Assembly: GCA_903813345.2 (NCBI GenBank)
Contig: CAIIXF020000004.1
Coordinates: forward strand, 20,620,477-20,684,476
Length of the DNA stretch: 64,000 nt
Source: Owenia fusiformis
Lineage: Eukaryota > Annelida > Polychaeta > Sabellida > Oweniidae
Direction of reading: 5' to 3'
The notes below the pieces were generated by a model, which saw only the letters and a list, made by a program, of their open reading frames with translations, did no database searches and had not been told where the DNA came from. The number at the start of each line of letters is the position of its first letter. The stretch's first letter is position 1. Positions 1 to 64,000 of the stretch are shown in pieces. The translations under genes and the position numbers were made by a program.

Positions 1-350
1 ATTAGAATTTGAATAAAGATAAATAATGGTGCAAATCAAAATTGTTTTGGTAGAAAATTACACACAGAATTCAAATATGCCATCAAATAAAAGAAAATGT
101 TAGTCTTTAATGGTTAAAAATGAAGTTCTCCTAAAATCTCATTAAAGACGAAACTTTAACAAGATTTCAAAGCTATATGGAAAAAGGACAATTCGCAAAG
201 TAAAACATTAGATGACCAATGGGAGCGATGTTAGAAATGGAATATTAAAAATACAATTTCTACACATCTATATATCAAATGTGAAACGTTTTCAATATAT
301 AATTGTTAAAAGCAGTAGATTATTCAAAAAGATTGTCACCCTACACTTAC
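1..350. other. Intron 4 of gene A (part)
   Basis: This stretch lies downstream of the gene A exon 4 donor (GTAAG read on the minus strand at 350). It is AT-rich and I see no exon-like similarity to genes B or C in it. Confidence 0.6.
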
Positions 351-3332
351 CCAAATCAGACTTCTGAAATTGTGCCTCAGCAATGCTACCATCACTTCTT
401 TGAATGAAGCGGAATGGTTTCTTATATAATTCATCAAGAGGTCGTTTCTTCACCCGTTCGCCTGCTGTCTTATTTACGTCAGGTTTATCTTTGATCACTT
501 TGCCATCCCTTTGGTAGATTAGCATTATTACTTGAAGTACTAACGACAGAGACATGTTATATTCGGAAGAAACTAATAATATATCAAGGTTTAAATAATG
601 CAGACAAATGCATCTATATAAGGAATATATTTTAGCTTACCATTTTTTCTTATTCATTTGCGAAATCATGTTATTCTTTATAATGCTGTACCATCCAATA
701 ATGATATTAAGAGTTATAAATAAAGTATGTTGAAATCTATGATAAACTTTACCACACAAACATAAAAATGAACATGGTAGTGATTTACCATATACGGGGT
801 GTTGCATATGTATGCACCTCCCTCTAGACTCATTCATGTAGCATTACCACCCTTTCATGTTATATATCATTGTTTCCTTATGAAAAATTACATAAGACAA
901 AGTTTCAAAATCAATTAGGGGCGTCCCTGGAAAGGATAAAATGTATCAAAGTATGTGGATATGGGTAATTTATAAGCATTTTTTAAGCATTTTTGGACCC
1001 GGTCCGGTGATCTACATTCATTTTGTCCTTTGCCCATTTCTAGTGATAAAGGTGGTACTATGGCCCCTGGCCTCCCTTTAAGCCACTGCACAAATCCCGT
1101 CTATATCTATTTGTGAAGAACTGTCACAAACATATTGACTGAACTCTTTCATGATGACAACTGCAAGAAATGTCTAATTCGGGAACTAAATTTGTCCTTC
1201 GAATTGCCCTCAAAATGACCGGAAATTGCCCCTAAATAACCCCGTACCCACATTCTTTGATACATTGTACCTTTTTCAAGGACACACTTGAATTCCGAAA
1301 CTTTTCAATCTTATGTAACTTTCTATGAGGAACAAATTTAATGATTTATAACATGATATGATGGCGATGCTAAATATAAAGAGGAATGTACATACTTGTA
1401 CATATGAAAACCCTGTATATTAGTCATCGTAATCTAAGCAAAGAAGAGTCTACGTTACATGATATACTAGTCGGACGTTTATTATTACAACCGTGATTGA
1501 AGTTAGCGGCCGATCAACATAAAATCTTACCTTATAGGATCTATCTTTATATGATGCATGTGGACCAGATAGAGAACTGCCCCAGTTCCCTCGTAGGGTC
1601 CCCCAGCAACTGGAAATGATTTTAAGGTTTTAAAATACTATTTTAAATAATAAATAATAAACTAAATTAATAGTAAATAAATAAAGTGATAACTGAAACC
1701 TCCAAGGACAATAACAAACGAAGCAAAGTTGAATTTACATTTTGGTCATTTCGATCATACATCACAAGCATAACTGTAATCACGACAAAGTTGTACATTT
1801 TTAAAAAATGTTAATCAATCAATTTTGTCTTGAATTCAACACAAAGTGTATATAAGACGTTTCGTCAACTTACGTCCTATTTCGTCCACCTCTACAATTG
1901 CAGAAACGCGGAATGTTTGCTTCGTTTCACCCCATAGATAGACGTAACTCGTATAGGTATATTGTAACGTCGTCTAAAATTACAAAGTATAGCAGAGTCA
2001 ATATATTTCTGATACACTCATTCATCAACCCTTTCTATGGTTATTTGTTTATCTTTATTTCCTTCTTTCAAGAAGAGCTTTTTACATTACCTATACAGAC
2101 AGTTATTTACAAACAAGTATTTACAAAACAAAATTATTTACATTCATTTGATTTTGTTCTACCGCATGCATACTTTGCCAGTAAGATAATTATTTCTTCA
2201 CGTATATTTTCGTTAAACTGAAGGTCAGTATTTGAACCAAGGAGTGTTTCAACGAGAACTTCGTCATCTCCATTTAATAATTGACAAGATGAGCTCACGT
2301 CTAATACATTCGTAATTATCGAAAAATACGATCTCGTTCCAGCGTTAATCCTTAACATTCCATAAGGGTATGTTTTGTGATATTTCTGTATTCACTTTGA
2401 CATAATGTTTTTTGTAATCTTTTGGAAGCCATGTGTGTTTTTAACCAAATAAGCAACACTCGATCAAGTTTAACTGTTTACATAAAACCAACATTCAAAC
2501 ATATATATGAACGTTGGAATCTTGAAATTAGTAGGTAGTGAAATAGACATAATGTAAAATTATCAAGTTACACCAGAAGTATTCCCTCGGCTCTATTCGT
2601 GAACGTATAAATGCCACGTCTCTTTACTCCGTTTGCGTTTAGTTGCAAACAATCAAAATCAGAGTTAGTTTTTTTCTATTTTAGAGTTTTTTTTATTGTA
2701 TTATTTTCCAGAGTTAGTATTTCTATTACTTCATCCTTAGAACGCCATCTCGTGTACGTCTTGATTTTGATATATGTACCAGTCCTTGAAGTATGTTGTT
2801 TAAGATACAACTTTTTCTTCTAATCTCATAATTTAATTAAAAAAATAAAACATGCTTTGACTACATATTATGAACGACACTAAACAAAAAGCTATATATA
2901 CGTTTGTAATACTTGATACTACGTTACATAATATCATGACGTTGCACCATATTTTAGATAAAACAAAAGATGTTTGGACATGCTATTCATTTCTGATTGT
3001 CATATTTATTTTAGATTGAACGACATATGTTAATAAACATATGCTATTGCAGTATTTTACCGTGAACGTAGAATGTGATCGAATTGGATTCAATAATTTT
3101 TTGAAATTTTTATGAATGGCTTAGATGTAAAAGAAATATAATATAACTAAACTGAATACTGCATTCGCTCAATTTTGATTTCATGATAATTCTAGATATA
3201 CAGGTAGTTACATTAATTCACCAATTATTACATAAAAATTCGACCTACCTCGTCGGCTGTAACACTGCAGAGTAGAAAAGCCGATACAAGATGCACTAGC
3301 ATCATGACAGTTGTCTCAGAGATGCCCCTCAT
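351..3332 (-). CDS. Gene A: LPD_N/vitellogenin-like secreted protein, exons 1-4 only (5' part, runs off left edge)
   Basis: Minus-strand exons: 3332-3249, 1973-1874, 1609-1531, 508-351, all with GT-AG borders and phases 0,1,2,1, the same as genes B and C. Exon 1 encodes a signal peptide (MRGISETTV then a hydrophobic stretch LVHLVSAFLLCSV ending TADE). Exon 2 encodes YTYTSYVYLWGETKQTFRV. Exon 3 encodes GPYEGTGAVLYLVHMHHIK. Exon 4 encodes LDELYKKPFRFIQRSDGS. These match the N-terminal beta module seen in B and C, which I place in the large lipid transfer protein (LLTP) family by architecture. No stop or frameshift is seen in the four exons, so the gene looks intact as far as it goes. Exon 5 onward must lie left of base 1. 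It is transcribed away from gene B. The start could instead be the second Met at codon 10 (3305). Confidence 0.85.
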
Positions 3333-3361
3333 GATTGGTAAATCACATGATACGGACCATG

Positions 3362-3369
3362 CTTTTATA
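3362..3369 (-). promoter_or_regulatory. TATA box of gene A
   Basis: On the minus strand the sequence TATAAAAGCATGG lies 37 bases before the first ATG of gene A. Genes B and C carry TATATAAGCATGA and TTTATAAGCATGG at the same place, and A and C share flanking words such as GGTCTTGTG just upstream. Conservation between paralogues and the spacing support a core promoter. Confidence 0.6.
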
Positions 3370-4670
3370 ATCACAAGACCCGGATTTATTTTTTACCAAT
3401 AAGCCTATACACCCACACGAGATCCAAGTTTAAAAATATACGACGAGATCCAATTGGTTGATATAATGGTAATGTTTATTACTCTATTTAATAGACAGGT
3501 GTTGCGTTGGAAAATCATAAACAATCCATTTTTAACTTTTTCTAAGTATGTATTATAGTTTGATTCTATTGAAAATAATAAAAGAGAATGAATAAACGAG
3601 AGCATTGTTGAAATACAGTTTAAACGGTAGGTTTAGTAAACCTACCAACTTATTTAATCAACACAAGATAAGCATGGTAACAAATAAAAATATAAAGTAA
3701 TTCAAAGTACAATGCTCAAGCTATGTTTATTTTGTTATTATCTCAGTATTCTTTGAGGGTTGACATGATATCAACTTCACTTGCTATAAAAGTGCACGTG
3801 TAATGCTAAAATTATTTCATCTGTATCATAAAAGATGGCAGCATATGCTTAAACTCAACAACTGCACATGAGATATGCACATAAATATCTGTAATTGTAA
3901 GAATGGGACTCGTTTGGTCCTTTTGTATAAAAGCTTATTATCTGATCAGTTACGATTCTGTTTTATAGGTCACGTTGCTTTGATTGGTCACAAAATTACG
4001 AAACTTATGAAAATTCTCTTGTATATTCTGATACATGTGATAACTCCATGTGAAGTTCTCGAAATTGATATTCAAGAGTTGAATATATCATAAATCTAAT
4101 ATACTGAGCTAATGTAGGCCTATGTATTCATAGGGAATTCTATGAAAAATAATTATAACTGATTGAACAAGCATCAGGTTGTAACAGTTTGACATTTCTA
4201 ATATAAGCTATACTGGGATTGATCAGGCCTTTGTTATGTTTACATTCTACAATAAAACATAGCAATAAAAAACTATCGATGAAATGAACTACTTTGAACA
4301 TATTGAATATTACAGATTCATCTAACACGTATTTGAAAAAAAACGCAAAATATTTTGTCCTACTTCCATTGGACTTCTTCAGTTACTATGGCGTGAAAAT
4401 TGACGTTTCAAGTACAACACTGAAATTCATACACAATAAGTTTAGTCACACAATAATGCAAATATACAAGCATGTATTCACCTAACAAAGTGATATTCTA
4501 TAAATAAAAAATTAACATAATTCAACAGATTTACTGTTTTCTCCCTAAAATCTAGAGACCTTAAATAGCAATCTGGCCTCTCAAATAAGTATATCATACC
4601 TTTACTATTGATTTTATGACATAGTATAATATTCCAAATTGTTTGAAAATAGTTCACCTATAAAATGATA
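3370..4670. other. No recognisable feature
   Basis: AT-rich sequence upstream of gene A. Short open frames occur on both strands but none shows family motifs or splice structure. It may contain regulatory DNA for gene A. Confidence 0.4.
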
Positions 4671-4981
4671 TATAAGTCAATGTACCCTATTGAACGTAAC
4701 TATTTTATCCTGATTTGAAGTTGGGTATTGTTTTTTTGGCCCACCCTGCATATATGTATAGCTGTAGAGGCTCCCTGGTCTCCTGTATATCAACCGATGT
4801 CCTTGCGGGTGCCGTACGGTAATCGGCAGATAGCCTTGCGATACCCGTGTGATATCTTTCAGATTTAATTGATTGTGGGCGCCGTTCGGTGCCTGTACTA
4901 ATATATATACTAATATGACCATACTCACGGCGAAATCAAGACATCGGGGAAAAGTCACAGGCGCCCGATCGATTGAGAAAT

Positions 4982-5005
4982 CGGCCGATGAATACTCATC
5001 GGCCG
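4982..5005. repeat. Perfect GC-rich hairpin in a GC-rich island
   Basis: CGGCCGATGA and TCATCGGCCG form a perfect 10-bp stem with a 4-base loop (ATAC). The surrounding 4760-5035 is much richer in GC than its neighbours. A mariner-like end, GGCCCACCCTGCATATA, sits to the left near 4738, which may mark one edge of an unrecognised element. Function is unknown. Confidence 0.5.
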
Positions 5006-5136
5006 GCGCCCGGTGAAAATGTGACCTAGGCATTAAACTTTTCATTTTGATGTTCAAATAACAATCAAACCGTCAGTCAACTAACACTGATCGCATTATC
5101 CATTATAAAGCCACTGGATGAGGACATATTTGAGGA

Positions 5137-5395
5137 AAACCTGCAAACGAACGAACGAACAATGAACAAACAGAATGATGGACGGATTAGCGGACGAACG
5201 GACAGACGAACGAAACAACGAACGAACAAACAAACGGATGAACGGACGGTCGAACGAATGAACGAATGAAAGAAAGAAGGCATGTAAAAACGGACGAACG
5301 AACGCACAAACGAACGGACCGTCGAACGACCTAAGGAGGACGGACGGATGGATATATGAACGAACAAACGGTTCGAACAGACGAGCCGACGAAAT
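5137..5395. repeat. Degenerate tetranucleotide repeat (GAAC/GGAC type)
   Basis: The stretch is built from GAACGAAC, GGACGGAC and similar four-base steps. The long open frames read here on the minus strand (repeated Ser-Phe-Val-Arg) are products of the repeat and not a gene. Confidence 0.85.
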
Positions 5396-5639
5396 ATGTG
5401 TGTCCTCAGATAGGGTCATTCATAAGAACATTGAATTATGCAGAATATAGAATTAGCTCATCAATATACAAAGAATTTTTGTCAACACTACCAGATGAAT
5501 CGAACTGCCTAAAGTTGATGATATGTTGCAGAAGAAATATTTCCGATGCTTCCCTAGAATAATATTCAAAATGCAAATAAACAATGATAATTTTAACGCT
5601 TGAGGAATATGGCATAGTCACGATTCGAATAAAAGAAAC

Positions 5640-6100
5640 GACTTAAATTTTTCTTCAAAAGTTAAAGCATTAGAGACACTTCTCAAAATCTGGAAATGGA
5701 GAAATTTAAATTAAGCCTGATTGGAAAAAAATACAATAATCAAAGCCCTTGCAATATCAAAACTACCATACCTTACATAAACTATCCCCGTTCCAAACAA
5801 TATCATCGAACAAGTGCAAAATCATTAATTATTTTATGTGAAACGGAAAACCACCCTTGATCAGCAATTATACGACAATAGGAGAAATAGAAAATGGAGG
5901 AATCCAAACCATCCATTTCGACTCCAGATAAAAGCGTTACAAATACAATGGGTGAAGATATTATATAATAACAACGGGGCCAAATGGAAACTGTTCTTCT
6001 ACAAACTATTGCCTAATCTCGACTCGAAAGAAATATTTCAAGCAAAATTTAAAGAAGACACCTTTAATAATTTTCCACCTTTTTATCTCTCAATTAGGAA
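5640..6100 (+). pseudogene. L1/Tx1-like LINE relic, left part
   Basis: Read across several frames, the sequence gives the post-reverse-transcriptase region typical of L1/Tx1 LINE ORF2: LEMEKFKLSLIGKK, then pieces like YINYPRSKQ, then LQIKALQIQWVKILYNNNGA and AKWKLFFYKLLP, then NFPPFYLSIR. Frameshifts and stops show it is dead. The reading stops at 6100 where an inserted element begins, and it resumes at 9524 with KTWTEVHNGELYD. I infer one LINE copy split by a later insertion. Confidence 0.7.
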
Positions 6101-6860
6101 TACTCCAGTAAAATTATCAAAAATAAATGAAAAAATTGCACTAGTAATTAAACCTAGTGCAACAAATGTATATGCCTCCAATCACATTCAAATTTTCAGA
6201 GATCATGCATCTATGTTTGGTTAGTAGTCATGGAAAGTTTAATCTTGATTGGACAATGGGTTACCATGGCAACACAATTTAACTGCAAAATATTAAGGAT
6301 AAATCAACCTACAAACGGATGGTAACTTGTCATTTTTAATTTTTCAAAATGAATGCAAAGTTGAGCTTAATACATATTGAAGGTGTTTACAACAAGATAA
6401 CATGATTACTAGTAATCTATGAATAGGTTGACATATTGGGCTTTGGACCTGATTCATGTTTGATAACTACTAAGTGATTTACCACAAAGTGGGCGTGGCA
6501 CTTTTTTGTTATTACATTTCAAAATAATTCCATGTTTACATGATCATATTTACAAGGCTCATTGACAGATTGATGCATATGTTATTATCTGGTATGGTGA
6601 GTCTAAATATGTTTTGGCTATTGATAACCATAGTAACACAAGATAATGTATGTAAATAGGATGTGGGTAGAGATCATTTCAGGCAATCCTTATACCTTAA
6701 CAAATTGTTTATTACATCCATCCTTAAGAAATGTTTTAGTGTATAATCTTTTTTGCCAAATACAAGTTTGGATGATACCCATCTGCCCGTCAGTCTGTCA
6801 AAGCATTTCCTGACCCATTTATTAATTACACATATGTGTTATATGTAACATCTAAAACTC

Positions 6861-7890
6861 TAGAAGATGTACCAACTTAGACTCTGTAGGCTGAATCAAT
6901 CTTAGATTATGGATGCTGTACCCATTGTAGACTTTGAAGGATATACACATTAAACATTAGAGGCTAAACCCTATAAGACCCTAGAGGCTGTACCATCTTA
7001 GACCCATTTATTTATCACAGCTGTGACTAAATGGTAATTCTTGACATCTTAGACTCTAGAAGATGTACCAACTTAGACTCTGTAGGCTGTATCAATATTA
7101 GATTATGGATGCTGAACCAATTGTAGACTTTGGAGGATATACCCATTAAACATTAGAGGCTAAACCCTCTAAGCCTCTAGAGGCTGTACCATCTTAGACT
7201 CTAGGAGACTATACCCATCATAGACTCTGGAGAGGCTGTACTATCTTTGACTCTTGAAGGTTTTACCCATCATAGACACTGCATCTGAAATGTGTACCAT
7301 CTTCTCTTGAAGGCTGTTCCCAGAACTCATCAAAGGCTCTGGAGGCTATACCATATTTGACTCTTGGACTATACCCATTGTAGACTCTGGAGGCTATACC
7401 CTCTTAGACTCTTGGATGCTATACCAACTCAGACTCTTATAGGCGGTACTATCTAAGAATCTTGGAGGCTGTACCTATCTTTGACTCTGACTGTCATAGA
7501 AATCAGAGACTATTGTGGCTGTACTATATTTGGTGTATACTATACTCTGAAGTTACATCATGTTAGTCTAGAGGCTAAATTCATATTATACTCTGGTGGC
7601 TGTACCATCCTAGACTCTCGAGACTGTACCATCTTAGACTTTTGGAGGCTACCATCTCAGATATTTGTAGGCTATACTTTCGTAAGACTCATAGAGGCTG
7701 TACCCATCCTAGGCTCTAAATGCTATAGCAATCATAGATTTAGAATTTTGTAGCATTTTTGACTCTTGATGCTGAATACATGTTACACTCTAGAGGCTGT
7801 ACCATATTATATTCTTGAGACTGCATCCGTCTTATACTCTTGAGGCTGAGGCTCTTGTATCTGAACTTTTTTATGGTCTAAGGCTCTACC
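6861..7890. repeat. Degenerate ~28-30 bp tandem repeat inside the foldback element
   Basis: Units resemble TAGACTCTAGAGGCTGTACC followed by ATCT, repeated some 30 times with drift. A higher-order copy is visible: the block starting TAGAAGATGTACCAACTTAG at 6861 recurs at 7057, an offset of 196 bases, with few changes. The frame at 7481-7753 is a by-product. Confidence 0.8.
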
Positions 7891-8359
7891 ATATTAAGCT
7901 ATCGGATGATATGTTCTTGGTATTGAAGCACATCATATGTGCTGAGGGTTGAATCATATTCCATGTTATCAAAATAACATATTGCATTACATAATTTGCG
8001 TTTATCATGGTCCTGTAACGATGGCAACCCTTAACCAATCATGTACAGACTCGCCTCATTAAAGAATAACATCAGTATCCATGAGCACTATAAATATAAC
8101 TGTGACTGATTCTGTAGAAATGTCATTTTTATGAATTTATCACCAAAAGTGCCACGCCCACTTTTGAGTAGATAGAGTGATAGTCACCTAATAGAATAGA
8201 GTACAGAGTCAAAGTTATCATATAATTCATCATATTAATGATGCTATCTTATTAAACACTCCCCAAATATGTTTTGAGGGTAACTTAATGTTCATTTTTA
8301 AATAATTTGAAGAGAAATGACAACATCTACTATTATAGGAAGCTTCGGATTTACCTGAA

Positions 8360-8736
8360 CACTCTTAAAAAATATTACTTGGATTTCCTTTTATTGAGAA
8401 CTTGTACTACTCATTTTAAGTAAAAAATTACTTAAATAATCTTGAACTACTGAATAATTTTTAAGTAATTCAAAGTAATTACAAGTAATTATAAGTAATT
8501 TAAAACAATGATATATATATTAATTTGGTGAATTTACTAATGCAATTTACTAATGCAAGGAGAGAAATTGAAATACTTACTGTAGTAATTTTAATACTCA
8601 TTTACATAATTAAGCAATTAAAAAACTCAAAATGACAATATAAGTAAAACCTAAGTAAAATGAAGTAAAACTAAGTATTTAACTTTAAGTAATTTTTATA
8701 CTTGGGAAATACTCAAGTAATTCATTTTTAAGAGTG
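8360..8736. mobile_element. MITE nested in the foldback element
   Basis: CACTCTTAAAAAATATTACT at 8360 pairs with the complement of the right end, where AAGTAATTCATTTTTAAGAG ends at 8734. The 377-bp interior is AT-rich with many AAGTAATT words. A matching single end occurs at 49896-49916, so this is a small repeated family. Confidence 0.65.
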
Positions 8737-9523
8737 AAGCTATTAAAGATTTGAGCAATTAAATTGTGTTGCTATAGTAACCAACTGACCAATTGATATC
8801 AAACTTGCTGTGACAACTAACTATATTTGGCGGTTATTTGTGTTTGGAGTGAGTGAGTAAGCGTTAGGAACTAGTCATTCTGAGGCTTGCCAGCGTGCGA
8901 GGAATACACTTAACTCCTAATTTGTAGATTATATTATTTCTGTAATTTTGTCAGTATTGATCGTACAAATTGATATTTTGATTGGCATACCTTTTTATCT
9001 CTGCAAAGACCTTTTTGAATTTCGGCCTCAATAATTTGGGTCTTTGCTTAGTTTAAGAGTCCTCATAATCCTAATTAATTTGATGAGGTTTTAATGGTGT
9101 CAATCGAATTGTCATACATTGTGCAGTTATACTGTTTTGTATTTTCTAGTGACATTCACTAACTCACTCACTGTATGCGTATACATTGTCATGTTCTCAT
9201 TATTTATGTAACTCTTGTACTATGTTCATTAATAAACACGCGTGCCAAGCGCTCTTAATTCTTGAAACTGAAGAAATGTGCGTTGTGTCTTATGATAGAG
9301 AGTGATGAGTATAGAACAGGAATTATTAATGTTGATCATAGTACCCCCTCATGAAATTACCCCAGGGGGTATAAATGGTGATTTTAAGGTTTTCCACTAC
9401 TTAGATTTTTCTAGATTTTTGATATGTTGTTTTACTTACCAATGACTATTGATTACACCAGGTTTACTCTGGTGTGCAATTTTCCATTTATTTGTAAACA
9501 TTTACAGCGGTTTTACTGGAGTA

Positions 9524-10450
9524 GAAAACCTGGACTGAAGTTCACAATGGTGAACTCTATGATAAAACTACAATAACAAATGAACCCATTTGGAACAATA
9601 AATGGTTAACAACAAATAATGAAACAGTAATTGGAAAACCCGAGGCGTAAAGCAAATTAAAAACCTTATAAAAGCAAATTGCGATTGGGAACTACTAGGA
9701 TATGACGATTTCATTCAGAAGTACAATACACACTACACCTTTTGTAACAAATTATGGAATAACTTAATAAGCAATCCCAAGAAATTGGAAAACGCTTTTG
9801 CGAAATGAACATGAAAATATTAAAATTCTAGTAGCAAATGACATTCAAGTAACAAAAAGATAAATATAAAACATAATAACACAGAACAAATATATTGGTC
9901 TATCATAAAATATATTTTTGAAGAAACCAACAGGGAAACGATATTTCAACGAAAAATACTATCTCTCCGAACATGAATGGACACATACTTTTAGATTACC
10001 CTTTGAAGTAGCCCGTGAGCCAATAATCTTAACCTCACACCATGCAATCTATTTCTGTTTATAAAAAAATCTCTGCATCAAACTTATGCGACAAATTAAA
10101 TTGACGATACTCTTTATTTTTACACAGATTGCCCAACGGTAGTGAACTTCTGGAATGACATGTCAATTTTTTCAATAACATTCATTTAAACAATAGGGAA
10201 ATACTACTAGGCATCACAAATAATCCAGAAAATGACAATATATCTGTACTAAACTATTGCCCACTCTACGCAAAAAATACATTCACTCCTCTAGAGTGGG
10301 TAACTCGATTATAACGGCTTTAGAAATATCATAAGAAACAAAGTAAAAATCAATTAAGAATATCAACAGAAAATCAGACTAGGCCACTCTTTATTAGAAA
10401 ATTGAATTCTATTCTTAACAAATTAGAGATTCGATTTTACCAAACAACTG
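9524..10450 (+). pseudogene. L1/Tx1-like LINE relic, right part
   Basis: This continues the LINE split at 6100. It begins KTWTEVHNGELYDKTTITNE, then PIWNNKWLTTNNETV, and later shows short pieces such as YFNEKYYLSEHEWTHTF and KKYIHSSRVGNSIITA in shifting frames. These match the order of the ORF2 C-terminal region of L1/Tx1 elements. Many stops and frameshifts are present. Confidence 0.65.
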
Positions 10451-10587
10451 TATTGTACATACTTGTATGTTATTATTTTTGGATTACTGTATTGTATTTT
10501 TACCTTTCTGCGTACCTGTATGCTTAGATTAGATTGTCCAAACATGTTCAAATCATTTTATTTTTATAGTTCTGCTATAACGAGGTG

Positions 10588-11546
10588 TACAGGGTGGTCA
10601 AAAAACGGCAACCCTAGTTTTTCCTAATATCTATGTCATTCTTAGAAATAACTCCCTGATATTTTACATATTTGCACATCATTCATTTTCCGACCAACCT
10701 AACATATTTCATGACCATGGGACTGATAGTCACAATTAATATTACTGCATTTTAAGCAACATGCCCCAGCTGGCCACTTTTGGGCTGTCTGAGCTGGTCT
10801 GTTATTCAAATGAACTCCATTTCCAACTTGATCCATTGGTAAATTCTAACAATTATGTATTCTTGGGGAGCCTAGCACTTGATGAAGTAGTGGAGAGGCA
10901 CCTTCACACAGACAGATGCACAGTTTAGTGTGTTCTCAGAAGATAGGGCCCTTTACCTTTGATAATACCATCGGATATGCAATAACAACATCAAACTCTA
11001 TTTTGTGATTCCCATGGAGTTCTTGGGGACTTTAGGTGAACCCAGGGGGATGATAGGCAGACAAGACAGAACCATACCCCATACACCCAATGATGCACAA
11101 TAATGAGTTTGGGACCACTTCAATGACCACATTATCAGCAGTACAACAGACAACGAATGGGCACCCCATCGCCCAGATGTGGCCCTATTTAATCTTTACC
11201 AGTGGGGAGACCCCAAAGATAGAGTGTAGGGTAATAATACTAGAAAGACATTTGACCTCAAAATAAAGATCACATATGTCGTTCAGGCCATACTTGCTGA
11301 GTAATGCAGTTATGTCATTGACATGTTTGGAAAATGTGTGCAGGTTTGCCTTCAGCACGATATTGGAAAACTGGGGCACCTTGTTTGAAGTGATGTAACA
11401 TTGCGACTATCAGACCAATGTTCATGAAATAATACGGTCTAGTATGAAATTGAATGATGTACATGTGTCCCAAATATCAGGGCAAAATTTCAAAAATGAC
11501 AAAGATATGAGGAAAAATTAGGATTGCCGTTTTTTACCACCCTGTA
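10588..11546 (+). mobile_element. Mariner-like transposon relic
   Basis: ACAGGGTGGTCAAAAAACGG at the left pairs with CCGTTTTTTACCACCCTGT at the right, and TA lies at both outer borders. At 11155-11229 the plus strand reads EWAPHRPDVALFNLYQWGDP, a decayed form of the W-P-RSPDL...FLWG block of mariner-like transposases. Other parts of the transposase are broken by stops. A shorter relative with the same ends lies at 57145-57639. Confidence 0.8.
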
Positions 11547-11674
11547 GCTCTTTCGACTTCTCAAAGTACCCAACATTGTGTTTATGTATGTGAATTGTGA
11601 TGTATTGTAAATTGTAAATGAAAAATAATGATCATAAATATATATCACTAATAAACAAGACACACAGTGATAAA

Positions 11675-12439
11675 TATCGCACTTTGAAGAGCAAACTGGC
11701 CACCATGCAATTTACCCAGCATGGCCAAAACCTAATCAGACCTTGGCACTAGTCTGCTCTTGCATCTGTAAACATTTCAAGTTGACAAGGTTAGCGGTTT
11801 TCCTGCAATTTTGATGACAAGAATTTATTTGTAGTCTTGAACTTTGGGAAAATTTAGATAACATTGTTTGTGACCTAATTTGATGACCAAAATCCAAAAG
11901 ATCAATTTAGAAAATCAACTTTTTTGACCTTTTCAAGGTCACTGAAGGTGAATGAAAGGTCAAATCTGAAATCTAAGGTCAGATTTGAGCTTCTGAGAAC
12001 TTGTAGATGTTTTTAAAAAAAGATTTGGTCAATTTGGAGCAAGTTGAAAAATTCAAAATGGCCGCCAAATTGAAAAATTCAAAATGGCCACCATGTAATT
12101 CAGCCAGCATACCCAAAACCTAATCAGATCTTGGCAATAGTCTGTTCTTGCATCTGTAAAAATTTCAAGTTGAACGGATAAGTGGTTTTCCTGGAATTTT
12201 GATGACAAGATTTGTTGAAAAATTCAAAATGGCCGCCACGTAGTTACCCAGCATGCCCTTAACCTAATCAGGTCTTGGTACTAGTCTGCTCTTGCATCTG
12301 TAAAAATTTCAAGTTGAACAGGTAAGCAGTTATCCTGGAAATTTGATGACAAGATTTGGTTTATGTGCCGCCCACCCGCACGCCCGCACGCCCAACAGCA
12401 CAAGACGACGACAATATAGCACTTTTTCAAAGTGCGATA
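11675..12439. mobile_element. Short inverted-repeat element with internal repeats
   Basis: TATCGCACTTTGAA (11675-11688) and its exact complement TTCAAAGTGCGATA (12426-12439) bound 765 bp. Inside, a unit of roughly 140 bp containing CAGCATG, CCTAATCAG, CTTGGCA, TCTGCTCTTGCATCTGTAAA and TTTCAAGTTGA occurs three times (from about 11700, 12085 and 12230). No coding capacity is seen. The frame at 12356-12781 starts inside it and looks accidental. Confidence 0.7.
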
Positions 12440-12798
12440 AAAATGTGTATGATTGTAGTATACACGAGGAATAAATGGGTTCATGACCTAATAGGTAATA
12501 TTTTCATATTATTCAATTTTAGCCCCAAATATCTAACTTCTCTGTTCAGACAAAGTATTACAGAGGAAAGGACTGGTGATATGTTCAGAAAATTATTACT
12601 TAGGAACGGACTGATTCTAACACCCAAGATTCTTATTTTGATCTTTTATGCTGTTATCATTGGAAAGGAAAATATTAAATTATTAATTGAAGGTAACCTA
12701 ATTGGATGTTTTCATGTAATGAGAACTGGCCACGTAACTATATTGCCAAGTCAAATTCTGGAATTTATACATAGTATGTGATAAAATCAAGTACAAAT

Positions 12799-12832
12799 GT
12801 ATCACCACTCAAGCTTCGCTTTCGTGGTGATA
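12799..12832. repeat. Short hairpin
   Basis: GTATCACCAC and GTGGTGATAC form a perfect 10-bp inverted repeat around a loop of about 14 bases. It lies at the edge of a palindrome-rich region. Confidence 0.55.
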
Positions 12833-13120
12833 CAATTTTACTTTCGTGGAAGATTTCCCGTATCACGAGTTGAAACGTGATATAAACTGATAGTTTTGAA
12901 AGTATTGCTGGAGTATCAAAAAAGAGTAATGTGTATTTTTTACCCTTATTGTCGCGATTTCAGCGGGAACTTGCTCGCGATTTTAACCTACGCAGCCTTT
13001 TTGCATCATACCTGTGACGTTTATTGAATGAAAAGCAATGAATTGTTGTAAAAATATAAATTTTGTTACTGTACGTTTAACACGTTGTATTAATTAACCC
13101 AAAGCATATTCATATTTATT

Positions 13121-13405
13121 CCATAGTTAGCATGATATTCATAGGATAACATGTGTAAATAAAAACGGTATTTTTGTAATCAGTGGTAAAATATGATATT
13201 TTTGACAAATTATTATTTAACCATAGCATACGGTTTTTTAGCCATGACATACGGCGCTTTACTCCATAGTTAGCATGATATTCATTGGATAACATGTGAA
13301 AATAAAAACGGTATTTTTGTAATCAGTGGTAAAATATGATATTTTTGACAAATTTTCACTTAACCATAGCATACGGTTTTTTAGCCATGACATACGACGT
13401 CGTAT
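13121..13405. repeat. Two-copy 143-bp tandem repeat
   Basis: CCATAGTTAGCATGATATTC starts at 13121 and again at 13264. Both copies run through GGTATTTTTGTAATCAGTGG to AGCCATGACATACG with only a few differences, which suggests a recent duplication. Confidence 0.85.
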
Positions 13406-13546
13406 GCGATGGTTAATGGATTTTTGCTACTTCAGACTCAAAACGAGGCTAAGTGTCATCATCGCCGGATCGTTTGGAAAATTCGAATTAAATAACTTAA
13501 TTTCTGACGATTCTGATGATGACTTTAGCTATGGAATAAAAAGAAC

Positions 13547-13680
13547 ATCCTATGATTTACTCGTGATATGATTTTAATCCACTCATGGATATTGATATCT
13601 GCACTCTCTCGCTACGCTCGCTCGTGCAGATATCATATTCATTCGTGGATAAAAATCATATCACTCATAGATCATAGGAT
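13547..13680. repeat. 134-bp palindrome (foldback MITE-like)
   Basis: ATCCTATGAT at 13547 is mirrored by ATCATAGGAT ending at 13680, with inner arms GTGATATGATTTTAATCCA and its near complement, and a centre GCTCTCTC-CTACGCTCGCTC. A diverged relative lies at 60398-60545 in an intron of gene C. Confidence 0.7.
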
Positions 13681-15059
13681 ATCCTAGAATGTTTCCTAGA
13701 ATGTATCAAATATTCAAAGCAATTGCTCATTTTCAATCATGATAGCATTATTGATACAGCATTGATATAAACAGGTAATTACTGTATGCTATTTTCATTT
13801 TTATTGCATCCATGTATAGTTAACAAGAGGAAATGGCGTTAACCTACGACTAACTCTACTTATCATCGACGTTCTATATTTGATTTTCCTCGAATTCTTT
13901 AAGCAAATCCCCTCTACTTATTTTTGAAAGGTGAAAAATGTCATTACGTTGTATATATACATCGTTTGTAGCGTAACCATGACTGACCTAGTAATGAAGT
14001 TATGGCGACAACGACATGATCTCATATTTAAAGTAACAAATACAATATTAATTTTATAATTCCAATAAGATGATAAATAACCATGAAATATGAACAACAT
14101 ATCTAGAGAGGCGAAAACATCATAGTCGTACTGAATACCAAATTGAACAGAATTAAATTGAAGAAGGTTAGTAAAGATTACATTCCTTAGAATTTTCTGG
14201 TGAAAAATGTATACAACAAATCATGTGTCATAGGAAGTGGGTGATACAAAGTGAATTTCACCTTTCTTTAATTCGGATTTCATTTCATTTATATTTAATG
14301 CATACTCTTTGCTATTGTGTAACATGATTTATGTTGATGATGTATGTTCAAATATACTTTTGGGTAGGCGGGGCACTTTTTACCTCACATTATTCATTAG
14401 TAAAACAACAAAATAGTAGGCAATTTATGAGTTTATCACATGAATTTCTTCTCCACTTTTTACTTGTACATAATATTACTTAATGTAATAGTCACAAGTA
14501 TTGTCCCATAGGGTTTTAGAAATATACGTGGTGAAACTCAATATACTCTAGGGGCGAGGAGGAAAATTCTCAATAAATGGTGTGTAGTTGGTTTGGCAGT
14601 ATTTTCAGTTAGGGGGGAGTCTTGGATGAAACTTCCACCTAGGTGATAGCTACGCAGAGTGGTAGGAAGTTCTTTTTTTGAGGAGTTAGCCACCCACCCC
14701 CCAAAAACACCCCACCCTAGGGAAAACATTTTTCACACTAAATAACCTTAGATATTTTGATGTTTGTAAGTGACATACATAGATATTATATATAAAAATG
14801 ATTTGCAGTATAATTGATGCTGATTACTCCTAAAGAATTTGAATATTAGTATAAAGTGTGTACCCCAGGGGGCAAATTCTCTTATTTTCTTACTGTTTTG
14901 ATTCTAACTTTTCAATTAGACACTGTAAGATATTGAAAAAATTCATGTGAAGTGCCTAATAGCAGGAATAGTAACCCTGAAAGGCGCAAACCCATGGAAG
15001 AAGTAGGAGCTGAGAAAAAAATTGTTGATTTTTCGAAAAATTTGACATTTTTGACAACT

Positions 15060-15790
15060 TGATTTTGTGTATGACTATAGCTGACCCCTATAGTTTCTAG
15101 ATCCATCCCTCTGTGATGATATTTATGGTTTTATAGTGTGGAACTAAGATGTAAAACATAATTTAGATGAGTTTGAAGGAAGTTAAAGGTTTTAAACAAG
15201 TCCAAAATTTGAAAAATTGTAAATATAAGGTTTTAAATTTACGAATTCCAGGTATAGCCATGGCTGACCCCTATAGTTTCTAGATCCATCCCTCTTTGAT
15301 AATATTTATGCTTTCATAGTGTGAAACTAAGATGTAAAACATAAATTAGATGGGTTTTAAGGAAGTTATAGGTTTTAAACAAGTCCAAAATTCGAAAAAT
15401 TGTAAATGTAAGGTTTCAAATTTACGAATTCCAGCTATAGCCATTGCTGACCCCTATAGTTTCTAGATCCACCCCTCTTTGATGATATTTATGGTTTTGT
15501 AGTATGGAATTAAAGATGTAAAACATAATTTAGATGGGTTTTAAGGAAGTTAATGATTTTAAACAAGTCCAAAATTTGAAAAATTGTAAATATAAGGTTT
15601 CAAATTTACGAATTTTAGGTATAGCCATGGATGACCCTTATGGCTTTTCCATCCATACCTCTATGATGAAACATATACTTTGAGAGTGTGAAACTAAGAT
15701 GTAAAACATACCGAAGATGAATTTTAAGGAAGTTTAAGAATTTTAACAAGTGCAATATTTGAAAAATTGAGAAATATCAGGTCTCAAAGG
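15060..15790. repeat. ~185-bp tandem repeat in the left arm
   Basis: Four units start near 15065, 15255, 15435 and 15615. Each begins around ATAGC(C/T)...TGACCC and runs through GATGTAAAACATAATTTAGA, GGTTTTAAACAAGTCCAAAA and TTTGAAAAATTGTAAATATA. The right arm (about 18600-19400) carries the same units inverted. Confidence 0.8.
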
Positions 15791-16445
15791 AGCATGGAAA
15801 GTATCGCAACAGATTTCAGACAGCCATATGTTGGATTTTGTCTGTTTTCTGAGGATTTAAGCAGGTGCATATGATAGGCCATTGCATTACCTACGGGAAA
15901 AGAACTCTTAGAGATGATAAAATAGTTTGGAATTTGAGACAGCGAATGTGAAAATAATCCACCCACATGTTTTTTGGGAAATGTCGTCCTGATTTTCAAC
16001 CCCGTTCACCGCTGCTTTTTCAATTTTTGTTGCGTCAATATGTTGCGTTTTGAGACATAGTTAACCATTAAAAGGATAAATTTCTTTTAGATAAAGAGGA
16101 AAACAATATTTTCCTGTTATTTTCCCATAGGGAAAACTCATGCGATCCATTGCTTTCAGTTTAATTTTGGTCACCCATATTTGATATCTTTAGAATCCCT
16201 GATGGAATGCATTATTCCTTTAGAGGGGTTAACTGTGTGTCAAAACACAACATATTTATGCATGTGGGTGGGTTTTTTGCACCTTCCCTGTCTCAAAATT
16301 GAAATAATTTTATCATCTCTATGAGTGCTTTTCCTGGAGGAAATGCATTGGCCTAACATATGCACCTCCTCAAATCCTCAGAAAATAGCCAAAATCCAAC
16401 ATATGATTGCTGAAATCTGTTGCCATACTTTAGTTCTCCTTTACG
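15786..16445. mobile_element. Nested palindromic element
   Basis: Arms of roughly 220-250 bp face each other. GCAACAGATTTCAGACAGCC, then ATATGTTGGATTTTGTCTG on the left, are matched by the complement of CAACATATGATTGCTGAAAT and the flanking bases on the right. Both arms also share the CACCCACATG block. A fragment of the same family lies at 43190-43260. Confidence 0.7.
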
Positions 16446-16959
16446 ATGTCAAGTATAGCCCTGGATGTCCCTCTTTTTGAATGTATGACTTTTTAGCTTA
16501 GAAATTAGATGTTGAAAATATTGTGGTCAAGTTTGATCCATGTTACAAGTATTGTTAAAAGAAAAATCATTAGAGTTGAGGACTTAACCCTTGAGTTCCT
16601 AAGGGGGTGAGAGGTTAATAAATCCCCCAATAAGTGTAACTGCTCCTAGGGATATTGTATACAGTGTAGTAATTGATTGATTAAATGGATTATAACTAAT
16701 TAATTATTATTTGATGATATTTATTATATGTGATATAGCATTTTTACTTTTTCACATCAACATGTTTGATGTAATGTTCTACATTAGAAACTCCGGTTAG
16801 TACAATGATATAAGGAACTCTAGGGTAAAAAGGTTTTGTCACACGAAAATCTTCATGTAGATCAAAAAAGTATATATGGTGATATGATCAGTATATTTCA
16901 AACAAACAGACATTGTAGAAAATGTTTACATACTGACTTTGCAGATGACATTTTCTAGC

Positions 16960-17634
16960 ATAGATGAAGAATTTTTTTCATTAATTTAAATGATAGTCAT
17001 AAAATTATAATATCATTCGATGCAAATAACTGCAATCCCACATGTTCTCCTGCTGAATGTAAAACAGAGTGAATAAGTTTAAAATCAGCCTCTTCAAGAG
17101 TGGAATTTAACAGGAGATTTCAGTTATCATTTTCACAGATATTTGAGTTCTCTCCAATAGTTCCACTTAAAACAATCTCGACATTTGGCACACTTTTAGA
17201 ATGCTGCTTTATTAAATGTCTTTGTAATCTTTGAAAATTTGTCTTATATTACTTGGACAGAGGTATTCATATTTTTAGGTAATGGTTTAATTTCTTCTAT
17301 GGATTAAAGTTCAAGTGGGGAAGCATCCATTCTTCGCATTCTGTCAGAATCCTTTACTGATGGAGACAACTAGCTAGGAGTCTAATACGAAATCTATTCT
17401 TTGGGCTCCTTTACTAGATTTGATGGAGTAGTCAAATATAGCTTTCAAAAACTCTCCAAATTTCAACATATAAGTTAATCTTAATTTTCCTTTTGTCATA
17501 GCCATTGCATCAATCACAAAAGTTTTATCAATTTGTGGTATGGTTTCATCGATCTCCATTTCAAACCCCTTTTTAAGTTCTGATTTTACAGGATAAGATA
17601 GATGATCATTGTCAAACGAACTGTTTGTATCCAT
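16960..17634 (-). pseudogene. Decayed gene inside the 5.4-kb element
   Basis: The minus strand from 17634 to 17374 is open for 86 codons and contains KTFVIDAMAMTK, then FGEFLKAIFDY, then KGAQRIDFVLDS before a stop. Further on, in shifted frames, come KNMNTSVQVI, then VPNVEIVLSGTIGENSNICE, then LEEADFKLIHSVLHSAGEHV (EEAD at 17085-17096). From memory, this order (IDAMA, FG, RID-V-D, then HEEAD-like) is found in a high-copy but uncharacterised protein family of invertebrate genomes. Stops and frameshifts show it is broken. It may be the remnant of the protein that moved this element or of a captured gene. Confidence 0.5.
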
Positions 17635-18002
17635 ATAAGATCATAGTTTACTCACACATTTCTAGGCAAGGTGTGTCCAATTCCAGCCAATTCAATATTC
17701 CATATAACTGCATTCCAATTTACTACTCTCATAAACCCAAGGTCAATTTTAGATTCTAGAGAAACTAATGAAACTAAGGATCATAGGGAATCGCATGCCA
17801 AGTGCTTGTATTTGAATTTATGTGGATTACTCATTTGGTAGACACCTTTATCAAATGTTAAAGTGTTGTTGATTTTCAAGTTGTACAAGCACAGTGTCAT
17901 GGGTGCTTTCTTTTCCTGACACAGTATAACATTGTGTTAAAAATTATCAAAGGCACCTAGTACAGTAGTTCTAGTTCATCATCTTGTATAAATTATATAT
18001 CA

Positions 18003-18527
18003 GCAGTGAAACCTGTATATCCCAACATCTGACTATTGTGAACACCTACCAATCATCCCAACACCTGACTTAACTGAAAACCAACCAATCTGAACACGTT
18101 TCCCCAGTCCAATTTTTCCTTCCTCCTATTGACTCCTATGTTTAAAAATTGAAATCTGAACACCTCTTAATTTGAACAGTGAACACTCATGTTTGAAAAA
18201 TCAACCCTTCTAACTTGACCTTTTTTTACCAATTATCACATATTTCTTACAAAATTTCTTAAATATTGTCAGTTTAACACTGAATTGTTATGATATCAAA
18301 ACTTTTGAATTGGATTTTGGAATGCTATTAAGCTTTTTGGGTGGTCAGTATGAATATTATTAATAATTATTTATAATTTCCATTGAGAATGCATTTATAT
18401 TTCTTCAAAATCCAGAATATTGCAGATGTAAAAACCTCAAAATTCAAACACTTCTAATTTTAACGCTTTTAGCTGGTCCAAATACTATATCTAGTAGCAT
18501 TCAGATTAGAAAGATGTTACAGTAGTT
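18003..18527. mobile_element. Possible pogo/Tigger-like MITE
   Basis: CAGTGAAACCTGTATATCCC at the left and the complement of GAAAGATGTTACAGTAG at the right are similar, as are inner parts such as TCTGAACACCTCTTAATTTG and its mirrored counterpart near 18450. The pattern resembles non-autonomous pogo/Tigger elements, but the ends are diverged. Confidence 0.4.
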
Positions 18528-20811
18528 CATGACTTTTCACTCCATGTATATGCAGCAGACTAACTGCTGCAACAGGTATATATTCTAAACCTGGTCTCTA
18601 AGCTATGATATCACACAATTTTTCAAATTTTGCACTTGTTTAAAACCTTGAACTTCCTTCAAACTCATCTTAGGTATCTTTTACATTTTAGTTAAATACT
18701 CTAAAAATATATTTCATCACTGAGGTATAGATGTAAAAAACATAAGTGTCATCTTTGGCTATACCTGAAACTTATAAATTTGAAAACTTACATTTACAAT
18801 TCTTCAAATGTTGGACTTGTTTAAAACCTTCTAAAACTGTATATTCAATCATAGAGGTGTGGATGTAAAAACCATAAGGGTCAGCCATGGCTTTACCTGA
18901 AATTGGTAAATTTGAAACCTTATATTTACAATTTTTCAAATTTTGAACTTGTTTAAAACCTTTTAACCTATCTAAATTGTGTTTTACATATTAGTTCCAT
19001 ATAGGGATGGATCTAGAAACTATAGGGGTCTGCCATGGCTCTACCTGGAATTTGTAAATTTGAAACCTTATATTTACAATTTTTCAAATTTTGGACTTGT
19101 TTAAAACCTTAAATTTCTTTAAAACCCATCTAAATTGTGTTTTACATATTAGTTTCACACAGCAATACCATAAGTATCATCATAGAGGGATGGATCCAAA
19201 AACTATAGGGGTCTGTCAGGGCTCTACCTGGAATTCTTAAATTTGAAACCTTATATTTACAATTTTTCAAATTTTGGACTTGTTTAAAACCTTAAATTTC
19301 CTTAAAACCCATCTAAATTATGTTTTACATCTTAGTTCATACTATAAAACCATATACACATCATCATAGAGGGATGGATCCAGGAACTATAGGGGTCAGC
19401 TATAGTCATACACAAAATCCAGCTGTCTAAAATGTCAAATTTTTCGAAAAATCAACAATATTTTTCTCAGCTCCTACTTCTTCCATGGCTTTGCATCTTT
19501 CAGGGTTACTAACCCTGCTATTGGGCACTTCACATGAATTTTTTCAACATCTCACAATATCTAATTGAAAAATTAGGATCAAAATAGTAAGGAAATGGGT
19601 CACAAATTTGTGCCTGGGGTACACACTTTGTACTAATATTCAATTATTTTAGGAGTAATCAGCATCAATTATACTGCAAATGATTCATATACATAATATC
19701 TATGTATGTCACTTACAAACATCAAAATATCTAAGGTTATTTAGTGTGAACAGTTTTTTTCCCAGGGTGGGGTGTTTTGGGGGGTAGGGGGCTAACTCTT
19801 CAAAAGAAGAACCTCCTACAACTCTGTGAAGCTATCACCTAGGTGGAAATGTCATCCAAGACTTTCCCCTAACTGAAAATGCTGCCAAACCAACTATACA
19901 CCATTTATTTAGAATTTTCCCTCCTCGCCCCTAGAGTAATATGCAAAAAAAGACCAGAGGAGTCTTGATTGTGCTATTCTATGGCAAAGAGCCTCTTTAA
20001 AATGCCGACTTTGAATAAACCTTCGTACATATTTTGATAATCATGGTAGAAGGTTTTAAATCATGGAATCATCTCCAAAACCAGAAAAATAAAGCCCTGG
20101 GGGATTTCAGTTCGATCCTCAAGATATTGAATTCGCTTTGTATCCTATTATGCGAAGAATGAATATTTTCTTAATTTTTGGTACATTTCAAAATGTTCAG
20201 AAATGTTCAGAGTGAAGGAAATGACATCCAAATTCTAAAATTTCCTTGGGCCCCTTGTTGGTTAGCTTCTGGTCTTCCTTGCTCATCCATCGGCCGACAA
20301 TCTAACAATCAAGGCGCAACCCCTGACCTGAAATCCTCGATCCACACCGTTACGGTGTATGAAATTGCACGGGTTGAGTATGAACTCTTCTTAACGTTAT
20401 TCTATGTGTTAGAGATATCACATAAATATAGGATATTAATATAGGATAATATAGGATGTTGATACAGTTTTAACACCATAGTCATACAATGCATCTGCTA
20501 AGTGTTTTTAGACATAAAGTTCCAAGTAGAATGGGAGAGACATTTTATTTTAGAGTACATTGTAAACTCATCTCTATAAGGGAAGTCCTCATTGAGTTTA
20601 TAAAAAAATATTTTTATAAACGTTTACAATAAAATTTCAAAACAACATAAAAAGTTCGTTCGACAAGTATGCACTTTAACCTACTGCTCATTGGAGTTCT
20701 TAGAACTACCGCATGCCAATGCCTCTTGAGCATTATCGGTTCTAATTTTGTCATATTGAGGGGTGAGAGTAAAATTATTTATTTAAAATGCCTCTTAAAC
20801 ATATTTGCTTT

Positions 20812-20848
20812 TCTACCCACGCCCATCTCAATGATGGGAGTGGGTAGA
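20812..20848. repeat. Strong hairpin, 15-bp stem
   Basis: TCTACCCAC-G-CCCATC and GATGGG-A-GTGGGTAGA pair around a 5-base loop (TCAAT), with a single mismatch. It lies about 1 kb upstream of gene B. Function is unknown. Confidence 0.65.
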
Positions 20849-20899
20849 ATTTATTATGCAATCGTTAACTTCTTTGATGAACTAGAACTATGTATCGTA

Positions 20900-21780
20900 G
20901 AGACCACTTAAACATGTTCTTAAATCTCAAAGATTAGATTTATAACCATCATTTGTATCCAAATGTCCTTAAGAACTGTTATGACATTGGCACAACACCA
21001 AATACTTAAAACTTTAAATCTAAATTGTTTTTTTCTATTGTTTTCGAAATTTAAGCATATATGTCAAGTAAATCTTTAAGATACTTCGTATTGAGATTTT
21101 CATCTATTAAAGCTGCGTAGCAAATGAAAACTTTTTTTTCATTTTTTGACCCCAATGTCAGTAGACCTGCAAGGTCTTTTTTAACAAAACTGCTGGAATA
21201 TCTTAGTTTACCTCGAGTGACAAGAGGTGGGGTGCCCGAGGGTTCAGAGATGACATACAGTATGTCTATAATGTAAATCGGAATCGCTGATTGATCAAAT
21301 CGACACACAGATTACGTTATTCAATGGCAGTTCCAAAAGTTCTCAAAATAATAACTTTACTAAAGTCACATTTGTACACTCGACGAAATAAAATTCACCA
21401 AAGCTAGTATCGCATTGTTATTTATCGGCCTGAATTAGCGTTCTAGGGAGCTGTATAGTAGGTCATTGAATGGCAGATACCATCACTTGTAAGGGATAAC
21501 TAATATTCAACCATTGAACGCGCATTTTCTTTGCGTATTTCGAAGCAATTTGGTATTGATTTTGATGGCTCAGAAAAAATCTGTAGCACAATATGAGACT
21601 ATATGACATATCTTGGTTTTACTACAATAAGAATATGCATGTGAAGAATTGAAACCAATCTATCCACCTTGTATGTACTGGTAATTGATTTACAGTGGGC
21701 CTAGAATTGATTTAACCAATTGAAATGCACCTTTAAGCTTAAAATTTGCGTTGGTGTTTAGTTTTTAAACATCCTTGTCA
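20900..21780. other. Upstream flank of gene B, no recognised gene
   Basis: AT-rich. An 85-codon minus-strand open frame at 21051-21308 (ending KYLKDLLDIYA) has no motif I recognise and no clear splice partners. It could be a relic exon or chance. Confidence 0.3.
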
Positions 21781-21786
21781 AGTGAA

Positions 21787-21794
21787 TATATAAG
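21787..21794 (+). promoter_or_regulatory. TATA box of gene B
   Basis: TATATAAGCATGA lies 49 bases before the first ATG and matches the TATAA-AGCATG core found at the same place in genes A and C. Confidence 0.6.
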
Positions 21795-21835
21795 CATGAC
21801 TTGCAAGGTTTTTGCCAATCATTTGGTGCATCGAG

Positions 21836-24800
21836 ATGACCACGATGCTGGTACATCTTGTGTCGGCTCTTCTGCTCTGCTGCGCTACTGCAGATCAGGT
21901 AGGTTAACTTTTACATAATATTGATAGACTCAATTGTTTCAAATCTTATTCCACATGAAAAGTATGCTTAGTGATACTACGATTTATGGCAATGATTATT
22001 TTTAAAAATTACATTAATCAAAATATTCATGTTCAACATTGAAATCAAGGAATCTTTCAATGTTATGTTAGCTTGCATTTTTGCTTATGCAGAGTTATCT
22101 GTACACTTCTAGACGACAATGCAATATACCTATACTAGTTACGTCTATCTATGGGGTGAAACAAAGCAAACATTTCGTGTTTCTGCAAGTGTAGAGGTGG
22201 ACGAGATAGGACGTAAGTTGAAAATATGTTAACCTTATTTCCAAAGAATTTCACTCCAAAATACTAGAATAATTTATATTTGGATGATTGTTGTTATTCT
22301 GATAGGTTGTTGTCTAACTTTTTTCAGCTGCGAGGGGCCCATACGAAGGAACCGAGGCTGTTCTTTATCTAGTTCATTTGTACCACATTAACATCGAGGC
22401 AATTAAGTAAGCTAGTTTTGCCTTTTTGAAATACATTCCGTGATATGGGTTTCCTGAATCAAAAGTTTTATTTGAACTACACTGTAGTTGAAACTTTACA
22501 TAGATTATTTCAATGTAAATAGGCTTCACATGCATACATATTCTTATTGTGTAAGAGACAAAGATGCGTCATAGTGCTATAATAACATCTTCCAATCTTC
22601 TCAAGGGATGGTAAAGTAGTCAAAAATAAACCCGATGTGAAGAAACCACAACTCGATGAATTATATGGGAAACCATTCCGTTTCATTCAAAAGAAGAATT
22701 TAGAGATTGCCGAAGTACAATTTCAGAGGTCGGACATTGGTTAGTTGATTGGTTTATACACTGGTTTATAATTACATGACTGGCATCACAATGCATTAAA
22801 AGCAAATATGCGGGACATTATATTTTAAAATATATTGGTATTAGTATTCTAAATATCATAGTTTATCTCACAGTAGTTGTGTTTTTAATGCATTGGTATT
22901 TGTATCTATCACACGTTCTTTTATTTTACAAGTAATTTTGTGTATTGCAAGTTATATCGGGTGTCCCATTTCCTAGCAAAATACTTTTCTATATTTATTC
23001 TAACAATATCACCTCCAATGAAATTTGAGAATGAATGGATTTTGAATATTTGGGAAGAATGAAACAAATTGTCATTACCCGCAGACAAGCTATTTTGACT
23101 AATTGATGATGCTATCACAAACACTATGGATGTCTCATCACAGAGCTCTGATATGGGAATTTTTTCTGTGTAAAACCATCTCATCTGATACATAAATGTA
23201 AACACAAATTTTACTTCTGCCTATTAGTCATATTAGTCAAGTAAGCCACAATATAAGTACCTGGACCATCCTCTCATGCGGGCAGCGGGCAAGCTGTCTA
23301 TAACAGAAATCTTTACCGGTCATTGTGACACTCAACTATCTAAATATTTAGAAAACACAGAAGCTGTTAATTTCAAAAAGGGTGTGCTGAGTGCATTCCA
23401 AGCACACAATGATGATCAAGATGAAGAAGATGTGGAGGAGACAGACGTACTTGGTAGACACACAACTCATTATAGGTAAATTATCTGGTATAAAATAGGA
23501 GGTGAATAAAATATATAAAACATAAGTCTAATGATTTTTATTAAGCTTTTTGCCAAAGAGTTAATATTATAATATGTACAAAATTGCAGAGACAGGCATC
23601 AATGGTGGCATGATAATAAACACATGTATATATTTATTTGTTAACAAATGGAAAATGGCGTCAGGGTGTTTCATTTTTCAAAAATGTTCTGAGATGGCAC
23701 TTTTCAACAAAATACTCAATCGGCAGGGTGCCATCCTCCGATCACAGGGCTTCAAAATCCAGAATATATTCTTTCTTTCATCTTCCGATCACAGGGCTTC
23801 AGAATCCAGAATATATTCTTTCTTTTTACCCCCTGCGATAAGCAGTTAGCATTTCCCCGATTAAGAACTCGCAATCTGATTGGCTGTCGCAACACTGCGA
23901 CGAAGTCATGACTTGTATAAGTCAGTGTGCATAATTAGATCAGGTGATTCAGTTTAATCGGGCGCTTCCAAATTGGTCATAGCAGGGGGAAGAAGGGGGT
24001 ACGGATTCTGGATACCTGCTTAGGAGAATGACAGGGTGCCTGCCTGTTGAATCGAATCAAATGTGGCAAAGGCATTAACACAGTTTTACAAATAGTGCAG
24101 GTAGTCCTTTGATTTTTTCAACAAAATTGGATAAAGTAAAACTGGTCCGTTGGCCAATCTTTCCGTTTCATTGGATACATTGTGGGCAACGCCCATTTTT
24201 CAACGGAAAACATTATTTTGCTTGGTTTTGCTGCTCATATGCCAGGAACGATTGGAACCAATTTTCTTGTTATAAGCATATGGAAATACTTCAAAACAGT
24301 CACTCGATCGAAAGAAGATGGAAAATCCCAGAGCTCAAAGAGACACAATTACGTCTCTTATCACACTTAATAATTAACATGCTATAGGTGACTTGCGAAA
24401 TCCCATTAACTTACCGATATGCGCTTTTTTGATTTTCTGAACCTCCTGACCAACAGGAATGCAGTATCTCATCAACAAAAACTCACAGAGCATAAATTAT
24501 ACATTGTTCACATGAAGTAAAAAAAAATATGTTAGAAATAGATAATTTGACTGATAGCTGTAATCGGGAGTTTCCGTGACAAGTCGTGCCTCCTCAACAA
24601 ATCGGAAATTTTGAACGTAAAATTTCACAATAAAAAATCTTGATTTTTTAAATAGGAGTTTTAGTAAAGAAATCGGGATGAACATGTGGTATATGATAGT
24701 AAAAGAATTATGGCATCTATAATTCATATTCCAGGGTTACACATTTTAACCACACTAAGCAGATCAAGAAATCATACAAGACCGATGACATCAAGACGTT

Positions 24801-27800
24801 CGGCAATAATGACGTAAACAAAGATGGCGTTGACGTCGATGTCGAGGAAGAAACGACAGTTGATGAAACAAATAGAATAACCGAGACAAAGGGCGTCATG
24901 AAGATAAGAATAAAAAGAAATATAGCGAGGGTATGTTAAAGGCAGAATCAAATCTATGGGGTGACAAAATCACAAGCAACATATACAATTGACCTCCCAA
25001 TATATTCCTTACAATCTCAAATACAATATCTTCCGAAGGATTCACGATGTAATATAATTTGGTGAAGTTATAATGGATTCAAAGTGCAAAAATGGGTGGA
25101 AAATGTTTGAATTCTCCCAAATGAAATAAAGTGTGCACTTTGGGGATTTTTAGAAAAAAATTAAAAGAAATGACATAAGCCAGGACTATTCTAAAATTGA
25201 GACAATTTTTTTGCTCGCTAGATCTGATTCTCTCTTTAATACTCGAACCTATTTACATTTCTGATCGTAACTAAAACAGTGGTTATTTCACTTTCCTCCG
25301 TTCAATTCCCTGATTTGGGTATATTTTATCAGATACCTCATATCAGTTCTTATTTTAAGTAAGAATTAAGACTTTTAAGATTGCTTCATCACATTACACT
25401 CTTAATTTCCAATGCGATAATTAATATTCTTTAAACATATTTATTTGCACACTATATTTTGCAAGGAAAAACGATACGCCGACGAAAATAGTCCTCACAC
25501 CATATATGTAATGGCAAAAGATGTGGACATAGCCGATAACTTTGACTCAGATAACACTTATGATATGAAGTTTAATAATGAAACAAGACGTTCATCAAGT
25601 CGTAAAAGGCGCATGGCTGAACTTGATACAAGCAAAGGAGAGGATTCCTTTATCACAACTTCCCTAATTGGGGATTTCAGTCCAGGTAATTATATTTACC
25701 ACCAAATAAACAGTTAATTTATTTAAAGTGTGACTTCAGTCTAAATTTTAAATGAATTAAATTATGTTTGGTGTGATATGAATGGACCAATAGTATTAAT
25801 TAAGAAATAAAGATCGACATGTATTCTATGATCTATGGCGCAATTTATGACCGAACATTTTATTCTGTTCATTGTAAAAATACCGAAATCGCGTATAGTT
25901 TTTAGAAAACAATTTTGAGCTATTTAAGCTGCTATCTTTTGCTTGAAGCTACAAATATAAAATAGGTGAGACTTCAAATTTCTCTTTGAAAGTATACAAC
26001 GTTAAAGAGGTTTACGACGTTCACAATGACATTTTTACTTCTCCCCAAAGTCAATCAGGTTACCAACCCCAAGAGCCTAACCTCAATATTTGCCCCCTTG
26101 CTAATTGCTGGATCCGCCACTGGATTTATACACACATCTATCTATACATGCACCTATGTCCTATAATCATTAATTTATACAACTTTTGTAAAAAAACAAA
26201 CACTATACTAATTCCGTCAAATTTCCCTGGAGACAAATTTACAATTTTGCTTAATTTATGCCTACTTTGCTTAAATTTGCCTAAATTTGCTTAATTAAAT
26301 GTTGCCAAATTTGCTTGAATTTTGCCAAATTTGCTTTTTGACAAAGGAGTGGTATCGATATGGAGAACTGAATTCAACAATGTTTTTCTCTTAAACCAAT
26401 CATTAAAAACATTCTGTAAAAAAGGTATTTTATGTAATGTTGACTGATTGACAACAATTTAATGCGAAAATTATTTAGAAATATTTAATATAACTGTTTT
26501 TGTTAACATTTTTGGTTTTTCTAGTGCAATTGTTTTTTCTCCTTTCTACCAATTATTGAAAATGAAATAAAATGTCTCTCCGAACCTTGTTGGAACAAAA
26601 TAGCATATACAACATGTTTTTAGACCTCTCAATATTATAGTTATACAAAGGAATTTTTGGTTAATTTTAAAAAAGTATTCAAAAAATTAAAACAAAATCC
26701 CCCCAAAATATATAAAAATCAAGATAAACCTTTTATTTCATTAACAAGATACTTTTTTAAAATCAACCAAAATCTCCTTTGTACAATTATAATATTGAGA
26801 GACCTAAACATGTTGTGTTTATGTCGTTTTGTTCCAATGAGGTTCGGAAGATGTTTCATTTCACTCTGGGAACATGATATCAAGAACAAAACAAGTGTTT
26901 GATGTGTTTTCTAAAACAATATAGATGAAATTATATATATACTTTTCCAATTATATTGTTACCATTCAAAAGATGACCATTAAATTGACAATGTTTTATG
27001 ACTGGTTTAAGAGAAACGTGTATTCAAAAAGTTCGCCATATCGCTAAAAATTTGCTTTTATTTAAATGTTGCCTTTGCTTAAATTTGGTCAAATTTGCTT
27101 AAATGTGGTCAAATATCCCAAATTTTGACCAATTTTGTTTATTTGGAACATTTAAGGGAATACTAGCATGTAATTAACTTATAATTCTCTAATTTGGCCC
27201 ATTATTTTCAAAGATCCATCTACGAGTAAATCCCTAAATAACTTCGTTTTAATCGTTCTAGATAATTAAGCCAGCAAAATAAATAGTCCCACGCCATAAC
27301 AGAACACAAACTTACAGAAATTATCGGATATAGAACCGTCCACATTTAATTCAAGGTTAGGTTATGTTATACGGTTATTTTGCATTTTCAATCACTTGCG
27401 GAATGTGCTCTCCAAATGTATAGGGCGCAAAAAATGGCAAAAAGAGAAAACGAATTATGAAGTGAGTCCTGACCAAATGAATAATAATGTTTATTTCCTT
27501 GAATCAAACACTGCTCAAATAGAATAGATTTGATTATGTGTTTCAAAAATGTAGCCATTTGTGTAGCCTTGCCCAAAGTCGGTATTTTTACCATAATAGA
27601 AATCAAGATAAGTAATAGAGACCGACTTGAGGCAAGGCTATCATTTGTGTTCTATTGTTGAAACATCTTCTTCATAATCAATTCACTCCAGCCAGTTTAT
27701 AGTAATATATTATGTGAGTGATATTTATACTTGCTATTTGTTCTAATAATTACAGCATGAAAAAGTAAGAATTTTTTAGTATGACTTTTCTGGCGTTCAA

Positions 27801-30800
27801 AATTTAAGTGCATTACGGGCATTGCATCACTGAGCTTTCACATGTTCAAAATTCGCTATTGGGAGAAGTAAAGCCTCTCAAATTTATTCTTTTTTTCTCT
27901 TTGCTCCGAGGGACAACAAGCCCCCATGACCTGTGTGAAGCATAGAAATTTTATTGTTAATCTAATCAATATTCAAAGATGACAGGGTTAGAATTAAAGA
28001 AACTCTGATCATTTTTGTGAAAAATTATCATTTTTTTCAAAAATTGATTGTCGTACTTTCGAGAGGTTTGAGAAGTTTTAGACCGTGTTCAGACAAAATG
28101 TTGAGACGCAGTGATACAAGAGGTATATCTGCATGGTATTGTCAATATTTCTACGAAAAAAGAACCATATTCTGTAAAATTTCGGTGTTACGACGTTTAC
28201 GAGAACGGGGTGTGTATTAAAGGGAAACACGTGAGCTAATCAGAAGTACCAAATAGTGATCTTATTTCACCAACTTTGGTGTTTTGAGGAAGATACCACT
28301 ATGCCAAGTACCCTAATCTGATTATATAAGATGAACACCCAACTTATGCTATGTCATGCTACAAAGACTGTTTTATATTTTTTTGATGTGATGCTGTGTT
28401 TTGTATAGTTTTATCAGGCAATGTGCTTATATGTGGTATCGTAAATATATTTACCTTAAGTAGACATCCATCTACTTACATTCTTACTGACATTCGTTTC
28501 TATCATGCATCTACTAACATTCACAAAAACTAACATTTCTGCCATTATGACGTCATAACTTCAATTCAATTCAATTTATTCATTCAAAATTACATCAAAC
28601 AACATGTCATTAATTACATGGAAAAGACACCCCAAGGGACGTTTATATTCCATGGGAATAGGAATAACTTAGTTTGTTCAAAAACTGGTTTAAAGTGCCC
28701 GATAAACTATAAAATGCGCATGCGTCCAGGTGTTGATAAACTATAAATAGCGAAAATCCAGGGTTTGTCACCACAAGGTAAGTCAGGACGTGTTGAGAGA
28801 ACAGCAAGTGTTGATATTGAATTTACATGTAGCCAGATAAGTTTCCTTATTGAAATTACATATGGTTATTAGCAATACTTTGTAGGTGCTAAATAATAAA
28901 ATATTTAGAGTATATATGAGAGAAATTGGTCATTTCGAACCTGTTGAAAAGTTTGTGGCTCTCGGCTACACCGGGAAATTTACTTCCATGAGTACACACA
29001 TAAATGTGGGGTTCCCCAAGAGGTACGCAACAAGGTGACCTGGCATCAAATGTGCGATTAAATGCTACTATCGAGAAGATAAAATAACGAATACGACAAT
29101 AAGTTATTGCATGTGACAATTCCGAGCCTTCATCTCACTGAAGTATTTTGAAGTGAAAATAGGATTTTTGTTTTGATACATGGATTCAGATGAACGTAAC
29201 TTTATTCTGACAACTAATCAAAACTGAACAAAATTGATTGTACGTAACAGACAATGTATTGTTTTACAATGTTTTGATTGGCTAAACGAATGAAACCAAC
29301 AAATTATGACATGTAAAATGACAATTTTGAAATGTAAAATTTAAAAGTGACAAACACAACCTCCCTATCCACTCTTTGGGAGCCCTAGTAAATTAGTAAT
29401 ATGTACATGCAGCAGTTGTAGTGTACAGCTTATTATCACACTACGCTTTGTATTCTAAAGCCTGTTGTTTGTAATAACACTGTTCACTCAACGTATGTTT
29501 TGTGTGTGGGTAGTCAACGATAATCATTGTTTTATCCCGGTTATATGACCTCGGCAATTATAACAGAACCGTACTAAACGAAAAAAACGCAAATAAGAGA
29601 AAGCTTTCACACACATATAAAAAATGAACTATTCTAATCCGCCAGTATAAACTCTGTGCTATACGTAGTCGGGTCAGGCGCACACTTTAATCATTGAAGG
29701 CACTTACATCAATTTATCAAATTTTTTAATTACTGGAAAATTATTAGATCTTTCCTTGGAAACAATTTTAAGAAATCAGAAATAGCATGCATTATAGATG
29801 ACAGAACTGGTATCCCAATTAATAAAAACCTGGACATAGCCAATTCTTTTATGAAATATTTTTCTGGTAAAAATCACATGGAGATCAACAACAACGACAC
29901 ACTACCAAACTTTCCATCGAGAACAAATTCCTTCATTATATCTGCAATTACCAACCAACATGAGATAATGAAACTTATACTTAACCTAGATACTTCAAAA
30001 ACATGCGGTCCTGATAACATAACGAATAAAATGTTAAACTTAACAGCCCATACACTTTCAAAACCACTCTCTAAATTATTCAATAAGCTTTTGACAAAAA
30101 ATATTTTCCCGGAAACATGGAAAATTGGTAGTGTCTGTCCAATTTTTAAAAAAGATGATAAGACAAATATAAAAAATTATAGACCAATTATGCTCCTAAA
30201 TACCCTATCAAAGCTCTTTGAAAAAGTTCTTGCTGATCGAATTAAAAAACATCTTATACAAAATGATTTACTTTTTAAACATCAATCTGGTTTCCTGCCT
30301 GGCCACAGTACACACTCTCAACTTTTAGCTATTGAGCACTACCTGCAATGCACTTTCGAGGAAGGCAAAGCCTCTAAATCAATATTCCTTGATATTTCGG
30401 CCGCTTTTGACTGCGTACCACATAATCTTCTATTGCTTAAACTTAAATCTTATGGTATCCAAGGCCAACTGCTCAATGTACTCAAATCCTATCTGAATGA
30501 CAGAAAATTCTTTGTTAATGTAGGTGGCGAATCTTCAAAACTTTCTGATACTAATTTTATTAACTGTGGCGTCCCACAGGGGTCTATTCTAGGGCCTATT
30601 CTATTTATCTTGTACATTAATGATATTCCTGACAACCTGGGTGGCCAGTGCTACATCTATGCTGATGATACCTCTTTACATTTTAAACTTGATCCAAAAG
30701 ACCCCACTAATGTTGATGATTCTGTTAAGTCAAGCCTAGAAAGCATTGAACAATGGTCAACTACTTGGAAACTACAGTTTAAACCAGAAAAAAGTCATGA

Positions 30801-33800
30801 ACTGATATTTCATAAACCTAGAACACGTATTAATGATATCAGTCCATCTAATCTTAATAATATGGAAATAGTTAGAGGTGATTCCCATAAACACCTCGGT
30901 TTCACGTTTGATCCCTGCTTAACACACAAGCACCATATAAGTAACATCTATGATAACGTAACAAAAATGTTGAATCCATTTAAAAAACTCAAAAACAAAA
31001 TAGGATCTAGTCATTTGGAGACAATCTTCAACTCCTTCATATTGCCCCATTTTGATTATGGTACCATCATTTACAATAGTTCTTCCAAATATCTACTTCA
31101 AAGGCTCGATAGATTATATTATAAAGCTGCTATCTACTGCTCAGGTTGTATTCACGGGAGCAGCACAGATAAAGTACTAACGCTACTTCAATGGCCATCT
31201 CTTGACACTAGAAGAAAAATGTTTATAAACAACTTTATGTACAAAATAGTACATGGTCCTAACCCTAAATTTCTTGATGACATATTTGATAAATTCAAAA
31301 AACCAGAAACTCGAAACTTGCGTAACACTGATGAGTTCATTATACCAAAATGCTCTGAACGGTACAGAAATTCAGCAGTACCCTCTGCAATCTCCAACTG
31401 GTTAGCCCTGCCAAATACATTAAAGAGTAAAGCTACTATCCAGAATTTCAAGAAACATCAAAAACTGCTTTTCAAAAATCCAATAAATGTCATCACAACC
31501 AGCAAACTGAACCTCACAAGGAGCCATGAGATAATAGTAAATAAATTCAGGGCCGACTTTTTATTTAAGGCCCAACTATATGCTCATAACTTTAGCAATA
31601 TTGACAACCCTAACTGTTCATGTGGACATCCACAAACAGTTAAACACTTCTTTTTCCACTGTGCTCATTTGACACATGCCAGGGATGAATTTAATCAATA
31701 CCTGAAAAACCTGATCCCTGAAATTTTTGACAGGCAAATCTCTCAGCATAAATATCTTGAAGTTCTGAAATATGGCTCAACTGAAATCACTATCGAACTT
31801 AATTCGAAAATGATGACCAGGCTAGCTTCCTTTATAAAAGCCAATATATGATTTTCCCTCCTTAAACATCTTTTATCTCCAGTAACTGTTTCCCACGCCA
31901 AGCACCCCCCCCCCACACACACACAACCCCAAAACTACTGTTAACATTGCTTCTTATATTATATTTCATTAATTTCCATCAATTCTTCTATAATGCCATG
32001 CATGTATTTGGCGATTGAAGATTTTGTAAATGTTATGTAATGAATGAGGATAATTAATAAATAAATAAAAAAAAAATAAAAAAAAAATAAAAAATAAAAA
32101 AATAAAAAACTTACATCAAAAATTAAATCAAACCATTTGGAGACAATGTACAACTCATTCAGTAGACCTCATTTTAATGGCTCTTTATCATTCATCAACT
32201 CAAGAACGTATCAATATCCCTGGTAAATTACATTATCAGGCTGCCTTATTGTGTTCTGGATGTCTGCATGGTTCTGATACAGGAAAGGTTATTGGGGTCT
32301 TTAATTAACTGGTGAACATTATCCCAAAGGAGGACACAATACATTTTTAACTTCATGTTTGAAGAAATCAAATTCCTATAGGGTCAACTGCCCAATCTCC
32401 TTTTGCTAACGCAATATCACTGAGGAACAAATTACCTAAATCTCTTTTAGAACATCCTTCAAAATTTTCCTTACCATCGTTTAAAATTGAATGTACACTT
32501 TGTGCCAAAGAGAATAATCAGTTCAACGCCCCTGATGAATTTAACTAGGACTCGAGAAATCACACTCAATAGAGCTCGTTTAGATTTTTATTTGATAGCA
32601 AGACCTCCAATTTACTTTTAAAGACTCGGCTCATTGTACATGTGGCAAACCCGAAACACTAAAACATTTATTTTCCAAGTATCCTAAGCAAAGTTCTTAT
32701 CATTGTCAGCAATTTGCTTCGTGACAACAAGACGTAGCATATGGGATCTCATCACTTGGCACGAACCCTTCTGGTCCCCTGGATACACTTTGATGCACAG
32801 TCGTCCAAAAACAGCTCAATATTATATTAATTTGTTATTTGTAAATGATGGCCAACCTATAATGCCAATATGGCGACTGGTGGCCGATAATGTATGACTT
32901 TACTTAACTAAAGTTTATACTACAAAAATGACGTCATAATATTCAATCATGACATGGATATCACTTTCAGGATAGTTAAGATGGCCTTTCAATGATACCC
33001 CACTTGACCACGCTCATTTCGGCTTGGTGTATGTTAACAGCCATGCAATCTGTATGGTGTACCCCTACACCAAAGAAATTTAAAGAAATATGAAAATCAA
33101 ACTTTCCAGATTTGGCTGAAAGGACCTGTCGATAAGGATTGATTCTTCCTCCGTGCACTATCTCAAATGTAGCATTGTTCATATACCATTGTGTTCGGAC
33201 AATGCCTAGATTGTTAATATGAACAGAAACTAAATTCAGTTTACTATTTAAATATAGTCCTGGGGATAGTAGCGGTTAGTGACACATATGAGCTAAACAG
33301 CAGTACCAAATAATGATCTTATTTCACCAGCTTGAGTGTTTTAAGGCTGAAACTACTATGCCAAGTGTTGAACTAGGCCTGGATACTTGCTGGTAATTAG
33401 ATATAGGGTAAAACGTTATAATTGCCACCTATGGGAATCTCTTCTAAAGTCTCCAACCTTCGTGGCAACAATACTAAATCCCCATCTCAAAACTAATAAA
33501 TAAAACATTTCCGAACAGTACTTACAATTCATTTAGACTAGCAATGCATTTGACTATGTTCCTCATAAACTGACGCTCTCTAAACTTAAAGTATAAGTAT
33601 TAAAGTCCAGTTTTATAAAATTCTCCAATCGTATTTAATTTGTCAAAAATGAAAAGTATATAAATGTAGGTGGTCAATCATCTGATACTTATTCTAAAAA
33701 CATATCAACTTTGCCGTCCTTTAGGGATCTATCCTAGGTCAAATTTTATTTTTGATCTATATATTATAAGTGGCGTAGCTGATATTCTTCTTGGAAAGGC

Positions 33801-36800
33801 ATCTACAATGGTGGCACATTACTGTATCACCCTTCTGATACATCCGATCGAGATAAACATAAATTCAATCATGATCCTAATAGCATAACCTAATGGTCTC
33901 AAAAATGAAAACTGGATTTCAAGCCCGAAAATATTTCAAAGTGATGTTGTGTTTTCCCTTCTCCACCATCTTTAGCTAAACGTGAAAATGGGGAAATCAA
34001 TTAAGGAATACTTTTCATACGCAACTAGGGTGCATTTTTGATCACATACCTTCCAACAAATATCAAATATAACCAACTCAAAAGAGTACAAAACATGCTT
34101 ACTCCACCGAAGGCACTGACATCAAGAATTAACATTTTGAGACAATATACAACTCATTAAATAAACCTCATTTGTATTATGCAGACATCCTTATCAATCA
34201 GCAGATTTTGATTTTTAGCACAGTTAAGTAAACTACCCATTATCGTAACCAACTTTCTCCATATCAATAAGACCTAGCATATTCCATTTTTATTTTAAAA
34301 AACTACCTGGTCTCTAGGATATCCTTTGATGCACAAACAAACATTCAAACGTTTGTTACTAATATACACGGCGACCAAAAAACAGAACCCTCCAAAAATG
34401 AATTAACTTCTTTAATACATTTGTTATCAGCTTCATTTTTCATGAACAGAAATTACAATCTATGGATAGCAATGTGAGGCTAAATTCTGTATATAGAATT
34501 CAATACTTATCTTGCTATGATCAATTTAAAAATGTGCCCACTTTCGACAAAAAAAGAAAATTGAAGATTTTGTGTCAACCAAAGGGTTACACATCGTTTG
34601 TTTAAACAAATCACATTATTTTAGCTTCTTGTTAAGCTGCATTTTTGAGTAAAGAGGTTGTGATCTTTAATGAGGAAGTGTCCTAGCAACCTTTAAGCCA
34701 TCTTTAGGTATGGCTGTACCTCCTTAGTGATGTTTTTGGAACTGCATCCAATGTAATCACACACGGTGTGTTCGAGTGTTCTCATACCACATTCTCTCTC
34801 TCTAAATATGTGTAAGCTGGTCATTATTTCCATTCGGGTGTTAAGCAATCATCCTTTCTCCCTCCTCCTACTCATTTTTAAATATCTGACTTCGATACCG
34901 CATGTCATGCAGTGCTCTTGACCCAATTCTGCTGTCATAATGATTTCTTGAGAATTCGTCCAACAGAATTTTATATAGCGTTTGAGGTGTTCTTGCTCAG
35001 TCAGGGGCAAGGGATTTCAGTAACCTGATTTTAACTAGGTGTTTTAAGCATTGCTTATTCCTAATTTTTTCATTTAAAATATTAAAAATATTTTATTTTA
35101 CGTCTTCTTTGGATTTTTTTTCTAAATTTCTCATAAAATCTAAAAATATTATTTTGTCAAAATGTTGATTTTTCCGAAAATTATACGTCCATAAGTGTGA
35201 TATCCTCACTAATATACAATGATTTATAAGAATATCACACGTATGGAGTATAGGACTGCGCAGTAAATGATGATGTGACCAAACACTTCGTTAGTGATAC
35301 GTTATACGGGAATAATAAACATGCTATAAGTCAGTTGTGAAATCTCTCTATTATCTCATTTTGTTTTACTTAAGAAAACGCCAAGATGCACAGATACAAT
35401 AAACTTTTGGAACTTGTAGAAGAAGAAGGATTGACGAAGATTCTTAAACGATTTTATGATACACCGACAGATGGAGATATATGTAAGTAATTACATGAAA
35501 ATTTACTTGTAGCTATAAAAGTGGTTAAGTCTTGTTGACCAGGGTTCTATGTATCACACTTAATTCAACGGACATTCAATAGACATATTCGCGATAACAG
35601 TTCAGATGGTAGCCTAATTTACATAAATATCTCCCATGATGCATCGCTTAGGAAGGGACAAATTTTCATTGGCCCGCCGAACGAGGGGATTACTCTGAAC
35701 GAAACGTCCGGAGACTGCAAAGTCAAAGGTCACGATGCGCTAATTCCATTGGTCGAGGATTACATCATAGCGTATGTATAGCATCATATTGGCGGAAGAT
35801 TGCTCGAACAAAATTTCAACAAATTCTGATAAACAAGCGTGAATCTTGACAAAAATGAGAGTTTCTCAGCCTCCAATATTCCACCAGCGCTCGAGCATAG
35901 TTACATGATCCATTCTTTTCAATAATCAGGGAGATAATCCGAGATTCAAAGTTACATTATTTATATTTTTTCGGTCTTCAATGGCGTCTGAGCAAATTGT
36001 GGGAAATCAGTGACGTTATTGGAATTGGACGGCATTTCCAACTAAAGATTTCTTTGGATTAGGGGATTATAGTTCAAAAAGCCTTGTTGTATATCTTAAT
36101 ATCCTACATATCTATCATTTGCGCAAATGCAACACTACATAAATGTTTAATAAAGCCGTTGGGCGGCATTGAAAATCGCACTCCTGTGTAATCCAATGGG
36201 AAAGAACCCGGATGTAGACGAAGTTGTACCTCTCATGAGAACTCTTCAAACGTGAGGTGACTAAACTGAACTAAACTAAAAATCTATCGCGTATTGGCTT
36301 ATTCAGTCAAATCTTGGTTGCGTTTCTCGCGTGGCTGAGAGGGGTTTAGCCTCAGATTAAAAGCTGTCAAATTTAGTTGGGCAAAGCATAATTCATAGTT
36401 TTAACGAAATAGTATTACGTGAAAGTATCAAGTTTAATCACATGATAAACGCCCCATGTTCGCAATCGCACATTTTAGTTTCTAATGCCTAATACAAACT
36501 TTTACAGTACGGCATCTAAGAGAGGCTTTAAATCTTGAGAACCTGTTACACTCGAAGCCTGCGTCTTCGAAAGACCATGGCAACACCAAACCTAAGAATC
36601 TGGAAGGTGCAACGCATGTCAACTTGATCGATAAAGTCGTCAAGGAAACGAAAACGGTGAGTTTTCAGCCACTGTATATGATTATCTCTAACTTTAACAT
36701 AAAATTCCATAATTTCTTACGTTTTGGGTGGGGGTGGATCGGAATGAAAAACGATTTGGTGACATTGACATGTCAAAAAGTCAAATGGGGCCAAACGTCT

Positions 36801-39800
36801 CTACTTTGTTCAATTATTGAAAATGTCTATCTATGGAAAATATTTAATTGACTAATTGATATATCTATTTGGGGGATTTTGTTTTAAGTTTTTGCATACC
36901 TTTTATTAAATCAACCAAAATTTCATTTGTATAACTATAATATTGAGAGGTCTAAGAAAATGTTGTATATGCTATTTAGTTCTAACAAGGTTCGGAAAGA
37001 CATTTTATTTCATTCTCAAGAATTGGTAGAAAGGACCAAAAGACAATTGTACTAAAAAACAAAAAATGGTAACAAAAACAGTTATATAAAATATATATAA
37101 ATAATTTTCGCACTAAATTGTTGTCAATATGTCAACATTACATAAAGGACCGTGTTTTTTACAGAATGTTTCCAATAATTGGTTTAAGATAAAAACATTG
37201 TTTAATTCTGTTCGCCATATCGATACCTATCCTTTCAAAGAATTTCGTAAGTATGGTAAAAAGTTAGAAAGGATTGAATAGAACGACTCCCAAAATCGTG
37301 AGTGTGACTTTTTACCATAAATTGACGTCATAAATTTAAGAAATCCTATGCCAAGCAATGTGCCCAAGAAGGGAATCTTCCGAAACATGAAGTTAAATTG
37401 TTAGAAACGTAACATTGACATTGTAACATTGACATCATTCCAAATTGATTTAATCCAGTTAAATAAATATTTTGAGGGTAAATGCCATGTAAAATTTTCC
37501 ATTGAATTATCAAAAGGCTAGAATCGGTTGTACATTCAAAAAATTGAGTCCAGACTTTATCATTTAGAATCTCACCATTAAATTTTAAGTCACACTTTCT
37601 CTCTAAAACAATTTTGTTCTCACAATTCTTGTGTTTTAAAGATGGCTCTCAATGCATTTAAAAAGTAATTTGGTACAAGGAGTTTCTCTTTCATATTTGA
37701 TAAGGAGATCTTGTTTTAAACATGCTTTAAGTGCATTATATTGAAGAATTGTTCGGCCCTGTTCCTACCCTGTACAACATCTGAAATATATATAATGCCC
37801 TTTTCAATCCAGTTTTCAAAAAATAATGGAGAATTATTGAGAATTACATTTTCATTGTTCCAAATAATGCTCTCATTTATAAAATCATTGTGTTTCAACC
37901 ATACATGTAATACATTTTTATAAATATTACTCAAGCAAACCTTCAATTCTATCAAAATCTATGTTTGAATTACAAATACAGAGTCCATTAATATGATTGA
38001 TATCATGTTTCCAGAGTGAAATGAAACATCTTTCCGAACCTCATTGGAACAAAACGACATAAACACAACATGTTTAGGTCTAAGAAAGACATTTTATTTC
38101 ATTCTCAAGAATCGGTAGAAAGGAGCAAAAACAATGGCACTAGAAAAACAAAAAAAGTTAACAAAAACAGTTATCGAAATATAATATAAAATATTTCTAA
38201 ACAATTTTCGCATTAAATTGTTGTCAATCAGTCAACATTCACTAAAATACTGTGTTTTTTTACAGAATGTTTTTGATAATTGGTTTAGAGAAAAACATTG
38301 TTGAATTCAGTTCTCCATATCGATACCACTCCTTTTCACCAGTTATTCACAATATTTATGTGCCTCCAAGATTTTAGTAATATCATATAAAATTTTGAAA
38401 ATGTTATGACTGATAAAGAACCGTGCACCTTTTTCTTTACAGAGGGTATATAATTACATGCTTTCAATAGCGTTTCAGCTCGATTGATTCGGCATGAATA
38501 TCAATTGAATGATATTATACCCTTCGCAAAATTGATGAGAATAGTCTCAATCATGCAATAATTGGCTCAACATAAGAGCGAATAACTCGTTTTCGAAAGA
38601 AAAGGCCGCGAAAACAGACACCTGTTTACTTTATATCCCCAATATCATGATAAAATAAGCTTTTGAAAGTGTTGATGGCCATCATATGGTAAGATGGCAT
38701 GACAATATCTAAATCGAGTAAAATGGTTTGATTACAACTTAAGATAAAGACTTTCTGATAAATCAGAATGGTTGAAAGGGTAAATATTCTGTTTTAGCAC
38801 TTTGACATTAGCAATAGCTGCAACATAAACTTATATTTCCTGTAATATCCTATGTATTTAGTGATATTTTATAAAATATTTTGCAATGTGTGAAAAGCAT
38901 TTAAGCCTAAGACTTAATGCAGTGTGGCTGTTTCATTCCAATTGGGCGTTGTTTCCTGAACTTGTTTGAAACAACACCGTTGAGGAAAGATAACTAGTCC
39001 GCAATGTACTGAGTCCATGCCTTAAATAAAAAACAGTCTCGATCACCGGCAGAAGTACTAGTCAGCCAATGGCAGCCAATACGTTTTACAATCATGTACG
39101 TATTGCAGGTGGTGGCATGGTGTCAGAAACAATGAATTATGTCTATACTAGAGTTGCCAAACATTGATCTGACGTAAAACAAAAGAATGTGACTATGGCT
39201 TTCATAGGCTAGATTTAATAATAAATGTCATATTTTGATGATTCTCAAATATATTACTATAAAATGATATTTTTTCAATAAAAGAATGGGTATCGATATG
39301 GAGAACTTTTTGAACACACGTTTCTCTTAAACCGGTCATAAAGAACATCTAAAAATGTAACACATCGTCAATTTAATGGTAATCTTTTGAATGGTAGCAA
39401 TATAATTTGAAAAATATATATAGACTTTCATCTTTATTGTTTTAGAAAACACATCAAACACTTGTTTTGTTCTTGGTATCATGTATCCAGAGTAAAATGA
39501 AACATCTTTCCGAACCTCATTGGAACAAAACGACATAAACACAATATGTCTAGGTCTCTCAATATTGTAATTGTACAAAGGAAATTTTGGTTGATTTTAA
39601 AAAAGTATCATGTTAATGAATTAAAAGGTTTATCTTGATTTTTATCTATTTTAGGGGGATTTTGTTTTAATTTTTTAATACTTTTTTAAAATCAACCAAT
39701 AATTCCTTTGTATAACTATAATATTGAGAGGTCTAAAAACATGTTGTATATGCTATTTTGTTCCAACCAGGTTCGGAAAGACATTTCATTTCATTCTCAA

Positions 39801-42800
39801 GAATTGGTAGAACAGAGCAAAAACAATTGCACTAAAAAAACAAAAAAATGTTAACAAAAACAGCAATATAAAATATGTCTAAATAATTTTTGCATTAAAT
39901 TGTTGTCAATCAGTCAACATTACATAAAATACCATGTTTTTTACAGAATGTTTTCATTGATTGGTTTAAGAGAAAAAACATTGTTGAATCCAGTTCTCCA
40001 TATCGATACCACTCCTTTGATTATTGATATAATTTATTTCAGAAATTGAGCGACTGCCTCTCTCACTGGGATTTGTGTAAAGGTATTGTCAATCTGTACA
40101 TTGTGGGTGGTCAAGCTGCGGGCGAAAAGGTAGGTGACCAGTTACCAATCTGAATCCGTTCTAGTCGCTAGTAAGAGATGATCAGGTGAATTTGTAAATA
40201 CGGAACAACTGTTGAAACTCGGTTATCAATTCATTTTGACGCAAAACATCCATTTGATACCAACTGCCAAAATCAGGTTCGATTAATACATTTTTTAGAT
40301 GATCAAAGTAATGTTGGCAATGGACATCTCTGACACAAACCTCAATGAATTCCTGTCACTGTTAACCCCAATGAAGAATCCCAGTGACGCATTAGTGAAC
40401 GCTGTCAGAAAGAAGTACCAAGATGAAAGTTCAGAAGTGAAAACAACCTTAATGTTCACACTGACTGCATTAGCCGGAGAAAGATCTGTTAGTGAAGAAT
40501 TGCGAGCAGCGATAACTAAATCAATGCTTGAAAAATTATCAACTATCAACAAGGACAACTGTCAAGCTGATGATAGCATGTTTGATGTGTTAGAAGCCAC
40601 TGGAAACCTCGCAGATCCGGCGATAATAGATCGTATGATACAAATAGGAAAAGATTGCATGAATAAACCCGCGTTGGTTATGGGAACAGTCCACGCCTTG
40701 GCAGAAATTTGCTCAGATCAACGTGTCGTTGAATACTACACGTTCTTGATTGAAAATGCCGTGTGTGACGTTAAACTAACAGTTATTGGAAGCATGCGGG
40801 ATAAAATAAGTAGCGACATCGTCGAAGGCCGGCATGGGTCATGGCCAAGAGAAGAATACAACAGTCTTGACTTGAGACTGAAAGACATATACAACGAAAA
40901 CAGCGGAGATTTCCATTGTATACATGATGAAATTTTCAACTATTTTAGTGATAAACCCGATAACAGAGGTGAAGGATTTTTAACATCTGGTGGTAGATCG
41001 AAACGTGGTTTATCCCACTATTCTTGTTCAGCGTGGGGACCTTACGGCTCTCGATATACGAGTATACAATCTTCATCCTCCTTTTCATCAGATAATTGGA
41101 AGTATCCCGATAACAGACACTGTTTAGCTCATTTTAGACTCGGAGTCAGCAGTGCAAATGCAAATCTTTACGCAGGGGCGTTTGCTGGCATCAACAGGAA
41201 GTATTGTAACTGGAAGATCTTTGCACGAGTGTACGCTAATGCAAATGTTCTCGGGAAGAGCTTTTATATCGCGTCAGCCCACTTTTATCAGTACAAATAT
41301 GGAACATTGATTAACTTGCGTGCTTACTTAAAGATCGGATATAAGACTTATGTTGATTATACATCTCGAATCAAGACAACATTATCGCAAACGTGGTCAA
41401 GAGATTGGCATTGGGATATAGACATATGGGGTATTAATATATACGTTGCTTCTTTAACTTTGAGGGTTACCATAAAACCAAGAGTAGACTTCAAGGTGAA
41501 AATCAACCCCTGCAATTCGGGATGTGCAGTTTGCGCAACTGTCACCCCCAAGGCCACTTTGCAAATATCTGGAGGTGCAGCTGTATCCGTATTGGTAAGT
41601 TCTGGAGAAAAAGCACACAGACTAGAAAACGGTAATTCTACGAATACCTAGGTAATTCCCACCTCACTGAGTCACTTCCCACCTCATTTTTGTTATTAAC
41701 CTTTCTATTAAATCACGTCCATTTGAATTCGTAACAAATACATTCTAAACTCCGGATATTTTTTTTAATAATATTTATTTTTCTCCCACTTTTCAATATA
41801 CCATTTGTAAATAGATAGCTTTGCTTTCAGTACATTTTTTAAAATTATTTATATTTGATTGCCAGTTATATTTTGGAAATATTTATACCAACATTGAGCA
41901 ATTATTTTACAATTAATAAAATTACGCTCTAGATTATCTTATTTGTCACAGTTTACGCATTTACTTGATTTTGAAATAACTATTCTAAATATTTATGTTT
42001 CAAAATATTACAAGGATATCTGTTTAATGTAAAATCTTTTAGCAGAAGATGTGAGTAGCTCCTATTATTCTTGGTGTTACTTGGTATCAGGGAAGTCCCG
42101 TTAGCTTTCCCTCATATATGGTCCTACTCGCCAAGGAGGATTAAAATCCATGGGACTCCAACTCGATATATATACATACATACATTAATCTCCAAGTCAT
42201 GTGTTATTGCTGATCGTGCCTGTATATTTCTACTTCTGCAGGGAGGATGAACGATCTTCTCCAAAGCTAGCGTCGTTATTGTCTGACATTCAACTGGATT
42301 CACATTCACAATCAGCATTTAAAAGATTTGAGCTAATGTCCATTAGTTAAAGCCACAGATATCTTAATGATCATTTCGTTTGTGTTTTGAATTTTTTGTT
42401 AGGTAATAATAGCAACAGTTGAGATTCATATTTTGAAGTGAGAAACGCCGACTCAGGGACTGACACTAGCTTTGTTGGAAAAAAACCTGGAAGCCAATCC
42501 CCTATAAACTAAATAAATCTATTACATGACTTTCAACAGTAAACTGAGGGTGTATATTAAGAACTTGGGCAATATCAAAACAATCAAAAAAATGAATTCC
42601 ATCAAGACAATGAAACTGTCAAAACATCCAAAAAAGACCATGAATATGTGTGTCAAAAAATAAAAAATAAAATAAAAAAAATGAATTCCATAAATACAAT
42701 AAAGTTGTGTGTCAAATAATAAAAAATGAATTAAAACCTAGCTCTAAAAGCATGAATGTGTGTGTCAAAAAATCAAATAAATGTATAACATAAATACAAT

Positions 42801-44040
42801 AAACGTGTTTGTCCAAAAAAATAAATAATGAATTTTACCCTAACCCCAACCCACAGATGCAAGATAAACAAGAGAAAACAAAAAGGATTTTTTTTGATTT
42901 TCTATCAATGATTTGACAGTTTTGCATTGGATATTTTTGATTTTTTGAATTCTTTTGATATTTTTGATCAATGTTTTGACAATTTTGATATTTTTGATAT
43001 TTTTAACTTCACCCAAGTCCTGGATATACATGTAATTAGCTGGATTCCTATATAGTCCTACAGACCTTATTTGGATCTACAACATTGATATCGCGTGACC
43101 GAATACCAGCACTGGAATTTGCGAGATCTCCACCTCCTGTCTTCCAGTGTAGCGCAACTTATCGTCCTTTGCAAAAATGATTAATTGACCATGTAAGGTA
43201 TTGCAACATATTTCAGACGGTCATATATTGGATTTTGACTATTTTCTGAGAATATGTTACGCCAAAGAACTCCAGGAAGAGCATCATTCAAAATAGGTTA
43301 AATTAATCTAAGAGCGAGGAACTCTATTTGAGGCCAGGGTTTTATTTACAAAATCGTATCTCACGGAAAATTGATAAACGTTCACAGTAACGTCGGCTCA
43401 CAAATCGTGTTACAAATCGATTATATATCAAAATATAAGTTTCTCCCTTTATATACATAGAAATTGATATGACAAAATAAAATTGTCGTTTTATGAATGC
43501 GTGGCGATCTTAACTACAATACCTCTTCATTAACAGACATACTTCTTAGCACATGAACCTTTACCTGTGTACCATTCAGTGTTTTTCTTTAATAAACGGT
43601 GAGAAAAAACAAAAAATGGATTTTCCTTACGCCCATTTGAGTAAGAACGAAAAATAAGTATGAAACTTGTTAGGATTCGCCCATACATTGTCAAATTCGA
43701 AATGATACTTGAGATAAATACATTCATTTTATAGGGACTCAAGGGTGGACTGGACGTTAACGTTAGATTAAACTATCTGGTTGATGGCGTTGGTAAGATA
43801 GGTGTCTACTCAGGCGTCTGCGTTGGACTTTACCACGGACATGACCCAATGACTGTCTTCTTTTCTGCATGGTATCAATGGTGGTGGGGAGGCAGACAGA
43901 CATGGAGCCCGAATACACTTTCTTGGCGCGTGGCGTCGGCGTCTAGGAAAACCATTTACTGGAACTGCCTAGCAGGATGGCCATGGTATAGACGTCCTGT
44001 CTTCACGATTGCATCTCGTGACCAGATACAAATCACGTAA
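21836..44040 (+). CDS. Gene B: MTP-sized secreted LPD_N protein with Trp/Cys-rich C-terminal domain
   Basis: Exons: 21836-21898, 22113-22212, 22328-22406, 22606-22739, 23286-23475, 24735-24930, 25466-25685, 35375-35482, 36508-36656, 40043-40129, 40299-41594, 43735-44040. They join in frame into about 975 codons. Residues 1-21 are a signal peptide. Residues 22-330 form the beta module, with LLTP landmarks NFKKGVLSAFQAH and EETDVLGRHTTHYR. Residues about 330-660 form the helical module (GIVNLYIVGGQAAGEK, LEATGNLADPAIIDRMIQ). Basic motifs RKRR (300-303) and RSKR (675-678) look like furin sites. The last 297 residues hold eight Cys and many Trp. LLTPs carry lipid in secretion or circulation; a lipid-related role here is inference. 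The start of exon 5 is uncertain (alternative 23307). Confidence 0.85.
23735..23835. repeat. Two-copy ~50-bp tandem repeat in intron 5 of gene B
   Basis: CCGATCACAGGGCTTCAAAA, then TCCAGAATATATTCTTTC, is followed at once by a second copy with one main change (CAGAATCC for CAAAATCC). The flanking sequence to 24100 has no recognised gene. Confidence 0.8.
26245..27130. repeat. TTTGCTTAAA minisatellite split by a MITE
   Basis: Short steps such as TTGCTTAAATTTGCC occur at 26245-26340 and resume at about 27047-27130 (TTGCTTAAATTTGGTCAAA). The intervening 26341-27046 is an inserted element, so the array was probably continuous before. Confidence 0.65.
26341..27046. mobile_element. MITE family 1, near-full copy
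   Basis: The left end AGGAGTGGTATCGATATGGA is mirrored at the right by TTCGCCATATCGC. The interior shares long stretches with 39285-40018, but inverted, including GACCTCTCAATATTATAG, GGTTCGGAAGATGTTTCATT and TCTCTTAAACCAATCATT. There is no coding capacity. Other copies are fragments at 36862-37245 and 38005-38345. Confidence 0.75.
28225..28320. repeat. Dispersed repeat, copy 1
   Basis: GTACCAAATAGTGATCTTAT, TTCACCA, GTGTTTTGAGG and CACTATGCCAAGT recur in the same order at 33275-33375. Both copies lie in intron 7 of gene B. Confidence 0.6.
28559..28700 (-). mobile_element. Possible LINE 3' end (minus strand)
   Basis: On the minus strand the segment ends AATAAATTGAATTGAATTGA, a short-repeat tail of the kind left at LINE 3' ends. 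The upstream part gives no clear protein, so the call rests on the tail alone. Confidence 0.35.
29695..32108 (+). mobile_element. 5'-truncated CR1/L2/Jockey-type LINE
   Basis: The element contains a 666-codon reverse transcriptase frame, a short 3' UTR with a C-rich and CA-rich tract (about 31905-31925), and an A-rich tail of AATAAATAAATAAA steps ending near 32108. Reading continues in frame upstream of the first ATG to about 29710, but the endonuclease domain is absent, as expected for 5' truncation during insertion. Host intron 7 of gene B surrounds it, in the same orientation. Confidence 0.85.
29851..31851 (+). CDS. LINE ORF2 fragment: reverse transcriptase and C-terminal Cys-rich region
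   Basis: The open frame of 666 codons has the reverse transcriptase motifs in order: KTCGPDNITNKML (about 50), WKIGSVCPIFKKDD (about 90), NYRPIMLLNTLSKLFEK, FLDISAAFDCVPHNLLLLKL, GVPQGSILGPILFILYI (about 240) and the catalytic YADDTS (about 270). The C-terminal part holds CSCGHPQTVKHFFFHC (about 589), a zinc-knuckle-like motif shared with the relics at 32110-32700 and 49068-49685. The product would copy its own RNA at a nicked target. No stop interrupts it, so the insertion is fairly recent, but it lacks the endonuclease. The sequence motifs fit the Jockey superfamily (CR1/L2-like); the exact clade is not resolved. Confidence 0.9.
   Translation: MKYFSGKNHMEINNNDTLPNFPSRTNSFIISAITNQHEIMKLILNLDTSKTCGPDNITNKMLNLTAHTLSKPLSKLFNKLLTKNIFPETWKIGSVCPIFKKDDKTNIKNYRPIMLLNTLSKLFEKVLADRIKKHLIQNDLLFKHQSGFLPGHSTHSQLLAIEHYLQCTFEEGKASKSIFLDISAAFDCVPHNLLLLKLKSYGIQGQLLNVLKSYLNDRKFFVNVGGESSKLSDTNFINCGVPQGSILGPILFILYINDIPDNLGGQCYIYADDTSLHFKLDPKDPTNVDDSVKSSLESIEQWSTTWKLQFKPEKSHELIFHKPRTRINDISPSNLNNMEIVRGDSHKHLGFTFDPCLTHKHHISNIYDNVTKMLNPFKKLKNKIGSSHLETIFNSFILPHFDYGTIIYNSSSKYLLQRLDRLYYKAAIYCSGCIHGSSTDKVLTLLQWPSLDTRRKMFINNFMYKIVHGPNPKFLDDIFDKFKKPETRNLRNTDEFIIPKCSERYRNSAVPSAISNWLALPNTLKSKATIQNFKKHQKLLFKNPINVITTSKLNLTRSHEIIVNKFRADFLFKAQLYAHNFSNIDNPNCSCGHPQTVKHFFFHCAHLTHARDEFNQYLKNLIPEIFDRQISQHKYLEVLKYGSTEITIELNSKMMTRLASFIKANI
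32110..32700 (+). pseudogene. LINE relic, related to the 29851 element
   Basis: Shifted frames give SNHLETMYNSFSRPHFN, then KDSAHCTCGKPETLKHLF. These match the SSHLETIFNSFILPHFDY and CSCGHPQTVKHFFFHC parts of the intact frame just upstream. Many stops are present. It begins right after the tail of the intact LINE. Confidence 0.7.
33275..33375. repeat. Dispersed repeat, copy 2
   Basis: Same sequence order as 28225-28320 (GTACCAAATAATGATCTTAT ... CTACTATGCCAAGT), in the same orientation. Confidence 0.6.
33530..34240 (+). pseudogene. Second LINE relic of the same type
   Basis: Shifted frames give QGSILGQILFLIYI (reverse transcriptase block), then HFETIYNSLNKPHLYYADIL. The order matches the intact LINE at 29851-31851, which it resembles at the protein level only. 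A block with GATATCCTTTGATGCACA near 34320 also resembles 32775-32800, showing local duplication. Confidence 0.65.
34250..35374. other. Intron 7 of gene B, right part, no recognised feature
   Basis: AT-rich sequence; no coding or clear repeat signal noted beyond short A/T runs. Confidence 0.4.
36862..37245. mobile_element. MITE family 1, half copy
   Basis: Runs from GGGGGATTTTGTTTTAAG through GAGAGGTCTAAG, GGTTCGGAAAGACATTTTAT and GAAGTTGTCAATATGTCAAC-like sequence to TTCGCCATATCGATACC. It matches the right half of the 39285-40018 copy. The left half is absent. Confidence 0.65.
37440..37995 (-). pseudogene. L1/Tx1-like LINE relic
   Basis: The minus-strand frame at 37955-37716 reads VLHVWLKHNDFINESIIWNN, then ENVILNNSPLFFENWIEKG. 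This is the block of L1/Tx1 ORF2 seen at 9524 (NEPIWNNKW). Downstream pieces are in other frames. It lies in intron 9 of gene B between two MITE fragments. Confidence 0.65.
38005..38345. mobile_element. MITE family 1, internally deleted copy
   Basis: Starts GATATCATGTTTCCAGAGTG and jumps at TTAGGTCTAAGAAAGACATT past the middle of the family sequence. It ends CCATATCGATACCACTCC. The outer left end is missing. Confidence 0.65.
39285..40018. mobile_element. MITE family 1, full copy
   Basis: Ends GGGTATCGATATGGAGAACT (left) and CCATATCGATACCACTCC (right) form inverted repeats. At about 735 bp this is the reference copy in the window, inverted relative to 26341-27046. It ends about 25 bp before exon 10 of gene B, so it could have supplied part of that intron's 3' end. 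Confidence 0.75.
40299..41594 (+). CDS. Gene B exon 11: helical module, RSKR site and start of C-terminal domain
   Basis: A single 432-codon exon, in phase 0 at both ends, preceded by TTTTTTAG and followed by GTAAGT. Its first 200 codons are helix-rich with repeating segments (NLNEFLSLLTPMKNPSD, LMFTLTALAGERSV, GTVHALAEICSDQRVVEYY). RSKRG follows at exon residues 233-237. The rest is beta-like and contains the CNSGCAVC cluster. Gene C exon 11 (435 codons) aligns along the whole length with about four fifths identity by eye. Confidence 0.93.
41740..42110 (-). pseudogene. L1/Tx1-like LINE relic, C-terminal region
   Basis: Minus-strand frames give KDFTLNRYPCNILKHKYLE, then DNLERNFINCKIIAQCWYKY, resembling the region near the Cys-rich end of L1/Tx1 ORF2. 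It is broken by stops and lies in intron 11 of gene B. Confidence 0.5.
42560..43015. repeat. A/T-rich short tandem repeats in intron 11 of gene B
   Basis: A unit of roughly 70 bp (ATGAATTCCATAAATACAAT ... GTGTGTCAAAAAAT) appears about three times at 42585-42835. It is followed by TTTTTGATATTTTTGAT steps at 42880-43010. The open frame read across the second part is a by-product. Confidence 0.65.
43190..43260. mobile_element. Fragment of the palindromic element of 15786-16445
   Basis: TATTGCAACATATTTCAGAC, then GGTCATATATTGGATTTTGA, then CTATTTTCTGAG match one arm of that element with a few changes. Confidence 0.7.
43735..44040 (+). CDS. Gene B terminal exon (12)
   Basis: Opens after ATAG with GLKGGLDVNVRLNYLVDGVG and runs 101 codons to TAA. 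It contains GVYSGVCVGLYHGHDP, SAWYQWWWGGRQTW and IYWNCLAGWPWY, giving the last two of eight conserved cysteines. In gene C the same region is divided in two at the SAWYQ/WKWG point. No AATAAA is seen close downstream; repeat DNA begins near 44110. Confidence 0.9.
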   Translation, partial: GLKGGLDVNVRLNYLVDGVGKIGVYSGVCVGLYHGHDPMTVFFSAWYQWWWGGRQTWSPNTLSWRVASASRKTIYWNCLAGWPWYRRPVFTIASRDQIQIT

Positions 44041-44109
44041 AACAAGTGAACCAGAACACTGCTAGCTACTGCGATTCGTTTTAAGATTTAAGTTCTTTCA
44101 TTTGCATAA

Positions 44110-46400
44110 TATGCAAGGTGGGCTAAAAACCTCTATATTCTTAATTATCCCATCGAACGAAGTTCGGAGGGATAAAGGGAACACCTCGGTCGCCTCTCTC
44201 AGGGCGTAACTCAAATACTATTGGCCCGATTTTTTATCACATTCTGTATACATATACCCTATGGAGCTAGAAGTTCTGTTTGAAAGCCGATTTTCAAAAT
44301 GGCCGCACGTTTTAAAATGGCCATTTTAGTGCCGATTTTACAGTTATTTTACAGTTATTATTTATATAAAACTACAATTACACGTTGCACGAAACTGCGG
44401 ACAATAAGCGTAACATTATGGCGTCAAAATATCGAAACAAAACAATGAGCAATGAGCCTCATGACGTCAAAAACGATGAGCGTCTCATCTTTTTGAAGTT
44501 TAGTCTACTCAAAAGGAAAATACTTCATCCTATCTTAATCATGGTAAAATTCACAGGATAGCAAGATGTCGAGGACAATAGGATTTAAAATGTTTTTGAA
44601 TTTTGAAAAACGGTCAGGAAATCCACTTTGGGCGTTACTAAAAATTGATATGTCACATTTTTTCAAGTCTCTAAAACCAGCTCTTATTTTAGTAATGTTT
44701 GCAAAATTAACAAACTAGTTATTGTTTTGTAAATTTTGCCGTGACAATTGTGTGCAGTTAATTTTTTTAAATCAAGGTAAACGTATTGCTAGCCCTCTAG
44801 CCCCATTCGCCTTCAAAACCTTACACAATTTAGAAAATGACAAAAGTGTTCATATAAGACAATTTGAACCAAAGTCGTTATGCAATTGTGACGTCATAAA
44901 TGCAATAAATTTGAAATTTTAGTGGGATTCTGATCATTATTTTAAAAGTTACCCCAATTTCAACGAACCGTGTAAGCGTCAAGTGTAACGTCTTTCTGAG
45001 TATTTGACGATGTATGGGTATATTTAACCTAAAAAATATGGTATATAAAACAAATGGATAGCTTTTCAAATAAGGCATAAATTAACGCTTGTCCCCAGGT
45101 CCGTTAATTAAGGAGATTGCCCCAGGTCCGTGCACGTCATAAATAGCAGTAAGTATTAAATGTCAAAAATTATAAAGGACATTAAAGGAACTAAATGAGT
45201 ATTATCGGCACAATGAAGTTTTACTTTTGATCTTCATAGTACTTCCCATGGATTGATAGGTAGCTGATCTTTCATTTGACAGCAAAAACACCCCAAACAG
45301 TCGGCATCAGTGTTGACACTAGATTATCCAAAAAATGTTTTCAATCTATCAATGTATATATATGTATGTCAGGTTTTAGCAATGCCAATGAAAGATGGCG
45401 AAGTTTTTGCATGACATTGTCCATTAATTTTTGATATAATTATCAACTATACGCCATATTTTAATCCAAGAATTTTTTAAAACATTACACCTTGTGAAGC
45501 GTGGTAATTCACTTTTTTCGATCTCTGAACTTCAAATGCTGTTTTTTATGCGAGTAATTTCTTTTTCACTTCAGTATTATACCAAATTAAAGATTTATCA
45601 TATTTGATTGAGTGTGTGAGTAACATTTCTCAAATAATATTTTACCCTTTTTCTTCAAAAATAGTCATATTGCCTATTTAGTAAACTAGAAATATAGATA
45701 TTTGAGAAACAAATGACAGCCATTTTGAAAGATGACGGCCTTTACACGATATTTTACGTTTTTTGCTTTAACTTGAAATTCTAATGGATCGTTCTCGTTC
45801 ATATTTAGTATGTGAATACCATAAGCATGGTACACTGAATAGTGACCCTTTGGGTAGAAGGCGGCTATTTTTCAAAATCGCCGCCATTTCTTCGTGTGTT
45901 AATTTACGCTTTTTTACTATAACTCGAAAGGTAGTGGAACGATTTTGTTTATATTGATATGTGAAAACAGTAAAAGTATGGCAAACTGTCTAATGACTTT
46001 TTTGGTAGTAGGCGGCCATTTTGAAAAACGCCACCATTTTTACATGTGTTATTTTACTTTTTATTTAACTCAAAAGAGACTTTGTTTATATTTGGTCTGT
46101 GAATATTCATGATTATGGCTCATGCCATTTTGGCTAGTAGCCCGCCATTTTGAAAATGGCTGCCATTTACATGTACGTGTGTGCAATTTTGTTGAAATTT
46201 GATATGTACCTACTTAGAAGCATATTCACTTTCTGATGACAATTTGGCTAATGAGCAACCATCTTGAAAATGGTGGCAATTTTTATGTGGGCATTTTACG
46301 ATTTTTGCCATACACTTCGTTTATAAATTGCCTGCCATGGCTGTTCAATGGGATTTGCTACGCTTTGGCGTTGCTGTTGTCTAGTTTTGCTTAATCATTT
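44110..46400. repeat. Repeat-rich spacer 3' of gene B
   Basis: Begins GCAAGGTGGGCTAAAAACC and contains CCATCGAACGAAGTTCGGAG near 44150, a small inverted repeat. At about 45715-46310 a 120-145 bp unit repeats about five times, each with GGCGGCCATTTTGAAAA-like and CCGCCATTTTTACATGTG-like parts. No gene is recognised. Confidence 0.6.
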
Positions 46401-46820
46401 TTAATTAATTATTGGTTTAAATCATTTTTGCAAGAAATGTATTCAGTTATACAACTGTTTTCGCAACAGTAAATCTTAAGTCATACTTTAATGGTAGCAA
46501 TTTAAATACACAATGGACTTTGAATGCAAATAATGACGCACAAAATTCAAATATGGTAGCAAAGGAGTTGCAAACTATTTGTGCATATAATCAAGTATGT
46601 CTTCACTATATCGTATTTGGTATAGGACACAAACTAATGCCTCTGAAGCGGAACATTTAGTATTGGTGGTTTATACTCTACCATTATCGTTTGAACAATT
46701 CTTTAATTGTTTTTAAGAGCTATGAATAGTAGGATACAAGTACATAGAAAAAATCTGTATAGTCTGTATTACGTAATCTGAAAACAAACTACATGTGTAT
46801 ACGCCTTTTATTTGCGATGC

Positions 46821-47447
46821 TACAAGGGTTATTCAAAAGTTTTGCACAAACATGTCTAATTGTGAGAATAATGGATTAATCTTGTTCATTGTTGGTATGT
46901 ATGTGCCCATATCTTATTTCCTTACACTGTCAAAGTTTCATGCATATACGCCTACTACTTATGATTTTACGGTTGCTATACTAACCACGGCGATGACCAT
47001 ATCATTTTGTAAAATATAACTAATAAAACATAAAGATCAATGTTAATGATGGTTCAGACATTTGCTTATGGACTGGACGTAATGCTACAAGTATAATGCA
47101 ATACTGAAAAGGAAGACTATATGTTAAGTACTGTATATTTAGATTAAATATAAATTAGTTATAATATAACCTGATTAATAGCTGAAAGAACAAAGATTCA
47201 CGGAATCATTTCAGTCTATAAAGGCATTCACAAAATCAATTCAATCTAATGATGTAATATGTACCGTGGGGCCATTGGTTCAAATTTTGAAGTAAATGTA
47301 TCTCAGGAAGTATATCGCTTATGGTCCTGAAATTTCATATAAGCTTGTAAGAAGGGTAATACTATATTTGTATAAAATTTCACATAAAAGTATTGAATCT
47401 CTTCTCTTGAAAAGCTGTCGTGCAAGACTTTTCGAACGACCCTTGTA
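46821..47447. mobile_element. Mariner-like MITE
   Basis: TACAAGGGTTATTCAAAAGT then TTTGCAC at the left pairs with GTGCAAGACTTTTCGAACGA then CCCTTGTA at the right, with TA at both borders. The length is 627 bp. No transposase motif was found, so it is taken as non-autonomous. Confidence 0.7.
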
Positions 47448-47847
47448 TATATATTCTTTGATGTGCCTTGATTTGCTTGGAATTAATCCTATTTTTAGTT
47501 TAGTGCTAATAAAATCATACATTTTACTTATATATCAGACTTAATGTCTTAACTTTAATTTCATGATGTTGACGTATATGGTTAAAATGAAGGTTACTTT
47601 CTTTAAACATACAAGTGGAATAAAAAATGTGGATATTTCAAGTCTAAACCGGCAATCCTTTATCTCCCGTTTTGAGTGAAATAAGAGCGTATTAATTTGA
47701 AGTTTGTGTTTATTCTTACAAACGATCATCAGCAATTTAGCTGTAGTTAAAAATAAAGTAAAGCGTATCGTGATCAATTTGATCTTTTTCAGTTTTAAAT
47801 TGCGATAATTCTCACGTTCCTATGATAAATTGGACCCCTAGCTAGGG

Positions 47848-48960
47848 AGGCGCGTTATAAATGATGCGCTTCAAATTAATCATTATAGTAAAAGGTTTTG
47901 GCGCATGTAAGTATAGTTCAATTTGGCGTGTTATATAGGATTTGCTTCAAGTTCATGATTATAATTAAAAAGTTTTTTTTGCGCATTAGTACGAGGGTTG
48001 TCCCAAAAGTAATGCACTATATACTCGAACTTTATTAATAATTTCCATTATTTTTTTTAGTGAATATTCCTTAGAGATATTTTGATTTTAATCACAAATT
48101 AACAAATACAATTTTGTGTAGCCATAAGAAGTATGCTAGAAAAATATTTTAAAATACTAAATTACTAGATTTAATGGATGCATATTGTAAAGTATCCCAT
48201 TCCACATTTTCTCATAATATAGGCCTTTGCATGTAATGTTCTTTTGATGCCTTCTCACCCAGTCCTGGTACATTCTTGGCAATTTCGTCCACTCTGACAA
48301 AGTGAGGTGTTTGGTCTCCCAGGTTTCGGGTTGTCATCCAGGGTCGAATCACCATTTTAAGATATCTTCTGCCACCTCATAATTGTCGTTCTTTCTGCCC
48401 TTTACTCCTTACATTACTTTCTCCATGGCAGCATAAGTTTGTGCAGAAATTTGGCGACCGAACGCATGTTCTTCTAATCAGGTTTGAGAATTGGGGCCAT
48501 TTTTGCAACTTCTTGACTGTGACTGAATTTGAATTTGTGACTTAAACTGTGGTATTATGCAATCACAATACTAAATTTCATTATTTGAGCTTGGTAAACA
48601 TCCTGCTGAATAAGTTTACCAATTTCCCTAATATTATGATTACATAAAAGAATGAAATATAAATAGAATAACACTTTAAAGTTTTTCACGATGAGAAAAA
48701 TTGGTACCTGCCCCATCCATCTCTACCCCTGTGTTGCTATAGCAACCATTCTAATACTTAACATTATTGAATGATGCTGAAACTTCAGGATATGACACTT
48801 CAAATGCAATGTACACACAATTTCAGCTGATTTGAAGAATATTAAAAAATGTTAGAGCATACAGAGCATAGTGCATTCCTTCTGGGAAAACCCTCGTATA
48901 GTTCAATTTGGCGAGTTGTTTATAATGTGCTCCAAGATCATAATTTTATTTAGCAGTTCC
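47848..48960. repeat. ~78-bp tandem repeat, interrupted by a mariner-like element
   Basis: Three units end in AGTTCAATTTGG or begin CG(C/T/A)GTT: about 47850-47927, 47928-47989 continuing at 48899, and 48912-48960. The middle unit is split exactly by the element at 47990-48898. Confidence 0.65.
47990..48898 (-). mobile_element. Mariner-like transposon relic
   Basis: ACGAGGGTTGTCCCAAAAGT at the left pairs with ACTTTTGG-like TTCTGGGAAAACCCTCGT at the right, and TA flanks both. On the minus strand about 48350-48290 reads GDSTLDDNPKPGRPNTSLCQ, a form of the D-PRSGRP-T linker of mariner-like transposases. The rest is broken by stops. Confidence 0.75.
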
Positions 48961-48999
48961 AATTTCCCTTTTCTATAATACTATACTTACGCAGTTCAC

Positions 49000-49895
49000 A
49001 AAAGGTTTTAAACCTACTCAATTGGCCAACTCTTGAATCAAGACGCAGTATTCAGATTAACAACTTTATGTTCAAAATTGTAAATGGTACAAGTCCTCCC
49101 TATGTAACTGATATTTTTGACAAATTTAGAAACCATGCAAACAGAGTATTGAGATATAATGAAGCATTTAAAATGCCCATTAGATGCTCAAATAGATTCT
49201 CCACCTCAGCAATACCAGCTGCAATTTCAAATTGGATCAATCTTCCACCTGCTATTAAATCTAAGAATACTCTTTCGAATTTTAAAAAACACCAAAGAGT
49301 ACATTTCCAAAAAACGCCCTCGATTTTGTCAACAAGCCAGCTTAATCTAACAAGGGTTCAAGAAATAGTTCTCAATAAAGTGAGACCTGACCTATACTTC
49401 AAAGCCCAGTTCTACGCTCACAACTTTCAGTCTATTGACAGCCCTAATTGCACTTGTGGAAAACCACAAACTCTGAAACATTTTCTCTTTCAATGTGACT
49501 TACTTACTATACAAAGACAGCAATTCATGGACAAACTCACTGATCTCGAACCAAACATCTTCAGTCATAATCTCTCTCAAACTGATTTCATAGCTATTTT
49601 GAAAACAGGAATTCCCAAATTAAACATAGATGCAAATTCCCAAATACTACTTCTCATTGTTAATTTTATCAAAGACAATAGCTAATTCCCTCCTTCTTAT
49701 CCATCTCTAGTATCCTCAAGTCCCGTCACACCTGCCCTAGTCCAAGACCCTGCCTGCTCTGCCACTTCTACTTCCACCTGCCCCCTATTCTTATATAATG
49801 CCATTGTGGCGATTTAAGAATTTACATTCTGTATTTACATTTTTTGTATTCTATTGAAAAAAATTTAATAATAATAAAAAAAAAAAAAAAAAAAA
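49000..49895 (+). mobile_element. 5'-truncated LINE 3' end, same type as 29695-32108
   Basis: Contains a 205-codon open frame and a 3' UTR ending in AATAATAATAAAA and a long A run. The frame matches the end of the 666-codon frame at protein level. Its tail abuts the MITE end at 49896. Confidence 0.8.
49068..49685 (+). CDS. LINE ORF2 C-terminal fragment
   Basis: 205 codons, open. It aligns with residues about 460-666 of the frame at 29851-31851: FKIVNGTSPPYVTDIFDKFR against the YKIVHGPNPKFLDDIFDKFK region, then NLTRVQEIVLNKVRPDLYFK, then CTCGKPQTLKHFLFQC. It has no reverse transcriptase core and cannot act alone. The first Met is internal to the original protein. Confidence 0.8.
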   Translation: MFKIVNGTSPPYVTDIFDKFRNHANRVLRYNEAFKMPIRCSNRFSTSAIPAAISNWINLPPAIKSKNTLSNFKKHQRVHFQKTPSILSTSQLNLTRVQEIVLNKVRPDLYFKAQFYAHNFQSIDSPNCTCGKPQTLKHFLFQCDLLTIQRQQFMDKLTDLEPNIFSHNLSQTDFIAILKTGIPKLNIDANSQILLLIVNFIKDNS

Positions 49896-49916
49896 AGTAA
49901 TTCGTTTTTAAGAGTG
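49896..49916. repeat. Single end of the CACTCTTAAAAA MITE
   Basis: AGTAATTCGTTTTTAAGAGT is the same as the right end of the MITE at 8360-8736. No partner end is seen nearby, so only the end remains. Confidence 0.6.
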
Positions 49917-49919
49917 TAG

Positions 49920-51470
49920 ATATCCTGAAATCAGATTTGCCTCGGACCGACCATCTCCCTTTGATTTACATCGGATTGAAGATTTTTTAAAAATCATCTT
50001 TATCATCATTTTTCGGGCTATTGTAAGTGAGGGGAAAAAATTGGAAAATTTGGAGGCATTGGAAATGAAGTCAAGTTACATTTTCATCAATATTATAAGT
50101 ATTTTCCTCGAAGGTTATTTAGATAAAAATTCAAACACAAAGAGCCTTTAACAGTCACGTAGTTCAACGAGGGGGCTACGTTTGCCAAACGTTTGGAGGG
50201 AAGTGTAACTCAAAGAGTGTCAGCTCTCATTACTCAAATGCGATACTGTTTGCATTCAACTTACGTTGAAATAACTGATTCTGACACAATGACAGACTAC
50301 TGTTCAACTGCAAGTTGGTAATAAAAGGTTTGTAGAATAACTGACACTTTCATTGTCATCATAGGTATATGAAAATGCTATATAAAGTTATGCACACAAT
50401 ATCCCCTGTTATACTATACAATAAAGACACGGATGTATAAACCGATAGAATACATCATAGAAATTATAAATTGATGCATTGATTGATTCACACTGTAGAG
50501 AATTCGCTACAGTTAATTAAATAAAAGTAAAAATTTATTCAGTTTATACAGTGAAGAAAAACAACTACGATTAAATCCTTTACAATTTACCATCAACTGA
50601 TGTTTTCATTATGGTCATATATATTTAACAATTGTAGGATACACAGGTAGAAGAAATAAAAGTAGATATGAATGGATTTAAAACTTCCTTATTGCAAAAT
50701 AACAATATGATGAAAGTTTTGTTATACCTTGGTTCATCAAAGGTTTGAAAAATGCAGCTGCTCTTTGTTTTTTTTCAAGATTTTAGAAGAAACAATAGTA
50801 GCCGGGACGGAAGCCAGATCCCTCTTTTTCCTCATAACTTTTTCAACTTTCAATAACTTTTCATGAAATTTTCTCTGGATAAACTTTAAAGAAATTCTAG
50901 GCCATAAAAAATAACAAAATACGTATTGCTTCTGGGACAGGATCAAACGACTTTAACATATTCTACCTATTTTGTAATTTAGCAATCACATAAAATCATG
51001 GATTATAAAACCGGAAGTGTTTTATCTAAGGTCCGTGTGGAATATGTTATTTATTTCAAATTTTGCTGTGGGTTCGATTTTAAATGCTTCTATGTGATCT
51101 TCAAATGCTTATTATGGTTTCTATATGTAATCATGTTTTGACTTTCCCGCTTCATAAAAACAACATTATCATCTTTTACTCGACTCGAAAATTCATTCCG
51201 GTCTATCGTAATAAAGATGAACTGAAAATTGTCGTGAACACCTTTCATTCCTCAGTCTAAATATCGCTTTTCAAGCTTTGATAGACGACTTTGAATAGGT
51301 ATCGTGTTTATTCTGGATTTATCAGGAAAAAGGTTTTTGACTTGTTCTGTCTCTGCTAATATCTTACAAAATACACTTTTTTTTATCTGTCTCTGTTTCA
51401 ATTAAATACCAGTTTGAGGGACCAAAAACTTATACAACAACGACTTAATGTTCAAACCTATATGTACTCT
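49920..51470. other. No recognisable feature
   Basis: AT-rich spacer between genes B and C. The short open frame at 50737-50946 on the minus strand shows no family motif. Confidence 0.4.
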
Positions 51471-51474
51471 ACAA

Positions 51475-51674
51475 GCCCGTAGCCAGGGAGGGGGTAGATG
51501 GGTTCGAGCGAACCCCCCTCCCACCGGCCAAAAAAATATTTCAAAATCATGCAGTTTTCACCATTCTGAGCACATTTGAGTAATTTTGGCCATTTTTTGA
51601 CCAACATTGGCACAAGTGAACCCTCCTGGAATTTTTCAAAAAGTGACCCCCCCTGGTAAATACTGGCTACGGGC
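51475..51674. mobile_element. 200-bp MITE with GCCCGTAGCCAG ends
   Basis: GCCCGTAGCCAG (51475-51486) and CTGGCTACGGGC (51663-51674) are exact inverted repeats. The interior has G-rich and C-rich edges (GGGAGGGGG, GACCCCCCCTGG). It has no coding capacity. Confidence 0.8.
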
Positions 51675-52262
51675 CTGCTATAAGAGCTTGTTGAAGATTG
51701 GGAATTAAATACCGAAATACGACGTCAAATAAGTAATACAAAAGTAATTACTATAGTTGTACTTGTTCCTATGAATATCGAACATTCTTGATTTTCCTTT
51801 ATACTGTTTCTGAATCTTATGTTTAATTACCAAAGCTCATCAGAGAGAAATGATCATACATTCCATTCACGAAAAGGTATCTCTAGTATTTTAATACGGT
51901 ATTCAAGCTTTAATCTATGGGCGGACATTGGTTGGTAGGCGTTTCAATGGTGTATATAAAACACTTATAAAAGTGTACACAGTACTACATAATGAATATT
52001 GTCATAAACACGCATTATTCCAGAGGAGCATTTCATTATAAAAATAACACATAGCATTGTGTATTTTAATCACACGTAGATCACGTATATGATAATATAA
52101 ATAAGGTAAAATACGGATACCGAATTTTGAATTACGTGTTTCGCTATCTTATTGGTTGGAAGGTCAATACAATAGAACTATATTAACCAATAAGAATGCA
52201 TCTTCAACCTTAAAAATAGCCTGGGTATTTTGCTAAGTTTTGAAACTTCCTGGTCTTGTGCT

Positions 52263-52270
52263 TTTATAAG
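52263..52270 (+). promoter_or_regulatory. TATA box of gene C
   Basis: TTTATAAGCATGG lies 35 bases before the first ATG. GGTCTTGTG upstream and GGTTCGCATG downstream have counterparts in gene A. The spacing implies a leader of only a few bases if translation starts at the first ATG. Confidence 0.6.
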
Positions 52271-52297
52271 CATGGTTCGCATGTTATTTGCCAAATC

Positions 52298-55200
52298 ATG
52301 CAGGGAATTTCGAAGACCACTGTCATGATAATCCTATATCTCGTATCGGCTCTTCTACTACATGTATGTGGGGTAACAGCCGAACAGGTATGTGAGACGT
52401 TTATTTGCATTTGTAAATTAGTAAATATGATTACTTTGATTGTTTTTATTATAAATTCCATCAGAAAGCAGTGCTAGCAATATATATATTCTCAGTTTCA
52501 ATATGACATTTTTCTTTTCTTAACATTGAAACCAATGAACCTTAGAGCCCCAATACAAAGTTAAAACTACTTTGGCTTAAATTGTAGTCTTACCCAATGT
52601 TATCAAAGTGTGATATGTGAAAAAAACTATTAAAAAGTGTTTTTGGAGGACTTTTTGTTAGGAAATTTATTTAAAACTCACCTCTATAGGTCACGCGTAT
52701 CATTGAATAAGCGATAATTCACACCAATCCTCGGCGTTCATTCTCATGCGGTTTTTGCCGAAAAAATTAAGAAAAGTGTTAATAAATAAGCGAGAAATGA
52801 ACTCATCCGTACATGAAAATGGTTCAGAGAAAAACGTAATTGAAAATTTTAGTTATCATAGAAACCAATGGCTCAATAATATTTTAAACATAATATATTC
52901 TTCCTTTTAACCTGGTTAGACAATCAACATTGGTTTATTTTTTAATTAGTTTAGCATATTTAAAAGAGATTGACATAGACATTTTTTCATTTCTTCAAAA
53001 ACCTGCCACCTGAGTGATGTAATGATGAGGTCACTTAGGTTGCAAAATATTTTTGATGTGCTAAATCATTGAAGTGGCTTTGACCAATCTTTTCATTGGT
53101 GTTAAAAAGAACAAGTTTTTTACTGTATTGTGGAATATTTTGTGTTTTTCAATTTCAACTTTTATTTCAAAATGGTGGAAATTTGAATATTTGAGAAATG
53201 AAAAGCTGGCAACATTTTTTATATTTTGTTTTTTTACAAAATCTCTACTTTACATTTTTAGACGACGTTGCAGTATACCTATACGAGTTTCGTTTATCTA
53301 TGGGGTGAAACGAAGCAAACATTCCGCGTTACTGCAATTGTAGAGGTGGACAAAATTGGACGTAAGTATAGTAAATGTACACCTAAATTCAACAAAGCTT
53401 GTATTACATAAACGTTGTTGGTTGCTTTTTAATTAATGTGTCCATCTCTTTTCAGCTGCCAAAGGCCCGTACGACGGAACCGAGGCTGTTATTTATCTTG
53501 TCCATTTGCATGATGTTAAAATCGACCCTATAAAGTAAGCTTTCAAATACCTTATTTGATCGATTTGTCACTTGTTGTTACAAGCTAGAGACATCTGAGT
53601 AAATGATACTTATTAACAATTAATCTTAGGAATTGCAGCAGTTAGCTGTGAACTAGTTTGTAAGGGCTACTCGCGATATTAGATCTCCGCTACAAATAGG
53701 TTAGCAATATACATGTATACAACAATATATACAGGGTGGGCCAAAAAACGCCACTTTTTTTCAAAATGCTATAACTTTTTTAATTTTTGGAACAAAATCA
53801 TAATTTGCATACCAAATGAAACTTGAGGTTGTTATCTAGCCATGGATCATGAATTATACACTTTTACTTGAATAAAATGTGTCACCAGCGTCTCACTTAA
53901 ACATGTGGCCTGCCATGAGAAATAAGCATAATTTGCAAAATGTTCCTGAACTAATACGGCCTGATGATCGTCAAGCTAATAGTCCTGATGCAAACCCCAG
54001 TGAGTATAGGGTATGGGCAAGTCTCCGGGAGATTGTATGAAGGCACCACGTCTAAAAAATTGCTCAACTAAAGCTTGCAATAAGGCACGTTGAAGAAAAA
54101 TATAGCTAACATTTCATTGATACTGCTATATCAGCAAGGCGACTAAAACTAAAATCTATCATCAAATAGGGTTAAATATAATCCAAGTTGAAGTACTTGT
54201 TACATTATATTATTACTAAGATCCCTTGGCATTATATAACTGCAAAATTTTGGGTATGTAGGTTGAAAAATAAAAAGTTATAGTGTCTTGAAAAAAGTGG
54301 CGTTTTTTGGCCCACCCTGTATACAGCTGCACATATGCATGATGTACTAAAACCATGATATGTTATATTCTGTAAAATATGTTTAATCCTATTACCTCAA
54401 AATAATACTCCAGAGATGGCAAAGTGATAAAAGTTACACATGGAACAACAAGGACAGCCGGTGAACAACTGGAGGAGCAATCACTTGATGAACTGTACGA
54501 GAAACCATTCCGCTTCATTCAAAGGAAGGATGGGAGCATTGCTGAGGTAGAATTTCAGAAGTCAGACTTAGGTAATTGACTATTTTTATCAAAGTGGTTG
54601 AACTTATTGATTCCTGTATTACACGCATGTATGCCTGTTAGAATATCAGAATCCAATCATGTTTTGTTCAGCTAAGTAAGGATGGTACTCAGTTAACTGG
54701 AGCTAGGACAGATTTAGGGACATCACTTCTGAGGTCCTTTGGTGGTTTTTTGTGTAAGCTTGCCTCTGCTAATACATACATATACTCATAAGAGCAATTA
54801 TTAAGAGTTAGAGACAGTTTAGCCAGTAGCAGGGACCTGAACTTTGTTGTCTTACGTACAGCGGCCCAATAAGTAACAAATGTCTATACATTAGGGCAAG
54901 TGTTGCTTTTTTACCAGCTTGATGAAAGCACTAAACTATCTGTAAACATTTTAGAAAACACGGAGGTTGTTAATTTCAAAAAGGGTGTACTGAGTGCATT
55001 CCAAACACACACTAATAATCGAGATGAAGAAGATGTGGAGGAGACAGACGTACTTGGTAAACACACAGCTCATTATAGGTAAGTTATAAAATATTAGGTG
55101 AATTGTGTTGCGAAAAATGGTAAAATATCAGATCAGGTTGTGAGTTTGAATGTTGCTTTATTATGAAATAGATGTAGTAAAACATCAAGTGCTCATGAAA

Positions 55201-58200
55201 AAACGTATTCACGTGAATCCTTAATGGCTACTTAATTACGATTATTCATATTCTAGGGTTATACATTTTGACCATATTAAGAGGATCAGGAAAACATACA
55301 AGACTGATGACATCAAGCGGTTCGGTAATGATGAAGTCAACAAAGACGGCATTGACGTTAATGTCGAAGAAGAACTGACAGTTGATGAAAGAAATAAAAT
55401 ACTCGAGTCTAAAGGAGTCATGAAGATAAGAATTAAAAGAAATACAGAGAAGGTAAAGATATCCAAACTTAAGAGAAGTTATACGATGCAAAGTGTTTCA
55501 CAAGGGCACGTGGACAATTTGGAAAGCATGTGTGCATGTTGCTTTCAGATTTTCAGGCATTTCTGATCGTATCTAAACGTAACTGGTCCCCGTTACATTC
55601 AATTTTAACAAGGATTTTAGGGCATTTCAGCACCTTAAATCCCCATAACAACCATATTTGATCAGGCTTTTCAAATCTTTTATTTTCAATGTATGAAACT
55701 AGAATGTCCAAGGGAAACATTGAAGCGCTTTGAAAATTGCTGTAACTCCCGTAATCATTTTTATTATTTAATCATTGTTTGCACGCTCAGAACTATATTT
55801 TTCAAGGAAAAGAGATACGCCGAGGAAAATAGTCCTCATACAATATATGTAAGGGCAACAGATGTGGACATTGCTGATAACTTCGACTCCGACAACACCT
55901 TTGATATGAAGTTAAAGAAAGAAACAAGTCGGTCCTTAAATCGTAAAAGGCGCATGGTAGAACTTGATACAATCAAAAAAGATTCTTTCGTTACAACCTC
56001 ACTGCTTGGGGATTACAGTCAAGGTAATTAGTCCCCACGGTATATTGTGAATATTTGATAAAAATGTTAAGTTCTGAATGGAAAACAACATAGAGGATCA
56101 GCAATAATTCTGACATATCTTTCAAAATATGAATAACATTTATTTGTGAAACTCTACATACCATGCTTATATTTCAATTAAGGTATTAACAAATGCAAAT
56201 ACACAGACATCATGGGTCTTCGATCATATTTGTAATGATGCAAATTCATATAATACAGTATAAAACATTTGTTTGATATCTCATCATGGATATGATACAT
56301 TTATAAGCACTCTATCCAATGATTTTCTCATTCTTCTTCAGAAAACGCAAAGCGCCATAGATTCGATAAACTTTTGGAACTTATAGAAGAAGAAGGGTTG
56401 TTGAAGATTCTTAAACGATTTTATGATTCACCGACAGATACAGATATATGTAAGTAGAGATATATTCATGTGTACTTTGTAGTTAATAGTGGTGTTTTAT
56501 GTTGATTAGGGTATTATATGAAGGGCAATATCAATCGGGAGGGTTTATGACTACTCATAGTTGACTGATTTATTTGAAACTCCAACGAATTTCAATAACC
56601 CAGATGCGAGTAGAAATAATCTTGATTTACGTCATTAAAAATTCAAAACTCAGTGAAAGTAATATCATATTTGAAATCTACGTGTAAAATTACATCTAGA
56701 AATGTGGTTTTAAAAAGAGTTTATCAACTTGTGAAAAATTAATTTTCTTTGAAAATGTGACTTCTAGCTCAGGGAGATTCCCCATAGACCCCATGCTATA
56801 AAATCACAAAAAATGAAATATCTTTTCTTTTAGTGGACAGATAATATTTTGCTTTACTGGACATATTTTCATTAGTATAAGTATCAGGCGCATACGGGTT
56901 ATATGAAAATTGAGCCACTTAAATTGATAATATTCAAGTTTAAGGGAACTTTCTTATATACCTGCCATGTTAATTGACCCGAATCAGCCACCTGGTGGTG
57001 AAACTGGTAACTACCTACTCGCATTTGGGTAATTGTAGAAGCACCTTCTGTGTGAACTGTATGACACTCTACTGGATGGGCATACACCCTTAGTTTCACA
57101 ACGAATCTTTATATCTTAGATGCGTTTCATTTGTAGCTCGATAGTACAGGGTGGTCAAAAACGGAACCCCTGTATTTTCTTCATATCTTTGTCATTTTAA
57201 GAATTAACTGATATTATAACATTTGTACATAATTTAGTTTCCTACCCTCCTTCCATATTTCATGACCATCAGACTGATAATCACAATTTTACAGCACTTT
57301 GAACAACATGCTTCAGGTTTGACCATCATCGCGCTGTAGGCAAACCTTTATAGTTGCCACTGACGCAAATGCATTCCTCAGCAGGTATGGTCTGGATGAT
57401 ACAGATGATCTTACTTTTGAGGTCTGCAATTGTCCTGTTGTCATTCTAATATACTCTATCTCTGCTATATCTCCAGAGGTAGGGACATTTTGGAGAAGTG
57501 CAGGTTTCCAGACAGTGCAATAGTGATAGCTGGGGCATATTATTTAAAGTGCTGTAACATTGTGACTACAATAATGACTTTAATAAGCCAAAGATATGAG
57601 GAAAATTGTGCATGGATTTCCGTTTTTTACCACCCTGTATTTGCAAAAGAAGGGAATTCATTTGACACTGATCCAGCTACATGTAAACCTAAATACGTTC
57701 GTTGGGCAAACTTTTAATGTAAAGCTTTGATGAAATGTTAGAATTGTCGGATTCATGTTTAATGGATATTCACGCATAGATCAACTGTAAGTTCATTTTT
57801 TTATTGAATGCCTAATGCAAACCTTTTCAGTACGTCATATAAGAGAGGCGTTACATCTTGAGAACCTCCTTAGTGCAAGACATGTGTCCTCCAAAGATCA
57901 TCACATTAACGTGAAGAATGGAAAAAGTGCACCACGTGTCAGCTTGATCAGTAGAGTCGTAAAGGAAACGAAATCGGTGAGTTCTCGGAAAATGTATCAG
58001 GGTTTACCCGTTACCTTGACAAACTCAATGTCAAATTAATGTGATGTAATGATATATTTTAGATCAATATGAGTACAGATACAAATATTCGCAATGCTTC
58101 ATGCATCTGTATTTATTTCAGAAATTGACCGACTGCATCAATCACTGGAAACTGTGTAAGGGTATCGTCAATCTGTACATTGTCGGTGGTCAAGCTGCAG

Positions 58201-61200
58201 GTGAAAAGGTAGATCACCAGTCCTTACACATAATAGAGAGATTCTGCAACTCACTTATAGGATGTTTGTTATTCCAGTTTAGCGTAAAACTTATGAAGCG
58301 CATGAATACGTCACTATTTATTGCGCAGCTCAATACGCCAATAAGTGTGATTTATAAGAATATCCTACTTATGGACGTACTAGAGAGATGCGCAATAAAT
58401 TGGATATTCATGTAAACCCTAACATACTCATGTATGTGGACCTGATGGCGACCCTATTTAAAATTGATAGGTTGAATATGTAAAGTACTTTGTTTGTTCA
58501 CAGATATTATCTTTATCATCATTTGTTTTGATAACTTGATTAATTACTGATGAATTAATTCGTCAAAGCATGTGCATCATTTAGATTTTGACAACATGAA
58601 TTACATACAGCTGGACTTACAACAATGCAAAACTGAAATGAACTGAATTGATTTACTTTACCATGAAAAGTCGTTCCCACATTATTCAATTTAAGTGGAT
58701 GATTTTGATTTTGGAAACATTGATTTTGGAAACATTTTGTCAAAATCAGTTCAATAAGTTGAAACTCGGTTTAATATTTGCAGATGATCAAAGCAATGTT
58801 GATGATGAAACTTTCTGATAGAAACCTCAATGAATTCCTGTCAATGTTAACCTCAATGAGGAATCCAAGTGACTCACTCGTGGACGCTGTGAGGAAGAAG
58901 TACCAAGATGAAAGTTCAATAGAAGTGAAAGCAACCTTAATGTTCACACTGACTGCATTAGCCGGGCAAAGATCTGTTAGTAAAGAACTACGAGCAGCAA
59001 TAACTAAATCAATGCTTGAAAAATTATCAACTATCAACAAAGACAACTGTCAAGCTGATGATAACGTATTTGATGTGTTAGAAGCAACTGGAAACCTCGC
59101 AGATCCGGCGATTATAGATCGTATGATTCAAATAGGAAAAGATTGCACGAATACACCCGCGTTGGTAATGGGAACAGTCCACGCCTTGGCAGAAGTTTGT
59201 TCAGATCAACGTGTCATTGACTACTACACGATTTTGATTGAAAATGCCGTGTGTGACGTTAAACTGACAGTTCTTGGGAGCATGAGGGATAAAATAAGTA
59301 GCGACATCGTCGAAGGCCGGCATGGTTCTTGGCCAAGAGAATCATTCGACAGTCTTGACTTTAGACTGAAAGAAATATATAACGAAGACAGCGGAGATTT
59401 TCTTTGTATACATGATGAAATTTTCAAATATTTTAGTGATAAACCAGGAAAGAATGCAGAAGCTTTTTTGACTACTAGCACCAAATCGAAACGAGGTATT
59501 CTCAATCACTATTCATGCTCAACATGGGGACCTTATGGCTCTCGATATACGAAAATGCAATCGCCATCCTCCTTTTCAACAGATAATTCAAGGTACCCTG
59601 ATAACAGACACTGTTTAGCTCATTTTAGACTCGGGGTCAGCAATGCTAATGCTAATCTTTACGCAGGGGCGTTCGCAGGCATCAATAGAAAGTACTGTAA
59701 CTGGAAAATATTTGCACGAGTCTACGCTGGTGCAAATGTTCTTGGGAAGAGCTTTTCGCTAGTGTCAGCCCACTTTTACCAGTACAAATATGGAACATCG
59801 TTTAAGTTACGGGCTTACTTAAAGATCGGAAGTAAGACTCATGTTGATTATACACTCACGTACAACGTGCCATCCTACTCGCAAACGTGGTCAAAATATT
59901 GGCAGTGGGATATTGACATATGGGGTATCAATATATATATTGGTTCTTTAACTCTGAGGGTTACCATAAAACCAGGTGTACACCTCACAGTGAAAGTCAA
60001 CCCCTGCTATACGGGATGTGCAGTTTGCGCAACAGTCACCCCCAAGGTCACTCTGCAGATATCTGGTGGTGCATTTGCATCTTTATTGGTAAGTTCTGCA
60101 AAAAGGGCAAACTAGAAAAGGGTAACTCCATAAATTTATATAACCAGACGATCAATATGTTCAAAATATAGGCAATTTCTCGAACGATTCATATACGCGT
60201 CCTCCATAAGTTTGGAAATTGGAAGTCCCTGTTTGGTTAAACTATAAAAGTGTCTTTTTGATGATATAAAATAACAATCTGCCATAAGTTTCAGAATTTA
60301 TGTGATTGTGGAACAAAATAAAGATCGAAACATTTGATTATTGACAGGCTTTAGAATATGTTGTATGACAAAAGATTAGATTCAATAAGTTTCATATATC
60401 CTATGATTTTGCGTAAGGTTATTTTTATCCACGAGTCAATATCAAAAGATGGACGAGTGAGCCTGGCAAAGCGAATGAGTGCAGATATTGATAGCAATTC
60501 GTGAATTAAAATGATATCAAGAAAAGTCATAGGATGTTTTATTTTATCCCCCCGCCCAGCCGTTGGTGTAATTATTTATAGCCTAATTTAAGGGTTAAAG
60601 AGGAAGTTGAAATGATACATAATATACACATAATATATACATGTGCACCTTTTAAAGGCAGTCATTAGGGGTGGTATTGACGTTAATGTAAAGCTGAACT
60701 ATCTGGTTGAAGGCGTTGGGAGAATAGGTGTCTACTCAGGCGTCTGCGTTGGACTTTACCACGGACACGATCCGATGAATGTCTTCTTTTCTGCATGGTA
60801 TCAGATTCGTTCAAAAATCAAAATACAATTCAGCTGGTGGCCGGTATGTATGTATATTCCTGCATCGCAATTATCAACAAAATGGTTGATCAGAAAATCC
60901 ACCTGACCATTTTAAAATTTCTATAAGCGAATTTTTGTAACCAAAAACAAATATACTTTCTATATATTTTGAATTTGGATTGCAATCATGAATTGCAAAA
61001 AATGGTTTGGGGAGGGGAGGGGCGTTAGACGATGTTTTTTATGCGTTGGATCATTGCTTTAGTCATGTTAATCCGACTGGATAAATTTTAAAGCATTTTA
61101 ACTTCAAGAAAAATCAGTTTATTTAATTATGAGTAACGCATGGGTTTAGTTATTGCAATTTGTGGCATTCATTATGCCTTGATTCTGTGTGTTCAGCAAC

Positions 61201-61835
61201 TTAAAGGTAGATTGTTCGTACAACTGAATTTTAAGAATTATTTGCTACTGTCATCGTTGAAAATAACAATAAGGTCTTCTAACAATAATAATCGAAATAA
61301 ATTAATGTTGGATGGAGGGGAGAGTGAATGGAGGGGGAGTAACGTGTATATAAGACACGATAAGACATGCTACAATACTTGGATTTATTCCTATAACTCC
61401 CAATTTTCCCATTTTTCATTCTCCAGAAAAATAATATCCAGTTTCTTACTTACTTTGTTCCATCGTAAAGACATAACCCCCCCCCCCCTTCATTCACTCT
61501 CGCCCCCCTCCATCCAAATTATTTCATTTCGATTATTTTTTTGTATAACGCATGGAAAATAACACACCATCTTCAAAACACGTTAAACGACTTAATGAAA
61601 TGAACTATGAAAATAAAGTATCTCTTATTTTAAGCCTCGCTTTAAATTTGAATGGAAATGGGGAAGCAGAAAGACATGGACCCCGAAAACAACTTCTTGG
61701 AGTATATTGTCGGCGTCTAGGAAGACCATTTACTGGAATTGCCTTGCAGGATGGAAGAAACCGATAACAAATGTATACACGATTGCATCTAAGGAACGGA
61801 TGTCAGTATCATCGGCGCGATTGTCTACTGGATAA
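52298..61835 (+). CDS. Gene C: MTP-sized secreted LPD_N protein, tandem paralogue of gene B
   Basis: Exons: 52298-52387, 53262-53361, 53456-53534, 54414-54571, 54895-55078, 55257-55452, 55807-56023, 56342-56449, 57831-57976, 58122-58208, 58784-60088, 60658-60843, 61635-61835. They join in frame into about 1018 codons with the same intron phases as B, plus one extra intron near the end. Residues 1-30 are a signal peptide. The beta module (to about 345) contains NFKKGVLSAFQTH and EETDVLGKHTAHYR; the helical module runs to about 680. Basic sites are RKRR (315-318) and KSKR (689-692). The C-terminal region keeps all eight cysteines. The start may be Met10 (52325). Exon 5 could start at 54901. Exon 13 is inferred from homology. 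Confidence 0.82.
53730..54321 (+). mobile_element. Mariner-like relic in intron 3 of gene C
   Basis: ACAGGGTGGGCCAAAAAACG at the left pairs exactly with CGTTTTTTGGCCCACCCTGT at the right; TA flanks both. Inside, the plus strand reads NSPDANPSEYRVWASLREIV, the decayed SPDLNP-D-WG-L block of Tc1/mariner transposases. Length is 592 bp. Confidence 0.85.
57145..57639. mobile_element. Internally deleted mariner-like element in intron 8 of gene C
   Basis: Ends ACAGGGTGGTCAAAAACGGA and TCCGTTTTTTACCACCCTGT with TA on both sides. Internal words CATGACCAT-AGACTGATAATCACAATT and CAACATGC match 10700-10770 of the longer element, so this is a deleted relative. No transposase motif remains. Confidence 0.8.
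58784..60088 (+). CDS. Gene C exon 11: helical module, KSKR site and start of C-terminal domain
   Basis: 435 codons, phase 0 at both ends. Preceded by TTTGCAG and followed by GTAAGT. Strongly similar to gene B exon 11 throughout, including GNLADPAIIDRMIQIGKDC, DIVEGRHGSWPRE, YAGAFAGINRKYCNWKIFAR and CYTGCAVCATVTPK. The furin-like motif is KSKR here rather than RSKR, which is a weaker match to the R-X-K/R-R rule. Confidence 0.93.
60398..60545. repeat. Diverged palindrome in intron 11 of gene C
   Basis: ATCCTATGATTTTGCG at the left is mirrored by GAAAAGTCATAGGAT at the right, with inner parts TTTTTATCCACGAGTCAATATC and GATATTGATAGCAATTCG. Related in layout and sequence to 13547-13680. Confidence 0.55.
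60658..60843 (+). CDS. Gene C exon 12
   Basis: Starts after TTTAAAG with AVIRGGIDVNVKLNYLVEGV and keeps GVCVGLYHGHDPMNVFFSAW. After SAWYQ it departs from gene B (IRSKIKIQFSWWP) and reaches a GTATGT donor at 60844. If not spliced there, the frame ends at a stop at about 60904-60906 and the protein loses its last cysteine. Confidence 0.75.
61471..61513. repeat. C-rich tract in the last intron of gene C
   Basis: A run of ten C at about 61480, followed by CTCGCCCCCCTCCATCC. It gives the intron a strong pyrimidine stretch about 130 bases before the proposed exon 13. Confidence 0.7.
61635..61835 (+). CDS. Gene C exon 13 (terminal)
   Basis: After TATTTTAAG the frame PRFKFEWKWGSRKTW continues through SILSASRKTIYWNCLAGWKK to TAA at 61833-61835. 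It matches gene B WWWGGRQTW ... SASRKTIYWNCLAGW. The frame joins exon 12 in phase. The longest open frame read here (61552-61767) is in a different, incorrect frame. A polyadenylation signal follows about 40 bases later. Confidence 0.75.
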   Translation, partial: PRFKFEWKWGSRKTWTPKTTSWSILSASRKTIYWNCLAGWKKPITNVYTIASKERMSVSSARLSTG

Positions 61836-61875
61836 AACAAATATGAAACATAATTATTTGCTAATATTTTTTGTG

Positions 61876-61881
61876 AATAAA
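61876..61881 (+). terminator. Polyadenylation signal of gene C
   Basis: AATAAA lies 41 bases after the exon 13 stop codon, in AT-rich sequence. The position supports exon 13 as the true end of the gene. Confidence 0.55.
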
Positions 61882-62810
61882 TCAAAAGAGACATCATTAT
61901 TAGTTCTTCTGTATTCAGTTTAATAAATTCCCCTTTCCATTGACAGGTTACGACACTTTTGATACTCTCAGCCCACCCAGGATTACATTATTCTACCCTC
62001 CGATTTAATCGATCTGAAAGCATAAACCTGACATCCTAATGTCTGCAAACTTTTTATAACACTAAGTCTCAAGGGGGGTCATACGTAATATCAGTATTAA
62101 ATTGAGGCTTCGAGTTTCATCCTGACAACTTTATATTTTTGATTAGATCCCTAGCGTCCATCAACCTTTCATTTTTATAAACCTCTGAAGATTTATCTAT
62201 CCAATTTAATGAACAATTGCAAATCTACCCCAGTCCATATAATCCCATTATTTCAACATTGTTTTAACTCATTTTTGCAGGTTTTGAGATAAGTATACTA
62301 TCTTCTTCAATTTTCACGAGGAATTCATTTCTGAGGTCCATTTCAATACATCTCATCTCCTTTTGAAGATATCCAGTGCCATATTGTTAAAAGTACAAAA
62401 TAAGGAAAAGGTTGTGAGGCCCAACTTGTCATGTCCATTTGAGTAGGCAGCAGAGCCAATAAGGTTACATAATTTTGATTGCGTGACTAAAAGTCACATG
62501 ATCATAACTAATAGTTATAACAATGTATTTGTACATGTATTGCAAACAAAAGAAAGTAGATTTAACATTATTTGTGACAAATATAAAAGCTCATTCAGTG
62601 AACTTAATCAATTACTGACCTGTTATACCTTTACCAGTCAAAATAGAACATAAGTTATATTCTTTATGATTAGATGCGTAGAATAATGGTATAAAGACAA
62701 AAACAAAATGGAAGTGAATAAAAATTCAGTTTCCGGGGTTATATGTCAAAAACATAAATGTGTTTTTCGTATTGTTTATCTGTGATTTTTGCCCTACAAT
62801 GCCTACCTAT
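61882..62810. other. No recognisable feature
   Basis: AT-rich flank 3' of gene C. No motif-bearing frame seen. Confidence 0.4.
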
Positions 62811-62811
62811 A

Positions 62812-63590
62812 TAGGGTGTCTCAAAAAATGTACCCAAAAGTATATCAGAAGCATAGACAAACCAATCAATATTTTCAGACATTTTTTGCATGGTCTTGTA
62901 GATAAAAGATGAAACTTTTTTCCCCTATACACAGCTTTAATTCAGTTTTGCCTTTTTGATACTTTAACCCGTTACCTTTTACACCACATATTCAATGTAA
63001 CCTCATATTTCGATGACAGTCTGCATCCTTACTACTACATAGTTCATTACATTTGATATTTCTGGTGGAATGTTTTGATTTCTGTTCTAGGTCTCTCAGC
63101 TTGGGTTTAGCATAAAAATGGTCCTTCAAATAGCCTCAGAGAAAAAAGTATGGGCCGTCAAATATGGTGAATAGGGAGGCCCTCACAATGTCTTATAGCC
63201 CCTTTATACAGAGAGGTAAGAGGTTCAGGAAACTGCATTGGTTGGGATTCTAGTGTAGCCCTTGTCGTGTGTATCAATTTGAGACCACTGTGTTTTCATT
63301 TGGATATCATTTGGTCTCCAGGCTAGCCTGCCTAACTCTGGAAGGTTACTTCTGAACCATTTGCCGATAATTGACATTTTATCTGTGTTTGTTCTGCCAA
63401 CGTCATCCTCAAACATCTTTCTCTGTGGCTATTTGAAGGAGTGTTTAAATGCTCATTCCAAGCAAAAAGACTTGGAACAACATAAGGGCAACATCCAAAG
63501 AGAAATCCAAAACATTCCACCGGAATTATTATCAAATGTGATGAACAATGTAGCAGTAAGGATACAGGCTGCCATCGAAATATGAGATTA
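62812..63590 (+). pseudogene. Mariner-like transposase relic
   Basis: The left end TATAGGGTGTCTCAAAAAAT resembles a mariner-like terminal repeat. At 63400-63585 the plus strand reads PTSSSNIFLCGYLKECLNAH, then NIQREIQNIPPELLSNVMNN, a match to the FLWGYLK ... IPPEML--V block at the end of mariner-like transposases. The usual SPDL and W residues are altered, so it is dead. No right terminal repeat was found before the LINE at 63605. Confidence 0.75.
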
Positions 63591-63604
63591 CATCGATAGT
63601 TTAG

Positions 63605-64000
63605 TAGTTTAGTTTAGTTTTATTGTTATTTACAGTGGTAGGTTCAATACAATGCAATAAAATACAACACAAAAGAAAAGTAATAAAAAGCAACCCAGCC
63701 CACTTGGGCTTATCAACCACTAGTGTTAAAAATTACAATTAGATTCATAACAAACAATTTTAAAAATACTAGCATGAATTTCTTAGACACATACATGCAG
63801 TTTAATTCAATTTACATTATAAATGGCATTTCTTCTTTTAAAATAACAAAGTTTAACAACATGAGCAGCTTGCCTAGGCATTTTTTCAAATAAATACTGA
63901 AACTTTTGATCCGTAGTTGATTCTGTTTCTTCAAAAATTTGGTGATTTTGTAAATATGTTTTCCTTATTTCCTTATAAAATGTACAATTAAAAATAAAAT
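63605..64000 (-). mobile_element. LINE 3' end on the minus strand (runs off right edge)
   Basis: The minus strand from 64000 reads NCTFYKEIRKTYLQNHQIFE ... DQKFQYLFEKMPRQAAHVVK, then ends YNVN and a stop near 63818. This resembles the C-terminal tail of LINE ORF2 proteins. A 3' UTR follows, ending in the tail AAACTAAACTAAACTACTAA near 63605. Confidence 0.55.

Follow-up and report, generated by a model that had tools for sequence, protein, structure and literature searches.

Microsomal triglyceride transfer protein (MTP) is an ER-resident heterodimer with PDI. To our knowledge, the size class of about 1000 residues among the large lipid transfer proteins (LLTPs) is otherwise known mainly from this ER-bound protein. 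A comparative study sorts LLTPs into three families, APO, Vtg/CP and MTP, and places the cleavage of apolipophorin II/I and of crustacean apoCr at an RX(R/K)R site lying between the motifs N19 and N20 (PMC1783640). A second study states LPD_N as the only Pfam domain in the make-up of MTP and gives lengths of 1,237 and 3,607 aa for the Biomphalaria Apo proteins and of 2,346 and 2,422 aa for the BgVtg proteins (PMC10799875).

In the window, the whole stretch of 64,000 nucleotides of Owenia fusiformis DNA that was analysed, a preliminary description had placed a cluster of three genes, A, B and C. Comparison of the copies yielded gene models whose introns follow the GT-AG rule. They confirmed the cluster and showed A, B and C to be intact, but the count rose to four genes on C4, with gene D just outside the window (C4:20691389-20702941), and two diverged relatives (35-37% identity) on another chromosome, C12. 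Gene A lies on the minus strand and comprises 13 exons, four of which are inside the window: exon 1 with the leader peptide (3249-3332), exon 2 with the start of LPD_N and the motif TTLQYTYTS (1874-1973), exon 3 (1531-1609) and exon 4 (351-508). Its exons 5-13 lie to the left of the window (C4:20602265-20620092). Gene B (21836-44040, 12 exons) and gene C (52298-61835, 13 exons) are on the plus strand, and the stretch noted at first, 351 to 61835, extends from exon 4 of gene A to the stop codon of gene C.

The proteins are MTP-sized as had been proposed, with spliced models of 989 (A), 953 (B) and 998 aa (C) in place of the estimated range of about 975-1018 aa; gene D encodes 1000 aa. The common exon phases also held for the most part: intron phases are identical in A, C, D and the first 11 exons of B, but gene B is one exon short, with exons 12 and 13 fused and about 20 residues lost. 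A missing exon had been suspected at two places, after exon 4 and after exon 8; none emerged when the four copies were compared. The cluster goes beyond chance, since A-D are 75-82% identical to each other and pN is far below pS in all six pairs, in each of three protein parts. Pairwise dN/dS values of 0.10-0.36 indicate purifying selection on all three parts. A tree of the six members, built with partial C12 sequences, separated C12 from C4 and resolved nothing more. Retrotransposon sequence was observed between the tandem copies and within them.

Each of A-D begins with a short hydrophobic leader (gene B exon 1, 21836-21898; gene C exon 1, 52298-52387), judged by reading the sequence. The N-terminal region follows in exons 2 (B: 22113-22212; C: 53262-53361), 3 (22328-22406; 53456-53534), 4 (22606-22739; 54414-54571) and 5 (23352-23475, with the motif NFKKGVLSAFQ; 54955-55078), the latter two carrying LPD_N in both genes, and in exons 6 (24735-24930; 55257-55452) and 7 (25466-25685; 55807-56023), the last with a basic RKRR motif. 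The Pfam model Vitellogenin_N/LPD_N (PF01347, cut-off 24 bits) scored above its gathering threshold in all five members scanned with this region: A (35.8 bits), B (32.9), C (37.3), D (first 672 aa; 41.1) and C12a (partial; 45.4). For the spliced proteins, the E-values were 3.6e-8 (B) and 1.7e-9 (C). By this curated cut-off the N-terminal region of these five predicted proteins is of the LLTP type. The preliminary description, which had read signal peptides and a vitellogenin-N-like module from the sequence and had named a lack of any LPD_N match as the result that would speak against it, is borne out for the module and agrees with the leaders read here.

The best LPD_N stretch corresponds to the N-terminal sheet, which is free of cysteine in the four C4 genes; a second stretch appeared only under a loose E limit of 10. 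A family profile of the N-terminal region aligned to three LLTPs of the same genome (hhalign E 1.3e-8, probability 95.6). Alignable columns between the family and the LLTPs of this genome are few. Sequence searches of the PDB gave no matches for the N-terminal family profile and, for the whole C protein, a best E of 0.36 with no LLTP.

The middle part is helical and HEAT-like. It begins in exon 8 (B: 35375-35482; C: 56342-56449) and continues through exons 9 (36508-36656; 57831-57976) and 10 (40043-40129; 58122-58208) into exon 11 (40299-41594; 58784-60088), where the helices give way to the C-terminal part from 41016 in B and 59507 in C. HEAT_2 (cut-off 27.7) was detected in both C12 genes (C12a 28.5 bits, C12b 28.7), and the helical exon of C12b alone aligned to LPD_N positions 379-541 with E 1.1e-4, its 21.4 bits falling short of the threshold of 24. 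Scanned alone against Pfam, the helices of C matched no family, and their alignment to those of LLTPs from the same genome was not significant (E 0.0075-0.011, probability 4-5%). For exon 11, AlphaFold2 predicted 13 helices followed by strands; confidence was low past residue 170. The fold of this model resembled generic HEAT/ARM proteins across residues 1-252, and neither lipovitellin nor MTP was among the 50 matches listed; the exon-11 profile found no LLTP in the PDB, its best match (0.00023) being to designed alphaReps, over the helical part. The evidence that the middle part is homologous to the LPD_N helices is partial. Hits to Imm30, RelB-like, HIND, TacA1, BrxB, Ank_KRIT1 and VirArc_Nuclease were all below the Pfam cut-offs and were read as chance or generic helices.

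The C-terminal part comprises the last 294-328 residues, is common to all six members and is rich in Trp, Tyr and Cys. It ends in gene B with exon 12 (43735-44040, a single exon with the stop that stands for exons 12 and 13 elsewhere in the cluster) and in gene C with exons 12 (60658-60843) and 13 (61635-61835, with the stop). A dibasic site lies directly ahead of it in the four C4 genes, RSKR in B (40995-41006) and KSKR in A, C (59483-59494) and D, in agreement with the basic cleavage sites proposed before, which are predicted sites; both C12 genes have only PRK/PRR at this position. The region had been called unfamiliar, and a C-terminal region shared with ordinary MTP or vitellogenin orthologues was to speak against the proposal; in none of the six members did it match any Pfam family, including the MTP lipid-binding domain (PF19444), DUF1943, DUF1081 and VWD. 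The latter three were also absent from the complete A, B and C proteins in Pfam scans, and a PDB sequence search with the C-terminal profile gave a best value of 0.29 and no LLTP.

All six C-terminal parts display amphipathic beta character, with a hydrophobic moment at 170 degrees of z 4.7-6.2, a value reached by none of 500 shuffles for each member. In the C protein it resides mainly in residues 777-870 (z 5.2), is absent from 677-776 (z 0.6) and is weak in 871-921 (z 2.1) and 922-998 (z 1.3). As controls, exons of two carriers from the same genome (L011 and L012) that overlap Vit_open_b-sht matches gave z 3.6 and 4.3. Structural models of the C-terminal part were poor (mean pLDDT 46.1 in the exon-11 model and 52.7 when the part was modelled by itself). 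Among the 50 neighbours listed for the fold of this low-confidence model were apoB (Z 6.0) and MTP (Z 4.7), placed among unrelated beta proteins such as bacterial toxins, porins and capping protein. The MTP entry, 8eoj_B at rank 24, aligned MTP residues 581-846 over 138 residues with an rmsd of 4.9, the longest alignment among these matches.

The genome contains an ordinary MTP gene on C9 and three genes of the vitellogenin/apolipophorin type, all separate from the six-gene family. Whole-genome scans, run exon by exon, matched PF19444 only in the ordinary MTP (C9:34.40M), DUF1943 only in three C1 genes and DUF1081 (PF06448) only in one C1 gene (C1:6.32M); they are weak evidence of absence, because a scan of the same type for LPD_N missed all six genes. 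None of 125 pattern matches in viral collections and none of 321 in prokaryote collections was confirmed as a relative.

Compared with the described families, the combination of LPD_N, DUF1943 and VWD that marks the Vitellogenin family is not detected in A, B and C as predicted, and DUF1081, the mark of APO, is not detected in these three proteins or in the six C-terminal parts. As for MTP, PF19444 is not detected in the six C-terminal parts, and the complete A, B and C models do show LPD_N without DUF1943, DUF1081 or VWD.

The genes could be duplicated MTP genes whose C-terminus diverged past recognition and whose products still act as ER lipid-transfer chaperones, a reading we consider unlikely. 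The large subunit of MTP (PDB 6i7s, 8eoj; chains of 884 and 894 aa) is of similar size, B and C have LPD_N as their only Pfam domain above cut-off, as is stated for MTP (PMC10799875), and the long alignment of the low-confidence model to 8eoj_B points the same way. However, PF19444 matches none of the six C-terminal parts, although strong divergence of such a domain would give the same picture, and the N-terminus of the animal's own MTP found solved MTP at 7.5e-7, whereas the family profile found none. The family further differs from MTP in having six genes beside an ordinary one, in its own Trp/Cys-rich C-terminus and in the dibasic site of the C4 genes; neither such a site nor expansion in tandem is what one would look for in an ER chaperone.

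Somewhat less likely still, the C-terminal part could be a beta domain that acts on membranes or forms pores, held in solution by the LLTP shell and freed at SKR|G, in a cluster for defence or egg protection. Amphipathic strands in all members, the Trp/Tyr-rich composition and the position after a dibasic site in the C4 genes are consistent with this, as is the presence of several pore-forming toxins of staphylococci in the list of structural neighbours. Against it, those neighbours come from a low-confidence model and equally include apoB, MTP, capping protein and porins, the C12 genes show only PRK/PRR at the cleavage position, and the open-sheet exons of the two carriers share this amphipathicity.

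We regard as improbable that the genes are shortened derivatives of vitellogenin or apolipophorin encoding minor yolk or coelomic-fluid proteins. LPD_N and the leader are shared with vitellogenin/lipovitellin (PDB 1lsh), as is a helical region, and with apolipophorin II/I, apoCr and apoB, which also resemble the family in a dibasic motif after the N-terminal part and, by shuffle statistics similar to those of the two carriers, in amphipathic beta strands. The RX(R/K)R site of apolipophorin II/I and apoCr (PMC1783640) may be comparable to RSKR in B and KSKR in A, C and D. In contrast to vitellogenin, the family is much shorter and its N-terminal sheet is cysteine-free in the C4 genes; in contrast to APO, it has about 1000 aa. 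DUF1943, DUF1081 and VWD are not found in A, B and C or in the six C-terminal parts, and all six members have their own C-terminal part; the genes are therefore not simply truncated vitellogenins or apolipophorins. Pseudogenes or assembly duplicates, a reading that the tandem arrangement and the retrotransposon sequence in and around the copies could prompt, are already contradicted by the intact frames and splice sites of A-D, by dS of 0.36-0.84 between copies, which is high for haplotypes, and by an overall dN/dS of 0.15-0.31.

We favour a divergent, MTP-sized LLTP branch, probably secreted and processed, whose members would be small apolipophorin-like extracellular lipid carriers. With an LPD_N front in common and a C-terminal part that matched no catalogued family in these scans, the genes resemble an additional branch among the lipid carriers of animals. 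Of the undescribed branch proposed at the outset, the branch is supported and "undescribed" is less sure; literature searches listed no family of this kind. The leader peptide would route each product to secretion. The cysteine-free N-terminal sheet and the HEAT-like helical arch would together make up a shell like that of lipovitellin and MTP, with homology evident for the sheet and partial for the helices. The C-terminal part, observed to be amphipathic, would replace the usual C- and A-sheets as the lipid-contacting surface. The products of the C4 genes are probably cleaved by a proprotein convertase at [KR]SKR|G, where the shell meets the sheet, and the proteins would most likely carry lipid or other lipophilic molecules outside the cell instead of acting as the ER-resident MTP chaperone does.

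More tentatively, the genes may constitute an LLTP family of their own, next to MTP, Vtg/CP and APO, whose members combine an LPD_N shell with an unrelated, previously unseen Trp/Cys-rich amphipathic beta domain that is freed by a convertase, yielding a compact secreted lipid carrier or membrane-active protein. A short, secreted, multi-copy branch with a C-terminal part of its own would mean that the LPD_N shell can pair with a different lipid-facing domain, and at about 1000 residues its secreted LLTPs would be of a size that suits structural studies and lipid-binding assays.

Comparison of the open frames across the window revealed one gene in three copies, whose splice sites were fixed by scoring and by comparison among the copies. 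Gene A (minus strand; 989 aa in total) runs from 3332 down to 351 with four exons in the window and nine more to the left, gene B (21836-44040; 953 aa) has 12 exons and gene C (52298-61835; 998 aa) has 13. A search of the 498 Mb genome, in which the window is C4:20620477-20684476, with exon 11 of gene C detected six matches: the three window genes, a fourth copy D beyond the window (C4:20696211-20697512, +) and two relatives on C12 (C12a and C12b) with 35-36% identity. The three-gene cluster of the preliminary description is present in the window, but it belongs to a larger family with D on C4 and two members on C12. Searches with the C12 N-terminal peptide and the C12 C-terminal part each returned the same six genes, together with a weak match to a large lipid transfer protein (LLTP) gene on C1 (E 0.27) and to a frame with three stops (E 0.55), respectively; the N-terminal and C-terminal parts were never found apart in these searches.

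Identity is 75-82% within A-D and 35-37% between A-D and the C12 pair. The common exon phases noted earlier were confirmed, as intron phases are identical among A, C and D, and gene B shares them over its first 11 exons. Gene B has no intron between exons 12 and 13 and carries an exon at 43735-44040 instead. What is missing is the last part of exon 12, the intron and the first part of exon 13; TGG repeats mark the junction, and this looks like an in-frame deletion between the repeats. Pairwise dS of A-D over the whole gene is 0.36-0.84 and dN/dS 0.15-0.31, with dN/dS of 0.10-0.24 in the N-terminal sheet, 0.16-0.36 in the helical part and 0.13-0.34 in the C-terminal part. Such dS with low dN/dS in every part argues against haplotypes and pseudogenes, and the genes A-D are maintained.

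Repeats and retrotransposon sequence lie within and between the genes. Intron 7 of gene B (9.7 kb) contains a stop-free 717-aa reverse transcriptase frame (RVT_1, E 1.6e-35; 29698-31851, +). A 243-aa frame between B and C (48954-49685, +) is related to the C-terminal part of this reverse transcriptase and had no Pfam match at 0.001. Between A and B, a large imperfect inverted repeat (14561-15769 and 18615-19920) carries 183-bp tandem units in both arms; its arm pairs show 72-91% complementarity and most are separated by 3-5 kb. Further short tandem arrays are found at 12070-12358 (144 bp units), 13115-13396 (143) and 7048-7488 (~24-25). Exon 2 of C12a and its donor site lie within a 113-bp tandem array (L005:2232-2885; C12, ~11.254 Mb; 5.8 copies, 97% matches).

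The proposed LPD_N module was recovered significantly in the spliced proteins, with Vitellogenin_N (PF01347) E values of 1.7e-9 for C, 3.6e-8 for B, 4.6e-9 for A, 1.1e-10 for D (to residue 672) and 6e-12 for C12a (partial). The best stretch, at profile 46-159 in C, falls in the N-terminal sheet, and the family N-terminal profile aligns to three LLTPs of the same genome (E 1.3e-8). An exon-by-exon PF01347 genome scan detected none of the six genes, so that scans of this kind are weak evidence of absence. Cysteine is absent from the N-terminal sheet of A-D, whereas direct reading of L011 and L012, loci of the genome's own LLTP-type carriers, showed GNC near the corresponding place.

The helical part is less well supported than the N-terminal part. 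A helical exon of C12b aligned to LPD_N 379-541 under the cut-off (E 1.1e-4) and HEAT_2 was over the cut-off in both C12 genes; the helical part of gene C alone had no Pfam match, and profile comparison with the helices of own-genome LLTPs was not significant. AlphaFold2 modelled exon 11, with only B and C as input, as 13 helices followed by strands (mean pLDDT 46.1).

The C-terminal part (294-328 residues) matched no Pfam family in any of the six members, the last tail residues being left out, and no PDB chain matched its profile better than E 0.29. Cys, Trp and Tyr are among the residues of its invariant columns, e.g. in HCLAHF and LYHG. All six members have a raised hydrophobic moment at 170 degrees (z 4.7-6.2; reached by none of 500 shuffles each), and none has a raised helical moment. 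In gene C, the helical part showed the reverse pattern, with a raised helical moment, and the N-terminal sheet neither; the beta signal resides in residues 777-870 (z 5.2), is weak in 871-921 (z 2.1) and 922-998 (z 1.3) and absent from 677-776 (z 0.6). Open-sheet exons of L011 and L012, overlapping Vit_open_b-sht matches of the genome search, gave z 3.6 and 4.3 at 170 degrees (0/500 shuffles); the N-terminal sheet of L011 was not raised (z 1.2, 64/500). L012 is called apolipophorin-like because DUF1081 adjoins, and we read L011 likewise.

A separate model of 194 C-terminal residues is a low-confidence beta meander (pLDDT 52.7). Every structural match listed was below Z 8, led by apoB (9bde_A) and an S. 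aureus protein (6u3f), both 6.0, then the porin KdgM (5.8) and leukotoxin LukD (5.7); MTP (microsomal triglyceride transfer protein; 8eoj_B) ranked 24 (Z 4.7, 138 residues, MTP 581-846).

The basic cleavage-type motifs reported for A, B and C were seen. [KR]SKR followed by G directly precedes the C-terminal part in all four C4 genes, as RSKR in gene B and as KSKR in the other three, and we infer cleavage at this motif. Exons 6 and 7 hold additional basic clusters, with KTKR in gene A and RKRR in the other three. In the C12 genes, PRK/PRR occupies the position of the [KR]SKR motif. For apolipophorin II/I and crustacean apoCr, PMC1783640 places the RX(R/K)R site between the N19 and N20 motifs. 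A putative leader peptide was read directly from the sequence, and the proteins are probably secreted.

Ordinary LLTPs are encoded elsewhere in the genome. An MTP on C9 matches solved MTP at its N-terminus (7.5e-7), and MTP_lip_bd matched only on C9, ~13-22 kb further along the MTP strand. DUF1943 matches were confined to three C1 genes and DUF1081 matches to one of the three; one of these C1 genes matches lipovitellin weakly (0.0057). The genome also has three matches to the erythrocruorin linker domain (PF16915) on C6, one of them containing a stop; the domain is a marker of annelids, and these matches suggest an annelid, while a COX1 search gave no match. PMC10799875 characterises Vtg by DUF1943 and VWD, Apo by DUF1081 and MTP by LPD_N only. 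The six-gene family resembles MTP by domain count (LPD_N only) but differs from it in its C-terminal part. The literature searches showed no paper on such a family, and 'undescribed' holds only in that sense. Assigned by their N-terminal domain, the six genes appear to be a real, conserved branch of the LLTP superfamily; they are MTP-sized, and their C-terminal part, which matched no Pfam family, has lipid-sheet-like amphipathicity.
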